From positions 91,652,862 through 91,716,861 of the forward strand of contig NC_065535.1 of assembly GCF_932294415.1 (NCBI RefSeq): a DNA stretch of 64,000 nucleotides, given 5' to 3'. Below, one piece after another: positions 1-64,000 of this stretch. The position numbers were made by a program, and so were the translations under genes. Below the pieces are notes generated by a model, which saw only the letters and a list, made by a program, of their open reading frames with translations, was not told the DNA's origin and did no database searches. Position 1 is the stretch's first letter; each line of letters starts with the position of its first letter. The stretch comes from Quercus robur (taxonomy: Eukaryota; Streptophyta; Magnoliopsida; Fagales; Fagaceae).

Positions 1-115
1 CTGCAATCACAGCTTATACTGTTTTATTGCTATTTCCATAATATTGTTGACTTGATTTTTTATGTTGTCAAATGAGTAAGAATCTTAGTATTGATAATGT
101 ATTTGTTCATTGCAG

Positions 116-3100
116 CCACCGTCATCTGATAAAGCCAAAGAAACTGATGACAACTTTGCAATAGTTCTTGAGCTATCTGAAGATGACCCGCATTTTGATA
201 AAAAGAAGGTAAGAAATGGCATAATTGATTGCCTTCGAGCTCTCTTTTATTCTTCACAAATTTTTATTGAATAGTTGGTTAATGTTCAGAAATGTAAGGA
301 TGAAATATTATGTAATTGAAGGATATATATAACTTTAGTAAGTCACTATTTATTGTTTACTCTATTCTATACACTGAAGTGCAGGGGATTGATACTGGAC
401 TCCTGTTGCATACCAACTACTAAATTAAAAAATATTTACATTTATAATTTTATACATATGATTGTGTCAAATTCTTTTTAATTAAGATGTATACAAAAGA
501 AATTGTGACTGTAAATACTGACAATAATTGTTCCATTTTTGTTAGCATGAAAATTATGTTCATAAATTTTCATTAGTATTTTCAGTTTATTACAGTTATG
601 CTTTAATACTATCTAGTTTTTGGTAAAGAAACCTAATTTCTCCTAATTTAATTGAGTTGTTATGTTGCTACCATTATTCTTATTATTTTCACATCTCGTT
701 GGCAGAAATTACTTCAGAATAACGGTTTTAACCCCAAGGAACAGGTTTATCTTAAGAGCTCTTCAGGTCCTGATTGGATAAGTACCACCTTGAAAGTAAT
801 GCTTCAAATAGCAAGAATCATACAATTAGATGAGGTAAAAATTCCAATTCTTCTCTTTAAACTACTTGGTATTTCAGTGTAGGGACATGCTTGGAGGAAA
901 ATGAGAGAGATAGACTAATTTCCTGTATGAACAATAGGAAACAAAATAGTTTTTCCACGTAGGTTTGATCCCTTTTAGGTTCTTGCAAGTTGTAGCTTCA
1001 GTGTTTTCCTGGTTTGTTTTGGCACAAAACTCAAAAGTGGAGCATGAATAGCATGATAGCCTGATCCCTGGCATTTTATGGATGATTAACTCATGATGAT
1101 ATTTATTATAAGGGGTTCATTGGGATGCAGGTAGAACTCTATTTTGGGGAGGATGATGCTTGTTCATCAGTGGAATATTACAGCCCCAGGAATGAGGTAG
1201 AGGCTCTTAATTCAATCCTTTCGCTTCTTGACATTTCACTGTCAAGTGGTATGTGCATGCAAATGAATGTCCTGCAAGAACTTCGGGAAGCAATTATTGG
1301 TATGATCCGTGACTTTGGGGACAAAAACAGTGTGAAGACTACAATTTTAGAAAACCACAGCTGTGGTAAAGAAGAATGTTTGTTGCAATGGGGTGAAAAC
1401 AATGGCATAAGGACAAGGTTGCAGATAGCTTGTAAGTCTTCACAAATATGACTGCTGCTGTTCTTTTTTTCCTTGCTTATAAGGCATGTAAAAATTTTGC
1501 CCCCTTTCTTGGTGTCAGAGGATTTTTCCTTTTTCTTTGAGGTGGAGTTGGAAACTCAGGAGGGTTGGAACACTATTTCTTTACAATTTTGCAAAGCTAT
1601 GTATAGAAAAAAGGACACCTAGTCTTTATTGTATTGTGCTTCATTCATCATGTAGATGTCGAAGGTGCTGGTAGAGGAGCCATAGCAAGAGAAAATCTAA
1701 ATGTTGGAGACATTGCTGTGGAGATCCCTGTATCTACTGTCATTTCTGAGGAGCTAATCCGTGAATCCAACATGGTACGTTTCATACTTCCATAAATGAT
1801 TCCTACTATGAGTTTGAACTTCTATGAGAGACAAGGAAATGAAGTTAAATGAAATGAATCTTCATTTGTGTGGGAACATGGATCACATATCTAAAAAACT
1901 TGTCACACAGAAAACAATAGATGGGTGATGATTAGTAAGAAAAATGTATTCTTGCCTACATGAATTTCTAATTATCCCTGCAATATGTAGAGAAAATTCC
2001 TTGCAGTCGTTTATGTTTCACAAAATGAGCTATGTGGAGGTAAAAGGAAGCCATTTCTAAGTAAACAACTAAACTGATCACTAGGAAATATTCAGAAAAC
2101 TATTAATTCAGTTAAACAAACTTACATAACATATAAGAGAAGGGTTAAGTGTAATTCCTCACCAGTCACCATGTGTGGATAAAAAAATCTGTTCACTCTG
2201 TGCATCAAAGACACGGTTTGAGGTGCCCATGAGAGACATGGTTATAAGGTGTCTATGCCAATGGTTAATGGTAGTAGATTAGCATTAAGATGGATTCTGG
2301 AACCAGGTATCAGGTACTATGCCAATGCTGCTTTACCTTCGCACAAGGTGCCGTTTCAGTGTTTTAGGCCCTTCTCATCTCTATGCTTCTGTTTCTACAT
2401 TGTCAAGTTGGATAATCTCTATAGTGGAGTACATGGTTTATGTTTGGGTGTAAAATGGGGGGATCATAGGTTCAAATCTTGCCCTGCAATAAAAATTGCA
2501 CATGATGCTTTGTTTTCCATTCATGCCGATGGTCAATTACATTTAGAGACGGCACTCTTACATAATCAGTAATTTGAATCTGCGCAGCCTATGTGGAAGT
2601 AAAGTGGGTCAATATGACTTACTATTTTTTCTTTTTATTGCAGTTTCATATATTAGAAAAGATTGATGGCATCTCTTCTGAGACAATGTTATTGTTGTGG
2701 AGCATGAAGGAGAAGCACGATTGTAATTCAATATTCAAGATCTACTTCAATACCCTTCCAGAAGAATTCAATACAGGTACTCTCACTTTTTGTCACCTGC
2801 TTTGTCAATGATATCTACTCTGTTATTTTGTGTACATAATGAGGAAGCATTATTGTAATTTGACATCTTATTACTTTTGAGGATTAAATGATTCAACTAT
2901 TAGCAAGAACTTGATGTTAGGTTAGAACATTTTGCAATCTTTTATATGGTCAATGAATGCTCTTTCTTTGCAAGCTGAAAAATTATCCATTAGGGTTTGA
3001 AAATTTTTTGCTGACCTGTTTATTATCATATGTTTGACACAGTTCGATAATTTTCCTGATCCTTTCTACATGGTGTAGCCTTTTTGCAATAAAAGATATT

Positions 3101-3260
3101 GTACTTATCAAAAAATGTTGCTGGTAAGATAGTAAGTATGAACTTGAAATAAAATATTATATTCTAATATCTAACTTTGAAAGGATGTAACATGTTAGTA
3201 ATCATTCAGCTGGGTTCCATCACTTACCATTCTGAACAATTGATTGATCGAGACTTTTTT

Positions 3261-3291
<31 letters not shown>

Positions 3292-6200
3292 GTGGAAATT
3301 TCAATTTTACTTTGAGCTAAGCACTTGTTTCTTTTACTTTTTATTCCATTCTGTTCTTTTTTGTCCTGGTAAATTTGGACCTAAGATGTATACCAAATTT
3401 ACCCATATTTTTTTAAAAAAATTTCAAGTTAAAGCATGCATAATATTTGACCATCATTCTAAGTAAAATTTTAATAACATTTTGTGTATATCTTGTGTAC
3501 ATGAGGTAGTTCTTTTGCTTAAATAAAATTTTATTACTCATCAAAAAAAGTTATTCTCAGTAAAATCATTTCTGCCATGGTCAATATTTTAACCTCTTTT
3601 TTTTATTTTTTTTTATAAGTAATGAAACTTCATTGAAAAAAGAAACCATACAAGGAACCAAAGCACACAGGCAGTGTACTAAGGATTAAGGAACCAGCAA
3701 AACATCAAAACTATAATGCATAGAAAGTATAACTATCAAGCAGATCAGCCGAAGAATTAAAGTTAAAAACACCCAAAGCTCAAATTATTGTCAATCTCTC
3801 ACTTCTTCAAAATTACGAGCATTCCTCTCCCACCAAATACCCCACATAAGGCAATGAGGGATCATACTCCAAATTGCATGCTTACGTCTGTTAAACTTGC
3901 TCGACCAGCTAGCTAGAGTATCCAAAACACCAATATAACCCAAATAATGGAAATACCATATTTCACAACTATCTAGCTACAGGGCAGTGTAAAAGTAAAT
4001 GATTAGTAGTCTCCCCATCCTTCTTACACATGCAACACCAATCCATCACCAACTACTCTACGCTTTGGCAAATTATCGGTAGTTAAGATTTTCCCCAAAG
4101 CCGCTGTCAATATATTAACTTTCAGTGATTCAGATTAAAACTATGCGGCAATGTTTCAGTCACTGAAAAGTTTAAAATTTTAATCTTATTAAGACAAGAA
4201 ACCCGTTTTTACGCTTCCACATCAATGTAAGATATAGTACTTAATTCTTTTTTGTTCAATTAATGCCTATTGGTGTTCCAAAAGTACCTTTTCAAAGTCC
4301 TCGAGAGGATGACCAATCTTGGGTTGACATATAGTGCAACTTGTCATATATATTGGGTCACGTGGGATTTCTCCATTTTCTCTCCCTGATCGAGACATCC
4401 TCTCCTTTGCCCAAAAAAGATTGACTGAATCATAAAAATTTTGGAGCATGGAAGTGAGAAATTATATATACCTTAACCTTTAAGAAGGTCAATGCTATTT
4501 TAATTCCCATTTGTTCTACAATTTTACCAAATTTTAACTAGGGAGTTGTTTGATGATTTTTAGCATCAGTTGTTGCCTGAAGAAATGGGTAAATAGGGTG
4601 TATAATTCCTTTGCAATTATATGCTTTGCTACCATCCTAGCTTTTGGAATTTTTCTGTTAAATATAAGGCATGCACCATTTGGTTATTTCACCCATTATG
4701 GGTTTGCACTAATTTGCATATCTTATGAAACAATCAAATACTTTATGTAGAAAAAGTAGAATACAATTTATTTTAATAAAAGAACCAAAACAATTATGAA
4801 ATTAAGAGGGGAGTGCCCTAATTAACTACTAATACCTAAAATAAAAATACAATTTAGCAATAAAAATACAATTGACTCCAAAATTCTATGAGTAAATTAA
4901 AATAAATATTCTTTATGCTATTTCTTTGCACTTCCTGCATCACCCTGGTTTCCTGCTAGTTAAAATTATGGAGGATTTAGAGTATAAGGAGTTGGTACAT
5001 CCCAAATGGTATTACCTTTTGGTCCCTCTCTGACATTTGAATGGAATTTTACGTTGGTTTTAGTCCAAACATCGTGACATTCAATTTGCAAACTCATAGT
5101 TACTAATTACTACATTGTTTTTCATAGTAGTAAGTGATGATATAATGATGATGTTATAGAATTCTATAGATCAAATTGGGGGAAAAAATGGTGTCCAATT
5201 ATGTCAGTCTTATTTATTTATTTATTTTTCCCTAGTTTATATTGTTTGTATATGATCCGACAAAAAATGGTGTTAAAGCATATAGATATGTATGTGCATT
5301 TTGTATGCAAGAATTATTTGCCAATAATAATGTTCTAACACTGATCATTTTGGTTTAACAGGATTTTTTTTTTTTCATGATTCTATGTGACAGGGTTGAG
5401 CTTTGGCATTGAGGCAATCATGGCTTTGGATGGAACCATGCTGTTGGAAGAGATAGTGCAAGCAAAACAGGTTATCAGGCCTTCTAATACACTATTATTA
5501 GATTAATTTGTTCAAATATTTAGGCTCTGATTACTTCAAGGGACAAAAGAGTTGTGAAAAAGGATATATTAATGTGAGCCAAGCATCTGGAAATGGCAAT
5601 TTGGCCTATTTAAGTGGGCCCCCCACCTTGCCCTGTCCCCATTGGAATGGATTTGGATTTAAAAAGATGGGATAGCAATAGAAAATAGATCTAGAACTTG
5701 ATCCGGATTTCGTTCTTGTAGGCTGCTTTCTCTTCTATGTATCCAGTGTACTAGGGATTGCACTTTTTAAATAATTGATTTAGTAATCAATAACTAAGAA
5801 GGTACATGTATAAGGGAACTCCATCCCACCCGATCACATGTACTAATTCCCCTATTTATTATACAACCTCTTAAATGCCATCAAATATATAAACATGCTA
5901 CTCTACTCCATCCTCGCCAATTAGAGGGACAGTTATAATCTAAATCATTGGAAGATTGAGCACAATCAAGATTTGCTCTACTTCCTTTCACTTAAACTTT
6001 AATCCCACCTATCCTGCACTCTTTTAGCTCCCTTCATTTTTTGTTATTATGCATTACTTAGATTGTTTCTATTCGCGTTCAGTTGAACTTTATTTTTCTC
6101 TTTCCCACTTGCTTAAATGTGGGACTATTTTCAAATTCAATGCATCCTTTTTCTTTTTGTCACAGCACTTACAAACTCAATATGATTCGTTATTTCCCAC

Positions 6201-6409
6201 ATTGTGTAATGATCATCCTGATATATTTCCACGGGAGGTATACACCTGGGAGCAATTCTTATGGGCTTGTGAACTCTGGTACTCAAATAGTATGCAAGTA
6301 ATGTTCCCTGATGGAAAGCTAAGGACGTGCTTAATTCCTATTGCTGGATTTCTAAACCATTCGGTATGCCATTCTTTTTGTTCACCTTTCTTTTTCATTT
6401 TGCTCCTAT

Positions 6410-6452
<43 letters not shown>

Positions 6453-9400
6453 CTCTTCATGGTTAAGATATAACTTTAGATTTCAGTATAGTTGACTATA
6501 CTACTGAATTCAACTAAAACTTAAGGTACTCAAAGTTGGATGCCAAGCATACCATATTATGCTTGTGAAGCACAGACAATTCACAGAGGTGCCATCTCCT
6601 GTATTTGACACTTGTCAGAGAAATCTCAGACATGGCTTCAAATAAAATGTATAAAATTACGAAGTTGAACACAGAAAGCATTGATTAAACATAATCTGGA
6701 CACAATCTAAACATTGTCAAGAGCATTGGAGCTCAAATGGCACCTTCCTGGTGTTTCCAATGGAGACATACATGGTTCAAATCCCCCCACCCCCAACTAT
6801 TGAATTATCAAAAAAAGAAAATCTGGATACACTCTGAACACCAAGTAAGCCAATTAACTAATGGTTCTATGACATAGTATATATTGGGGAATCTGTCTAC
6901 TTGTGTTTATGATGGGTATAATGTTAGAGAATCTAGGGTTAGAAAAAAAGGATTAGTAGTCAAGAATTATTGGAGAGTTGGTAGGGAAGGGAGAATTTTT
7001 TATTTAGGTTTGGAAAGATGAGAGAAATTAGGGTTAAATCAGCCCACAATCCTTGAATAGTGCATGTGAACAGTATCATGAATAGTGATAGAATGCCAAA
7101 GACAAGAAAAGGTAGAAAAAAAAAGGGGGAAGTGACTGGTATTTGCAATTGTTTCTTGATGAGTTTTTAATCTTTTTTCAAAATCTTCAAGGATCAAATC
7201 TAGGCAATGTGTTGTTCAAGGAGTCCAGAATAACAATTTTCTCTTTTCGATTAACATTTCTCTAGATGTTTTGTAATTAGAAGCATTATCAGTTATTACT
7301 TGCACAACTTTTTTCTCTCCAACCGTCTCTACAACATTATCCAACATCTCAAAAAATAACACAAAAATAAAAATCAGCTGTTTAGAAAATTCAGAGGTGT
7401 CTATGTACAAAAATACCAAAAAAAAAAAAAAAAAAAAGGTAGGTTCCTTGAGGACAATTCACTAAAAAATTGCATACGGACCCTCTTCTCCTATCCATCA
7501 AACCATTTGTCACAATTGAACATCACATTTTACTCAGTTCTTTTCCATATATTCTTCTAGCATATCTTATGTCAAATTCGTGTGCTTCTTCCGGTATTTC
7601 TTCCTAATTTCATGCTAGGAAGGTGGCTTAAGCCCATTTTTAAATCTTGTAATCATGTAAACCATCTTCCCAAATTTAGGATTGTTCACACAATTAAAGG
7701 GAATGACACTAGTGTAGAATAGTTATCTGTAGACAAATTCATTCACATTCCTTTTGTTTTCTTATAAAAAATAGTTTATTCATAATTCTTTGCGTTGCTT
7801 TTATAACAAACGTATCCATGATGCCTTTCCTTTTTCATGCATTAATATCTTCTTCTCCTTAAAGGATTATTCTTACTGATTTTTTTTTTCCAAAAAAAAA
7901 AAAAAAAATCCTGACTCAAGCACTTTCTGACATGGCTCAAACATTTAAACTAGAGCCAGCTAAATGATGTTTAAGCTGCTAAATTCCCCTAGAAGAGATA
8001 GACCTACAAACTAAGGTTTTGTTACTGTTGTTGTATTTCAATTGTTACAACAAATGGAGGAGGGGAGATTTAATCTTTTGTTCCCCTTATAAAGGAGGCC
8101 AAGCAATGTCGTTGAGCTACAAGGCTCTTAGCAGCTCTACAATACCTACAGTTAACCTTCTTTGAATTACTTTACTGTTATTTCAACTACATATTCCCAT
8201 CCTAGGTCTAACCTACTGCCCAGTGCATTTCTTTTCTTACACTTTGCAGTAGAACCAGCAATACTAGTACCAGCAATACATACCTATATCACCTTAAGGT
8301 ATTGCTATTGAGAAAGAGAAAAGCAAGTTTAAAATTTATTATATAGAAAAGGGGAAAAAATAGCAAGTAAGAAGGATTGACAATAAATTGATTAACAAAC
8401 AAATACATATTAGTTGTTATTCTCTTATGGGTAAATTTTAGTTGCCATGTGCCTGAATTGGCATAGAGTTGGATTAGTGTTTTTTTTATTTTATTTAAAT
8501 TTATATATATATAAATAATAAATCTTATTTGTGATTCTCAAATGGAGTTATGGGTATATTGCTCTCCACAATTGATCTCATATGGCCATATGGATAAGAG
8601 TTAGCATCGAGTTTTCCGCATCCAACCTTAAGCAAACATAAAGAAATTAACATAAGGTTTTTAAAAAAAAAATACAATAGCCCCTCCTTTCACCACCAAA
8701 AAAACACCATAAACAGAACCTAATAGGCAAGTGACCAACTTCACCAAAAACGACATAGTCTCAAGTCACTCATCAAGTATAGTAGGCAAAAGAACTCAAC
8801 AAAGCTATATTTAAGATTTCTGGAGCCAAAGTCAGACCCATTACAACAAGATAGCAATTCATAACAATTAAAAGCTAAAATAATTTACCTAGAATGATTG
8901 GGGAATGAACCAAAAAAGGATCGAATCAGTTCTTTTTTTGGATTATCAATGTCGTGGCGTCTCAGCATGGCAGGTGGCACTGTGGAAGCAGCAGCTCTCT
9001 GCCTCTCTCAAATGGGGACCCCAATAACAAGAAAAAGCTCAGCTTAAGCATGTGTGGCGATATCTTATAGGATCGATGAGGGATAACAATTCTAAATTGC
9101 CCCATGATCTAACTCACGGTCCCACATCAATTCTACTTCACAGCTGATCCTGGTATGATCCGGATCGATTCTACAGTCTAGGATCGTAGGATCTTACGAT
9201 CCAAGATTGCTAGATGTCACAATCCTGATAATATTGCGTATCATTGTGTCTGTGTCTGCGTTCGTGCTTCTTAGCATTTCCTAAGCTAAGCTCACCAGCT
9301 TATTGCTCCCCATTGGTCAAATTTATTATTTCATTGGTAAATCCATGACCTCAATCACTCATCCTCCACCTTGATCTTACAAGGGAAGGAGATGTCATTA

Positions 9401-10769
9401 AAGTTGAGCCCATTCGCTACTTACAGTCAACACTATCACTCATAATAACACCTTCTGCTCAGAATGATTCTTGTACTTTTAAAAAATTCAGATGGTTGAC
9501 TAATTTTGGTCCGGACATTATCTGCCTTGTTGTACCCAGTTTGATGGGGCTTATACAGAGCATTTGATTGCTGTTAGAATGTCTTATTGACAAATACAAA
9601 GTTTTTTTTCCCATGTATTTTTGGAACCTCAGTGAGGTATATTTCTTGCTCTTGCTCACATTTTGTTCCCTTTTACAGATATACCCACACATTTGGCACT
9701 ATGGCAAAGTAGATCCTGCAACAAATTCCTTGAAATTCTGTCTATCAAGACCATGCAGTGAAGGAGAACAATGCTTTCTTAGTTATGGGAACTTCTCTAG
9801 TTCTCATCTATTGACTTTCTATGGCTTTTTACCACAAGGAGACAACCCATATGATGTTATTCCAATGGGTAACTTTCTTACTATTACCATTATGTCAATA
9901 GATATCTATCCAAGTTTTTAACTGTTCACAAGACAAATTCCTGTCAAAATGTTTCTGTTTTGGAACTCTTCAAAGTGCTCAGTTGGATGATACATAAATA
10001 TTTGTTCTAGCCCAGAGTTTGAGGCTGAACAGGAAGATTGTATGGAGGGTAACCCCAGATTAGACTGGACCACTCACATGGTGCGGGGTACGTGGCTCTC
10101 AAACAACCACAATATCTTTTATTATGGCTTGCCACCGCCATTATTGGACTATCTACGGAGAGCTAAAAATCCTATGCTGCAGACCAAGTCCCTTGTAATT
10201 TTCCTTCTTTATTTTTTTAGTTTGGTGAATTGATCTGGCTTTTATCTTTTAGTATTTGATTCAAAGGTTGGTACTTCAGAATTCTCAGTTTGACCTCGAG
10301 TTGCATTGTGTTTTTCCTCTAACTTGAGTAGGCTTGAGTACTAACTAATTTCATGCTTTGAAGTTTTCTTCATAATGCTCTTATATGATTCTTATACTTT
10401 TCTTTTATAGCTACAATCTAACTTGGAAAATGAAATGGAAGTTCTTGGAGACCTTCTCTCGACCTTTGATGGCATGATGGAAAATCTTGGTGAAACAGAT
10501 CTTAATGACAGGTAAAGAAGTCAATATCAAGGATTGAACACATAATTTGGAACTGAAAACAGAAGAAAATTTTCTTTATCGGATATAGTAGTTTTACTTT
10601 TAATCTTCATATTTGCAGAGAAAACGCCAGTTGGGATGTAAGGCTGGCAGAGGAGTTCAAAGATCAACAAAGAAGAATTGTTTCTTCAGTTTTAACCTCA
10701 TGTCATAAGGGTCTCAGGTTGGTGGAAAATGAATTGCGCAAATGCATGAACGAGGACACCCGTGGTTAG
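116..10769 (+). CDS. SET-domain protein, SETD3/Rubisco-LSMT-like (5' end outside window)
   Basis: Eleven exons join in one open frame of 1671 nt (556 codons plus stop): 116-208, 706-834, 1131-1431, 1656-1774, 2644-2776, 5394-5470, 6166-6363, 9679-9868, 10016-10194, 10411-10511, 10619-10769. Every intron is GT..AG and the phases agree. There is no start codon in the first exon, so at least one exon lies upstream. Visible residues 1-174 are a family-specific N-terminal part. A SET domain follows at about 175-400, beginning GAGRGAIARENL, with GFLNHS near 345-350 and LSYGNFSSSHLLTFYGF near 390-405. Residues about 414-556 fit the Rubisco-LSMT substrate-binding-type tail. The family methylates lysine (Rubisco LSMT) or histidine (SETD3) using S-adenosylmethionine; the substrate here cannot be read from sequence. 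It looks intact despite introns of 2.6 kb (2777-5393) and 3.3 kb (6364-9678) loaded with transposon debris. It is probably the orthologue of one of the Arabidopsis non-Rubisco SET proteins, but which one is a guess. Confidence 0.88.
3604..4125 (-). mobile_element. LINE (non-LTR retrotransposon) 3'-end remnant in intron
   Basis: Read on the minus strand, this stretch gives in broken frames the end of a plant LINE reverse-transcriptase polyprotein. It begins with ALGKILTT..LPKRR and DWCCMCKKDGET.NHLLLHC, the zinc-binding zf-RVT motif (CxxC..H..HC). It continues with LWYFHYLGYIGVLDTLASW-like and MWGIWWERNARNFEE-like segments typical of the region after zf-RVT. The left end, T-rich in + orientation, would be the poly-A tail. 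It lies antisense in the 2.6-kb intron of the SET-domain gene. Stops and frameshifts show it is old and inactive. Confidence 0.75.
6410..6452 (+). repeat. poly-T tract in intron
   Basis: An almost pure run of about 40 T begins some 45 bases after the donor site of the exon ending at 6363. It may be the tail of a minus-strand retroposon or simple slippage. Similar tracts lie at 3260-3290, 18690-18716, 47155-47180 and 56690-56724. Confidence 0.9.
6714..6819 (+). mobile_element. tRNA-derived SINE with an aged target-site duplication
   Basis: The body has a pol III box-A-like part (GGAGCTCAAATGGC) and a clear box B (GGTTCAAATCC), and ends in TTATCAAAAAAA, a usual plant SINE tail. It is flanked by 21-bp direct repeats at 6693-6713 and 6820-6840 that differ at about three positions (AATCTGGACAC.. 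versus AATCTGGATAC..). That is consistent with an old target-site duplication. It lies in the 3.3-kb intron of the SET-domain gene, same strand. Confidence 0.65.
7216..7681 (-). pseudogene. hAT-superfamily transposase remnant (DUF659 region)
   Basis: Minus-strand translation gives a 67-residue open piece with VFLYIDTSE and VVQVITDNASNY, followed by REMLIEKRKLLFWTP. These are hallmarks of the DUF659 part of plant hAT-like transposases. Upstream on the same strand (to 7681), with several stops, come KFGKMVYMITRF.NGLKPPS, EIRKKYRKKHTNLT and a GPYAIF-like segment, in the expected family order. An A-run at about 7418-7437 interrupts it. It is a dead, partial copy inside the SET-gene intron. I could not see its terminal inverted repeats. 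Confidence 0.75.
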
Positions 10770-11528
10770 ATGAGCTGGCTGGAGGCATTTATGTAAACCA
10801 AAGAAGAAAAACTAGCATGACGCACATTGCTCTGTCCTGGTGGAGCAAGCCAATTGTGACTGTAAGTCTGTAACGCTAGTCTTGTTCTTATCAAAATTAG
10901 GCCACTCGGTCATTGACCTATCACTGCCCTACGAAGTGGCAAAAAAGTTTTGTTTGTACTGATGAGATATTAGTAGCACAAGCGTGGAATATTATCTTAG
11001 TGATGATACATTAGATTCTCAATCAAATTTTGTGCCTATATTCTTCGGTTATAGTGTTGTAGTGACCTACTCAACTTAAATCTAACTTTTTGTGGTGTGA
11101 CATTAGTAGGATTGGCCTCAAGAAAAGCATGCGCATTACTTTTTAAATGTGTGGTCAATATGCTCCAAATCAATTTTAAATTGTTCCGTGGAAAAGAAAA
11201 AAAAAAAAAAAAAGAGAGCTCATTTTGGGGATAAGGTTTGGATGCCCACATTTGACTTAAGATACAAATTGGCTTTGTTGTGCCAGCCCGTATAATATTG
11301 TATGTGTTGTGCAGAATCTTTGTAAACTGTTATCTGTTAATTGCTGTATGATTTTGGAATTTTCTGATCTTGATCAAGGTGACCAAAACTATGTGGCTTA
11401 TGAAATACTATATTATATACATATATACCTAAAAAGTCGGTGGTTGGTCCATAATTGAAGGATCTAAATTATTTCAGTGGGTGGCTCCTATATTGCTTGC
11501 TGACCATGTTACAAGAGAGCATAAGTGG

Positions 11529-11578
11529 GCTCTCTCTCTCTCTCTCTCTCTCTCCATATATATATATATATATATATC
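11529..11578 (+). repeat. (CT)n followed by (TA)n microsatellite
   Basis: About 12 CT units run directly into about 10 TA units, a compound dinucleotide repeat likely to vary in length between individuals. Confidence 0.9.
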
Positions 11579-13380
11579 TCTTTTGGTAAGTAACTCTGCG
11601 TCTATAATAAAATGTTAAAAGAGTAATAAACTCACTTTTCTTCCAGAGTAGAAAGAGGTGAGATGGAAGAGGTCAAGATGATCATCAAAAGCTAAAACTA
11701 GTCAAAGGTCACTACACCCTCAATTTGGAATGACGGAATAAGATCCTCTCAATTTAAACCAATTTCACAAGTAAAATTTTATTTCTTGAATCTAATAATT
11801 TATATTGTGTCATATCATTTAAAATTAAACCTATAAGATGGAGTGTCCTCTCATATTGAATATTCTTTAGATATGTAATATTTAATTAAATCTATAAAGT
11901 AAATACATTTCAAAGGGTGAAGATCATGTTCTTTGTCAATTGTGCAGATAAGAAAAACTGGTCTTCTCCAATAGTATTTAGTAAAGAATTTTTATGCACT
12001 TTGTACCTACTCTTATTGACAAGGGTTTCATTACCCCAGTTGTTTATAAACCGATCAATAACATTGTTTTACTTGACATTAGATTAATAGTAATACAATA
12101 AAGGTAGTCTTGACATTTATAAAGAATCCAAAAGTTTTATTATTATTTTATTTTTCTTGAGAATAAAAGAATCTACAAGTTAATCAATTATAAATTGATG
12201 CCTTCTCAAAAAAATTATAAATTGATGGGTCGTCCACTGCTCTACGCATAATTTAAATGTCAATCATATTCTAGGTTTATTAATACTCTGTATACAAATA
12301 AAAACAGTCAAAAAAAAATCTTTATTTAATAAAAAGAAAAAAAAGTTTTGCCAATACAACAAGGAAAACTGTAGCATGCCCCACGCTAATAGCCAAGAAA
12401 TAATAACAATAAAAATAAAGAAACTTCCATTTGGAAGTTGCCACTCACAGTAACCCAAATTTAATACAGTAAAGTCCTATAAAAATAAAACATAAAGAAG
12501 AAACTATAATTGAACTTCAACTATATTACACCTATAATGAATGATATATAGAGCATAATTATAAAGAGAGAAAGACCGGAATTTCACCAAATAGAGAAAG
12601 ACAAGTTTTGATATCTTAGTTTGATGATAAGAACACATTTATCAGAATTGGAAGTGTTGAAACTCTGTAAATAAAATTAAAAAGAAAAAAGAAAAAAAAA
12701 AAAGGAGTTTTGAAATGGTAGTTAAAGCGGTGGTTAAGTAAGGTAGTGACTATTCAGCAAAAAAAAAAGTAAGGTAGTGACTAATAGGACCGACGTTTAC
12801 GTGTTTCCTTCCCATTTTTCAATTATTCAATCCATATGTCTACGTCACTCATTCACAGCTTCTTTATTTCTAAGCCAAACAAAAATCAAAAGAGCTAGAG
12901 AGTCATCATCATCAGTCATCACTAGTTTAGTCTATCTCTGAACTCTATTATTTCAGCGAACAAATTCCCCATCCTCGAGATATTAGTCATCAAATACACA
13001 AAGAACCCGTGAAAAATAATCAATGATTATTAAATTAAACATGACATTTAAACCTACTTTATTGACTGAAACAAGACCCACACCACATAAATATACAGTA
13101 TTTATTATTAAAAAAAAGAATAAAATTGATAGCCAATTAATGAGAAACATATATACACACTGTCAAGTAGCAAGATGGGTAAGCCTTAGCCCCCACTCTT
13201 TGTCCTTTCCTACTCTCCAACCACCACCGACTCCTTTCTTTTCTCTTAGCTAGTTTTCTAACCGTGTCCCAATCCAGTGTACACAGAAATATCTATACAC
13301 CTTACCAACCACTAAATATTATCCACATGTCAAATGTGAAATAGTGCAATCAAGATAAAGCTTCCATCTAATGTTTCAAT

Positions 13381-13510
13381 GCACTTATCAAGACACAATG
13401 CAGACAAGTAACCATTAAACACGTTCATGTAGTATCGGATTCAGTGCACTTATCAAGACACAATGTAGACAAGTAACCATTAAACACGTTTATGTAGTAT
13501 CGGATTTAGT
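13381..13510 (+). repeat. 65-bp tandem duplication (two units)
   Basis: Two adjacent 65-bp units start GCACTTATCAAGACACAATG at 13381 and 13446. They differ at only three or so positions, including TGCAGAC/TGTAGAC, GTTCATG/GTTTATG and GGATTCAG/GGATTTAG. This looks like a recent local duplication, with no coding role visible. Confidence 0.85.
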
Positions 13511-13667
13511 ATACAAAACCTAATTCCCTAGATCATGTGGCAAAATTTTAGGAATAGTGGGTAATGCCTTTTTTACCCATTCCATGTTTGTAGTAGTAAA
13601 AAATGATTTTAAGACAAATTTTAATTTTAATTTTTTTTAAAAAAATTGGCTTAAATAGGTTTTAATA

Positions 13668-14122
13668 GAGTTAGTTGACAATATTTTCTAAACAACAATG
13701 AATAGAAAGACTAAAATAACAACATGATGAAAATTACTAGACTAAAAATAAGATGACAAGTTTTAAACTTAGTAAACTAAGAGTGTTCACATTAGTCCAT
13801 GTATAATATAAAAAGAAGCAGAATTTACACAATTTTGTCTAAAAATAATCTACGTCAGCCCGTGTATAATTGTGTAAATTTTCAAGTTTATTACAATAAC
13901 CGTGTCAAAAATAATCGGGTCTCAAGTTTATTACAGAATATATAAAATAAATAAAAAAGTAAGTTCTTATGCAAAAATAAATAAGAATTCTTACACAATG
14001 CGAATGCTATTAGTTAACAATATTTTTCAAGCAACAATGAATAGAAAGATTATAATAACAACTAGATGAAAATGACTAGACTATAAATAAAGTGACAAGT
14101 TTTAAACTTAGGAAACTAAAAT
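13668..14122 (+). repeat. Direct-repeat pair of about 115 bp separated by about 225 bp
   Basis: 13668-13785 and 14008-14122 share AACAATGAATAGAAAGA, CTAGACTA and GACAAGTTTTAAACTTAG in the same order, at roughly 85% identity by eye. The pair may be the ends of an old element or a segmental repeat. Short sequences between them (CAAGTTTATTAC twice) are also repeated. Confidence 0.6.
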
Positions 14123-14394
14123 AGCAATTCATCAAATTTCTAGAATATATAGATAGTATTTTTATCAATAACTTTTAGAAATTGGTAACATTTGTTTTGT
14201 AAAATTTATTTTTAGCAGAATTTATAATATTTACAACATCAAGATATTGTGTCCTAAAATTTTATTGGGCAAGACTCCATGAAAAGATGGGAGTGTTAGC
14301 AGAAGATCAAAATCTTTGTTTTACATTGTCACCAGCAACGGGAATTTCTTTTTGGAGAAAATAGTTTTATAATTGTCCAAAGAAATTAAAAATT

Positions 14395-14550
14395 AAAAAT
14401 TAAAAAAAGAAAGAAAGAAAGAAAGAAAGAAATGAAAAAGAAAAACGCTTAGAAGTATCTCTCGCTTCATCTCTCTCCTGAGCTTTCTTTCTCTCTCCAC
14501 CTTCTTTGCTTCACCTTAGCACAGAAGAGAGAGAGAGAGAAAGAGAGAAA
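14395..14550 (+). repeat. AAAG and GA/CT microsatellites in the leader of the syntaxin-like gene
   Basis: An (AAAG)n run at about 14405-14432 is followed by CT-rich DNA and a (GA)n run at about 14525-14546, just upstream of the start codon at 14707. GA/CT-rich leaders are common in plant genes. No clear TATA box is seen, so the transcription start cannot be placed. Confidence 0.6.
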
Positions 14551-14706
14551 CATGTCCAATCCGTCTTTCCGAGCACCATTTATGCGTGTAAGGAATTTGT
14601 AAAAGCTTTCTTTTGCTTTTTATTTGTGCTGGGACGGGGTTGAGTTTGTTGCCAGAGCTTTGTGTTCTTTGTTTTTGGGTTATTACTGTTGTTGCTGTTG
14701 TTGAAG

Positions 14707-17693
14707 ATGTTGGTGGCAAATAGCTTTGATCTATGGCAAAAGGACTCATTTTTTTGTGCTGCCGAGGAGGTTCAGGAATCTACAGATATGTATGTTTTTT
14801 TCCTCCATATTTCTCGGTTGCTTTATGGGATTTTGTGATTTGGGTATGCAAGAGTTTTGAGGATTTTAGTGCCAAATTCTTCATTTTTTATTGGTTTTGG
14901 TGAACTGGGTATGCGACTTTGCAATGGAAGTTTCAGGATTTGTGTGTTAAAGTTCTCACTTTACAGGGTTTGGTGATGTGGGTATGGAACTTTGCAATAA
15001 GAGTTCAAGGATTTGTGTACTAAATTTGATAAATTAACGCCTGTACTAAAAGCTTAAGCTGATGAGAAATTATGGATTTAATTATTTAACCATTATTCTA
15101 ACAAAATTCATTATTTGGTGAGGCTTGGATTATTTTGGACTGTATTGCTAGCATTGAAATGTAGTTATTGGTTTTTACCTTAATAGTGCTTCAGAATTTG
15201 CATAAATTGTTGCACTTTTTTCATTGATTGTGTTGTTGTTTTTCTACAAGTTTGTTGGGGTTGGTGGTCTCTGGTTATATATATGTTCCATATATCTGCC
15301 CCTTTGGTTTTATTGATGTGGTATGGTCTATTTTTGGTTGGATTGGAAGTGCTTGGAATTGATATGCATTTCCATGTTGCATTTCTCAAATGGCAAGGTT
15401 GTCTTTGTAACTACTATTTTCCTGTTATAGTTGGACTCGCCAATTTGTCATTGGCATAGTTGTTATAATCTAGCATGCGTATAAAGTAGACAGCTCATTG
15501 GGATTGGAATAAATGGATGGTTATTAGCGTAACATATTTTGGAAGTTCATGCAATTGAAAAAGAAAACTTACACAACATTGGTTCCAATCTTTCATTTTT
15601 CTCTCAAAATATGGAAAGGGAAAACAAATGCAAGCTATTGTGATTTATCAAGAAGTTCAGAAGATTTATCCCTACTGCAAAATTAATAATAAAGGGTTTA
15701 CATACTTTTGGCCTTATTAACTTTTCCCAAAGAACAAGATGGGCCTAATCCTTTTAGTGGAATTTACTGCAGTTGAAATGTTGGTTTAATTTATTGGTTT
15801 CAGTTGTACAGTTGAAAATTGTTTTAAGGACATCTTTTTCCTTCACTTGGTTTGTCCAGACTGGAATCAGCATACAGGACATGGATGAGACAGAAGAGAG
15901 AAACACTATCACCAGAGTGTTTGGATGAACTCTGTAGGGAGCTGCAAACTGCTTTAGGAACTGCTAAATGGCAGGTAAATTACTTTTTTTTTTCTTTCTC
16001 TATTTTTCTCATTTCTTCTTTTCACATCTTCTTTAGTTCACTTTGTTTATTTTTATCAGAATCTATAACTGATCTTTACATTTTTGTTAGTTGGGTCAGT
16101 GAAATAACTACAACTTCAAATCTTATGTTTCTTGTTAGTTGGGTCAGTAAAAGGTCGTTGAATCTTTTATTTTTTAAGTGTGGACTTGTGCTTTCATGGG
16201 TTTCAATCATTGTCAGCTCGCCATATGTAGCTTCAAAATGCTCATTTGGTTTCTCATTCTACATTTTCTCTTCAATTAAACTGCATTTAAAGACCTTGTT
16301 ACAGTTTTTTGCCTCTAATCTGTTAAGTTGGTGATGCCCTAATGTATCATTGAAATGTGAATTTTGAATTAGTTGGAAGAGTTCGAGAGGGCTGTCAGGT
16401 TGAGCTATGGACATCGTAGTGATGACAGTACAATGGCTAGGCATAGACAATTTATTTCTGCCATTGAAAACCAAATATCACATGTTGAAGCAGCATTAAG
16501 GGAATCTTTTAGTGAGGAAGGAAAGCAACCCCTTCGGTGGGTGAATCTGGATGAAGATGAATGTGATGACTTGGCCGCATTTCTCTCTGGAACCTCCCAA
16601 AGCTTGCAAAGTGCAAAAGATGATTGTTTAGAGCTCAGACCTTCCAAGAAAAGCTCTCCTCTGGATAACACTCAGAGAAAAGATGCAGACCTTAATCTCA
16701 ATGCTTCCTGCAGCAGAGGATTTTCTGATGAAATGAAAAGTTTTAAAGATGTTAGTAGTGTTAGTAAGGACAAAAATAATGTCATAAATATAGAAGCAAA
16801 TGAAATTCCCTTAGGGAGGGATGATATAATTTGTCAAGCAGATAGAACAACTAATACAAGGAGAACGTGGAGCTCACCAAATTTTGGTGAATTGAAGATA
16901 ATAATTCCTGATGAAGATGAACAGGTAGACAAACTAGTGCTGAGGGTCGACGACACTCCTAAGGAAAAAAGGTCAAAACCTTTCTTTTGGAAGCAAAGGC
17001 GTGTGGAATTTTTTCAGGTGCAGGGAGCAGTTAATTTGTTCAATCAGGTCTGTTCATTATGCATTTTAAAAGGCAAACTTATTTTATCTTATCATTTTAA
17101 AATGTAATTTAGAAGGTACATAGAGAGAAAAGTAATTAAGCATTAAAAGAAAGGGGAAAAAATCATGAATTCTCAGATTCATCCCTTCTTTTTGCTATGC
17201 ATGCAGTTAGTAAAAATTCATATTTCTTTTATATATTGATTTTACGTGGTTACAGTCAAACATGATTTTCTTTGGCTATAATCCCATGAAAATTTATCAG
17301 TTCAATGTGTTGCAGCTCTTTGGTCGGGCTGGTGGGTTGCAGAGACAATTGCAGAGTCCAATACACTTGCCATTCCGTTGTTCTGTACAAGTTACACTTG
17401 CTTTTATGCTAACTATCTTTTTGATTGGTAAGCTCTTGATTTGCTTGAACTGTAAGCATTCTCTATCACCAAGGAGTTGAGTACTGCATACTCACTAAGA
17501 ATGCTATTGTTTGTATATTTGTGAAATTTTTTGTCAAGTGTATGCTCTAATACTTCGCCTATCTTATATCTTAGTGAAAATGTTTTAAGGATCAATGCTA
17601 TTGTTTCTTATGAGGAAACTGGTTAACAAAGGAATCTCATGTATTGTTTTGCTTTTTTCTCCTGCAGTACCTTTTTTATTTTATTCAGCTTGA
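14707..17693 (+). CDS. Syntaxin-6 N-terminal-domain protein, tail-anchored
   Basis: Five exons make a 336-residue protein: 14707-14789, 15860-15974, 16373-17047, 17316-17427, 17668-17693. All introns are GT..AG and in phase. The start MLVANSFDLWQKD and the following AAEEVQEST match the beginning of the plant 'syntaxin/t-SNARE family' proteins with a syntaxin-6 N-terminal helical bundle. That bundle spans about residues 1-110 and includes ESAYRTW, RELQTALGTAKWQLEEFERAV and SRHRQFISAIENQI-like stretches. A long acidic, probably disordered middle follows. The C-terminus is a single hydrophobic anchor starting VTLAFMLTIFLI and ending at the stop. No SNARE helix is seen next to the anchor, so it may bind or regulate trans-Golgi/endosomal SNAREs and not act as one (inference). 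An upstream ATG at 14552 opens only a very short frame and was not chosen. Confidence 0.85.
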
Positions 17694-20290
17694 TAAAGTG
17701 GTATTTTTACGGCAGAAGATCAAGATGAGAGGTATTTCTATTACCTTAAAAGCCCTTTTTTCTATTGCAATATATATACTTGGAAAGGGGTGGAGCATTG
17801 GTGTTCAGCTATGCAGCATGGATATCCCTGTCTATGTTTATCTATAAGCATAACAATACTTTACTGAAACTCCTGATACCAATCCAATACTTGTTAAATT
17901 TTTTCAAGTCTTGAGCATATATAATTACTTACTGGAAATGTATATGTCACTTCTTGGATGTTCCTAGAGATGCATTGGGCATTCAAATGTTAGAATAATA
18001 CCTCTCTTTTAATAGAGACCTTTGCAGGATAATAGAAAAAGTCAATATATAATCGACGGGATTGTTGTCGTATTTTGATCTCTTGCCAAGAGGCCCATGA
18101 CTTTACCATGCTAATTTCAGTCATGCCATTTAAAACTGATGCAATGCTCTCTCTCACCACAGTTTATCTGATGCTTAGGGAACATTGTCTGTAGGAATAA
18201 TTACTATTGCATACTATACAAATTATATTAAATTAAATTAAAAAGGAAGTAAAACTCTGTATAAGCTAGATTATAGTAATTATTATGGTGGAAAGTTAAT
18301 TCCATACTGATTTAGCTTAAAATGCTCAATTATTTCTTGCAGTCTTGGACAAAGTGAGAGTTAACTTATTCTTGTTGCTAGTTAGGGAGGACGGTTTTGA
18401 CTATTGTAATCAGTCTGCTGTCTAGCTTGACAAAATTTAGCAATTCACAAATACCCAGGTGTTGCAAAATGAAAACATAACCATTATGTTACAACATATC
18501 AGCATCACTGTTGTCTATTTAGTGATGATTAGATGGTCCATGATCTAATCATAATAATTCAAAAATTGGCAACAATACTCAATATTGCTCATGTTTTCCT
18601 CCTCTTATAATGATCAAGACCTCAAACTTTTCATTGTAGGATAAAAGTATTTCAATTTAACACATTTGTTGAAGGTTATTCATATTTTAAGGGTTTTTTT
18701 TTTTTTTTTTTTTTTTGAAATTATTTTGGGATATATCCTTAAGAGTTAAACCAGTCAGAGAAGTACTTCATGAATTTTGTAACTGAGCGAACAAAGCATA
18801 GGTAGAAGACTAATATGAAGGCATACTTTGGTCAAGATAGGTGGGGATTTTTTTTTTTTTTTTTTCTTTTATAAATATAGGTGGAATTTACATTGCCTCA
18901 GAAAGCATGCGTATAATTGTCTTGCTTTCACAATTTTTTTCTTAGGCAATTTTTTTTTCTTTTACAATTGACAGGCAAACTTCAAGATTCTAGTTAAACA
19001 GTGCCTAATGCACAAGCATACAGATCTTGACTTCAACATATGTAACTTTTTGTCAATGAAGTAGAATCATAGTTGTAACATTTCTTTATGTTTTCAAAAT
19101 GAAAAGGTTGAGGTCACCTTTGATGTATAGCAACGTGTTTACTGCTGCAGGTACTGAGGTGATTCTAAAGCAAGTTTGAAAAGGGAACGCTTGTGATTCT
19201 CAAGTCTAGGCATTGTCCCAGCATGTATGACATTTTGGAGTAGGCCAGGCCTCCTCCTCTTTAAAGTTTGAGAAGTAAAACAGCAACAGGAATGGGATAT
19301 CTTTTTAGACTTCTTGATGCTACAAATTGTAAATACATTCATGTTGTCTTAAATGTATGCTCCCAGTTATATCTGGTAGTGTAGACAATCCCATTTCAAT
19401 TTAAGCCTTAAACTTTAAACATGGCTGCTTGTTAAGGGTCCAAATCCATGGCTTTTAATGTACTACCCTTGATCTTTGGTTAATAATGCTTGTAAATAAC
19501 TCATCTTTAAATCCCTTTGCACTGAATGTTTTCTGGTCTGTTCAATTATCGATAATCTGATTTTTGGCTAAGCATGAATTTCGTCTTTGTTTGGGAACAT
19601 TTTATGTGCCAAAATGTACTGAAATGGTCCAAAGTACCGAAATCTACACAAATCTCTCCTCCTAGAGCATCATCAAAATGGTCCAAAGTGAACTAAATGG
19701 ATTGAAATTGACCGGATAGACCAAATGGACTAAAATGGACCGAATAGATCAAAGTGAACCGAATGGACCAAAATGGATCGAAGTGTATTGAATATATTGA
19801 ATGGACCTAAATGAACTGAATGAACCGAAATGCTATACTGATGTGGCTCAATAAAAGTATAATAACAATAAATACTACACTTCAATTATGTATATGTGTG
19901 TGTGGAAATTTTAGATGATTTTGTTACATAAACATCTTAGATTAGTGTTATTACATTAAGGAAAATTAAAATATTCCACCTTAAATTTTGGACTATTTTA
20001 TTACATAGACGTCTTTAATTTGCATGATAGACACCCCTATTTGAAAGAATTGTATAACATTCCCAGCAATCTAAATTAGCCTAATTAGGCAGTAACTGAG
20101 TTGCAAATTGGGTATAATTAAAAACATACTCTCATTAGTTGCAATGAAAAATCCCAAAGTTTGCCTAAATTTAAATATTGACTTAGATAGGGGTTGGTTC
20201 TCCTAAATTAGGGTGTGATTGAGTGAATTGATAGTTGGGAGAGGGGGCATTGAGAATTTTAAATCTTTTGATATAATTGGAAGGATGAAG
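17694..20290. other. Intergenic DNA after the syntaxin-like gene
   Basis: The first part is probably 3' UTR. Beyond it I see T-rich tracts (18690-18716, 18847-18866), no convincing coding sequence, and the degenerate short repeat at 19625-19835. Confidence 0.5.
19625..19835 (+). repeat. Degenerate tandem repeat, unit near ATGGACCAAA
   Basis: About a dozen variants of TGGACCGAA/TGGACCAAA/TGAACCGAA, spaced roughly 10-20 bases apart, fill this stretch. The periodicity is imperfect. It is not translated in any sensible frame and probably arose by slippage. Confidence 0.7.
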
Positions 20291-20295
20291 TTTTC

Positions 20296-21093
20296 TGTGG
20301 GGCCCAATAATTTATGGGTCAGGTCCATTTGCTCGTGGGAAGTCCAAAGGCCCAAGCCAAAGAAAGCTACGGCCCAAGCTCAATAACATAAAGCCCAAAT
20401 GGCCCGGAGATGTTGCCGAGAACAGTTCAGTCCTCGGCAGACCCAAAATTCCACCAAAGAAGATGGGCAAAAATGGTATAGGACCAGACTGGAAAGGAGA
20501 TCTAAAATATCTCGGGAAAGCTGCCCTCATTACCCTTCCCAGATAAGACTCTGCATCCAGCAGAGCCGGATTCTTCGGCTTTATCAACCATCCCCAACAA
20601 TTCTGGGATTAGACTGACGGGACAAATATCAGTCTTGTAAAAGTTGACCCTACACGTGAACGAAGGACAGCAAACGCAGGCTAGTATAAAAGAGAAAGTA
20701 AGTAATCTGAATAAAGGGGGCTGGGAACAATGGACAAAAAACCAAGGACTCCCATCCCACCTCGAGGAGAAAAACTCCAGGGGTAAGAACCACTTAACGG
20801 TATATGCTCACCATAGAAAGAAAAACCACCGCCGGATAACCGGAGGAATACCTTAATGATCCTCAGACCGAGTCCGAGGAGTCCAACCCCTCAGGATATG
20901 ATGCCATAGGGCTTAAATGTTCAAATCCAACTCCTTTTTTCTACATGAATTCCTCTTAAATCAAGACCGGACCATCGCCCTGTGATCATAGGCAAGCCTT
21001 TCAAGCCCACTCTCTACAAATCATATTGTGAGGGATCTTTCACGTACGAGCCCAACATCATTATTGGGCTGTTAAAGAAATCGTGTCCCTACA
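20296..21093. mobile_element. Solo LTR (798 bp) of an LTR retrotransposon
   Basis: The segment starts TGTGGGGCCC and ends GTCCCTACA, the canonical TG...CA ends. It is flanked on both sides by TTTTC (20291-20295 and 21094-21098), a perfect 5-bp target-site duplication. It contains a TATA-like TATAAAAG at 20685-20692 and is GC-richer than its surroundings, as LTR promoters often are. No primer-binding site or internal region follows, so this is what remains after recombination between two LTRs. Superfamily cannot be read from the LTR alone; Gypsy is more likely. Confidence 0.85.
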
Positions 21094-21098
21094 TTTTC

Positions 21099-21745
21099 CT
21101 TGGAACCAACTTAGAAGAATCTCCTCCATTTTATTACTTAGTGACTCATAAAACTATTTACATGTAAAAATAAATTTAAAAATACATGTGGATGATCTTA
21201 TTAAATATCTTGTAATGGGGGTTGGAAGAATTTTTCTCAAGGTAAACTTTTTCCTAATTGGACTCCCTCATCTCAAATCATTTCCTCCATCCTCTAAAAA
21301 TAATAGCGAAAAGTTTTATTGCATTCAAGGGCATGTGACAATAAAAAGAAAAGGACATGTGTTTAAGGGTTATGTGTCGGATGAAACTTAGATACTTGTC
21401 TATTTTTTTTTGCATCACATATGATATATCTTTGTATGCAGTAAATTTTTTTCCAAAAATAAAAAATAAAATACAAATATGCTGAATCAAATTTAAGGAA
21501 AATGCTAACGAATATTTTTAGAGTATTGATTAACAATTTATTCCTTTTTTAAAATTTATAAAAAAATTAATTAATATTTTAATAACTTTTTTATTTTTTA
21601 TGAAAGTAGTGTCAACATTTTCTACAAATGGATCGTTAACTAAAGACACTCTTAGAATGAACCTAAATTTAAAACCCCCATCTTCCCCCTCAAACCACTG
21701 TCCTTTCTACTTCCCAGTTCCCACATAAAGTCACAAAATTCAAAC
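21099..21745. other. Upstream region of the XRCC3 gene
   Basis: About 650 bases of AT-rich DNA lie between the solo LTR and the XRCC3 start. Nothing but short ORFs is visible, and I cannot place a TATA box with confidence. The solo LTR ends about 0.65 kb upstream of the start codon, so it could affect expression (inference). Confidence 0.4.
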
Positions 21746-22645
21746 ATGACCCCAGAAAACCTGCTTCGTCGTCTTCCATCAACCCAGAAATGCACCTTCG
21801 GCTGCCCAGTCCTAGACCGCTGCCTCGGCGGTGGCATCCCTTGCAACTCAATAACCGAGCTCGTCGCCGAGAGCGGTTGTGGCAAGACCCAACTCTGTCT
21901 CCAACTAGCCCTCTCCGCCCAGCTCCCACCCTCACTCGGCGGCCTATCCGCCTCTTCTCTCTACATCCACACCGAGTTCTCTTTCCCTTCTCGCCGCCTC
22001 CACCAACTTTCCCATGCCTTTATCTCTTCACACCCAAGAATTTTCAATAACGATCCCTGTGATCGTATATTTGTTCATGCTGTATATTCTGCAGACCAAC
22101 TGTTTGATATAATGCCTAAGATAGAGTCTTTCCTTGAAAACATGAATACCCAGTTACCGGTTAAGCTCATTGTGATCGATTCCATTGCGGCATTGTTTCG
22201 TTCCGAATTTGAGAACACCCCAATTGAGCTTAAGCGGAGGTCGTCGCTGTTTTTTAAGATTTCGGGGAAATTGAAGTCGTTGGCGAAGAGGTTTGGTTTG
22301 GCTGTTGTGGTGACGAACCAGGTGGTGGATTTGATGGGGCATTCGGAGGGGATGAATGGGCTGAAGGTTGGGAATTTGGGTTCTTTGGTTTCGTCTGGAA
22401 GACGGGTGTGTCCCGCTTTGGGACTAGCGTGGGCTAATTGTGTGAATTCGAGGCTTTTCTTGTCGAGGAATGAGGAAGTCGTTGGAGAAGAAAATGGGTC
22501 GGTGGATGTGAGTGCTTGTGGAGGTGGTGATTTTCTCCCTAGGCAAACAAGGCGGCGACTTCATGTTGTTTTCGCGCCTCATTTGCCTGATTCTTCTTGT
22601 GAGTTTGTGATCAGAAGAGAAGGGGTTTTTGGAGTTGAAGGATAG
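21746..22645 (+). CDS. XRCC3: XRCC3-type RAD51 paralogue (homologous recombination)
   Basis: A single 299-codon frame, close to the roughly 300 residues of plant XRCC3. The start is the first ATG after an in-frame TAA. Residues 19-31 (GCPVLDRCLGGGI) and the Walker A motif AESGCGKT (41-48) are characteristic. YIHTEFSFPSRRL lies at 73-85, the Walker B region VKLIVIDS at 139-146, and RRSSLFFKISGKLK and VVVTNQV follow. LGLAWANCVNSRLFLSR is the conserved C-terminal region of the family. XRCC3 pairs with RAD51C to support RAD51 filaments in nuclear DNA repair and meiosis. I see no break. The absence of introns is worth noting, since plant XRCC3 genes may carry them; an intact frame argues against a dead retrocopy. 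Confidence 0.92.
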   Translation: MTPENLLRRLPSTQKCTFGCPVLDRCLGGGIPCNSITELVAESGCGKTQLCLQLALSAQLPPSLGGLSASSLYIHTEFSFPSRRLHQLSHAFISSHPRIFNNDPCDRIFVHAVYSADQLFDIMPKIESFLENMNTQLPVKLIVIDSIAALFRSEFENTPIELKRRSSLFFKISGKLKSLAKRFGLAVVVTNQVVDLMGHSEGMNGLKVGNLGSLVSSGRRVCPALGLAWANCVNSRLFLSRNEEVVGEENGSVDVSACGGGDFLPRQTRRRLHVVFAPHLPDSSCEFVIRREGVFGVEG

Positions 22646-22821
22646 CAATATGCTTCTAAGAGGAATGGCATTACTTCAAGCTAGCTAGACATGTATAGTT
22701 TTGAGTTTTTGTACGCTTATTTAAGCGGTGAGTTACAAACAGAATAGCAGCATGCATGGTAATTTTCATTCCTCTTAAATTTTCAGTTCTCAATTTTTGT
22801 GTTTATTACGAGTTGCTAAAG

Positions 22822-25171
22822 ATTGATAACAGTGGAGGTGATTTTGTTTAGATTTTATAAACAAGTGTAAATTTGTAAACTATGTGAACTTTGGTGTTGT
22901 GTACTTTACATGGTGAAAAGTTCTTTTTAGATCAATTGAAATTTTCTTCTCTTTTTTTTATTTATTTATTATTTTTCTTTCATATTGCATGGTGTTTGAA
23001 CTGATAGATTAGACTAGGTTGATCAGAGGGAGAAAACTAGCGTGATTCAACTTCTGGTTGCACATAGAATGTTACTGCATTGTTTACTTATGAAAGGTGC
23101 TTAAACCATATAGCTCACAATCTTGGTTTTTTAATTTGATTGAATGATGTCTTCGTTCTGATATTTGAATGTCCAATTTTAAGATTCTGCCCATGCCAAA
23201 AAACTTTTCATTGCTTCTTTTTTTCCTTAGACAAAAGACAAATTTATTGATTAAAGAGAAGTTATTAAGCTGAGTTCCTATTTTCTTATAAGATAGCTAG
23301 TCACTAGGAGCAAGGAACTTCCAAATTACCTATCAAAAAAAAAGGAGCAAGGAACTTCCAAGTCTTAAGGCTTTCCATTTACCTGGATAGAGTATTTGGA
23401 GTATCAATTCCTTTATTTGGTGTCATAAAAGAGGAAATTTCTAATTTACATGTGGGATTTGTAGCTGGAATTTGGAGATCACAAAAATCAGCTCTAAATC
23501 CCAGCTAAATAGGTGCAATTTTACAATTTCAGGCAATGTTATGTGGGATTTTCTTTTTGCTGGGTGTGCCAATGAATCAGAAACCTACACACGCTATTTC
23601 TCTATTTCATGCTCATTTCTTTTATTTCCAGTTGCTCCTAGGACTCATTCACTCTTCAAGTTGGTAAGATATCACTCTCTATTCAAATTTCCATACTCAT
23701 CTCTTTCCCTCTCCCTTTTTCTACCTCTCAATCTGATACTGTATCTCTTTATATGGCTCTATGATCCATCAACTCCAATTTTTTAAGCTTTTGAATTCAT
23801 TTGGGTAGTGTGTTTTCCTCTATTTTTTGTTTTGTGGGCATTTGATTATGGGTCCGGTTAATTTATGCCCTTAGGGTATATATTAATCATCCATTTTAAG
23901 AAACTTTTTGTGGGAAATTGAAAATGCTGTCAAAAAAATTGTTCACTTTTTCATTTTCTCATAAAATTTTTCCTAAAATGGTTTTAGAATGTATGTCAAG
24001 AGGGCATATGTTAGTAAAACCCTTTGATTGTGGAAAAATTTAGTGACCCATTTATGAGTTCATCTAGTTATTCTGTGGAGATTTTTTAATGGCATTAAGC
24101 ACTGATTTGTTAAACTTCTGGGACGGATTTGACCAAAATAGAGTTGCATATATTATTACCAAAGTATAACTGCATGTATGATTGCTGGGTTAATTATGAT
24201 TTTATGTCAGTTTTACTTTGGATTTTTTATTTACTGGGTTATTTTCTATGTTTGCCTTTTAATCTGTTTACTCATCTCCTCTGTCATCCCTATGCTCATC
24301 TATCTATTTGTTCGTGAGTGCCCCTTAATTTGTTTGTCCTTAGTAAGTTTGGGTGCCGTAACCTTAGTCTCTTTGTGGTGCCGTGGCTTGGTTTGTTGGT
24401 TTTGCTTTAGAGAGAAATCTCTTTTAAGGTGCTGTACAGAAATTTTAGTGTTTTCTTTGCATCTATGATTGAGAGCTATTTGAGTGTCTTGGGGTTCTGG
24501 ATTTTGTGAGAGTGATTTTACACCATCTTTGTATCTCCAAATTTGTTAATGAAACTTTCTTCTCATCACCTCCCGTGGACTTAGCCAAAGGCCTAACCGC
24601 GTAAATTCTTAGTGATACTTGTTTATTTTTCTTTCAGCTTTCTTTGTTCCATTTGTTTGGAGATCTTTCTCAAGGGAATTATATTTTCACAATCAATCTT
24701 GATATGTAAGGTTCCATTTTAATAACATCAATCATGTGTCAAAACACATATCAATCCCAAAATGAGGCTTCTAATTTTTGGTGTGTGTGAGCTGCAAAAG
24801 GTTGGCTGTTTGGACAGATCACAGATGAGAAGAGATGCAACCAGCAAGACCAATAAATTTGGAGTTCTCACTTCTCTCATTAGATGACTCAGATCTGTTT
24901 TGGCCATAGTGTATAATCAAAGCAAGACAAAGGGGGTCATCGATTTGCTTAGATCTGAACTTTTGGCTCCAGGAAACTCATTACTTGTGGACAAGCTTGA
25001 TTCTAAAGAAACAGTAGAATGACCCTTCGTTATGTCTAAGAGGCCGTTCTTCAGTTCAGGTACAATAATGACAGGAAACTTTAGTGACCTTATCCTATAA
25101 TAGTATTGAAAATAAAGTCTAAACTTGCTTTTAATCTTGTCCAATAATTTTGAAATGAATGGCTTAAAATG
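22822..25171 (+). repeat. Duplicated block A, copy 1 (left part)
   Basis: From ATTGATAACAGTGGAGG onward this stretch is nearly identical to 48394-52469. The match continues across the Copia insertion at 33516-33775. Copy 2 has two extra insertions that copy 1 lacks. Copy 1 has small insertions of its own, such as one near 23130-23150. The block begins about 175 bp after the XRCC3 stop. No protein family is recognisable in it. Confidence 0.9.
24762..25022 (+). pseudogene. Unrecognised 86-codon ORF, copy 1, broken by a stop
   Basis: This is the counterpart of the open frame at 52090-52350, with the same length. It has TGA at codon 42 (24885-24887) where copy 2 has CAA. The predicted product (SELQKVGCLDRSQMRRD..) matches no family I recognise. 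It may be a fragment of a longer transcript's exon or a chance frame. The block may instead be a non-coding transcript. Confidence 0.3.
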
Positions 25172-26262
25172 TGTAAGGTTGAATTTAATCAACCATGTGT
25201 TGGCTTTATTCCGTGACAAATTTGCTTGTAATACAGCACTTAGAAACCCTATATTTAGGTGAGAATCATGTAAGGGTAGTGTGTGAGAGAATGTGAAGAA
25301 ATGCTCAAGACTGTGCAGTAAAGCAGGGACTCGCGGCTAGATCTCGCGGAAGGCTTGCGGCTTGCAAGCCGCCAAAAGTTGTACACATGCAGAGCATGCA
25401 GGGGAGCTGAACAATCATGCCAGCTGGAGCACTATAGGACAAAAATCCAGATTGGCCATTCAGTTAGCTCGCGACTTGAACTCGTGACTCAGTCAAGTCG
25501 CAAGGTCAAATCACCAGCCAACCCTGTTTTGGTAAAACTGACTCTTTGCATTCCATTCTCACACCAGTATAAATATCCCTCATTCCCACAAAATATGTTC
25601 AGAAAGAAAAACCCTAAGAGAGATTTCTTCAAAACACCCACCCAATTAGAAAGAGCTACTCATTCTTAGAGAGAAATCTTTGTAATCTCTTCTCATTCCC
25701 TCTCTCATTGTAATACCTATTGAGAGGAAATTTCTATCCAAACACTACCCACACCCATTTAGAGTGTTGAGTGTTTTTAGATTTTTGGGAAGCATTGGAA
25801 GATGCTAAGGATGGCGGATGCTATGGATTATAGCGGAATCCGGTAAGCTAGAAAAAAAAAAGGTTCGACACAACCTCATTGGAACAAGAAGCTTGGAGGG
25901 CTTAGGTACATCGGGTAGAATAGGCTTGGAGGGTCTATTGCTGTTCATGTATCCCAACTACATTTTCTAGTGGATTATTGATCGTTTAGAGGGCGGTGGA
26001 GATGTTTTACGCCGAGGGTTTCGGTTTCCTCTTCGATAACACATCGTGTGTTGTCCTTGTATTTGCATCTCTCTTCCCTTTATCTTTGCCTTTTATTTTT
26101 TGCTGTGGATGTGATTTTAATTAGCTTAGATTGTTTACCAATTCTGTATTAAACTTTTGTTCATGTTCTACACATTAATTGTTTGATATAAAGCTTGAAT
26201 TGGTAATTTGTAAATTGAGGGTCTAAACATTCAAGGGTGTTTTTACACTATTTGAACTTTCA
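25172..26262 (+). repeat. Left LTR of the gag-only Copia-like element
   Basis: 1091 bp, TG..CA, nearly identical to 32418-33515. It holds a TATA-like TATAAATA at 25568-25575 and, upstream of that, a cluster of CGCGGCT/CTCGCGACT motifs. The two LTRs differ by scattered substitutions and a small indel near 32841-32851. Confidence 0.88.
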
Positions 26263-26409
26263 ATTGGTATCAGAGCGGGTACACTTGTTTTGGTTTTATT
26301 ACCTAAGTGTGATCCTTGACCCCTTGTGTGTTTTGCCATAGATAATGCTTTATATGCTTCTATGGATATTGTTGATTGTAACATGCCATGCGTTTGAGAA
26401 AATGCCTCT

Positions 26410-27739
26410 ATGAGTGTTAATCCTCATAATTGTGATGACATGTGTTGAAGGCTAAAATTTCACAAGAAAGCCCATTCCATGAAAAGTAAAAAAGGCCCAA
26501 TTCAAGCAGCAAGAAGAATCAACATTAAGGCCCAATTTATGTTCAGATTTCCAGTAAAAAGATCATCAAAAAGTCCAGCAAAATCCAGTGAAAGAACTGG
26601 GCCGGGATACCCAGAGACTGCCAGAGGCCCGGGATCCTCAGGTAATGCAGCACAGTTACTGTGGGATTGAGACAGCTCAAGAGAGGTACCACGAAATACA
26701 AGAAATGAAGAATAGAGATATCCTTCTCAAGTATCCAGTGGTGCAGCAAAGAATCAGAAAATATAAAGCAAACATTTATGAACAAAGGAGCTGTACCACA
26801 AGGAACCAAGAATGAGAAAACCGTACGTAAAAACAACTGGAAGAGAACTTTCAACCCAGCAGTAAAAGATTCCAACTATTTGGGAATAATGACAGCAAGG
26901 AAATACAACCGCAGCTGAGTCTGAAAAGTGAGAAATCTTGAAGGAAGAGAGATTAAAGGCTAGTTGCCTAAGGACGCCCCGGAATGGAAAGTCAGCAAGT
27001 GACTTTTAGAGAAACAGTATTAAAAGATGAAAACCATGAGAAAAAAAGGAAGAGACCAGTCCTAAGAAAATGTCACAGCACGAACTCTGAGGGGCAAAAG
27101 AGAGAAATCACTAGTACCTCAGAGCCCTAGAAAACACGCTATAAAAGGAAGAGAAAACCCATGTTGAAGGGGGAGGATTTTCAGTAAGAAGGATATCATA
27201 ACAGAGCCATGAGAACTTTGTAAAATTTAAGAACAACAGAGGAACGTCTCCCGGTATCCCAGAAACAGCCACTATAGCATATATTTGTCTCCCGATATCC
27301 CAGAAACAGCCACTATAGCACATACTTGGATTCAAAAGGATTCAAACTTTGCAAGTCTTAGAGGCTTGAATAGCCATCAAAGTCTGTAATTTTTGAGCTT
27401 ATTTGAACCTTGTATCACGTCTTAGTGAGCACATTTGTAATCCACAATCAAGAAAAATAATGAAATATCTCATATTGATTTGAGGATTTCTAACAATTAC
27501 TTTGCATATTTATTTATCATATTATCTTCCTTTACTGCTTCTTGCTGCTCAATACATATATATTCTTGCTTGTAAAGCTAAGTCCCTGTCCAAGCAAAGT
27601 CCCTGTCCAAGCAAAGCCACTCAGACTTGAGTTCCAAATCCCACAAGTCTTGTGCAAAAGCACTAAGTCTGTGAGAATTGGGGCTAGGATCCTCGTGGCT
27701 GAATCATTCTCATGAAATTCATTTACATATATGTATATG

Positions 27740-27772
<33 letters not shown>

Positions 27773-29233
27773 CCTAATCTAAGAAACTAACAATTATTTG
27801 AAGATATGTGCATTATATAGTTGGTCTTGTGTAGGACCTATAGAGGTAAAAGGAAAGGACAAAACTCCATTGCATAACAAGCATGGAGAAAGATTGTATA
27901 GTGCAGAGAACCAGAGATTCTGGGTTCTTACAGGCCTAATACTCCCCGGGATCCCACGACAGTACGTTCCGGGATCCCACGACAGTACACCCGGGGTACC
28001 AAGTGAAGGAATTCTTTAAAATGTTTATACGATAAAAGATAATCCTTAAATATTCTACTTCAATCTCTTTCTCATTGTGAATATTATGAACATCTATTTT
28101 ACTTATTTTGTAAGAGTAAAGGGTTATTTTATGATATTAAAACACTTATAATGGTATTTTATTGCTTAGGAGGAATCGCATTTTTGCCTTGAGGAGATTT
28201 ATGTGACTTGCGCACAACTTGGTTCGTAATCAGCCCCCATTTAGCTGCGGTGAACCAAACCCAGTCCACCTAAATACAACTATTTGGCCCAGGATCCTTG
28301 GGCCTGTGTGCTAAAGAAAAAAAGCACTCTCACAACATGTTACTTGAATCTATGGGTGTTGTTGACAAACTCTTGAAGAAAGGAGCTAAGAAGTTTCAAA
28401 AGAATTTGAGCAAGTTAGTTTGTGAAAAGGATGATTTGATTGCTAAACTCAATGAATCTAACAAATTGGTTGAGAAATATAAGAATCTTGCTGAAATTTC
28501 TCTTGAAAAACTGAAAGAATTTGAATGTTTAAATAGGGACTTGGATGTTAAACTTGTTTTGTCTAACAAACTTGTTGATAATCTTAAATCTGAAAATGAA
28601 TCTTTTAAGATGCATGCCAAGTGTTTGATTGCTGAACCTGTTGTTAAAATGGAAGAAAATATATGTTGCAATCATGTTGTGGTACCCAATTTTGTGCCTA
28701 TTGTGTGTTCTACCTCAAAGGACAAATCGGTGTACATTCCTCCACACAAAATAAATCAAAAAGTGGAGAGAAAGGCTCTTAAGCCTAAGCCTCTGTTTAG
28801 GTCCCATTCTAGGGAATTGAGTGGATCTAAGTTTGTTCTTACTTGCCACCATTGCGGTGTGATCGGTCACATAAGACCCCAATGCCCCAAGTTAAAAAGA
28901 GAACAAACTTTTGTTGTTGGATCCCTTCCTAAAAACCCTAATGGACCTAAACACATTGTTTGTTACCATTGTGGTGCCTTTGGTCATCTAAGACCTCATT
29001 GCTCTAAATTTCAAGCTCTTAAGATAATCAAAAGAAAAGAGAAACTTGAGCTTTTTGGAAGTTGTGCTTTAAAAGTTAAACCGAATTGGATGGAAAATGG
29101 TAAGTTGTTGAAGAAAGTAGTTAATGCTCTTACCTCCTTGACTATGTGCATCTCCAGTTCTCATTCTTCCAACCCTCGTCTCACTTTTCTTAAGACACTC
29201 ATTCCAAACAATCGTTTTGTTTGGATGAGGTAG
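26410..29233 (+). pseudogene. Gag-like zinc-knuckle ORF split by a solo LTR
   Basis: The frame starts MSVNPHNCDDM at 26410-26442, is cut by the nested LTR, and resumes at 28340 (LLESMGVVDKLLKKG) to the stop at 29231-29233. The duplicated ACATG makes the join exact. The right part, 298 residues, has a lysine-rich coiled-coil-like stretch (KKFQKNLSKL.. to SENESF). Two CCHC zinc knuckles follow, CHHCGVIGHIRPQC and CYHCGAFGHLRPHC. Such knuckles bind element RNA during packaging. The first half of a normal Copia gag (UBN2-like) is missing upstream, where a TGA lies in frame at about 26395. No pol follows. It is not a host gene. Confidence 0.75.
26443..28334 (+). mobile_element. Solo LTR (1.9 kb) nested in the Copia-like element
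   Basis: It starts TGTTGAAGGC and ends CACTCTCACA, flanked by a perfect ACATG duplication (26438-26442 and 28335-28339). It is the same family as the LTRs at 35293-36974 and 42792-44462. It has about 190 extra bases near its 3' part (27985-28170), and one CCGGGATACCCAGAG unit where the others have two. It interrupts the gag-like ORF, so it came in after the Copia-like element. Part of the A-run/TA-rich stretch near 27740-27772 is a (TA)n microsatellite. Confidence 0.88.
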
Positions 29234-32200
29234 AGTTCCTATGGTTGAGCTTTTGCTCTTTTGGTCCTTGATCTAATTCTTTCGATCTTTGTTGGACCCT
29301 TCATGCATTAAATGTCATATCTTCATGCATTTTGTGCATCATGCATTTATTTGTATGCATTGTTTTATTTTTTATCTTACTTTTATATTTCAGTTTGTGT
29401 GAGTAAAAATCCAAAACCACATAAAAAGTGAAAAATTCAAAAAGTTTGATAGTATTTGTTTGAGCACATATCACATGTGAGTTTGGCCTTGTACTTTTGT
29501 ACAAATGGCTTTGTGCATTTTCGAGCTTAGCTTGTTATTTTTGCACTTATATCTTTGTGGGAAAAATCTTGACATCTTTGTATGATTGTTGTAAATCGAT
29601 CTTCACGCTTGTCATGAATGATTAGTCAATAGTCATGTTGGTTTTAATACATGTGTAGACTTGTGCTTATATCTCTTCTCACTCTTTTATTTTTATTGCT
29701 TAAAGAGCTCAATAAATGTAAATCTCAAAATGAAAAGAAATAATGAGCTGTAAAAACCGTCGCACATACTAGTATTCGACTAGGAAAAATGGAAAGCGAC
29801 TTATATGAAAATGTATGATGCCCCAAAAGCCAAAGGCTTGTTCATCAATTGTAAATATCACAAATTTCAGGCATCGATCTCAAAATGAGATGTTTTGATT
29901 CAAAATGATCAAATGTTATGAATTGTAAAGAAGCCAAATGAAAAGCTTCATCGTATGTAATCATTTTCTTGTGGGAGGTCATATATGTTCATTTCTATAA
30001 TTGAGATAGACCACTTGATTTAGTACTAGTTGTGTATGACTTGATTGAATTGATCATTGAAACTTCACTTTAGACTAAGGACTATTCCACATTTGATACA
30101 CACACACAACACACATGCCTAATGTTCAATGAATGTCTTATTCATTTGTTAGATTGTACTTGTCTAAATGTGATGTGTGTGTGCTCAATCTTATATAGAT
30201 TAATCCAAAAGATTTTTGATCATTTTATATGTTTTTGGAAGTGATTTTTATCACTCTTTATGTTCATGTTTAGTGTTTACTTTGTTTTTCATTGTTTAAA
30301 CATGTTCTATGTTGAAAAACAGGTGTCAAAGTTTTTCGCGACTCAGCTGGCGACTCGCCATTCGTGAAACCCCAGTCGTGAGTTCATCCAGAAGCTTTGG
30401 CGACTCATTCGCAGCTTGCTCGCGACTCGCGAAAATTTTCGTGACTGAACCTCACGACTCGCCCAGTCGCGAAACGCCCAGAAATAGCTTTTTAAAGGGC
30501 TTTTTATGGGAAACCTGTTTTAAACCTCTCACATCCTCTCTTAAACCCCTCTTTCACTATTTTTACATCTAAACCCAATCAATTTGAATGCTTTTTCATT
30601 CCATTAACATCTCTAAGGTAATTATAAACTCTTTTCATTGATTTTGATCCTTAGATTATGTTTTGGAGAGTTTTGTGCTATTGGTTGGGATTTTTATGGG
30701 TTGGGAAAACTTAATTTTTGTCAAATTTCTTCATGGGATTGGTTTCTTTTGTTGATTTACATTAGATGTTGGCCCCTTGTGGCAAAAATAACATGTATTA
30801 AGGGTGGATTTCATGATATTTATGCATTGTTTCACATTATTGTTCATAGTGTGCATGCTAGGTGTTTGATAAAATGCCTCTTAGACATTTTCTCGCTTGT
30901 TTGGACTCCGACGAGTACCAAACTTTAGGGTTTCTCATGTTTCCTCATTAAGAACATGTTTGGTTCATTGGTTGTGTATTTAACACACTTTGCTCCACAT
31001 GTGCATTTTTCATGCATTGGTCATGCATTGCACTTAGCCACCTCTTGCACACACATTTGCTACCCTTGTCATGTATTGGTCTAGACCTTGCTTCTTCATC
31101 CTAGCATGTCATGTCTACCTTATGCTTTGTAGCATTTTACATTGTCTTAGGTTTGAGCTTCATTTTCTCATTCTTCTCGTACCCCTCATGCATCATTAGC
31201 ATTGTTCGTACCTTCATCTCTTGCCTTCGTTTCTTCTTGACCCTTTGTCTATTCCTGACAAAAAGGGGGAGAGTATACTCTAGAGAGTATACCGGAGTAT
31301 TTTGTCATTTCTGTATGACTCCTGTGCACATCCTTAGGGGGAGAAATTCTATTTCTCATGCACATTTGTAGGGGGAGAGATATTCCATAGGAGAGATGCA
31401 TATACCAAGGGGGAGAAGACATTGAGATAATAAGAAAACTTTGTTTTGTTTGTTTCTCTTTATATTTGTTTTCTTGTATTGCATCATGTTTGTGTTTTGG
31501 ACACGCATATATCCCTATGCTATTGTGCTCCATTGAATGCATGTTCGGATGATCATTTGCTTTGCTATGTGATCATTGTAGTCATTTCTATATGACTGTT
31601 TTGGTGTGTGATCAAGTTGTTCACATGTTTCACATCATGTTTACTTGATCGCAATTTACTTGTTACATTATACTTGTCCTTTTATTACTTGCTTTACCTT
31701 GAGGGTCTAATGTGTTTTGTGCAAGTGTTTCAGGTTACAAGTATATATGTTCCAAGTCCATCACAGCTTCTCATCACTTTGAAGGGGAGAAACTTTAAAC
31801 ATTTTTAGTTTATATTGTTTAAGTTTATATGCAGTATTTTGTGGTTTGTACCCATGTTACTTTTGTAAGCTTTTAGGGTTTATATTTGTAGGCTTTATGG
31901 TCTATACTATGCTTTTATGCAGCCTTTTATACTTTGTTAAATCAGTACTGTTAACTAAATGTCATGCATTTTCTTGTTAAGTACTGTCACTCTTGTGCCC
32001 TTGTAAGATTGTTCCTAGATGCATATACTTAGTGTATTGTGCATTGGTTGAGTGTTGGGCATACAAGTGACTTGCATTGAGCTTGTTAGCATGTTTGTTC
32101 AAGTGTTCATTCCAAGTGTGAATAAGCATTGTGGTCACTACCTTGTAGTGATTGCTTGGTTGATCAAGTCATGGTTTGTTTCTTAACTTCATCTTTGCTT

Positions 32201-32417
32201 GATCACATATTGCCTGTTTCATATGCATTTTATGCTTTTCTGCATACAATGATCATGGTGTATTGTTGTGTTTAAGGAGTTTCATGTTCATATGATTCAA
32301 GTGCTTCACAACTTCTAGATTTAGGTGTGAATGAGTTTTGCCATTGTTCCCAAACTCACGTTTAAGTCTAGAGTTTGTTTTAGGGTGTTTTGTCACGGAA
32401 TAGCCAAAGGGGGAGAT
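29234..32417 (+). other. Non-coding internal region of the gag-only element
   Basis: About 3.2 kb without a protein match in any frame. It contains a cluster of CGACTCGC-type motifs at 30335-30475, also found in the LTR, and several GGGGGAGA purine tracts (31265-31410) like those common before Copia 3' LTRs. A polypurine tract precedes the right LTR. The region may hold packaging or regulatory signals (inference). Confidence 0.6.
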
Positions 32418-33515
32418 TGTAAGGTTGAATTTAATCAACCATGTGTTGGCTTTATTCCGTGACAAATTTGCTTGTAATACAGCACTTAGAAACCCTGTAT
32501 TTAGGTGGGAATCATGTAAGGGTAGTGTGTGAGAGAATGTGAAGAAATGCTCAAGACTGTGCAGTGAAGCAAGGACTCGCGGTTGGATCTCATAAGAGGC
32601 TCGCGGCTTGTAAGCCGCCAAAAGTTGCACACGCGCAGAGCATGCAGGGGAGCTAAACAGTCATGCTAGCTGGAGCACTACAGGACAAAAATCTAGACTG
32701 GCCATTCAGTTAGCTCGTGGCTTGAACTCGCGACTCAGTTAAGTCGCGAGGTCAAGTTGCCAGCCAACCCTGTTTTGGTAAAACTGACTCTTTGCATTCC
32801 ATTCTCACACCAGTATAAATACCCCTCATTCCCACAAAATATGTGTGGCTATTCAGAAAGAAAAACTCTAAAAGAGGTTTCTTCAAAACACCCACCCAAT
32901 TAGAGAGAGCTACTCATTCTTAGAGAGAAATCTTTGTAGTCTCTTCTCATTCCCTCTCTCATTGTAATACCTATTGAGAGAAGATTTCTATCCAAACACT
33001 ACCCACACCCATTTAGAGTGTTGAGTGTTTTTGGAGCTTTAGGAAGCATTGGAAGATGCCAAGGATGGTGGATGCTATGGATTATGTCGGAATCCGGTAA
33101 GCTAGAAAAAAAAAAAGGTTCGGCGCAACCTCGTTGGAGTAAGAAGCTTGAAGGGCTTAGATACATCAGGTAGATTAGGTTTGGAGGGTCTATTGCTGTT
33201 CATGTATCCCAACAACATTTTCTAGTGGATTATTGACCGCTTGGAGGGCGGTGGAGAGGTTTTACACCAAAGGCTTCGGTTTCCTCTTCGATAACACAGT
33301 GTGTTGTCCTTGTGTTTGCATCTCTCTTCCCTTTATCTTTGCCTTTTATTTTCTGCTGTAGATGTGATTTTAATTGGCTTAGATTGTTTACCAATTCTAT
33401 ATTAAGCTTTTGTTCATGTTCCGCACATTAATTGTTTGATATAAAGCTTGAATTGGTAATTTGTAAATTGGGGGTCTAAATGTTCAAGGGTGTTTTTACA
33501 CTATTTGAACTCTCA
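32418..33515 (+). repeat. Right LTR of the gag-only Copia-like element
   Basis: 1098 bp, TG..CA, followed by the AAATG target duplication and then by the interrupted continuation of block A (CATACAGTGATATG..). Confidence 0.88.
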
Positions 33516-33775
33516 AAATGCATACAGTGATATGAAATTTAGTAAGCTTAAGTGCACTGGTAATAAATAGCAGGGTTAGTACATCAACTATGTTGAGTCA
33601 ACAATAGTTCTTTACAATAATCTGATTGTCCAGAATCTAAATTAAGTTGAAAAATTTTAATCACAGTATATGAAATCAATGATATAAATGTGTTTAAGCA
33701 TGCTGTTTCATAAATGCATGGCAGTGTCCTAGATGTTGCTTTTAAGCATGCTGTTTCTTCTAGGTATTGTGTGTG
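33516..33775 (+). repeat. Duplicated block A, copy 1 (right part)
   Basis: The continuation of block A after the Copia-like insertion. It matches about 52470-52722 almost base for base, up to the AAGCATGCTGTTTC..TAGGTATTG stretch, after which the copies diverge. Confidence 0.85.
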
Positions 33776-33784
33776 CAGATTGTT

Positions 33785-33885
33785 CCATGGAATTTAGCAC
33801 TGATTTGTTGAACTTATGGGACAGATATGACCAAAACAAAGTTGCATAGGCTGTTACCAAAGTAGAGTTGCATGTATAGATTTGG
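33785..33885 (+). repeat. Diverged internal repeat of block A
   Basis: This stretch resembles 24087-24180 and 50630-50722 (GCACTGATTTGTTGAACTT.. and GACCAAAACAAAGTTGCAT) at roughly 80-85% by eye. It lies just beyond the right edge of the duplicated block and points to an older repeat layer. Confidence 0.65.
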
Positions 33886-34550
33886 CCAAAACAAAGTTCT
33901 ATAAATCTCATACAAATACAAAGTTCCCTCCCTCAAATACAAAGTTGAGGTTGCAGCTAAAACAAAGAGAAGTTTCACTTATCTGGAATTGCAACACTTT
34001 TTTTTTCTCGATAATTACAATAATGAAAGAGGGAAATTGGAACTCTAGTTCTCTTAATAAAAAATTATATAAAAACGTAAAATATGAATAAAGGTATTGT
34101 GGGCGTAAGAAAATATTGATTTAGTAGTAGGTAAAATGTTTGACACTTTGACCCCTACCTTTCACGTTATTAAAATCTGTGCTATTTTTTTTTTTTAAAT
34201 GTTGAATTACCATTTTAATGTCTTCTTTTGAAAATGATTATGTCAATGGTTAAAACTTAAAAGAGAAGAAATTTGGTGGCTCTATGCTCACTTGGTTTCC
34301 TAGAGTCTTTTGGAACCAGTTGAGACTCTTGATACTGTTTGAGAGGTCATTGGAAAACTAGTGATGTGTAATTCATTGAGATTAACCCATTCGGTAGCAG
34401 TGTTTAAATATTGGTGTTTAAAATTATGTGAAAAACGTGGTTTCAAAAGTGTTGTGAAAAAACATGTTTAAAATATTCATAATACAAACAATATGTTTGG
34501 CACCATATTTCAAATAACATATTATAAAATGTGAAAAAAAAAACACAATT
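33886..34550. other. AT-rich intergenic DNA, nothing recognised
   Basis: No coding or transposon hallmark is visible in this stretch between the end of block A and the LTR-like fragment. Confidence 0.4.
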
Positions 34551-35069
34551 GTGTGTTAGGTATGTGTATGAATCGAGAATAACAGGCCCACCCTTTAGGC
34601 CGTGTTGGGCCCCATGTCCACTGGGACGATCTCGGCCCAAAATGGGCCCAAATAACCGAGCAGCTAGGGAAGTATCCAAGATATACCAAGAACAAGAGAT
34701 AATGCCTTAGGGGAATCCGCCTGCTGGGCAATAAAACCTAGCGTTAGGCACAAGTTACTAAGGGATCACCTCAACAGCAGGAGGTGGGTCCCCCTCTAAC
34801 ACATGATATGATACGGAGGAACAGTAGCCAAGACTGAAGGAACCGCCCAAGCTCCGTAAGTGAAGGGGCCCACTGACACGCTGAATATTCCCCCATCATG
34901 ACTACCACATTCAAAGAAGGGTATAAATAGGGATGGAGGGATAAGGAAAAGGGGTTGGAACAAAAATAGGGGAGACACACACAAGAGAAGAGAGAGAGAA
35001 CTTTGTCTTGGGGAGAAGAAATTGGGATCGGACCCAATCAGCCCAAGGTTATTGGGATCAGACCACCAC
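34551..35069 (+). mobile_element. LTR-like fragment
   Basis: A GC-richer stretch starts near TGTGTTAGG and has GGGCCC-rich upstream sequence, a TATA-like GTATAAATAG at about 34920-34930 and a GA-rich leader. It ends near ACCACCACA. The flanks ACAAT/ACAAG are only 4 of 5 alike. It could be an old solo LTR or a truncated LTR. The boundaries are soft. Confidence 0.4.
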
Positions 35070-35174
35070 AACAAGGTTGTCAAAATTAGAATCTTACATA
35101 GGATCGTGAGAAGTAAGTGAGATAGTGGATCATAGGATTGGATCGTAGATTGTAAGATCTTACATATTTTCGGG

Positions 35175-35292
35175 GATATTGAGTTTTTGCCCTTATTTTG
35201 CAAAAATAACAGCAATATGTCTCTATTTTGAAACTATTTAGGTCTATGTCCCTGTTTTTGAAACTCAATTTTAACAAAATCGAGTTTGGTGT
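35175..35292. mobile_element. One end of a Mutator-like element, cut by the Gypsy insertion
   Basis: The stretch TTTTGCCCTTATTTTG..CAGCAATATG..CTATTTTGAAACTAT, then the AAAATCGAGTTT motif, is clearly related to the left terminal repeat of the element at 50787-51641. The sequence stops at the LTR start at 35293, and no opposite end is found on the far side of the Gypsy element. Confidence 0.6.
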
Positions 35293-36974
35293 TGTTGAAG
35301 GCCAAAATTTCACAAGAATGCCCATTCCATGAAAAGTAAAGAAGGCCCAATTCAGGCAGCAAGAAGAATCAACATTAAGGCCCTATTTATGTTCAGATTT
35401 CCTGCAAAAAGGTCATTAAAAAGTCCAGCAAAATTCAGTGAAAGAACTGGGTCGGGATACCCAGAGGCTGCCAGAGGGCCGGGATACCCAGAGGCTGCCA
35501 GACGCCCGGGATCCTCAGGTAATGCAGGACAGCTACTGTAGGATTGAGACAACTCAAGAAAGGTACCACGAAATACAAGAAATGAAGAACAGAGATGTCC
35601 TTCTCAAGTACCCACTGGTGCAGCAAAGAATCAGAAAGTATAAAGCAAACATTCATGAACAAAGGAGCTGTACCACAAGTAACCAAGAATGAGAAAATCA
35701 TACGTAGAAGCAACTGGAAGAGAACTTTCAACCCAGCAGTAAAAGATTCCAACTATTTGGGAATAATTACAACAAGGAAATAACACCGACAGCTAAGTCT
35801 GAAAAATGAGAAACCTTGAAAGAAGAGAGATTGAAGGCTAATTGTTGAGGACGCCCCGGAATGGAAAGTCAGCAAATGACTTTTAGAGAAACAACAATAA
35901 AAGATGAAAACTATGAGAAAAAAGGGAAGAGACCAGCCCTTGAGCAACTGTCACAGCACAAGCTCTGAGGGGCAAAAGAGAGAAATCACTAGTACCATGG
36001 AGCCCTAGAAAACACACTATAAAAGGAAGAGAAAACCCATGTTGAAGAGGGGGGGGGGATTTTCAGTAGGAAGAATATCATAACAGAGTCATTAGAACTC
36101 TGTAAAATATAAGAAAAACAGAGGAATGTCTCCTGGTATCCCAGAAACAGCCACTATAGCACATACTTGGATTCAAAAGGATTCAAACTTTACAAGTCTT
36201 AGAGGCTTGAATAGCCATCAAAGTCTGTAATTTTTGAGTTTATTTGAACCTTGTATCACGTCTTAGTGAGCACATTTGTAATCCACAATAAAGAAAAATA
36301 ATGAAATATCTCATATTGATTTGAAAATTTCTAACAATTACTTTGCATATTTCTTTATTATATTATCTTCCTTTATTGCTTCTTGCTGCTCAATACATAT
36401 ATTCTTGCTTGTAAAGCTGAGTCTTTTGCCCAAGTAAAGCCACTCAGACTTGAGTTCCAAATCCCACAAGTCTTGTGCAAAAGCACTAAATCTGTGAGAA
36501 TTGGGGTCAGGATCCTCGTGGCTAAATCATTCTCATAAAATTCATTTACGTATATGTATATTAATATATATATATATATATATATATCCTAATCTAAGAA
36601 ACTAACAATTATTTGAAGATATGTGCCTTGTATAGTTGTTCTTGTGTAGGACTTATAGAGGTAAAAGGAAAGGACAAAACTCCATTGCATAACAAGCATG
36701 GAGAAAGATTGTATAGTGCAGAGAACCAGAGATTCTGGGTTCTTACAGGCCTAATACGCCCCGGGATCCCACGACAGTACGTCCCGGGATCCCACAACAG
36801 TACGCCCGGGGAGGAATCGCATTTTTGCCTTGAGAAGATTTATGTGACTTGCGCACAACTTGGTTCGTAATCAGCCCCCATTTAGCTACAGTGAACCAAG
36901 CCCAGTCCACCAAAATACAACTATTTGGCCCAGGATCCTTGGGCCTGTGTGCTAAAGATAAAAGCACTCTCACA
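35293..36974 (+). repeat. Left LTR of the Ogre/Tat-like element
   Basis: 1682 bp, TG..CA. It contains two CCGGGATACCCAGAG units at 35452-35505 and two CCCGGGATCCCAC units at 36760-36810, each a small tandem pair. It also has a (TA)n tract near 36564-36586 and a G-run of about nine at 36050. Confidence 0.85.
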
Positions 36975-37000
36975 TTTTGGCGACTCTGCTGGGGACTGGG
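36975..37000 (+). other. Primer-binding site of the Ogre/Tat-like element
   Basis: TTTTGGCGACTCTGCTGGGG lies immediately after the LTR's terminal CACA. It differs at one base from the TGGCGACTCCGCTGGGG reported for tRNA-Arg-primed Ogre elements, as I recall it. Confidence 0.65.
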
Positions 37001-37579
37001 AAAAAGGAGAGGGAAAAAGTAGTCCCTTCGCAAGCATGGCTCCAAAGCTAGGAAACACCTAGAGGAAGGAAAGTTCCTCTTAGTGCATTCAACATCAAGA
37101 TCCCAAAAGTGTGGGTTCCTCCAAAGAACGTTCTACCAAGAGACTCTATATGGAATTTTGGGGAATTTCCCAACACAAGATAAGTTTTATGCGTTATTAT
37201 TTTCTTTGCTTTACAATTTGAACATAATAGATCATTGCACTGCTTTTTAAAAGAAAAACAGGGGGCTATGTAATAATATTTAAACAATTATAATATTGTC
37301 TCATTGCTTTAAAGAAAAATGGAGAAGTGAACAAATAAAATATATTGATGAAATGAAGATTGTATGAGCTACATAATAGAGAAATGGCCCCACATTTGGG
37401 GGCTAATGTATTCTTTCTTTTAAAAAAAATTCATGATATTGTTTCATTTGTTTAAAAAGAAAAAGAAGAAAGAGAAATAAGTGAATCAAAGAGATTTGAT
37501 GAAGTGTAAATTACACAGCAAAGCAATTTCCTCACGTTGTGGGGCTAAATAATTTTGCAGCAACTTGATAATAATATCA

Positions 37580-38330
37580 TATGGCGCAGGTTAACAAAAT
37601 GGACAAGTTCCTTGGCTCCACCCACGGGTTTAGCAAAATGGAGTAGTTCCATGATCCCAGCAAAGCCTAGGAGATCCTTGATCCCAACAAAGCTGAGGAG
37701 ATCCTTTATTCCAGCAAGGCTGAGTACATTCTTAATTCTAGCAAAGTCTATGAGATCCTTGACTCCAAGAAAGCAAAGCCTGGGAGATCCTTGATCCCAG
37801 CAAAGCCTAAGAAATCCTTGGTTCCAACAAAACTGAGGAGATCCTTTATTCCAGCAAGGCTGAGTACATTCTTAATTCCAGCAAAGTCTAAGAGATCCTT
37901 GACTCCAGGAAAGCAAAGCCTGGAAGATCCTTGATCCCAGCAAAGCCTAAGAAATCCTTAGTTCCAACAAAGCTGAGGAGATCCTTTATTCCAGCAAGGC
38001 TGAGTACATTCTTAATTTCAGCAAAGTCTAAGAGATCCTTGACTCCAGGAAAGCAAAGCCTGGGAGATCCTTGATCCCAGCAAAGCCTAAGAAATCCTTG
38101 GTTCCAACAAATCTGAGGAGATCCTTTATTCCAGCAAGGCTGAGCACATCCTTAATTCCAGCAAAGTCTAGGAGATCCTTGACTCCAGGAAAGCAAAGCT
38201 TGGGAGATCCTTGATCCCAACAAAGCCTGGGAGATCCTTGATCCCAACAAAGTTGAGGAGATCCTTAATTCCAGCAAGGCTAAGTACACCCTCAATTTCA
38301 ACAAAGCCTAAAAGATCGTTAGTTCCAGCA
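37580..38330 (+). repeat. 140-bp higher-order tandem array inside the Gypsy element
   Basis: Four occurrences of CCAGCAAGGCTGAGTACATT-like sequence have the TGAG at 37721, 37861, 38001 and 38141, exactly 140 bp apart. Each 140-bp unit is built from about five shorter units near 28-30 bp (..CCAGCAAAGCCTAGGAGATCCTTGATTC..). The ends are degenerate. The array has a weak open frame but no conserved product. Confidence 0.88.
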
Positions 38331-39379
38331 AAGGCGAAGTATTTCCACGAATCCAGCAAATTAAAATGGTTGTGAAAAATAAAAAATGGAGGCATCCGGA
38401 AAATGGATAGAAGTTCCATAATAGCATCAAGAGAAGGTGGATCAAGCATGATTCAACAACCGCCTCATGTCTTGGGGGTTAAAGCCTATTATGCAGTGGA
38501 CCTTAAATATATTTTGAAAAAAATCAATAGAAACACTATATTGCAAGTCAGTAGCAAAATCAACATTATTGAAAGCTCAACAACTATACAATACATCTAT
38601 CATTTCTTACAGCTCAATAATTGGGCTCACCTATGGAAATAACAAGATTTGGAGGAGATACAGAGACCACTGGAAGACACCTACAACTAGCTCTAAAGGC
38701 CAACCATGACATCACAACTATTGTCTAATCCTCTTAATGTATCACTAGTACGTGAAAGAGGGATTGAATGGGAAGCCCACAAAAGTCACTGCCAATCTTA
38801 GTCATTTCATCCAGCACAAAGTAAACTTTGTGGAAAATATAATTTATGATGAATCGGCTCCAGCTGAAGAATATCTCATTGTTAGGATCCCGGGGAGCTC
38901 CCATATTTGGGATCCCGGGGGTTCCTATCGCAGAAGAAGAAGAAACCTGGAGGGAAAGTAGAATATTGCTTATGAAGGCACGCGGGACCTGAATGTAGCC
39001 TACAAGAGGATCTCGGACCACCATCTTACATGATAGCCCAGGAAGAGATCCTGGAGGAACCTGGAGATACGATGAGTCAGAATTTCCCATCTCCAGGATC
39101 CCGAGGGATTCCCATCCTAGAAGAAGGAAGCAATGCCCATGGTTTGAGGGATCCCTTGGACAGAAAAAGAAAGAAGGAGGAAGGCTAATATACTGTTTAC
39201 GAAGATCCTAGAGAAACTTACAGATATGGAAAGAAAGACATAAATCCTACCAAAGGAAAAACTAGAAGAGGTGAACTTGGGGGCTGACGCAAGGAACCCA
39301 GGGCCCATCCTAATCAGCAGTCAGTACAGAAAAAAGAGCAACTGGTGGAGCTATTGAAAAAATATGAAGATTTATTGGT

Positions 39380-39760
39380 GTGAACTCCTTCAAATTAAAT
39401 AAGGCATGTCCAAAGGATAAATTTCCTTTGCCTAACATCGATCTCCTCATAGATCCAACTAAGGCAACAACAATATCAACCATGAAGAGGCATACCACGA
39501 TCAGGGAACTCAAGAGCTTCTTAAAAAGAGTTTCTTACATTAGGAAGTTCACACCAAGACCAACCTTGGTCATTAGTGGACTATCCAAACTGTTGAAAAA
39601 GGAGAATGTTTTTATATGGGGAGTTGAGCAACCAAATGTCTTTCATAAAACTTCAACAGATCATGAGTCATTTGCCTACTATATGGGTACTAGTCCATGG
39701 CAAAATCACTATTGTTGTACCTGGGATCTTGATCCCAAGCATACAAAGCATTGAAGGACA
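39380..39760 (+). pseudogene. Gypsy reverse-transcriptase remnant with internal deletion
   Basis: The frame reads LNKACPKDKFPLPNIDLLID, a conserved RT fingers segment. It then passes abruptly into TIRELKSFLKRVSYIRKFTPR and LLKKENVFIWGVEQ, which belong to the connection region well beyond the catalytic site. The whole palm with its YxDD motif is missing. After that the frame decays. The missing part must be supplied in trans if the family still moves. Confidence 0.8.
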
Positions 39761-40444
39761 CTGAAATGAGGTATCCCAACATAGAAAGGGCGTGTATGGC
39801 AGTCATGCATCTCAACAACTGAATCATTACTTTTCATCCCACCAAATCCTATTGGTGAAAAGCTCTCATCCAATAAAAGCCCTCCTCAATCAACTCCTAC
39901 AATCTTGAAGAGTAGCCCGGTGGTTAATATTAATTTCCCAATACAACATAGGTCTGAAGGATCCCCAGAGCTATCAAGAGCTAAGCTGTAACAAATTCAC
40001 TGACCCAGTTCCCTGAAGATGAGAAATACCTATTAAATGAGAAGATCTCTGAAAAAGTAGTAGCGGCAGAGATCCTTGTAAAGAAACAGACTATGAGGTT
40101 TGTGAAGACAGCCTTCAACGAGCATGCCTAGAGGAAGCCATCCTCTTCTAGGATCCCCGTAAGAAGATCCCCCACTTGAAGAAAACACCATGATAGAATC
40201 ATCTTGGTGGAGCTCCTGGCCATCAGTCCACCAGTGAGAGCAACCTTAGATGACTCATAAAAGAAGATTATTTTCATAAAGGATTTGTTCACAACTAAGA
40301 GAGGATATTTTAGAAGATCTTCAGAGAAGAAAACAAATCCTCAACCCTTTAAAGAAAAGAAAAAGAAATCAGTTCAGTGAGCCCACTTGAAAACGAGGGG
40401 CTATGAAGGAACTTTTTCTGAAGATCGAAAAATTCAATGGTCAT

Positions 40445-41000
40445 GAACAAATTTTCCAATTGGCATGGCCTAGGACTTGGGAAAAGGCAAATTTTCCATG
40501 TACCTAGCCCAGGACTTGAGCAAAACACAAATTTTCCAAGTGGCATGGCCTAGGACTTGGGAAAAGGCAAATTTTTCATGTACCTAGCCCAGGACTTGAG
40601 CAAAATAGAAATTTTCCAAGTGGCATGGCCTAGGACTTGGGAAAAGGCAAATTTTCCATGTACCTAGCTCAGGACTTGAGCAAAACAGAAATTTTCCAAG
40701 TGGCATGGCCTAGGACTTGGGAAAAGGAAAATTTTCCATGTACCTAGCCCAGGACTTGAGCAAAACAGAATTTTTCCAAGTGGCATGGCCTAGGACTTGG
40801 GAAAGGAAAAATTTTCCATGTACCTAGCCCAGGACTTGACCAAAACAGATTTTTCCAAGCAACATGGCCTAGGACTTGGTAATAGCAAATTTTCCATGTA
40901 CCTGGCCCAAGACTTGGCCTAGAACAATTTTTCTAAATACATGACCCAGAAATTGGCCGAGAGCAAAAGTTTCCAAGTACGACCAAGAAAATGGTCAAAA
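40445..41000 (+). repeat. 80-bp tandem array (two 40-bp half units) inside the Gypsy element
   Basis: TGGCATGGCCTAGGACTTGG occurs at 40461, 40541, 40621, 40701 and 40781, exactly 80 bp apart. It alternates with TACCTAGCCCAGGACTTGAG. Both halves end in AAATTTTCCA, so the ancestral unit was about 40 bp. Degenerate copies continue to about 41000, and a different unit of about 30 bp (GTACAAGCTGTAGCAC-like) follows to 41160. Confidence 0.9.
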
Positions 41001-41159
41001 GCAAAAGTTTATGGGTACAAGCTGTAGCACATACCAGTGCAGATTGTAAGCATATCCCAGTCTTGGCTACAACTTGTAGCACATACTAGCACTGGGTACA
41101 AACTGTAGCACGTACTAGCAATAGGTACAAGCCATAGCACGTCCTAGCAAAGGATGCAA

Positions 41160-42791
41160 ATTGTAAGCAAAGCCCAACGAGGGGTACAAAGAGAAAGAGC
41201 CTTGAGTGGGTATGAAAACCCAAAAGTGGATGTGTAAAGTGCACAAGATTGACCTCCTTGAAAGGAATTGGTTCAAGAGAGCCTAAAGAAGCAAGGAAGG
41301 CGTAACTTAAAAAAAAAAAAAAAAAAAATTCTAAGAGTACATCACTTGAAGCCGCACAAGCATGGATACTTTTGCAAGTCTCTATACAAAGAGATTAGTC
41401 AATGACATTGCAAACCAGCTAGCGACATTTCCCTCCTCCAACAAGGTGCAAACTCACCAAAGGCTTGGAGGTATTTCGACTCAACAAAAGAAAGGTACCC
41501 TTTCGGTAAGCCCACTCATTAATACTATGTTTGAATATATCAAAACACTGCAAAATGTTGTGCAAGAGGTATCACCCATGCACTAATATTTTATTCATAT
41601 AGATTAAAACGAAATATTCTAAAAATTTTTGGTCTTCTTACTTGACCGATTATCAAAAATCAAATTTGGAATTCTTGTGTGGTTGAGATCCTCACATGGT
41701 TTCATATACATGAAGTAATTTTATTGCCATATCTTATTTGGCAATTGGCTTTTCCAGTGCATACACTGGGGGCTAAGACAAGATTAAAAATTTTCCTTAG
41801 ATATATCTTTCACTTGATGAAAATTAAGAAGTCTAGTGCAAACTTCACTATGCATAAGTTCAGCCACTGTTATTTTCTTTGGCTTATGAACTATACGGAA
41901 TATAGCAATTCAAACAACAATATAATTGGTGGTATGGTATGTGAATAATCTGCTGCAATCTGAAATATTATATAATCTCTCACAATTTGGAAAAAGAATG
42001 AGGCAAAGATCAAGAGCATCCACTAGAAGAGCAAGGTCTTTAGCTAAAGCAAGGTGTGGAGATGTTCCTAAGCCTTCTAAGTCATGTCCTCAGGGAAGTT
42101 TCTATCTCTTAATACATTTTGAGAAGAATAGCTAACCTTGATTAGACTCTAAATCAATATATTTTTATGATTCAATGATTTATGATATCACGGTCCCATT
42201 GGTAAGTCACTATTCATGGACTAAAAATCCCATGGGGCAAACATCTTGGTGTTATTCACCTTAGCCATAGCAAGCATGTACTACAATGCATAGAATATCT
42301 TTGGCAAAGTTCATGGGGGATCCCCTCATTCAACCTATTTTGTAAAACAAACAAAATCTTGTTGACAAAGCTGTGCTATCTTATATTAAGATTTAATATG
42401 CATTCAACATGATTTTTGTATGCTACTTTCAAAAAAAAAAAAAAAAAATCCTAGAATTGCTAGCAAAAAACGTTAGTGCTAGAAATATACTCTTAGTATC
42501 AAATGTGATACCAATATAATTTGGTTATACATATATATCTGCATATATTATTGATAGTTTGACAAAGTTGATTTATTGAATACCAATCTACAGCCTAATA
42601 CTAATATGAAGGTGAATTCTAATCTTTCGCAACATGTTAGTACATCCCATGAAGGAAGTGTAGCAATTCCTTTGGAGTTTCCCTCAAAGAATTATTTGAT
42701 CTACATATTGATTCTACAAACCAGAAAAGTGTCCAAAAACAATTTATTTTCTCGCGTGGGCTACAGGTAACCCACGAGCTCGGGGGGCTAA
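41160..42791 (+). other. Rest of the Gypsy internal region, no gene recognised
   Basis: Short open frames only. One at 41362-41586 has ANQLATFPSS, vaguely like an RNase H segment, but too weak to call. A-runs lie at 41311-41328 and 42430-42448. The purine-rich end at 42779-42791 is the polypurine tract. Confidence 0.5.
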
Positions 42792-44462
42792 TGTTGAAGG
42801 CCAAAATTTCACAAGAATGCTCATTCCATGAAAAGTAAAGAAGACCCAATTCAGGCAGCAAGAAGAATCAACATTAAGGCCCTATTTATGTTCAGATTTC
42901 TAGCAAAAAGGTCATTAAAAATTCCAGCAAAATTCAGTGAAAGAACTAGGCCGGGATACCCAGAGGCTGCCAGAGGGCCGGGATACCCAGAGGCTGCCAG
43001 ACGCCCGGGATCCTCAGGTAATGCAGGACAGCTACTGTAGGATTGAGACAACTCAAGAAAGGTACCACGAAATACAAGAAATGAAGAACAGAGATGTCCT
43101 TCTCAAGTACCTACTGGTGCAGCAAAGAATCAAAAAGTATAAAGCAAACATTCATGAACAAAGGAGCTGTACCACAAGGAACCAAGAATGAGAAAATCAT
43201 ACGTAGAAGCAACTGGAAGAGAACTTTCAACCCAGCAGTAAAAAATTCCAACTATTTGGGAATAATGACAACAAGGAAATAACACCGACAGCTAAGTCTG
43301 AAAAATGAGAAACCTTGAAAGAAGAGAGATTGAAGGCTAATTGCTGAGGACGCCCCGGAATGGAAAGTCAGCAAATGACTTTTAGAGAAACAGCAATAAA
43401 AGATGAAAACTATGAGAAAAAAGGGAAGAGACCAGCCCTTGAGCAACTGTCACAGCACGAGCTCTGAGGGGCAAAAGAGAGAAATCACTAGTACCATGAA
43501 GCCCTAGAAAACACACTATAAAAGGAAGAGAAAACCCATGTTGAAGAGGGGGGGGGGGGATTTTCAGTAGGAAGAATATCATAACAGAGTCATTAGAACT
43601 CTGTAAAATATAAGAAAAATAGAGGAATGTCTCCCGGTATCCCAGAAACAGCCACTATAGCACATACTTGGATTTAAAAGGATTCAAACTTTACAAGTCT
43701 TAGAGGCTTGAATAGCCATCAAAGTCTGTAATTTTTGAGTTTATTTGAACCTTGTATCACGTCTTAGTGAGTACATTTGTAATCCACAATCAAGAAAAAT
43801 AATGAAATATCTCATATTGATTTGAGAATTTCTAACAATTACTTTGCATATTTCTTTATTATATTATCTTCCTTTACTGCTTCTTGCTGCTCAATACATA
43901 TATTCTTGCTTGTAAAGCTGAGTCTTTTGCCCAAGTAAAGCCACTCAGACTTGAGTTCCAAATCCCACAAGTCTTGTGCAAAAGCACTAAATCTGTGAGA
44001 ATTGGGGCCAAGATCCTCGTGGCTGAATCATTCTCATAAAATTCATTTACGTATATGTATATTAATATATATATATATATATATATATCCTAATCTAAGA
44101 AACTAACAATTATTTGAAGATATGTGCCTTGTATAGTTGTTCTTGTGTAGGACCTATAGAGGTAAAAGGAAAGGACAAAACTCCATTGCATAACAAGCAT
44201 GGAGAAAGATTGTATAGTGTAGAGAACCAGAGATTATGGGTTCTTACAGGCCTAATACGCCCCGGGATCCCACGACAGTACGTCCCGGGATCCCACAACA
44301 GTACGCCCGGGGAGGAATCGCATTTTTACCTTGAGGAGATTTATGTGACTTGCGCACAACTTGGTTCGTAATCAGCCCCCATTTAGCTGCGGTGAACCAA
44401 GCCCAGTCCACCAAAATACAACTATTTGGCCCAGGATCCTTGGGCCTGTGTGCTAAAGAAAA
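42792..44462 (+). repeat. Right LTR of the Ogre/Tat-like element, 3' end truncated
   Basis: It is nearly identical to the left LTR but ends at GTGCTAAAGAAAA, missing about 13 bases (AAGCACTCTCACA). The sulfotransferase leader follows directly (TTTTCAGGTATACATTTC). It carries the same small tandem pairs and a (TA)n tract near 44066-44089. Confidence 0.85.
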
Positions 44463-44730
44463 CTTTTCAGGTATACATTTCTAGCTAGCTATATTTTCAA
44501 CCAATGGAATCCTCCTCTTCCAAAATGAGCCATGCTCCCAAAAGTAATGAGAGAGAAGAGTATCGGTCTGATTCAGAAATCGATAACAAACTCAAAGGGA
44601 TCATGTCAAGCGTCCCAGGAAAAAAGGGTGCTGCCGTGACTGATCTTTACCAATATGAAGGTTTTTGGTGCCCTTTAGCCGGGTTAGAAGGGCATTACGG
44701 GTTCAGAAACATTTCAAGCCTCAACCCAAC

Positions 44731-45758
44731 CAGGGCCGGCTCAACAACTTTTGGGATCTTAGGCGAAAATTTTAAATGGGGTCTTTTTTATAATTAAATA
44801 TTAATCAAATAATATATATATTAAATTTTTTTATTTAAAATCTATTTTTCTTACTTTTTGAGATGCAAGTTTTTGTATTTAAGTTTCTCTAACATTTCTT
44901 TTTCAATTGATAATATAGCTAATCCACTTAATCTTTCTTGTGACATAGTAGATCTTAAATAAGATTTTATTAATTTTAATTTTGAAAAACTTTTTTCTAT
45001 AGATGCAACCGTAACAGGTATTGTTAGTAATATTCTATAAGCAATATATGCTTTTGGAAAAGAATCTAGTCTTTTTAAATAATTAAGTACATTAATTGGA
45101 GTATTTTCATCTATTTGCTCAACTTCTTTTAAAACTATTAGTTCTTAACATAAATCTAAGCCATCAATATCATAATAAACATCATGTTTGAGAAAACTTT
45201 CAAGATTAAATAAAACACAATTTATAATTAAAATTGATAATTTAACTAAAAATAAAATTTAAAGTATAGAATAACAGAACCTAGTTATTGCAATTTTTTT
45301 GAAACCGTGACCACTTTAAAGTTTAAACCTGCACAAATAAAAATTAATTTAATACATGGTTTAATAAATTTGTATCACTATAATACAAATAAGTTGATAT
45401 GATACACATCAGTTTATTAATTAGTATAATAATTTATAATAATAGATAAAGTGTCAGATAAAAAATTTAAAAAAAAAAAAGTGTGAGAAACCAACAGCTT
45501 GTACTCCACTACTCCTAAGTCCTATCATCCTATGCCTATGGCTAAGTTTTAAAGAAAAAACGTGTTCTACTTCTATCAATTATCATGGCAGAAAAGGGTA
45601 CAAAGAGGGGCTGCTGGGGCAGAAAAGCTATCGGTGACTATATTTATTTTTTCCTTTTTAATTTTTGCATTTTAGGATACAATGGGACCTTTTTAATGCA
45701 TTTTATTGACCAATATAAGTGCTTAAATTTTTTTTTAATTAAAATATATAGATAAATA

Positions 45759-45789
<31 letters not shown>

Positions 45790-45864
45790 TTACAAGTGGG
45801 GCCTTCTTTTATTTGGGGGCCTTAGGCGATTGCATCAATTGCATCACCTATAGAGCCGGCCCTG
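44731..45864 (-). mobile_element. hAT element in the sulfotransferase exon, perfect 8-bp target duplication
   Basis: The ends are CAGGGCCGGCTC and GAGCCGGCCCTG, perfect 12-bp inverted repeats, flanked by AACCCAAC on both sides (44723-44730 and 45865-45872). The empty site is seen in the other sulfotransferase copy (CAACCCAACCAAG). On the minus strand it encodes a C-terminal hAT piece. It is a truncated, non-autonomous element with a T-rich right part and a (TA)n run near 45759-45780. Confidence 0.93.
44865..45150 (-). pseudogene. hAT transposase C-terminal dimerisation remnant
   Basis: The minus-strand translation gives INVLNYLKRLDSFPKAYIAY, RILLTIPVTVASIEKSFSK and LIKSYLRSTMSQERL, the signature of the hAT C-terminal dimerisation domain of the plant ZMET2/TTF-type family. 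The catalytic part is absent. A few frame breaks occur on the upstream side. Confidence 0.8.
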
Positions 45865-46703
45865 AACCCAACCAGGTGATTTTGAGCAGTTTTCCAAAAA
45901 CTGGCACAACTTGGCTTAAGGCTTTGATCTTTGCCATTATGACACATTCCAATGTTAGTGACTCTACTAACCCTTTGCTCACAAGATTATCACATGAGTG
46001 TGTACCCTTCATTGAGATTGATTTTCGCTCAAACTCACCAAAATTGAATTTAGATGTTCCACTTGTGGCTACACACATATCCTATACTTCCTTACCAAAA
46101 TCTATTATAAATTCTGGTTGTAAAATTGTTTACCTATGCAGGGATCCAAAGGATGTACTTGTGTCTGCATGGCACTATATTCGCAAGGTACTAGTTAATG
46201 CGGAAGTCTCAGCCATGGAAGATATCTCTTTGGAGGATGCATTTGAGTTCTTTTGTCAAGGATTATCTTTTTGTGGACCATATTGGGATCATTTATTAGG
46301 GTACTGGAGAGCAAGCTCTGAATCACCAGAGAGGATATTGTTTTTAAAGTATGAAGATTTGAAGAATGAAACTGGATATTGGATAAAGAAAATTGCCCAA
46401 TTCATAGGTTACCCTTTCTCTTTCGAGGAAGAAGATAAAGGTGTAGTGCAAAAGATTATAGACCTATGCAATTTTGAGAACATGTCTAGTTTGGAGGTGA
46501 GTAAAAATGGAATGATATGGTTGGAGAAAAATGGAGTCAATACAATGGAGATTAAAAACAATACATTTTTTAGCAAAGGTAAGGTTGGAGACTGGAAAAA
46601 TCGTCTCACACATGAAATGGCAATGCAACTCGATCAAATATTCAAGCAAAAGCTAACTGGTTCGGGTTTGACATTCAACGTCCCACTCCCACTTAGTAGA
46701 TGA

Positions 46704-47154
46704 GCAATGCCACTTCCATCACAATCCGGCGACTAAATATATTCTAGCACTGTGGCTGTTTATATTTTGTTTTCATTATTTGAAGGATATGTATGGCACC
46801 ATTTAAAAAAAAAAAATTTTATTTTTCATTTGTAGGTTGTACGGATAATTTAGTCACTTGCAGGTGACTACATTATTAATATATTTTCTAGTGTAAGAAT
46901 TGAGACTTGAATTTTATTTTAATAAATTGATAGTTATAGCACGAAGGAAAGATTTGAACCCTAGATGTCATGAACAAATTAAGAGATACCAATCAATCAA
47001 TTAAGATTTGCGCGCTGTTTGTTTCGGTATTAACGTTTTCTATAAAATTGGTCATTTTCCAAATAACATTTTCTAGAAAACGATTTCATTTTCCAATCTT
47101 TGGTAATGATCTTGAAAATTAGCTTGAGAATGTTTTCTGATGTTTAGTATGCAG

Positions 47155-47185
<31 letters not shown>

Positions 47186-47427
47186 TTTATTTCTTGTATA
47201 ATTTAAAACATGTGTATTATGTAAACCAACTCATGTAAACAATATAAATAAAAAACCAAGAATGAATTTGATTTTCGTATTAAAATTTCGACAATAGATA
47301 CAATCAAAATTAGTTGTTCGATTTTTATGATCTCTACCACTCATTTTGCTCATATATATGGACAGTAATGTGTGTACACACACACACACACACACACACA
47401 TATTTATATATGAACCATACATACATA
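46704..47427. other. 3' flank of sulfotransferase copy 1
   Basis: To about 47000 this matches the 3' flank of copy 2 (55873-56180), so the duplication covers it. Then come a 24-base T-run at 47157-47180 and an AT-rich stretch with a (CA)n microsatellite at 47376-47400. No gene is visible. Confidence 0.7.
46934..47012 (-). mobile_element. Diverged minus-strand SINE
   Basis: GATTTGAACCC is a reverse-complement box B, followed by AAGAGATACCAATCAATCAATTAAG, the usual far end of this plant SINE type in reverse. The homologous sequence lies at about 56118-56194 and 56332-56345, where a second SINE splits it. Confidence 0.5.
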
Positions 47428-47596
47428 CGGAGCCAGCTCTATACTAAAAGCAAAGATTAGGGTCACCTAAGGGCCCAAGTAGAAAAAAGGCCCCCAAATT
47501 TTAATCAATAGTGTTATTTTTTATTATTATAATGGTTTAATTAAGCCCAAATATTAGTCAATATATAAAATAATATCTTTTTATCAAATGAAAATA

Positions 47597-47635
<39 letters not shown>

Positions 47636-48142
47636 GCTATGTTTACGACATTTTTCACAATACTTTCACAATAAATCCTAAGTGGTAAGTTGTTACAAGC
47701 TATTATCAATGACAAAATTTTAATTTCAATGATGAATTCAAATTAGAATCAGTTACAGCTTAACACCTAGAATTTGTTGTAAAAATATTGTGAATGTAGC
47801 ACTTTTCAAAAAAAAAAAAAAAAAAGCAATACACAAAAAAATTCGCAATATTTTTCATAAGTTGAGTTGGCAAAATTTTACTAGTTCTTCTCTAAGTCCT
47901 TTACTAACATCACTTTTTTACTTACTACTATCAATCTGTCACATCAACATGTGTGAAACGTTTTGTCAAATTTTTTGTGTATAGACTTTGTAAAAAAATT
48001 TACATGGTTCATGTTAATTAGTAGTAATTTTGCATCTAAAACAAGATAATAAAGTTTAATTTTAAAAAATCATATTTAAATATATAAAATGCCTCAATTT
48101 TAGTTTTCACCTCAAGTACCCAAATACATTATGCCACCCCTG
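47428..48142. mobile_element. Probable decayed hAT element
   Basis: The left end CGGAGCCAGCTC and right end GCCACCCCTG are weakly inverted (about half matching). The flanks share CATACATA (47420-47427 and 48143-48150), an 8-bp duplication of low complexity. The interior holds GGGCCC-containing sequence as in other hAT ends and a (GA)n run near 47600-47632, with no transposase. The short low-complexity duplication keeps confidence moderate. Confidence 0.45.
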
Positions 48143-49405
48143 CATACATAGCACATAAAAAGCAATGGGTCTCATCCTTATATAGGTATCTATATAACGT
48201 ATAATGTATCTGCATAATATATCATCACTGCGCACACAGTATCTGTATAATGTATCTGCCAACAAATGCAATTCCCCTAAACAATTATCATTCATTATAT
48301 AACAATATTATTAATTTATCATAAAGATTGTCTCATGTAAAAGCAATTTAGAGCAATATAAGAACTATGTTTAAAATTTTAGTCTTTTACTTCATTGATA
48401 ACAGTGGAGGTGATTTTGTTTAGATTTTATAAACAAGTGTAAATTTGTAAACTATGTGAACTTTGGTGTTGTGTACTTTACATGGTGAAAAGTTCCTTTT
48501 AGATCAATTGAAATTTTCTTCTCTTATTTATTTATTATTTTTCTTTCATATTGCATGGTGTTTGAACTGATAGATTAGACTAGGTTGATTAGAGGGAGAA
48601 AACTAGCATGATTCAACTTCTGGTTGCACATAGAATGTTACTGCATTGTTTACTTATGAAAGGTGCTTAAACCATATAGCTCACAATCTTCGTTCTGATA
48701 TTTGAATGTCCAATTTTAAGATTCTGCCCATGCCAAAAAACTTTTCATTGCTTCTTTTTTTTCTTAGACAAAAGACAGAAATTTATTGATTAAAGAAAAG
48801 TTATTAAGCTGAGTTCCTATTTTCTTATAAGATAGGTAGTCACCAGGAGCAAGGAACTTCCAAGTCTTAAGACTTGCCATTTACCAGGATAGAGTATTTG
48901 GAGTATCAATTCCTTTATTTGGTGTCATAAAAGAGGAAATTTCTAATTTACATGTGGGATTTGTAGCTGGAATTTGGAGATCTCAAAAATCAACTCTAAA
49001 TCCCAGCTAAATAGGTGCAATTTTACAATTTCAGGCAATGTTATGTGGGATTTTCTTTTTGCCGGGTGTGCCAATGAATCAGAAACCTACACACGCTATT
49101 TCTCTATTTCATGCTCATTTCTTTTATTTCCAGTTGTTCCTAGGACTCATTCACTCTTCAAGTTCAAGGTAAGATATCACTCTCTTTTCAAATGTCCATA
49201 CTCATCTCTTTCCCTCTCCCTTTTTCTACCTCTTTGTATGGCTCTATTCAAATGTCCATACTCATCTCTGATACCGTATCTCTTTGTATGGCTCTATGAT
49301 CCATCAACTCCAATTTTTTAAGCTTTTGAATTCGTTTGGGTAGTGTGTTTTCCTCCATTTTTTGTTTGTGGGTATTTGAGTATGGGTCCGGTCAATTTAT
49401 GTCCC

Positions 49406-50420
49406 TATGCCAAAATAGGTAACTATACATAACTTTCCAACTATATAGTTAGTAGTCAATGTTTGTAAACTATATTTTTTACTAGCATCTCAAGTGTTTT
49501 AGACTCAATTTTGGCTATAAATCGAGTCTTTAAGACTCGATTTCCATCGTCTGATGTGGCATTTTTTTCATGTGGCAAATGCTTGAAAATCGAGTCTTTA
49601 AGACTCGATTTATAAGAAAACCCTATTACATGTAAAAATCCTGCATCTTCTTCTCATCTTGTCATCAGAACAAAAAGAGAGAGGAAAAAAAAACAGAAAC
49701 AGAATTCAGAAACAGAACACCGGCGCCGCCCTCAGCTAAACCGCGCAGCCCAGGCCAGCGCAACCCAAGCCGCGCGAGCCTAGGAGGCCGCGCGAAGCCT
49801 AAGCCACGCGAGCCCAGGAGGCCGCACGAAGCCCAGGCTGCGCGAGCTCTTCTCATCAGAACAAAAAGAGAGGAGAAAAAAAAAAAAAAACCCTGAAACA
49901 GAACACCGGCGCCGCCCTCAGGTACACCGCGCAACCCAGGCCGCGCGAGCCCAGGCTACACTGGTGAGGTGAGCATCTGATTCCGGTGAGGTGAGCTTTA
50001 GATTCTTTCTCCCTCTCTCTAATCTGGCCGCCCGCGAGCCCACACAGGCCGCGTCGGTGAGGTGAGCATCTGATTCCGGTGAGGTGAGCTTTAGATTCTT
50101 TTTCCCTCTCTCTGATCTGATTGAATTTTTTTTTGGGTATTTCGGCTTGAACATGGGCGACTTGAAACTTAAATTTTTTTAAAACTTTTTTGGTTTATAA
50201 ATCGAGTCTTAAAGACTCGATTTCCAAGTACTCAACACGTGGAAAAATATGCCACATCAGAGATGAGTAAACCATGAAAATCGAGTCATTAAAACTCGAT
50301 TTATAGGCCAAAATCGAGCCTCTTATGCTCGAGATGCTAGTAAAAAATATAGTTTGCAAACATTGACTACTAACTATATAGTTGGAAAGTTATGTCTAGT
50401 TACCCATTTTTGCTGGCATA
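49406..50420. mobile_element. Mutator-like element with long inverted ends and a GC-rich core
   Basis: The ends are inverted copies about 90 bp long: TATGCCA.. on the left and ..TGGCATA on the right, each with ACTATATAGTTAGTAGTCAA and a TTTTTTACTAGCATCTC-type part. Inside come hairpin-like ATCGAGTCTTTAAGACTCGAT motifs. The 49690-50060 core is much more GC-rich than its surroundings (GCGCGAGCCCAGG-like, GGCGCCGCC), with two doubled modules. That is the look of a Pack-MULE-type element carrying host DNA, but I recognise no gene. No target duplication is clear, unlike the element at 50787. Confidence 0.7.
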
Positions 50421-50786
50421 CACTAATCATCCATTTTAGGAAACTTTTGGTGAGAAATTGAAAAAACCGTTAAAAAAGTTACTAACTTTTTCATTTTCTC
50501 ATAAAATTTTTCCTAAAATAGTTTTAAAATGTATGTCATGAGGGCATATGTTAGTAAAACCCTTTGATTGTGGAAAAATTCAGTGACCCATTTACGAGTT
50601 CATCAGTTATTGTGTGGAGATTTTTTCATGGCATTAAGCACTGATTTGTTAAACTTCTGGGACGGATTTGACCAAAACAGAGTTGCATATATTATTACCA
50701 AAGTATAACTGCATGTATGATTGCTGGGTTAATTATGATTTTATGTCAGTTTTACTTTGGATTTTTTATTTACTGGGTTATTTTCT

Positions 50787-51641
50787 GGAGATTCTAGCCT
50801 TTTGCCCTTAATTTTTAAAAAATTTAGCAATATGCCCCTATTTTGAAACTATATAGGGATATGCCCCTGTTTCGATACTCGATTACCTTAAAATCGAGTT
50901 TCAATGAAATACTCGATTCGTAAAAAATCGAGTTATATCGAATAAAAGTAAAAAAAATAAAAAATAAAAAAATAAAAAAAAATAAAAAAAAAGAGCATGG
51001 AACTCGATTTTAAGGAAGTCGAGTTCCAAAACGCCGCTATAGGGCTTAAAAACGTCACTATAGGGCTTAAAAACGCCACTATAGGGCCCCTTGAAGCTGG
51101 TATGGGACTTATAAAAAATTTTTGCAGGAAAACGCTGCTATAGGGCTCTAAAACGTCACTATATGGCACCCAGAACAGGGCGATTACACTTAATAAAAAA
51201 TTTTTGCAAGAAAACGCCGCTATAGGGTCTTAAAACGTCACTATAGGTCTTAAAAACGCCACTATAGGGCATCATGAATATGGGCCAATTACACATATAA
51301 AAAATTTGCAGGAAAACGCCGCTATAGGGCCTTAAAACGTCACTATAGGGCTTAGAAACGCCACTATATAGCTCCCTCAATATGGGGCAATCGCACTTAT
51401 AAAATTTTTTTTTGTATGGAACTCGATTTCCTGAAACTCGAGTTCCATGGAATTTTTTTTTTAATATTTTTTTTTAAGTTTGATCGTGCATAACTTGATT
51501 TTCTACAAATCGAGTATTTAATTGAACTCGATTTTAGGATAATCGAGTATCAAAACAGGGGCACGCTCCTATATAGTTTGCAAACAGGGGCATATTGCCA
51601 ATTTTTTTTTTTTAAATTAAGGGTAAAATGCCAGAATCTCC
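50787..51641. mobile_element. Mutator-like element with perfect 10-bp target duplication
   Basis: The ends are inverted: GGAGATTCTAGCCTTTTGCC on the left and a diverged copy ending AGAATCTCCG on the right, about 70 bp or more. GTTATTTTCT flanks it on both sides (50777-50786 and 51642-51651). The single empty site is at 24238-24247 in copy 1. Inside are many AACTCGATTTT/AAATCGAGTT pairs and a higher-order array. There is no transposase, so it is non-autonomous. Confidence 0.92.
51028..51370 (+). repeat. Tandem array of AACG(C/T)C(G/A)CTATAGGGC units
   Basis: About eleven units near 20 bp (AACGCCGCTATAGGGC, AACGTCACTATAGGGC, AACGCCACTATAGGGC) are grouped in triplets separated by TTATAAAAAATTTTTGCAGG. 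This gives a higher-order period of about 90-100 bp repeated four times. Minus-strand translation yields repeated PYSGVFL-like text, which is probably a by-product. Confidence 0.85.
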
Positions 51642-52089
51642 GTTATTTTCTATGTTTGCCTTTTAATCAGTTTGCTCATCTCCTTTGTCATCCCTATGCT
51701 CATCGATCTATTTGTTCGTGAGTGCCCCTTAATTTGTTTGTCCTTAGTAAGTTTGGGTGCTGTAACCTTAGATCTCTTTATGGTGCCGTGGCTTGGTTTG
51801 TTGGTTTTGCTTTAGAGAGAAATCTATTTTAAGGTGCTGTACAGAAATTTTAGTGTTTTCTTTGCATCTATGATTGAGAGCTATTTGAGTGTCTTGGGGT
51901 TCTGGACTTAGGCCAAAGGCCTAACTGTGTAAATTCTTAGTGATGCTTGTTTATTTTTCTTTCAGCTTTCTTAGTTCCATTTGTCTGGAGATCTTTCTCA
52001 AGGGCATTATATTTTCACAATCAATCTGGATAGGTAAGGTTCCGTTTTAATAACATCAATCATGTGTCAAAACATACATCAATCCCAAA

Positions 52090-52350
52090 ATGAGGCTTCC
52101 ACTTTTTGCTGTGAGTGAGCTGCAAAAGGTTGGCTGTTTGGACAGATCACAGATGAGAAGAGATGCAACCAGCAAGACCAATAAATTTGGAGTTCTCACT
52201 TCTCTCATTAGACAACTCAGATCTGTTTCGGCCATGGTGTATAATCAACGCAAGACAAAGGGGGTCACCGATCTGCTCAGATCTGAACTTTTGGCTCCAG
52301 GAAACACATTACTTGTGGACAAGCTTGATTCTAAAGAAACAGTAGAATGA
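52090..52350 (+). CDS. Unrecognised 86-residue ORF, copy 2 (may be non-coding)
   Basis: Open from ATG to TGA. The product is basic and polar (SELQKVGCLDRSQMRRD.., LIRQLRSVSAMVYNQRKTKG.., ending KLDSKETVE), with no signal peptide, membrane segment or known motif. The sister copy at 24762-25022 has the same length but one internal TGA and otherwise few changes. I do not recognise a family. It could be an exon of a gene whose other exons I cannot identify, or a chance frame. Confidence 0.3.
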   Translation: MRLPLFAVSELQKVGCLDRSQMRRDATSKTNKFGVLTSLIRQLRSVSAMVYNQRKTKGVTDLLRSELLAPGNTLLVDKLDSKETVE

Positions 52351-52923
52351 CCCTTCGTTATGTACAATAATGACAGGAAACTTTAGTGACCTTATCCAAT
52401 AATAGTATTGAAAATGACGTCTAAACTTGCTCTTAATCTTGTCCAATAATTTTGAAAAGAATGGCTTAAAATGCAGACAACGATATGAAATTTAGTAAGC
52501 TTAAGTGCACTGGTAATTAAATAGAAGGGTTAGTACATTTACTATGTTGAGTCAACAAAGGTTCTTTACAATAATCTGATTGTCCAGAATCTAAATTAAG
52601 TTGAAAATTTTTAATCAAAGTATATGAAATCAATGATATAAATGTGTTTAAGCATGCTGTTTATTAAATGAATGGCAGTGTCCTAGATGTTGCTTTTAAG
52701 CATGCTGTTTCTCTAGGTATTGGACTTGGTGAGTATTTGGATCCGCGTTTGCGTTTCCATGATCACAATTTCAGCTTTTTTTTTCTTTTTTCTTTTTTTC
52801 CAGCATGTGAATAGTAATATCACATGAATTCATTATGCAAGATTATTAATGGGTTCCACAACACTTTTCACACATTTAAAAATTATTTAGTTACAGTTTT
52901 CCGTTTCAGTAAAAATATGTTAA

Positions 52924-53157
52924 CGGACGCCTAAGAGAGGGAGCTCTTGGTGGCCAAGTAAAATCGTGAAGAAGAAATAATGGAGTTGTCATTGTCTTGG
53001 CGGATGACCTAACTGGGTGGACCTGGATCTTAAATTTTGGGGACGCCTAAGAGAGGGAGCTCTTGGTGGCCAAGTAAAATCGTGAAGAAGAAATAATGGA
53101 GTTATCATTGTCTTGGCGGACGACCTAACTGGGTGGACTTGGATCTTAAATTTTGGG
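52924..53157 (+). repeat. 117-bp tandem duplication (two units)
   Basis: GGACGCCTAAGAGAGGGAGC starts the first unit at 52924 and the second about 116-117 bases later. Only a handful of bases differ (GTTGTCATTG/GTTATCATTG, GCGGATGAC/GCGGACGAC, GGACCTGG/GGACTTGG), so the duplication is recent. Confidence 0.88.
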
Positions 53158-54402
53158 GCCGGGAAATTAAGAACTTGATTTGGACTCTACTTTGCAATTT
53201 AACTATTTATAATGCTGTTCTTTTTATTCAGTTTTCACTTAACTCTCATCTCTCTCTCTCACCGTCACCGGCCCACTCGAAGCTCAACGTCACCGGCCTA
53301 CGCCCTTGATCCACTCCGTCGAACCAAGCCGTTGACCCACTCCGCCGACCCACGCCGCAGACCCATCTCACTCACTCTCGAAGTCTCTGCTCTGACCTTG
53401 TCGTCACAGACCCACGACAAGAGCTCCTCCTCCTTGCAGTCGGTAAGTCTCTCAAACTCTCACTGTCTCTACCTCACCTCTCGCTTGCCTCGATTTTGAA
53501 TCGGAATCATTGTGGGTATGTGATATATTGTTGTAGAACGTGATATATTGCTGAGAATGGGTCTGTGACTTCTTCTTTTTTGTTGGCTGGTTGGGTCTGA
53601 GGTATATTGTTGCAGTGTTATATAATTTATATATTTATAGTTCATGAAATTTGTTATTGAATGATATACAATAATATTTGTAGTGATCGTGGTTGTGATT
53701 TGTATTTTGTTGGCTGCTTGGCTACTGTTTTTTTTTTTTTTTTTTTTTTTTGATTGGTGGTGGTTGTGGTTGTGGTTGTGGTTGTGGCTGATGGTGGAGG
53801 TGGTTGTGGTTGGTTGATAAAGTTTGTGGTGGAAGATTTTATTATTATTCTAATCAGATATTTGTATTATTTTAATCAAATAGTTAAAAATATAGATTCA
53901 TTGATGTTGGATGCAAAGAGGTAAAATAGATGAAGTGATTTTTGTAGATGTTAAATAACTAAAATTTAGCTCTATTATTGTGGATACTCTTAATATTGGT
54001 GGTGTTAAAAGTTATATTGGTATTTTTAGCACCACTTTTAGTACCACTAATATTTGAAAAGCATGCTGCAATTTTTTTTAGCTTCTTACTACAGTGCACA
54101 TCTATCTATAGATGTGCGTTGTAGCAAAAAGCTAAAGCAAAAAATTTTATTTTATTATACTTCCATATATTTTCTCCCTTTTACACGTTCACCATTTTTT
54201 TTTTTTTTTTGCCTTTTTCTCTCTTTCACGCTATTTTAATGACTCTCAGCTCTCTTCAGTTTTAGATTTGTATGTTGGGTTGTTTTATGGGTTTTGCAAA
54301 TTGGAATTTTGTCAATTTTTTGATTTTTTTTTTTTTTTGCAAATTTGCATGTTAGTGTGTTCAAATCTGAAGAAAAATAGCAGGTCAAACCCACTACAAT
54401 AG

Positions 54403-54678
54403 TGGTTGTGATGGTTGTTTATTATAGTTGATATATTATTTTATTGTGTTATTTACATTATTTTATTGTGTTGAAAACTAAAATTAAACTACTGATGCTG
54501 GGTGTTTTGTAAAGTGAAAAGGTAAAATAAATAACTTCAATAATGGTTGTGATGGTTGTTTATTGTAGTAGATATATTATTTTATTGTGTTGTTTATATT
54601 ATTTTATTATGTTGAAAGCTAAAATAAAACTACTGATGCTAGGTGTTCTGTAAAGTGAGAAGGTAAAATCAATAAAGT
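54403..54678 (+). repeat. 139-bp tandem duplication (two units)
   Basis: Each unit runs from ATGGTTGTTTATT.. to GTAAAGTGA(A/G)AAGGTAAAAT. The two are about 90% alike by eye. It is AT-rich, with GATATATTATTTTATTGTGT in both. Confidence 0.8.
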
Positions 54679-54813
54679 AACTTTTTGTGATGCAAAATAG
54701 CTAAATTTATGACTCCACCAATGTGGATGCTCTTATAATGGTGTTTTTTTCATTCAGTTTTCACTTCAGGTATACATTTCCAATATATTTCGAGCTAGCT
54801 ATATTTTCAACCA

Positions 54814-55872
54814 ATGGAATCCTCCTCTTCCAAAATGAGCCATGCTCCAGAAAGTAATGAGAGAGAAGAGTATCAATTTGATTCAGAAATCGATAACAAA
54901 CTCAAAGAGATCATGTCAAGCGTCCCAAGAAAAAAGGGTGTTGCCTTGACTGATCTTTACCAATATGAAGGTTTTTGGTACTCTTTAGCCTGGTTAGAAG
55001 GGATGTTACGGGCTGAAAAACATTTCAAGCCTCAACCCAACCAAGTGATCTTGAGCAGTTTTCCAAAATCTGGCACAACTTGGCTTAAGGCTTTGATCTT
55101 TGCCATTATGACACAATCCCAAGTTAGTGAGCCTACTAACCCTTTACTCACAAGATTATCACATGAGTGTGTACCCTTCATTGAGACTGATTTTCGCTCA
55201 AACTCACCAAAATTGAATCTAGATGTTCCACTTATGGCTACACACATGTCCTATACTTCCTTACCAAAATCTATTATAGATTCTGGTTGTAAAATTATTT
55301 ACATAGGCAGGGATCCAAAGGATGTACTTGTGTCTACATGGCACTTTATTCACAAGGTACTAGTTAATAAGGAATTCCCAACCATGAGAGATATTCCTTT
55401 GGAGGATGCATTTGAGTTCTTTTGTCAAGGATTATCTTTTTGTGGACCATATTGGGATCATTTATTAGGGTACTGGAGAGCAAGCTCTGAATCACCAGAG
55501 ATGATATTGTTTTTAAAGTATGAAGATTTGAAGAATGAAACTGGATATTGGATAAAGAAAATTGCCCAATTCATAGGTTACCCTTTCTCTTTAGAGGAAG
55601 AAGATAAAGGTGTGGTGCAAAAGATTATAGACCTATGCAATTTTGAGAACATGTCTAGTTTGGAGGTGAGTAAAAATGGAATGATATGGTTGGAGAAAAA
55701 TGGAGTCAATACGATGGAGATTAAAAACAATACATTTTTTAGGAAAGGTAAGGTTGGAGACTGGAAGAATCATCTCACACATGAAATGGCAATGCAACTC
55801 GATCAAATATTCGAGCAAAAGCTAACTGGTTCGGGTTTGACATTCAACGTCCCACCCCCATCTAGTAGATGA
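54814..55872 (+). CDS. Cytosolic sulfotransferase (SOT family), intact
   Basis: A single 352-codon exon, a normal length for plant soluble sulfotransferases. The PAPS 5'-phosphosulfate loop PKSGTTW is at 84-90. SHECVPF with His117 is at 116-122, probably the catalytic histidine. The 3'-phosphate-binding stretch YIGRDPKDVLVS is at 163-174, with Arg166 and Ser174. The C-terminal PAPS motif RKGKVGDWKN is at 310-319. The family transfers sulfonate from PAPS to hydroxyls of flavonoids, hydroxyjasmonate, brassinosteroids, glucosinolate precursors or others in the cytosol; the acceptor cannot be told here. The leader shares TTCAGGTATACATTTC with copy 1. The protein is the only working-looking copy of the tandem pair. 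The start is the first ATG of the frame, and copy 1 uses the same one. Confidence 0.92.
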   Translation: MESSSSKMSHAPESNEREEYQFDSEIDNKLKEIMSSVPRKKGVALTDLYQYEGFWYSLAWLEGMLRAEKHFKPQPNQVILSSFPKSGTTWLKALIFAIMTQSQVSEPTNPLLTRLSHECVPFIETDFRSNSPKLNLDVPLMATHMSYTSLPKSIIDSGCKIIYIGRDPKDVLVSTWHFIHKVLVNKEFPTMRDIPLEDAFEFFCQGLSFCGPYWDHLLGYWRASSESPEMILFLKYEDLKNETGYWIKKIAQFIGYPFSLEEEDKGVVQKIIDLCNFENMSSLEVSKNGMIWLEKNGVNTMEIKNNTFFRKGKVGDWKNHLTHEMAMQLDQIFEQKLTGSGLTFNVPPPSSR

Positions 55873-56643
55873 GCAACGCCACTTCCATCACAATCCGACG
55901 ACTAAATATATTCTAGCACTGTGGCTGTTTCTATTTTGTTTTCATTATTTGAAGGATATGTATGGCACCATTTTTAAAAAAAAAATTATTTTTCATTTGT
56001 AGGTTGTATGGATAATTTAGTCACTTGCAGGTGACTACATTATTAATATATTTTCTAGTGTCTTGTAAGAGTTGAAACTTGATTTTATTTTATTTTATTT
56101 TAATTTAATAAATTGATAGTTACAACACGAAGGAAGGATTTGAACCTTAGATATGATGACCACACTAAGAGATATCAACTAATTAAGCTACAAGCCAAAG
56201 GCCTTGTAGCTGAATTGACATCTCCCTATGCACAAAGTGCTTGGGGGTCTACGGGGAAAAGGGTTCAAGTTGCAAGGTTAGCAACATATTGTAATTATCT
56301 CTCAAAAAAAAAAAAACTAATTAAGCTACAAGGCTCTTATTCTCTTAACTTGACACTTAAAATATTAATGTCAAAATTATTATGAAACACTGAAACCTCA
56401 ATGTCTTTCGTTTGACAACTATACTATGTATAATAATTAAATGTTGCATTTAACTTTACAAAACTTCTATTGCACCACATCACTTATTTTTCCACAAATT
56501 CTCATCTTTTTTATAATATTAAATTTGTATAATATATAATAATAAAGATTGTAACTAATTTTGGTTTCTTGACCTTTCTTCTCTATTATTATTCAAAATT
56601 CCAATCCTTCTTGCTCATTACTTCTTCTTCCCCATAATTTTTC
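55873..56643. other. 3' flank of sulfotransferase copy 2
   Basis: The first 300 bases match the 3' flank of copy 1. The nested SINE pair follows, and then AT-rich DNA to the left target duplication of the Mutator-like MITE. Confidence 0.6.
56195..56313 (+). mobile_element. SINE with perfect 18-bp target duplication, nested in an older SINE
   Basis: The body, from GGCCTTGTAGCTGAATTGAC to box B GGGTTCAAGTTGC, ends in CTCAAAAAAAAA. It is flanked by the identical 18-mer AACTAATTAAGCTACAAG at 56177-56194 and 56314-56331. It splits an older minus-strand SINE whose far end resumes as AAGCTACAAGGCTCTT. It is absent from the matching place of copy 1, so it entered after the duplication. Confidence 0.9.
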
Positions 56644-56683
56644 GGGTGCGGCTCCTCTCCTGTTTCAAAGTCTCCAGTTCTCT

Positions 56684-56724
<41 letters not shown>

Positions 56725-57455
56725 CATTTTAAAGACACGTGGAAACTAAATAATCTAAGGGTCATAACATAGACACATCAAATACAATTTTCATCTAATT
56801 TTTTTTTCCTCTGTCTTCTTCGCCCCTCTCTCCTCTTTCTCTGTCTCTCTTACATGAGACACCAAACTATTGTACAAACGAAGGCACAAGAAGAAGACGA
56901 AGGAGAGGAAGAAGAACTGAGATCAATCTGGTGGATTTTTGAGTGAAACGAATCAGCCAGGATTTAGGCAAAGACGAAGAAGAAGGCAGAGAAGGAGAGG
57001 ATGAAGAACTGAGATCAATTGGCCTCTCTTCTGTGTGGTTTTGATCTTCTCCACCATGATTGGGACTCTTGCTAGCTAGCTAAAGTTTTGATTTAAGCTT
57101 TTTTTTTTTCCCTTCTTTTTGAAGGAAAAACAAAATCTAATTCTAGGGTTAGTGGGGGAGTTAAAGCAAAATTTGCAACAATTCCAATGTGCAGAAATTC
57201 CAAAGATTCTGTCCACACTTGCTAGAGCCAAGGAATTTACCTTGTAACCTCCTCCTTCTTCTTCTTCATTTGCATAATAACTTGGTGACCAGTGAGAGAG
57301 ATAGAGGAAGAGAGAGGGGCAAAAAAGAGAGAAAGAAAGAAAAATAATGCTATGAAATTGTTTAGACCCTTAGATTGTTTAGTTTCCACGTGTCTTTAAT
57401 CTAAAAAAAAAAAGGAAAGAATTGGAGACTTTGAAACAGGAGAGGAGCGGCTCCC
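56644..57455. mobile_element. Mutator-like MITE, about 110-bp inverted ends, 9-bp target duplication
   Basis: It starts GGGTGCGGCTCCTCTCC and ends GGAGAGGAGCGGCTCCC. The inverted match continues through TGTTTCAAAGTCTCCA and GACACGTGGAAACTAAA. TAATTTTTC lies on both sides (56635-56643 and 57456-57464). The interior is GA-rich with a repeated GAAGAACTGAGATCAAT, and no transposase. It carries a long T-run near the left end. Confidence 0.92.
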
Positions 57456-57464
57456 TAATTTTTC

Positions 57465-58440
57465 ACCTTAGTGCTAATCTTCATCTAACTCATTATCTCC
57501 TCTTTTTTACCATTCTTCTCCTTGTCTTCTATTCTCTAAATTTCATATCACTTACTCTACCCTTATCTCCCATTCATTTCATATTCTTGCTACAACAAAA
57601 AAGTTGATTACTTTTTTTTCTCCCTTTCTTTATTCGATTTTCTTCTTTTTTATTACATATTTTAGTTATAATAAATTTTTTTATACATATTGCATTATAA
57701 TTTCCAAAAAAAAGCTTGTTTCTTAATTTCTCATAGTACTTTTACTGTCACCATTTTCCTTTATATTGTTTTTTATCAAATTTGTATTACTTCTTAGATC
57801 ATTTATCTCTTTTTGTATATATGAGAGAAAAAAAGTATTAAAAAATATATTTGCATGTAAATAATAGATATGTATATTTACATGGTCATAGTAATTCATA
57901 TAGCATTTTACACAAGTTTATATGGGTTGATGTTAGTGATTTTTGGAGTTGGATATACAAAATTTATCCATTATAATTTTTTCACTACACTATTATAATA
58001 AATTTTAAGTGTCATTGTTACTTATTATTATGGATGTGAAAAAATTAAGTGTCATATTTACTAGCTACAATGAATGAGAAAAAAATCATTCAAATTGCCA
58101 ATTCTAGTTTAGAAAAAATATTGGGAAAATGATACGGACGCATCGCTCCCCTTTTCTATTCAAAACTGATTATTTTTACTTATTTTGGTGGTGTTCAAAA
58201 TGCAAAATTGCAGCAAAACCAAACGTGGTATTTTTGCTCAATTTTCAATTTTATGTGTTCCTTCGGTTCTCAAAAAGTGTGTTTTCTCACAGAGAAAAAA
58301 TTCCCACTAAAAGCAAAAGTGCCTACACTCCCCAAAACTTAAAAAAAAAAACAAACTCCTTAATCTGCACCTTCAAATTTCCACCCATAAAATCCAATCA
58401 CTGAAAATCCAACGGCTATAAACCCTATACTTATAATTCA
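57465..58440. other. AT-rich intergenic DNA upstream of the H4 pseudogene
   Basis: No gene or element was recognised here. The last 100 bases hold CCAATCA and CCAACGGCT-like sequences that could belong to the histone promoter. Confidence 0.4.
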
Positions 58441-58485
58441 CATGGATCGCTCCCTCATTGAACGGCCACACCACCACCTCCCTCC

Positions 58486-58495
58486 TTTATATAAA
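58486..58495 (+). promoter_or_regulatory. TATA box of the histone H4 pseudogene
   Basis: TTTATATAAA lies about 90 bases upstream of the H4 start codon, and an A-rich leader follows. Upstream there is CCAATCA (about 58394) and GGATCGCTCC (58444), which slightly resembles the histone octamer. Proximal promoter parts are thus mostly kept. Confidence 0.65.
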
Positions 58496-58582
58496 CCCAC
58501 CAACCTTCTTTCCCATTTCCCCATCAAAAACAAAAACAACAAAACGGTCTTTCAAAAACAAAGAACCAGAGAGAGAAAGAAA

Positions 58583-58924
58583 ATGTCAGGAAGAGGAAAA
58601 GGAGACAAGGGTTTGGGAAAGGGTGGTGTGAAATGGCACCGTAAGGTTTTGAGGGATAACATCCAGGGAATTACGAAGCCTGCCATACAGCATTTGGCCA
58701 GGCGTGGCGGAGTCAAGCGTATCAGCAGGCTCATCTAGGAGGAGACACGTGGCGTCTTCAAGATCTTCTTGGAGACACGTGGCGTCCTTAAGATCTTCTT
58801 GGAGAACATGATTCGCAATTTTGTGACCTACACTGAGCACGCCCGTCGTAAGACTGTTACTGCTATGGATGTTGTTTATGCTTTGAAGAGGCAGGGTAGG
58901 ATTCTCTATGGTTTTGGGGGTTAG
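58583..58924 (+). pseudogene. Histone H4 pseudogene (premature stop, 30-bp duplication)
   Basis: The start [15 protein letters not shown] and the end [18 protein letters not shown] are H4. The frame would encode a full-length core histone, normally 103 codons. Here a TAG at 58736-58738 takes the place of the tyrosine codon after RISRLI. Just after it, a 30-bp in-frame tandem duplication doubles the ETRGV(F/L)KIFL segment. Other changes occur at conserved positions, such as GGK to GDK near residue 8, AKR to VKW and RRLARR to QHLARR. Because H4 is almost invariant, this many substitutions show relaxed selection. No intron and no poly-A tail are seen; the kept TATA box argues for local gene duplication, not retroposition. 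A truncated product of 51 residues is possible. Confidence 0.93.
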
Positions 58925-59039
58925 GGTTAGGGTTTGGTTTATTTTGTTTCTTTTTAGTTTCAGATAGGTTTGTTTTTTAGTCTATCTCCTTAATTTCTGA
59001 GGGTTTATTAGAGATGTAATCATATTTCTGATATGAAAG
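58925..59039. other. Short spacer between the H4 pseudogene and the Gypsy element
   Basis: T-rich 3' flank with GGTTAGGGTTAGGG-like sequence just after the stop; nothing else is seen. Confidence 0.4.
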
Positions 59040-59536
59040 ATGATGGGATTGAAAAACTCTCTTTCCTTGGATGACCTCATCAAATACATTCGTCCACCTC
59101 GACACGGCATAGACGAAGGCATGCAAGTCATTAGTAAGATGATTCAATACCTCGGACAGTTACCAACTAGCTATCAGAGCGTTGGAGGCTCATCAAAACT
59201 CGCATTAATTAGCCCTAAGGCGTTACAGGAATAGCACTAAAACCACAATTAAGGCCCCAACGGCTAGAAACTATGAAGCTATATATACACACTCATCAGA
59301 GACAAACAAGGTACATAGATTCACCCAAAAATACTCTTACACAAATACTCTGATATTCAAAACTTTTTTATTTCTCTCAAAAAGCTTCTATACACTAACT
59401 TTGGCATCGAAGGCGTTATGGCTGACACCACACCGGTGACCACCTTAGGAGAGCTTTTGTCCTACGTTTTGCGAGAATAGTGACGAGGATTCAGCTTCAT
59501 CTAGACGAACCAACTTGACTGACGATTTACGCATCA
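59040..59536 (+). repeat. Left LTR of the Tat/Retand-type element
   Basis: It ends near ..TTTACGCATCA, followed by TTAG and the primer-binding site. The start, near TGATGGGATTG, is an estimate because the other LTR is not in the window. Confidence 0.55.
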
Positions 59537-59539
59537 TTA

Positions 59540-59560
59540 GTTTGGCGCCAACTATGGGAA
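59540..59560 (+). other. Primer-binding site of the Tat/Retand-type element
   Basis: GTTTGGCGCCAACTATGGG follows the LTR end by about four bases. The TGGCGCC core is the common Gypsy tRNA-priming sequence. Confidence 0.65.
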
Positions 59561-59615
59561 CGACATTTTCGCACTTAGGTTCGAAAGCGTAGTTCCAATC
59601 TCTTCCCAAATTCAG

Positions 59616-60990
59616 ATGGAGTCAAACCAAGATCCTACAATATTAGCCCTGCAAATCTAGACACTTGCAGCTATCATGGAAGAACTTACCAGGCAAAACC
59701 AGGAGATGAGGTTGCGGCTTCAACAAGAGGAGAGCCGGTCTAGGACCAATCAAGAAGACGAGGGAGATAGTCATAAAAGGAGCGACCGTCGAAGACCAAC
59801 TACTCTAGATGAACCTAACTCAGATCTTCTCTGGGAAATGAGAAAGGAGATGGACAAGTTGAGGAACGCCATTAAAGGGAAGACAGATCGAAGCCTAGAT
59901 AGAATGGTCAGGACGACGGATTCACCTTTTACGGCGGCAGTCCTGGAATGCCTAGTGCCGTCAAAATTTCGCCTGCCTCAGCTTGAACCGTTTAACGGAC
60001 TTAAGGACCCCCTAGACCACTTTAACACGTTCAAGACGACACTAGGCTCTTTCCCCACCACTCTCAAAGGAGCTACAAGGGAGTGGTTTACAAAGTTACC
60101 AACATCATCCATTGACAACTTTGAGCAGTTGGGCAATTCCTTTCTACGCCACTTCATCGAAGGATAGCACCCGAGGAGGCCAGCAAACCACTTACTCACC
60201 ATCAGACAAGGAGAGAAAGAGACCCTGAGGTCGTACATGAAGCGCTTCACTCGAGAAACTTTAGAGGTAGATAAAGCTGATGAACAAGGTACAGATAACA
60301 ACCTTTAAAGCTGGATTGAAATCCAAGGAGTTCATGGTTTTACTCGTGAAGAATCCTCCAAAGATGATGGCAGTAATACTCCTGAAGGCACAGAAGTACA
60401 TGAACGCGGAGGACGCCTTAGTCGCGATAAAGGACATAGAGAAGTCCAGTGAAAAAGGAAGGAAGGAAGACGACCGAAGAGGGCGAAAAAGGGAGCGCTC
60501 AAATCGTCAGACTAACGACGGGGGTAAAAGGAAAGACGAAGAAGCCCCTCGAATGCTAAAATTCACCCCTTTAGTTTTGCCTGTTGACAAAATTTTGGCG
60601 CAGATTAAAGATGAGCACTCCCTCAAATGGCCAAGGCCATTACATTCATCACTCAATGTGCATGACAAGAAGAAGTATTGTCGTTTCCACAAGGATCACG
60701 GCCACTACACAGAGGACTGCAAGGACCTAAAGGAGCAGATAGAGGAACTCATACGAAAAGGAAAACTACTGAGGTTTGTGAAGAAGGGGGAGCCTAGTAG
60801 GTCTAGAGACGATAACAAGGACAAATTTGAAGCCTCACCAAGAGATGAGGACCACACGTCCCAACGTCCACCAAATGTGAATGAGGAGATAAAGACAATC
60901 ACAGGCGAGCCATCTACAAGAGGGTCATTCAGATCCCTCAAGAAAGCATATCAGAGGCAGGTGAACAGCGTCTATAGAATACCCTTTTGA
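59616..60990 (+). pseudogene. Gypsy gag remnant
   Basis: The frame begins MESNQDPTILALQI, then a TAG at 59658-59660. It continues with a coiled-coil-like stretch, RQNQEMRLRLQQEE, and the gag core (KFRLPQLEPFNGLKDP.., GATREWFTKLP..). A second TAG lies at 60165-60167. After a break, an open frame at 60280-60990 ends in a knuckle-like [14 protein letters not shown] region, typical of this group. Both internal TAGs replace glutamine codons of relatives. Confidence 0.8.
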
Positions 60991-61013
60991 AGCAAAGACG
61001 AACGGACAGGGAC

Positions 61014-62420
61014 ATGTTTTTCTCGGAAGAAGATACCAGGGGAGTGAAGCAGCCTCATGATGACCACTTGGTCATAATGCTCATGATAGAAGGGTTCAAT
61101 ACCGGGAGAATTCTTGTGGATAATGGTAGTTCCTCAGACATCATCTACCTCTCCACTTTTCAATAGTTAAAGCTAGATCCAGGAAGGCTACGTCCTTTTG
61201 AGCCCCCCCTTGTCAGCTTCAGTGGGGATAGGGTGTACCCCACAGGCATAGTGACATTAACGGTCACAGTAGGATCTTATCCGCGATAGCTGACTCATCA
61301 GTTGGATTTCTTGGTGGTAGATTGTCCCTCTTCATACAATGTGATCATTGGGAGGCTCATACTCAACCGTTGGAAGGTAGCCACTCCACCTATTGCTTGA
61401 AGGTGAAATTTCCAATGAAAAATGGTGTAGATAAAGTAAAAGGAGACCAAGTACTAACTAAGGAGTGCTACCAAGCAATGTTGGCAGCCAAGGAAAACCA
61501 AACGTGGATGATCAAGGAAAAAGAAGAAGAGAAGGTGGAAGCTTTAGAAACTATGCAGCTGGTAGACGGGGAGCCAATGAAGACTACCAGAGTAGGGACG
61601 ACCATGAGTGCAGACCCGAAGAAGAAGCTAGTCCAATTCCTTAAGGAGAACTTGGATATTTTTGTCTGGAGCCACGAGGACATGCCAGGCATATCCACAG
61701 AGGTTATCCAACACAAGTTAGATGTGGACTCTAAGAAGAAGCCCGTCCAGCAAAGGCGACGAGTGTATGCTTCAAAACGAAACCAGGCGATCATGGATGA
61801 AGTAAACAAATTACTAGCAACAGGCTTCATCCGTGAGGTCTACTACTCGGACTAGCTGGCCAACGTCGTCCTTGTAAAGAAGATGAACGGGAAATGGAGG
61901 ATGTGCGTGGACTTCACAGACTTGAACAAGGCCTGCCCAAAGGACAGCTTCCCCCTGCCGAGGATAGATCAGATGGTGGATTCCATAGCAGGGCATAAGC
62001 TCTTGACCTTTATGGACGCATTCTCGAGGTACAACCAGATAAAAATAGCAAAGAAAGACTAGGAGAAAACCGCCTTGATCACAAGTTAAGGGCTCTACTG
62101 CTACAAGGTGATGCCCTTTGGACTGAAAAATGCAAGAGCAACCTACCAAAGGTTGGTAAACAAGATATTCAGTAAACAGATCGAGAGAAACATAGAGGTG
62201 TACGTGGTCGACATGCTCGTCAAAAGTAAAGAAGAGTCTGCTCTCCTGGACGACCTCTAAGAGATGTTTATAACTCTCAGATGATATCAAATGAAGTTAA
62301 ACCCTAGCAAATGCGCCTTTGGTGTAGCGTCAGGGAAGTTCTTAGGGTTCATGGTGTCCCAGAGAAGAATAAAAGCAAACCCAAAGAAGTACGGGTTATA
62401 CTAGAGATGGTGTCACCCAA
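61014..62420 (+). pseudogene. Gypsy protease and reverse-transcriptase remnant
   Basis: The protease active-site region reads [18 protein letters not shown] (about 61110), interrupted by TAG at 61164. The RT begins near 61750 ([20 protein letters not shown]) and continues with RMCVDFTDLNKACPKDSFPL and LKNARATYQRLVNKIF. In one frame there are stops at 61853, 62060, 62087, 62258 and 62282. The catalytic motif reads YVVDM at 62201-62215, where relatives have Y-x-D-D-M. The first catalytic aspartate is therefore lost. Frameshifts follow near 62390. Confidence 0.82.
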
Positions 62421-62598
62421 AAACGTGAAAGAAGTTCAAAAGCTTACAGGAAGAATAGCAGCGCTTAACAGGTTCGTCTAAAAAACAACAGACAAATGTT
62501 TGCCCTTTTTCAAGACAGTAAAGTAGGCCTTCGTCTAGATGGACGAGTGTGAGAATGCTTTCTAGGAACTCAAGCAATACCTGAGCCATCCACCCCTC

Positions 62599-64000
62599 TT
62601 GAACCCATCCAAGGAAGGAGAAAACCTATTTTTATACTTGGCAATATCAGTTACATTCGTGAGCGCTACCTTGATTCGAGAAGAAGACAAGAGACAACAC
62701 CCAGTCTACTATGTCAGCCAGGCCTTCCAAGGGGCAGAAGCCAAATACCCACGCATAGAAAAGATTGCATTCACTTTGATTGTAGCTTCATGCAAGCTAC
62801 GCCCCTACTTCCAAGCGAACCCTATCCTCGTGATGATGGACCAACCTATAAAGAAGTCAATGAACAAGCCCGAGGCTGCAGGAAGGATGATTCAGTGGGT
62901 TATTGAGCTTAGCCAATTCGACATTGATTACCACCCTAGGACAGCTATCAAGGCGCAGGCACTAGCAGATTTCATCATCGAATTTACAATTCCCAACAAG
63001 GAAGGGGCCACAAACGAGGTGGAAAGATGGACGATTCAGACTGACGGTTCGTCAGTCCGAAAGAAGGGGGCAGTAGGAGTTATAATCATCACCCTTGAAG
63101 GAAAGACACTCAAGTATGGAGTTCAGTTAGCATTCCCGGCCACCAACAACGAAGCTGAATACGAAGGAATACTGACAGGACTAGGGGTCGGGAAGGCACT
63201 AAGGGTCAAGAAGTTGCTTCTCCAAAGCGATTCAAAGCTCGTCATAGGCCAGATAAAGGAAGAATTCGAAGCAAAGGAGGAAAGGATGCAAAAATACCTA
63301 AGGTTGAGGAAGCTATTGACACAAGAGTTTTATCAGGTGGAGTTCATATAAATCCCCAGAAGCCAGAATATGGGGGCAGACGAGCTGGCAAAACAGTCAT
63401 CGACAGAAGCAGGACCAATAAGTAAAGATCTTAAGATTGAAATCCAGAGATGCCCCAATATCGAAGAAGTCCACACCTTCATAATCCAGAGAGAAAGCAA
63501 CTGGATGACCTCGATCTTATCATTCCTTCAAGAAGGATTGCTCCTGCAAGACGTTGAAGAGGCAAGGAAGGTCAGGAAAAGGGCAGCAAGGTTCAGGATT
63601 TTGAACGATACCTCGTACAAGAAAGGCTTCTCCATGCCCTACCTGAGGTGTGTCAACAAGGAAGCCAAATATATTCTAATGGAGATCCACGAAGGAATTT
63701 GCAGAGATCATGCAGGCCCAAGATCCCTGATTGGCAAAGTTATCCGAATAGGTTACTTCTGGCCTACTCTGTAGAAGGATGCAAAAGAGTTGGTCAAGAA
63801 GTGCGATAAATGCCAGAGGTTTGGAAACGTCCAACGTATCCCATTTGAGAAATTGACAACAATATCCTCCCCGTGGTCGTTTGCTCAGTGGGGACTTGAC
63901 ATCATTGGCCCATTACCCTAAGGTAAAAGGTAGGTAAAATTTTTACTAATTGCCATTGATTATTTCACAAAATGTGTTGAAACAGTAGCACTATCAACCA
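62599..64000 (+). pseudogene. Gypsy RNase H, second RNase H and integrase remnant
   Basis: The first RNase H reads DKRQHPVYYVSQAFQGAEAKYP and YHPRTAIKAQALADFI. The second begins TIQTDGSSVRKKGAVGVII, with a NNEAEYEGIL segment and LLLQSDSKLVIGQI, the arrangement found in Tat/Retand elements. A TAA at 63349-63351 and a TAG at 63772-63774 break the frame. Integrase follows with the zinc-binding region (YILMEIHEGICRDHAG.., KKCDKCQRFGN) and the core start (WGLDIIGPLP). The core runs off the window with further stops near 63921 and 63933. Confidence 0.82.

Follow-up and report, generated by a model that had tools for sequence, protein, structure and literature searches.

A probable tandem duplication of a sulfotransferase locus in Quercus robur, overlain by later insertions

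The window analysed here, a stretch of 64,000 nucleotides from a 98-Mb contig of the 786-Mb Quercus robur genome, carries two copies of a block of DNA (A1 and A2) alternating with two copies of a sulfotransferase (SOT) sequence (S1 and S2). Does this alternation go back to one tandem duplication, as an earlier note on this DNA proposed, and if so, what has hidden it? We posit that a segment comprising A, the promoter and the SOT gene was probably duplicated once in tandem, with later insertions in both units and the loss of S1, a reading to which we assign a probability of about 0.84.

Layout of the two units

The order on one strand, read from one assembly, is XRCC3-like gene, A1, S1, A2 and S2 (Table 1), XRCC3 being the name that we take to apply to the Rad51-family gene on the left. 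Self-BLAST of the window returned the A and S matches that the earlier note had claimed, all on the plus strand and identically ordered in the two units, with E <= 1e-102 for 8 of the 8 pieces. Its description of the copies as nearly identical captures a close match but is slightly generous for BLAST identities of 90.6-97.0% in A and 92.3-93.1% in S. S1 and S2 are separated by ~7.8 kb and unit 1 is stretched to ~25.6 kb; the two copies lie close together in the same orientation and order, as is characteristic of a tandem duplication. Whole-genome searches, in which the best 40 candidates were scored, found no further full-length A among the matches listed. S1 and S2 are each other's closest relatives (92-93%), the next SOTs reaching 80-82% over at least 900 bp and one other sulfotransferase matching a piece of S1 at 84.8% over 650 bp; the remaining SOT matches listed lie, mostly grouped, on contigs C3, C5, C38, C39 and C41. 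Scanning the window for tRNAs and against Rfam at the gathering threshold gave no matches.

Both sulfotransferase copies are present as claimed, but two lesions break S1, a one-base frameshift near 44692 and an inserted hAT element of 1134 bp. The 3' piece of S1 matches the Pfam domain Sulfotransfer_1 (2.7e-71), and S1 is a pseudogene. The S2 frame is intact, with Sulfotransfer_1 at residues 75-341 (1.5e-71), and its 49 matches to solved relatives are led by Cytosolic sulfotransferase 18 (1.7e-85) and 16, entries that we take to be from Arabidopsis. Purifying selection was not detected in S2, and the 14 coding changes assigned to its branch comprise 12 non-synonymous and 2 synonymous ones. That S2 survived thanks to new regulation from the 1.5-kb insertion that separates the TATA side from its start codon, the coding changes reflecting changed function and not decay, strikes us as quite improbable.

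Table 1. Features of the locus, in coordinates of the window
Feature	Position	Strand	Details	Basis
Rad51-family (XRCC3-like) gene	21746..22645	+	299 aa; left neighbour of unit 1	Pfam Rad51 2.6e-33
A1 pieces	22822-23324, 23343-23871, 23875-24247, 24238-24501, 24576-25171, 33512-33769	+	match parts of 48394-52722	self-BLAST
A1, left part	22823..25171	+	DNA 3' of XRCC3-like gene; ends in SOT promoter motif (25064-25171)	BLAST, alignment, paralog promoters
MITE-like dispersed repeat	23850..24026		inside A1, present in A2 too	dispersed genome matches
LTR1 element	25172..33515	+	in promoter part of A1; LTRs 25172-26262, 32418-33515; TSD AAATG	self-BLAST, empty site in A2
Solo LTR of LTR2 family	26443..28334	+	nested in LTR1; TSD ACATG	self-BLAST
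A1 tail	33516..33769	+	common to A2	BLAST, alignment
Spacer 1	33770..35292		dispersed repeats 34375-34573, ~34686-35021, 35172-35290	genome search, best 40 of 1831 candidates
LTR2 element	35293..44460	+	right LTR lacks last 12-15 bp	self-BLAST
S1, pseudogene	44463..47005	+	coding pieces 44504-44692, 45873-46703; frameshift, hAT insertion	BLAST, Pfam
S1 pieces	44473-44732, 45861-46992	+	match parts of 54783-56178	self-BLAST
hAT element	44731..45864	-	in S1; 12-bp TIR CAGGGCCGGCTC, 8-bp TSD AACCCAAC	Dimer_Tnp_hAT 5.2e-17
Piece of dispersed element	47009..48393		between S1 and A2; meets A2 at common bases ATT	relatives match ~47011-48399
A2	48394..52722	+	broken by two TIR elements; promoter motif 52366-52488	BLAST, alignment, paralog promoters
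TIR element	49407..50414		in A2; arms ~200 bp	inverted arms, dispersed relatives
Second TIR element	50787..51641		in A2; 10-bp TSD GTTATTTTCT	self-BLAST, empty site in A1
TATA-side part of SOT promoter	53181..53240	+	unit 2 only	paralog upstream regions
1.5-kb insertion	53241..54766		between promoter and S2; 15-bp direct repeats ATTCAGTTTTCACTT starting 53226 and 54752	direct repeats
S2 locus	54773..56186	+	intact 352-aa sulfotransferase ORF 54814-55872	Pfam, relatives

The promoter link between A and the sulfotransferase gene

The earlier note treated A as a block duplicated together with S; copied with S it probably was, but it looks largely like the 5' flank of the SOT gene itself and not like a separate block. 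At its right end A is similar to the promoter that lies directly upstream of SOT paralogs elsewhere in the genome. We compared this end with the upstream regions of 14 other SOT loci (L023-L036), several of which share arrays and are therefore not independent, and with 400 control windows. The TATA-side stretch (53181-53243) outscored 400/400 controls in 7 of the 14 regions; in L023 its score was reached by 9/400 controls, and L034 had no match to it. For the A stretch at 52366-52488, 400/400 controls were exceeded in 3/14 paralogs, the score was reached by 3/400 and 1/400 controls in two more and by 9-17/400 in four further ones, and a clear signal was absent in 5/14 (L028, L032, L033, L035, L036). 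The two matches adjoin within a few bases in 6/14 (L023, L024, L026, L027, L029, L030), the best A-stretch match in L025 and L031 lying at -339 to -226, apart from that of the TATA side. BLAST E-values reach 1e-8 for the A stretch (L023) and 3e-9 for the TATA side (L029); no counterpart of the latter was found in spacer 1. Homology thus continues into non-coding flanks, both in the A1/A2 alignment and in a likeness to paralog promoters that is strong in some, so that A and S appear to stem from a single ancestral locus.

On the other side, an uninterrupted copy of the junction between the XRCC3-like gene and A1 is found on contig C39; this 541-bp copy is made up of the left 383 bp of A plus flank of the gene. 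The only other genome match of the gene, on that contig, covers 157 bp of its 3' flank. The A1 tail is common to A2 and hence existed before the duplication; it has a 76% relative at C3:8114184 and was not seen in the compact paralog promoters aligned.

Two other identities for A were rejected. For three frames scanned (98-124 aa) Pfam gave no match at E values up to 5, the frame at 52054-52347 carries a stop in A1, and we treat A as non-coding. A transposable element was discounted on the grounds that the boundaries of A have no TIRs or LTRs by eye, that its right end is similar to the SOT promoter and that no other full-length copies were found among the best 40 candidates scored per search. 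Counting against this rejection, both A copies start and finish with ATTG, which one could take for a direct repeat of 4 bp. Parts of A also occur scattered over the genome: the MITE-like patch has dozens of dispersed 77-86% matches, with reverse-strand matches at the same places (best 40 of 1204 candidates), and the A2 piece at ~51903-52055 has dispersed matches of 71-86%.

Divergence of the two blocks

Indels and inserts aside, A1 and A2 differ in 97/2401 aligned columns (4.0%) and S1 and S2 in 80/1372 (5.8%). The earlier note had expected A to have diverged as much as the synonymous sites of S, and the two agree, though with just 10 synonymous changes to go by: the Ks of S is 0.050 (10 changes in 205 synonymous sites) against 97/2401 in A (Fisher p=0.58, or 0.33 with the MITE patch masked). 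Clearly different divergence had been named as the outcome that would speak against a joint origin; transversions (38/2401 in A, 25/1372 in S; p=0.60) and synonymous sites agree, but all substitutions differ (p=0.013; 3.5% versus 5.1%, p=0.027, with one repeat patch masked in A and one in S). In our judgement this last gap is not large enough, and varies too much along A and S alike, to amount to a refutation. Divergence varies along A (permutation p=0.0002), S (p=0.012) and LTR1 (p=0.0012), and part of the unevenness is explained by two repeat-derived patches (33/277 versus 144/3496 elsewhere, p=3e-7), the MITE-like patch itself differing in 18/170 columns between A1 and A2. Gene conversion between the units is not supported, neither block having an exceptionally long identical run (at most 153 columns in A and 105 in S; permutation p=0.13 and 0.12).

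These values also bear on the idea that the units are alleles of one locus which the assembler placed in tandem, given that differences of a few per cent plus insertions can also separate haplotypes. A Ks of 0.05 would be high for alleles, the neighbouring XRCC3-like gene is single, and the window is free of N within a contig of 98 Mb; none of these points is decisive, yet we consider such a false haplotypic duplication highly improbable.

Insertions, the lost junction and the proposed history

LTR1 has the paired LTRs, TG..CA ends, TSD, primer site and purine tract (the last two by eye) of an LTR retrotransposon; its ORF at 28298-29233 includes a gag-type zinc knuckle, and from the primer-site motif it is presumably Copia-like. 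No TSD was found for LTR2, which from its motifs we take to be Gypsy-like, and the one LTR2 frame scanned (39368-39751) had no Pfam match. The element in S1 combines an 8-bp TSD, TIRs and a hAT dimerisation domain. The first TIR element of A2 has no clear TSD, and the second is presumably MULE-like, given the length of its TSD. Empty sites are seen for LTR1 (in A2), the hAT element and the second TIR element (in A1), and the empty site in A2 indicates that LTR1 post-dates the duplication. The swelling that the earlier note ascribed to unit 1 is accounted for by two LTR elements and the hAT element, but unit 2 is swollen too, by two TIR elements and the 1.5-kb insert. Insertions in both units hence explain the lost colinearity, and the stretched unit 1 with the split promoter explains why the duplication is hidden.

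The matching flanks claimed for the sulfotransferases fared less well: the S pieces align, but the A-to-S spacers (33770-35292 versus 52723-54772; best match E=0.2) and the DNA past the common end of S1 and S2 (weak matches only, the best 73 bp at 71%, in non-corresponding places) are without corresponding homology. Consequently the junction is not seen, and the original breakpoints were not found; this leaves the duplication unproved by a junction but does not exclude it. Nothing corresponding to the dispersed-element piece at 47009-48393 turned up after S2 or over the following 30 kb, and as three relatives of this piece continue differently beyond its A2 edge, it looks truncated there. A junction of short microhomology followed by an insert with a 3-bp TSD (ATT) was dropped, given these differing continuations. 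Since A2 starts where an elsewhere-longer element breaks off, its left edge need not be a duplication breakpoint. A variant with a larger duplicated segment, in which a second XRCC3-like gene was later deleted with the end of this element, would suit that edge; it is not required by the data and no remnant of the gene was found in the genome except the piece on contig C39, and we regard it as rather unlikely.

Under the favoured single duplication, the ancestral segment would have consisted of DNA 3' of the XRCC3-like gene, the SOT promoter and an intronless cytosolic SOT gene, copied once in tandem, A2 and S2 arising jointly in a single event. Later arrivals in unit 1 would be LTR1 in the promoter, LTR2, accompanied by a deletion at its right edge, and the hAT element in the coding region; in unit 2 they would be the two TIR elements of A2 and the 1.5-kb insert that parts the TATA side from the start of S2. 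The remaining common spacer and the junction may have been erased by deletions at element edges, the true breakpoints probably lying under or beyond the present edges; S1 would have died while the S2 frame stayed intact. The earlier proposal of a single tandem duplication accordingly fits the order, orientation, exclusivity in the genome (best 40 candidates) and neutral divergence, to which the promoter likeness is now added.

Had A and S been copied in separate events, A2 being for instance templated filler or a moved copy, the alternating order would be a coincidence. The unlike spacers, the meeting of A2 with a dispersed-element piece at a common ATT, the ATTG at both ends of the A copies, the further copy of A's left 383 bp with gene flank on contig C39 and the unequal all-substitution divergences are compatible with such a history. 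It is nevertheless very improbable in our estimate, as the right end of A resembles SOT paralog promoters, the neutral divergences agree, the A boundaries bear no TIRs or LTRs by eye, and order and strand are those expected of one tandem copy.

Expansion of SULT genes through tandem duplication is described in plants (PMC12506393). The locus resembles plant cytosolic SOT/SULT tandem duplicates in being a tandem SOT pair, here with a frame read as intronless, and differs from such pairs in the distance between S1 and S2, the length of unit 1 and the split promoter. We see in it ordinary plant genome evolution with an unusually readable history: it shows how insertions and, apparently, edge deletions hide a tandem duplication from methods based on adjacency or length, and how a non-coding block can be linked to its gene through paralog promoters.

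The locus also counsels caution in raw LTR dating. By transversions both elements are younger than the duplicated blocks (63/3773 in A+S versus 5/1089 in LTR1, p=0.0018, and 6/1666 in LTR2, p=1.7e-5), whereas by all substitutions LTR1, at 7.1%, would look older (p=0.0025) than the duplication that its empty site places before it. A raised transition rate is reported for wheat elements (PMC2996936), and the 72:5 transitions to transversions of LTR1 lie far above the 2.8 given there for elements in the wheat comparison. In its nested solo LTR, which carries a TSD of its own, and its transition-rich LTRs the locus matches nested plant LTR retrotransposons, with no difference in kind.

Two collinear pairs of blocks

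Self-BLAST of the window (C2:91652862-91716861) bore out the A-S-A'-S order described in an earlier note: the two copies of block A (A1, A2) and the two sulfotransferase copies (S1, S2) match on the plus strand and in the same order. A1 and A2 differ at 97 of 2401 ungapped columns, and S1 and S2, which are plant-type cytosolic sulfotransferases, at 80 of 1372. Together with a Rad51-family gene and LTR elements, such sulfotransferases point to a plant as the source. Searches of the genome (785.7 Mb in 42 contigs) recovered no third full-length A among the matches listed, the best 40 candidates being scored per search, and the nearest sulfotransferases beyond S1 and S2 show 80-82% identity over at least 900 bp. 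We regard the pair proposed in that note as real, and posit that one tandem duplication of the ordinary kind best explains A1-S1-A2-S2, with a probability of about 0.84; confidence in a single event is slightly reduced by the weaker promoter signals and by the ATTG found at either end of A. According to PMC12506393 and PMC4199319, tandem duplication contributes to plant SULT expansion, and copies disrupted by transposon or frameshift have already been described. Among the papers listed by a literature search, none has a title pointing to this locus, which does not by itself show absence.

Features of the duplicated region (window coordinates)
Feature	Position	Details
A1	22822-25171 + 33512-33769	matches A2
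S1	44473-44732 + 45861-46992	matches S2
A2	48394-52722	
S2	54783-56178	
LTR1	25172-33515	TG...CA ends; 5-bp TSD AAATG; primer-binding site and purine tract by eye
Solo LTR, LTR2 family	nested inside LTR1	TSD ACATG
LTR2	35293 to about 44460	right LTR without final 12-15 bp
Tandem repeat arrays in LTR2 interior	37645-38341; 40446-40980	about 140 bp; about 80 bp
hAT element	within S1	perfect 12-bp TIRs; 8-bp TSD; hAT dimerisation domain
Dispersed-element piece	between S1 and A2	
First TIR element	A2	arms about 200 bp; dispersed relatives; no clear TSD
Second TIR element	A2	10-bp TSD
1.5-kb insert	unit 2	15-bp direct repeats
A stretch	52366-52488	right end of A
TATA-side stretch	53181-53243	spacer 2
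SINE-like insertion	56177-56332	18-bp direct repeats AACTAATTAAGCTACAAG; adjoins dispersed SINE-like stretch at 3' end common to S1 and S2

Putative promoter sequences and block edges

Comparison of the spacers between A and S in the two units gave no match better than E=0.2. Homology 3' of the sulfotransferases stops at about 47000/56186, past which the strongest hit covers 73 bp at 71%, in non-corresponding positions; the 30 kb that follow on the right contain no counterpart of the post-S1 sequence. Taken alone, this lack of homology leaves the joint copying of A and S open to doubt.

The A stretch and the TATA-side stretch were tested against 400-bp upstream regions from 14 further sulfotransferase loci (L023-L036; those with a usable 5' end among the loci fetched, several in the same arrays), with 400 equal-length windows from elsewhere in the window as controls. 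The TATA-side stretch outscored all 400 controls in seven of the 14 loci, its score being reached by 9 of 400 in L023 and by 41-195 in the remaining six. The A stretch outscored all controls in three loci (L025, L031 and L034); its score was reached by one control in L027, three in L023, 9-17 in L024, L026, L029 and L030, and 57-239 in L028, L032, L033, L035 and L036. That some controls score high against L023 is probably due to a copy of the LTR1 family lying upstream of the gene, judging from the LTR1-family match there. Matches to the two stretches abut within a few bases directly upstream of the gene in six of the 14 loci (L023, L024, L026, L027, L029 and L030), while the best A-stretch match in L025 and L031 is more distal (-339 to -226). 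BLAST gave E=1e-8 for the A stretch against L023 and E=3e-9 for the TATA side against L029. In unit 2 the two stretches lie about 0.7 kb apart with the tail of A between them; as this tail is common to both units, its insertion is older than the duplication. On the simplest reading of these sequences, the right end of A would be the sulfotransferase's own distal promoter, and A and S one ancestral segment.

At the left edge of A, a 541-bp stretch on another contig (L042 2571-3111 = C39:6612570-6613110) copies window positions 22666-23206 at 97.8%, passing unbroken into A from the 3' flank of the Rad51-family gene left of unit 1, which we take to be XRCC3. The open frames on either side of this copy presumably belong to a PIF/Harbinger-like transposon, as read by eye, and the piece is possibly a captured host fragment. 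The gene-A1 junction hence occurs twice (window and C39); the start of A2 adjoins the dispersed-element piece, with ATT shared. Three relatives of that element diverge beyond the A2 edge, and since they run on differently there, the piece looks truncated at this point. Private changes over 348 ungapped columns of 22824-23206 number zero in A1, three in A2 and four in C39; few as they are, they favour unit 1 as the original position, but do not date the C39 copy against the duplication.

Relative ages and insertions

The divergence of A and S had been expected to agree. It does so for transversions (38/2401 versus 25/1372, p=0.60) and for A against S at synonymous sites (10 over 205; p=0.58, and p=0.33 once the MITE patch is masked), but not for all substitutions (p=0.013; p=0.027 with the MITE-like patch of A and the SINE-like patch of S masked). 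These patches are more diverged than the remainder (33/277 versus 144/3496, p=3e-7).

LTR1, with 72 transitions and five transversions, seems older than the duplication by all changes (77/1089 versus 177/3773, p=0.0025) but younger by transversions (p=0.0018), as is LTR2 (p=1.7e-5). The empty site of LTR1 is present in A2 and agrees with the younger age. A quicker transition decay is reported for elements in wheat (PMC2996936). No TSD of LTR2 was found.

Swelling by insertions, which the earlier note had ascribed to unit 1, holds for that unit, but not as the sole case, since unit 2 is swollen too; the left edge of its 1.5-kb insert is the point where dispersed matches start. LTR1-family sequence occurs at three sulfotransferase loci, namely the S1 promoter stretch (LTR1 itself), L045 (6191-7908) and L046 (4914-6034). 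The latter two lie on contig C3, immediately upstream of the gene at 22.396 Mb and inside the gene at 22.306 Mb, respectively.

The sulfotransferases and the right end of the window

S1 carries a one-base frameshift near 44692 in addition to the hAT insertion; its promoter stretch is interrupted by LTR1, LTR2 sits ahead of the gene, and the TATA-side stretch was not found in unit 1. The frame of S2 is intact over 352 codons. Between the two, Ka (0.054) and Ks (0.050) are about equal. When the 52 coding differences were polarised against 10 paralogs by simple majority, 14 changes fell to S2 (12 non-synonymous, two synonymous) and 19 to S1 (14 and five), the 19 ambiguous ones being excluded from these branch counts. 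As S offers about four non-synonymous sites per synonymous site, S2, like S1, shows no sign of purifying selection.

Further right, a frame at 58586-58805 resembles the start of histone H4 by eye and stops at a 30-bp tandem duplication; it looks pseudogenic, and matched no Pfam family at E values up to 5. Direct repeats of 90% identity at 59041-59537 and 69048-69544, the second lying outside the window in the fetched stretch L047, may be the LTRs of the element at the window's right end that carries reverse-transcriptase and RNase H domains.
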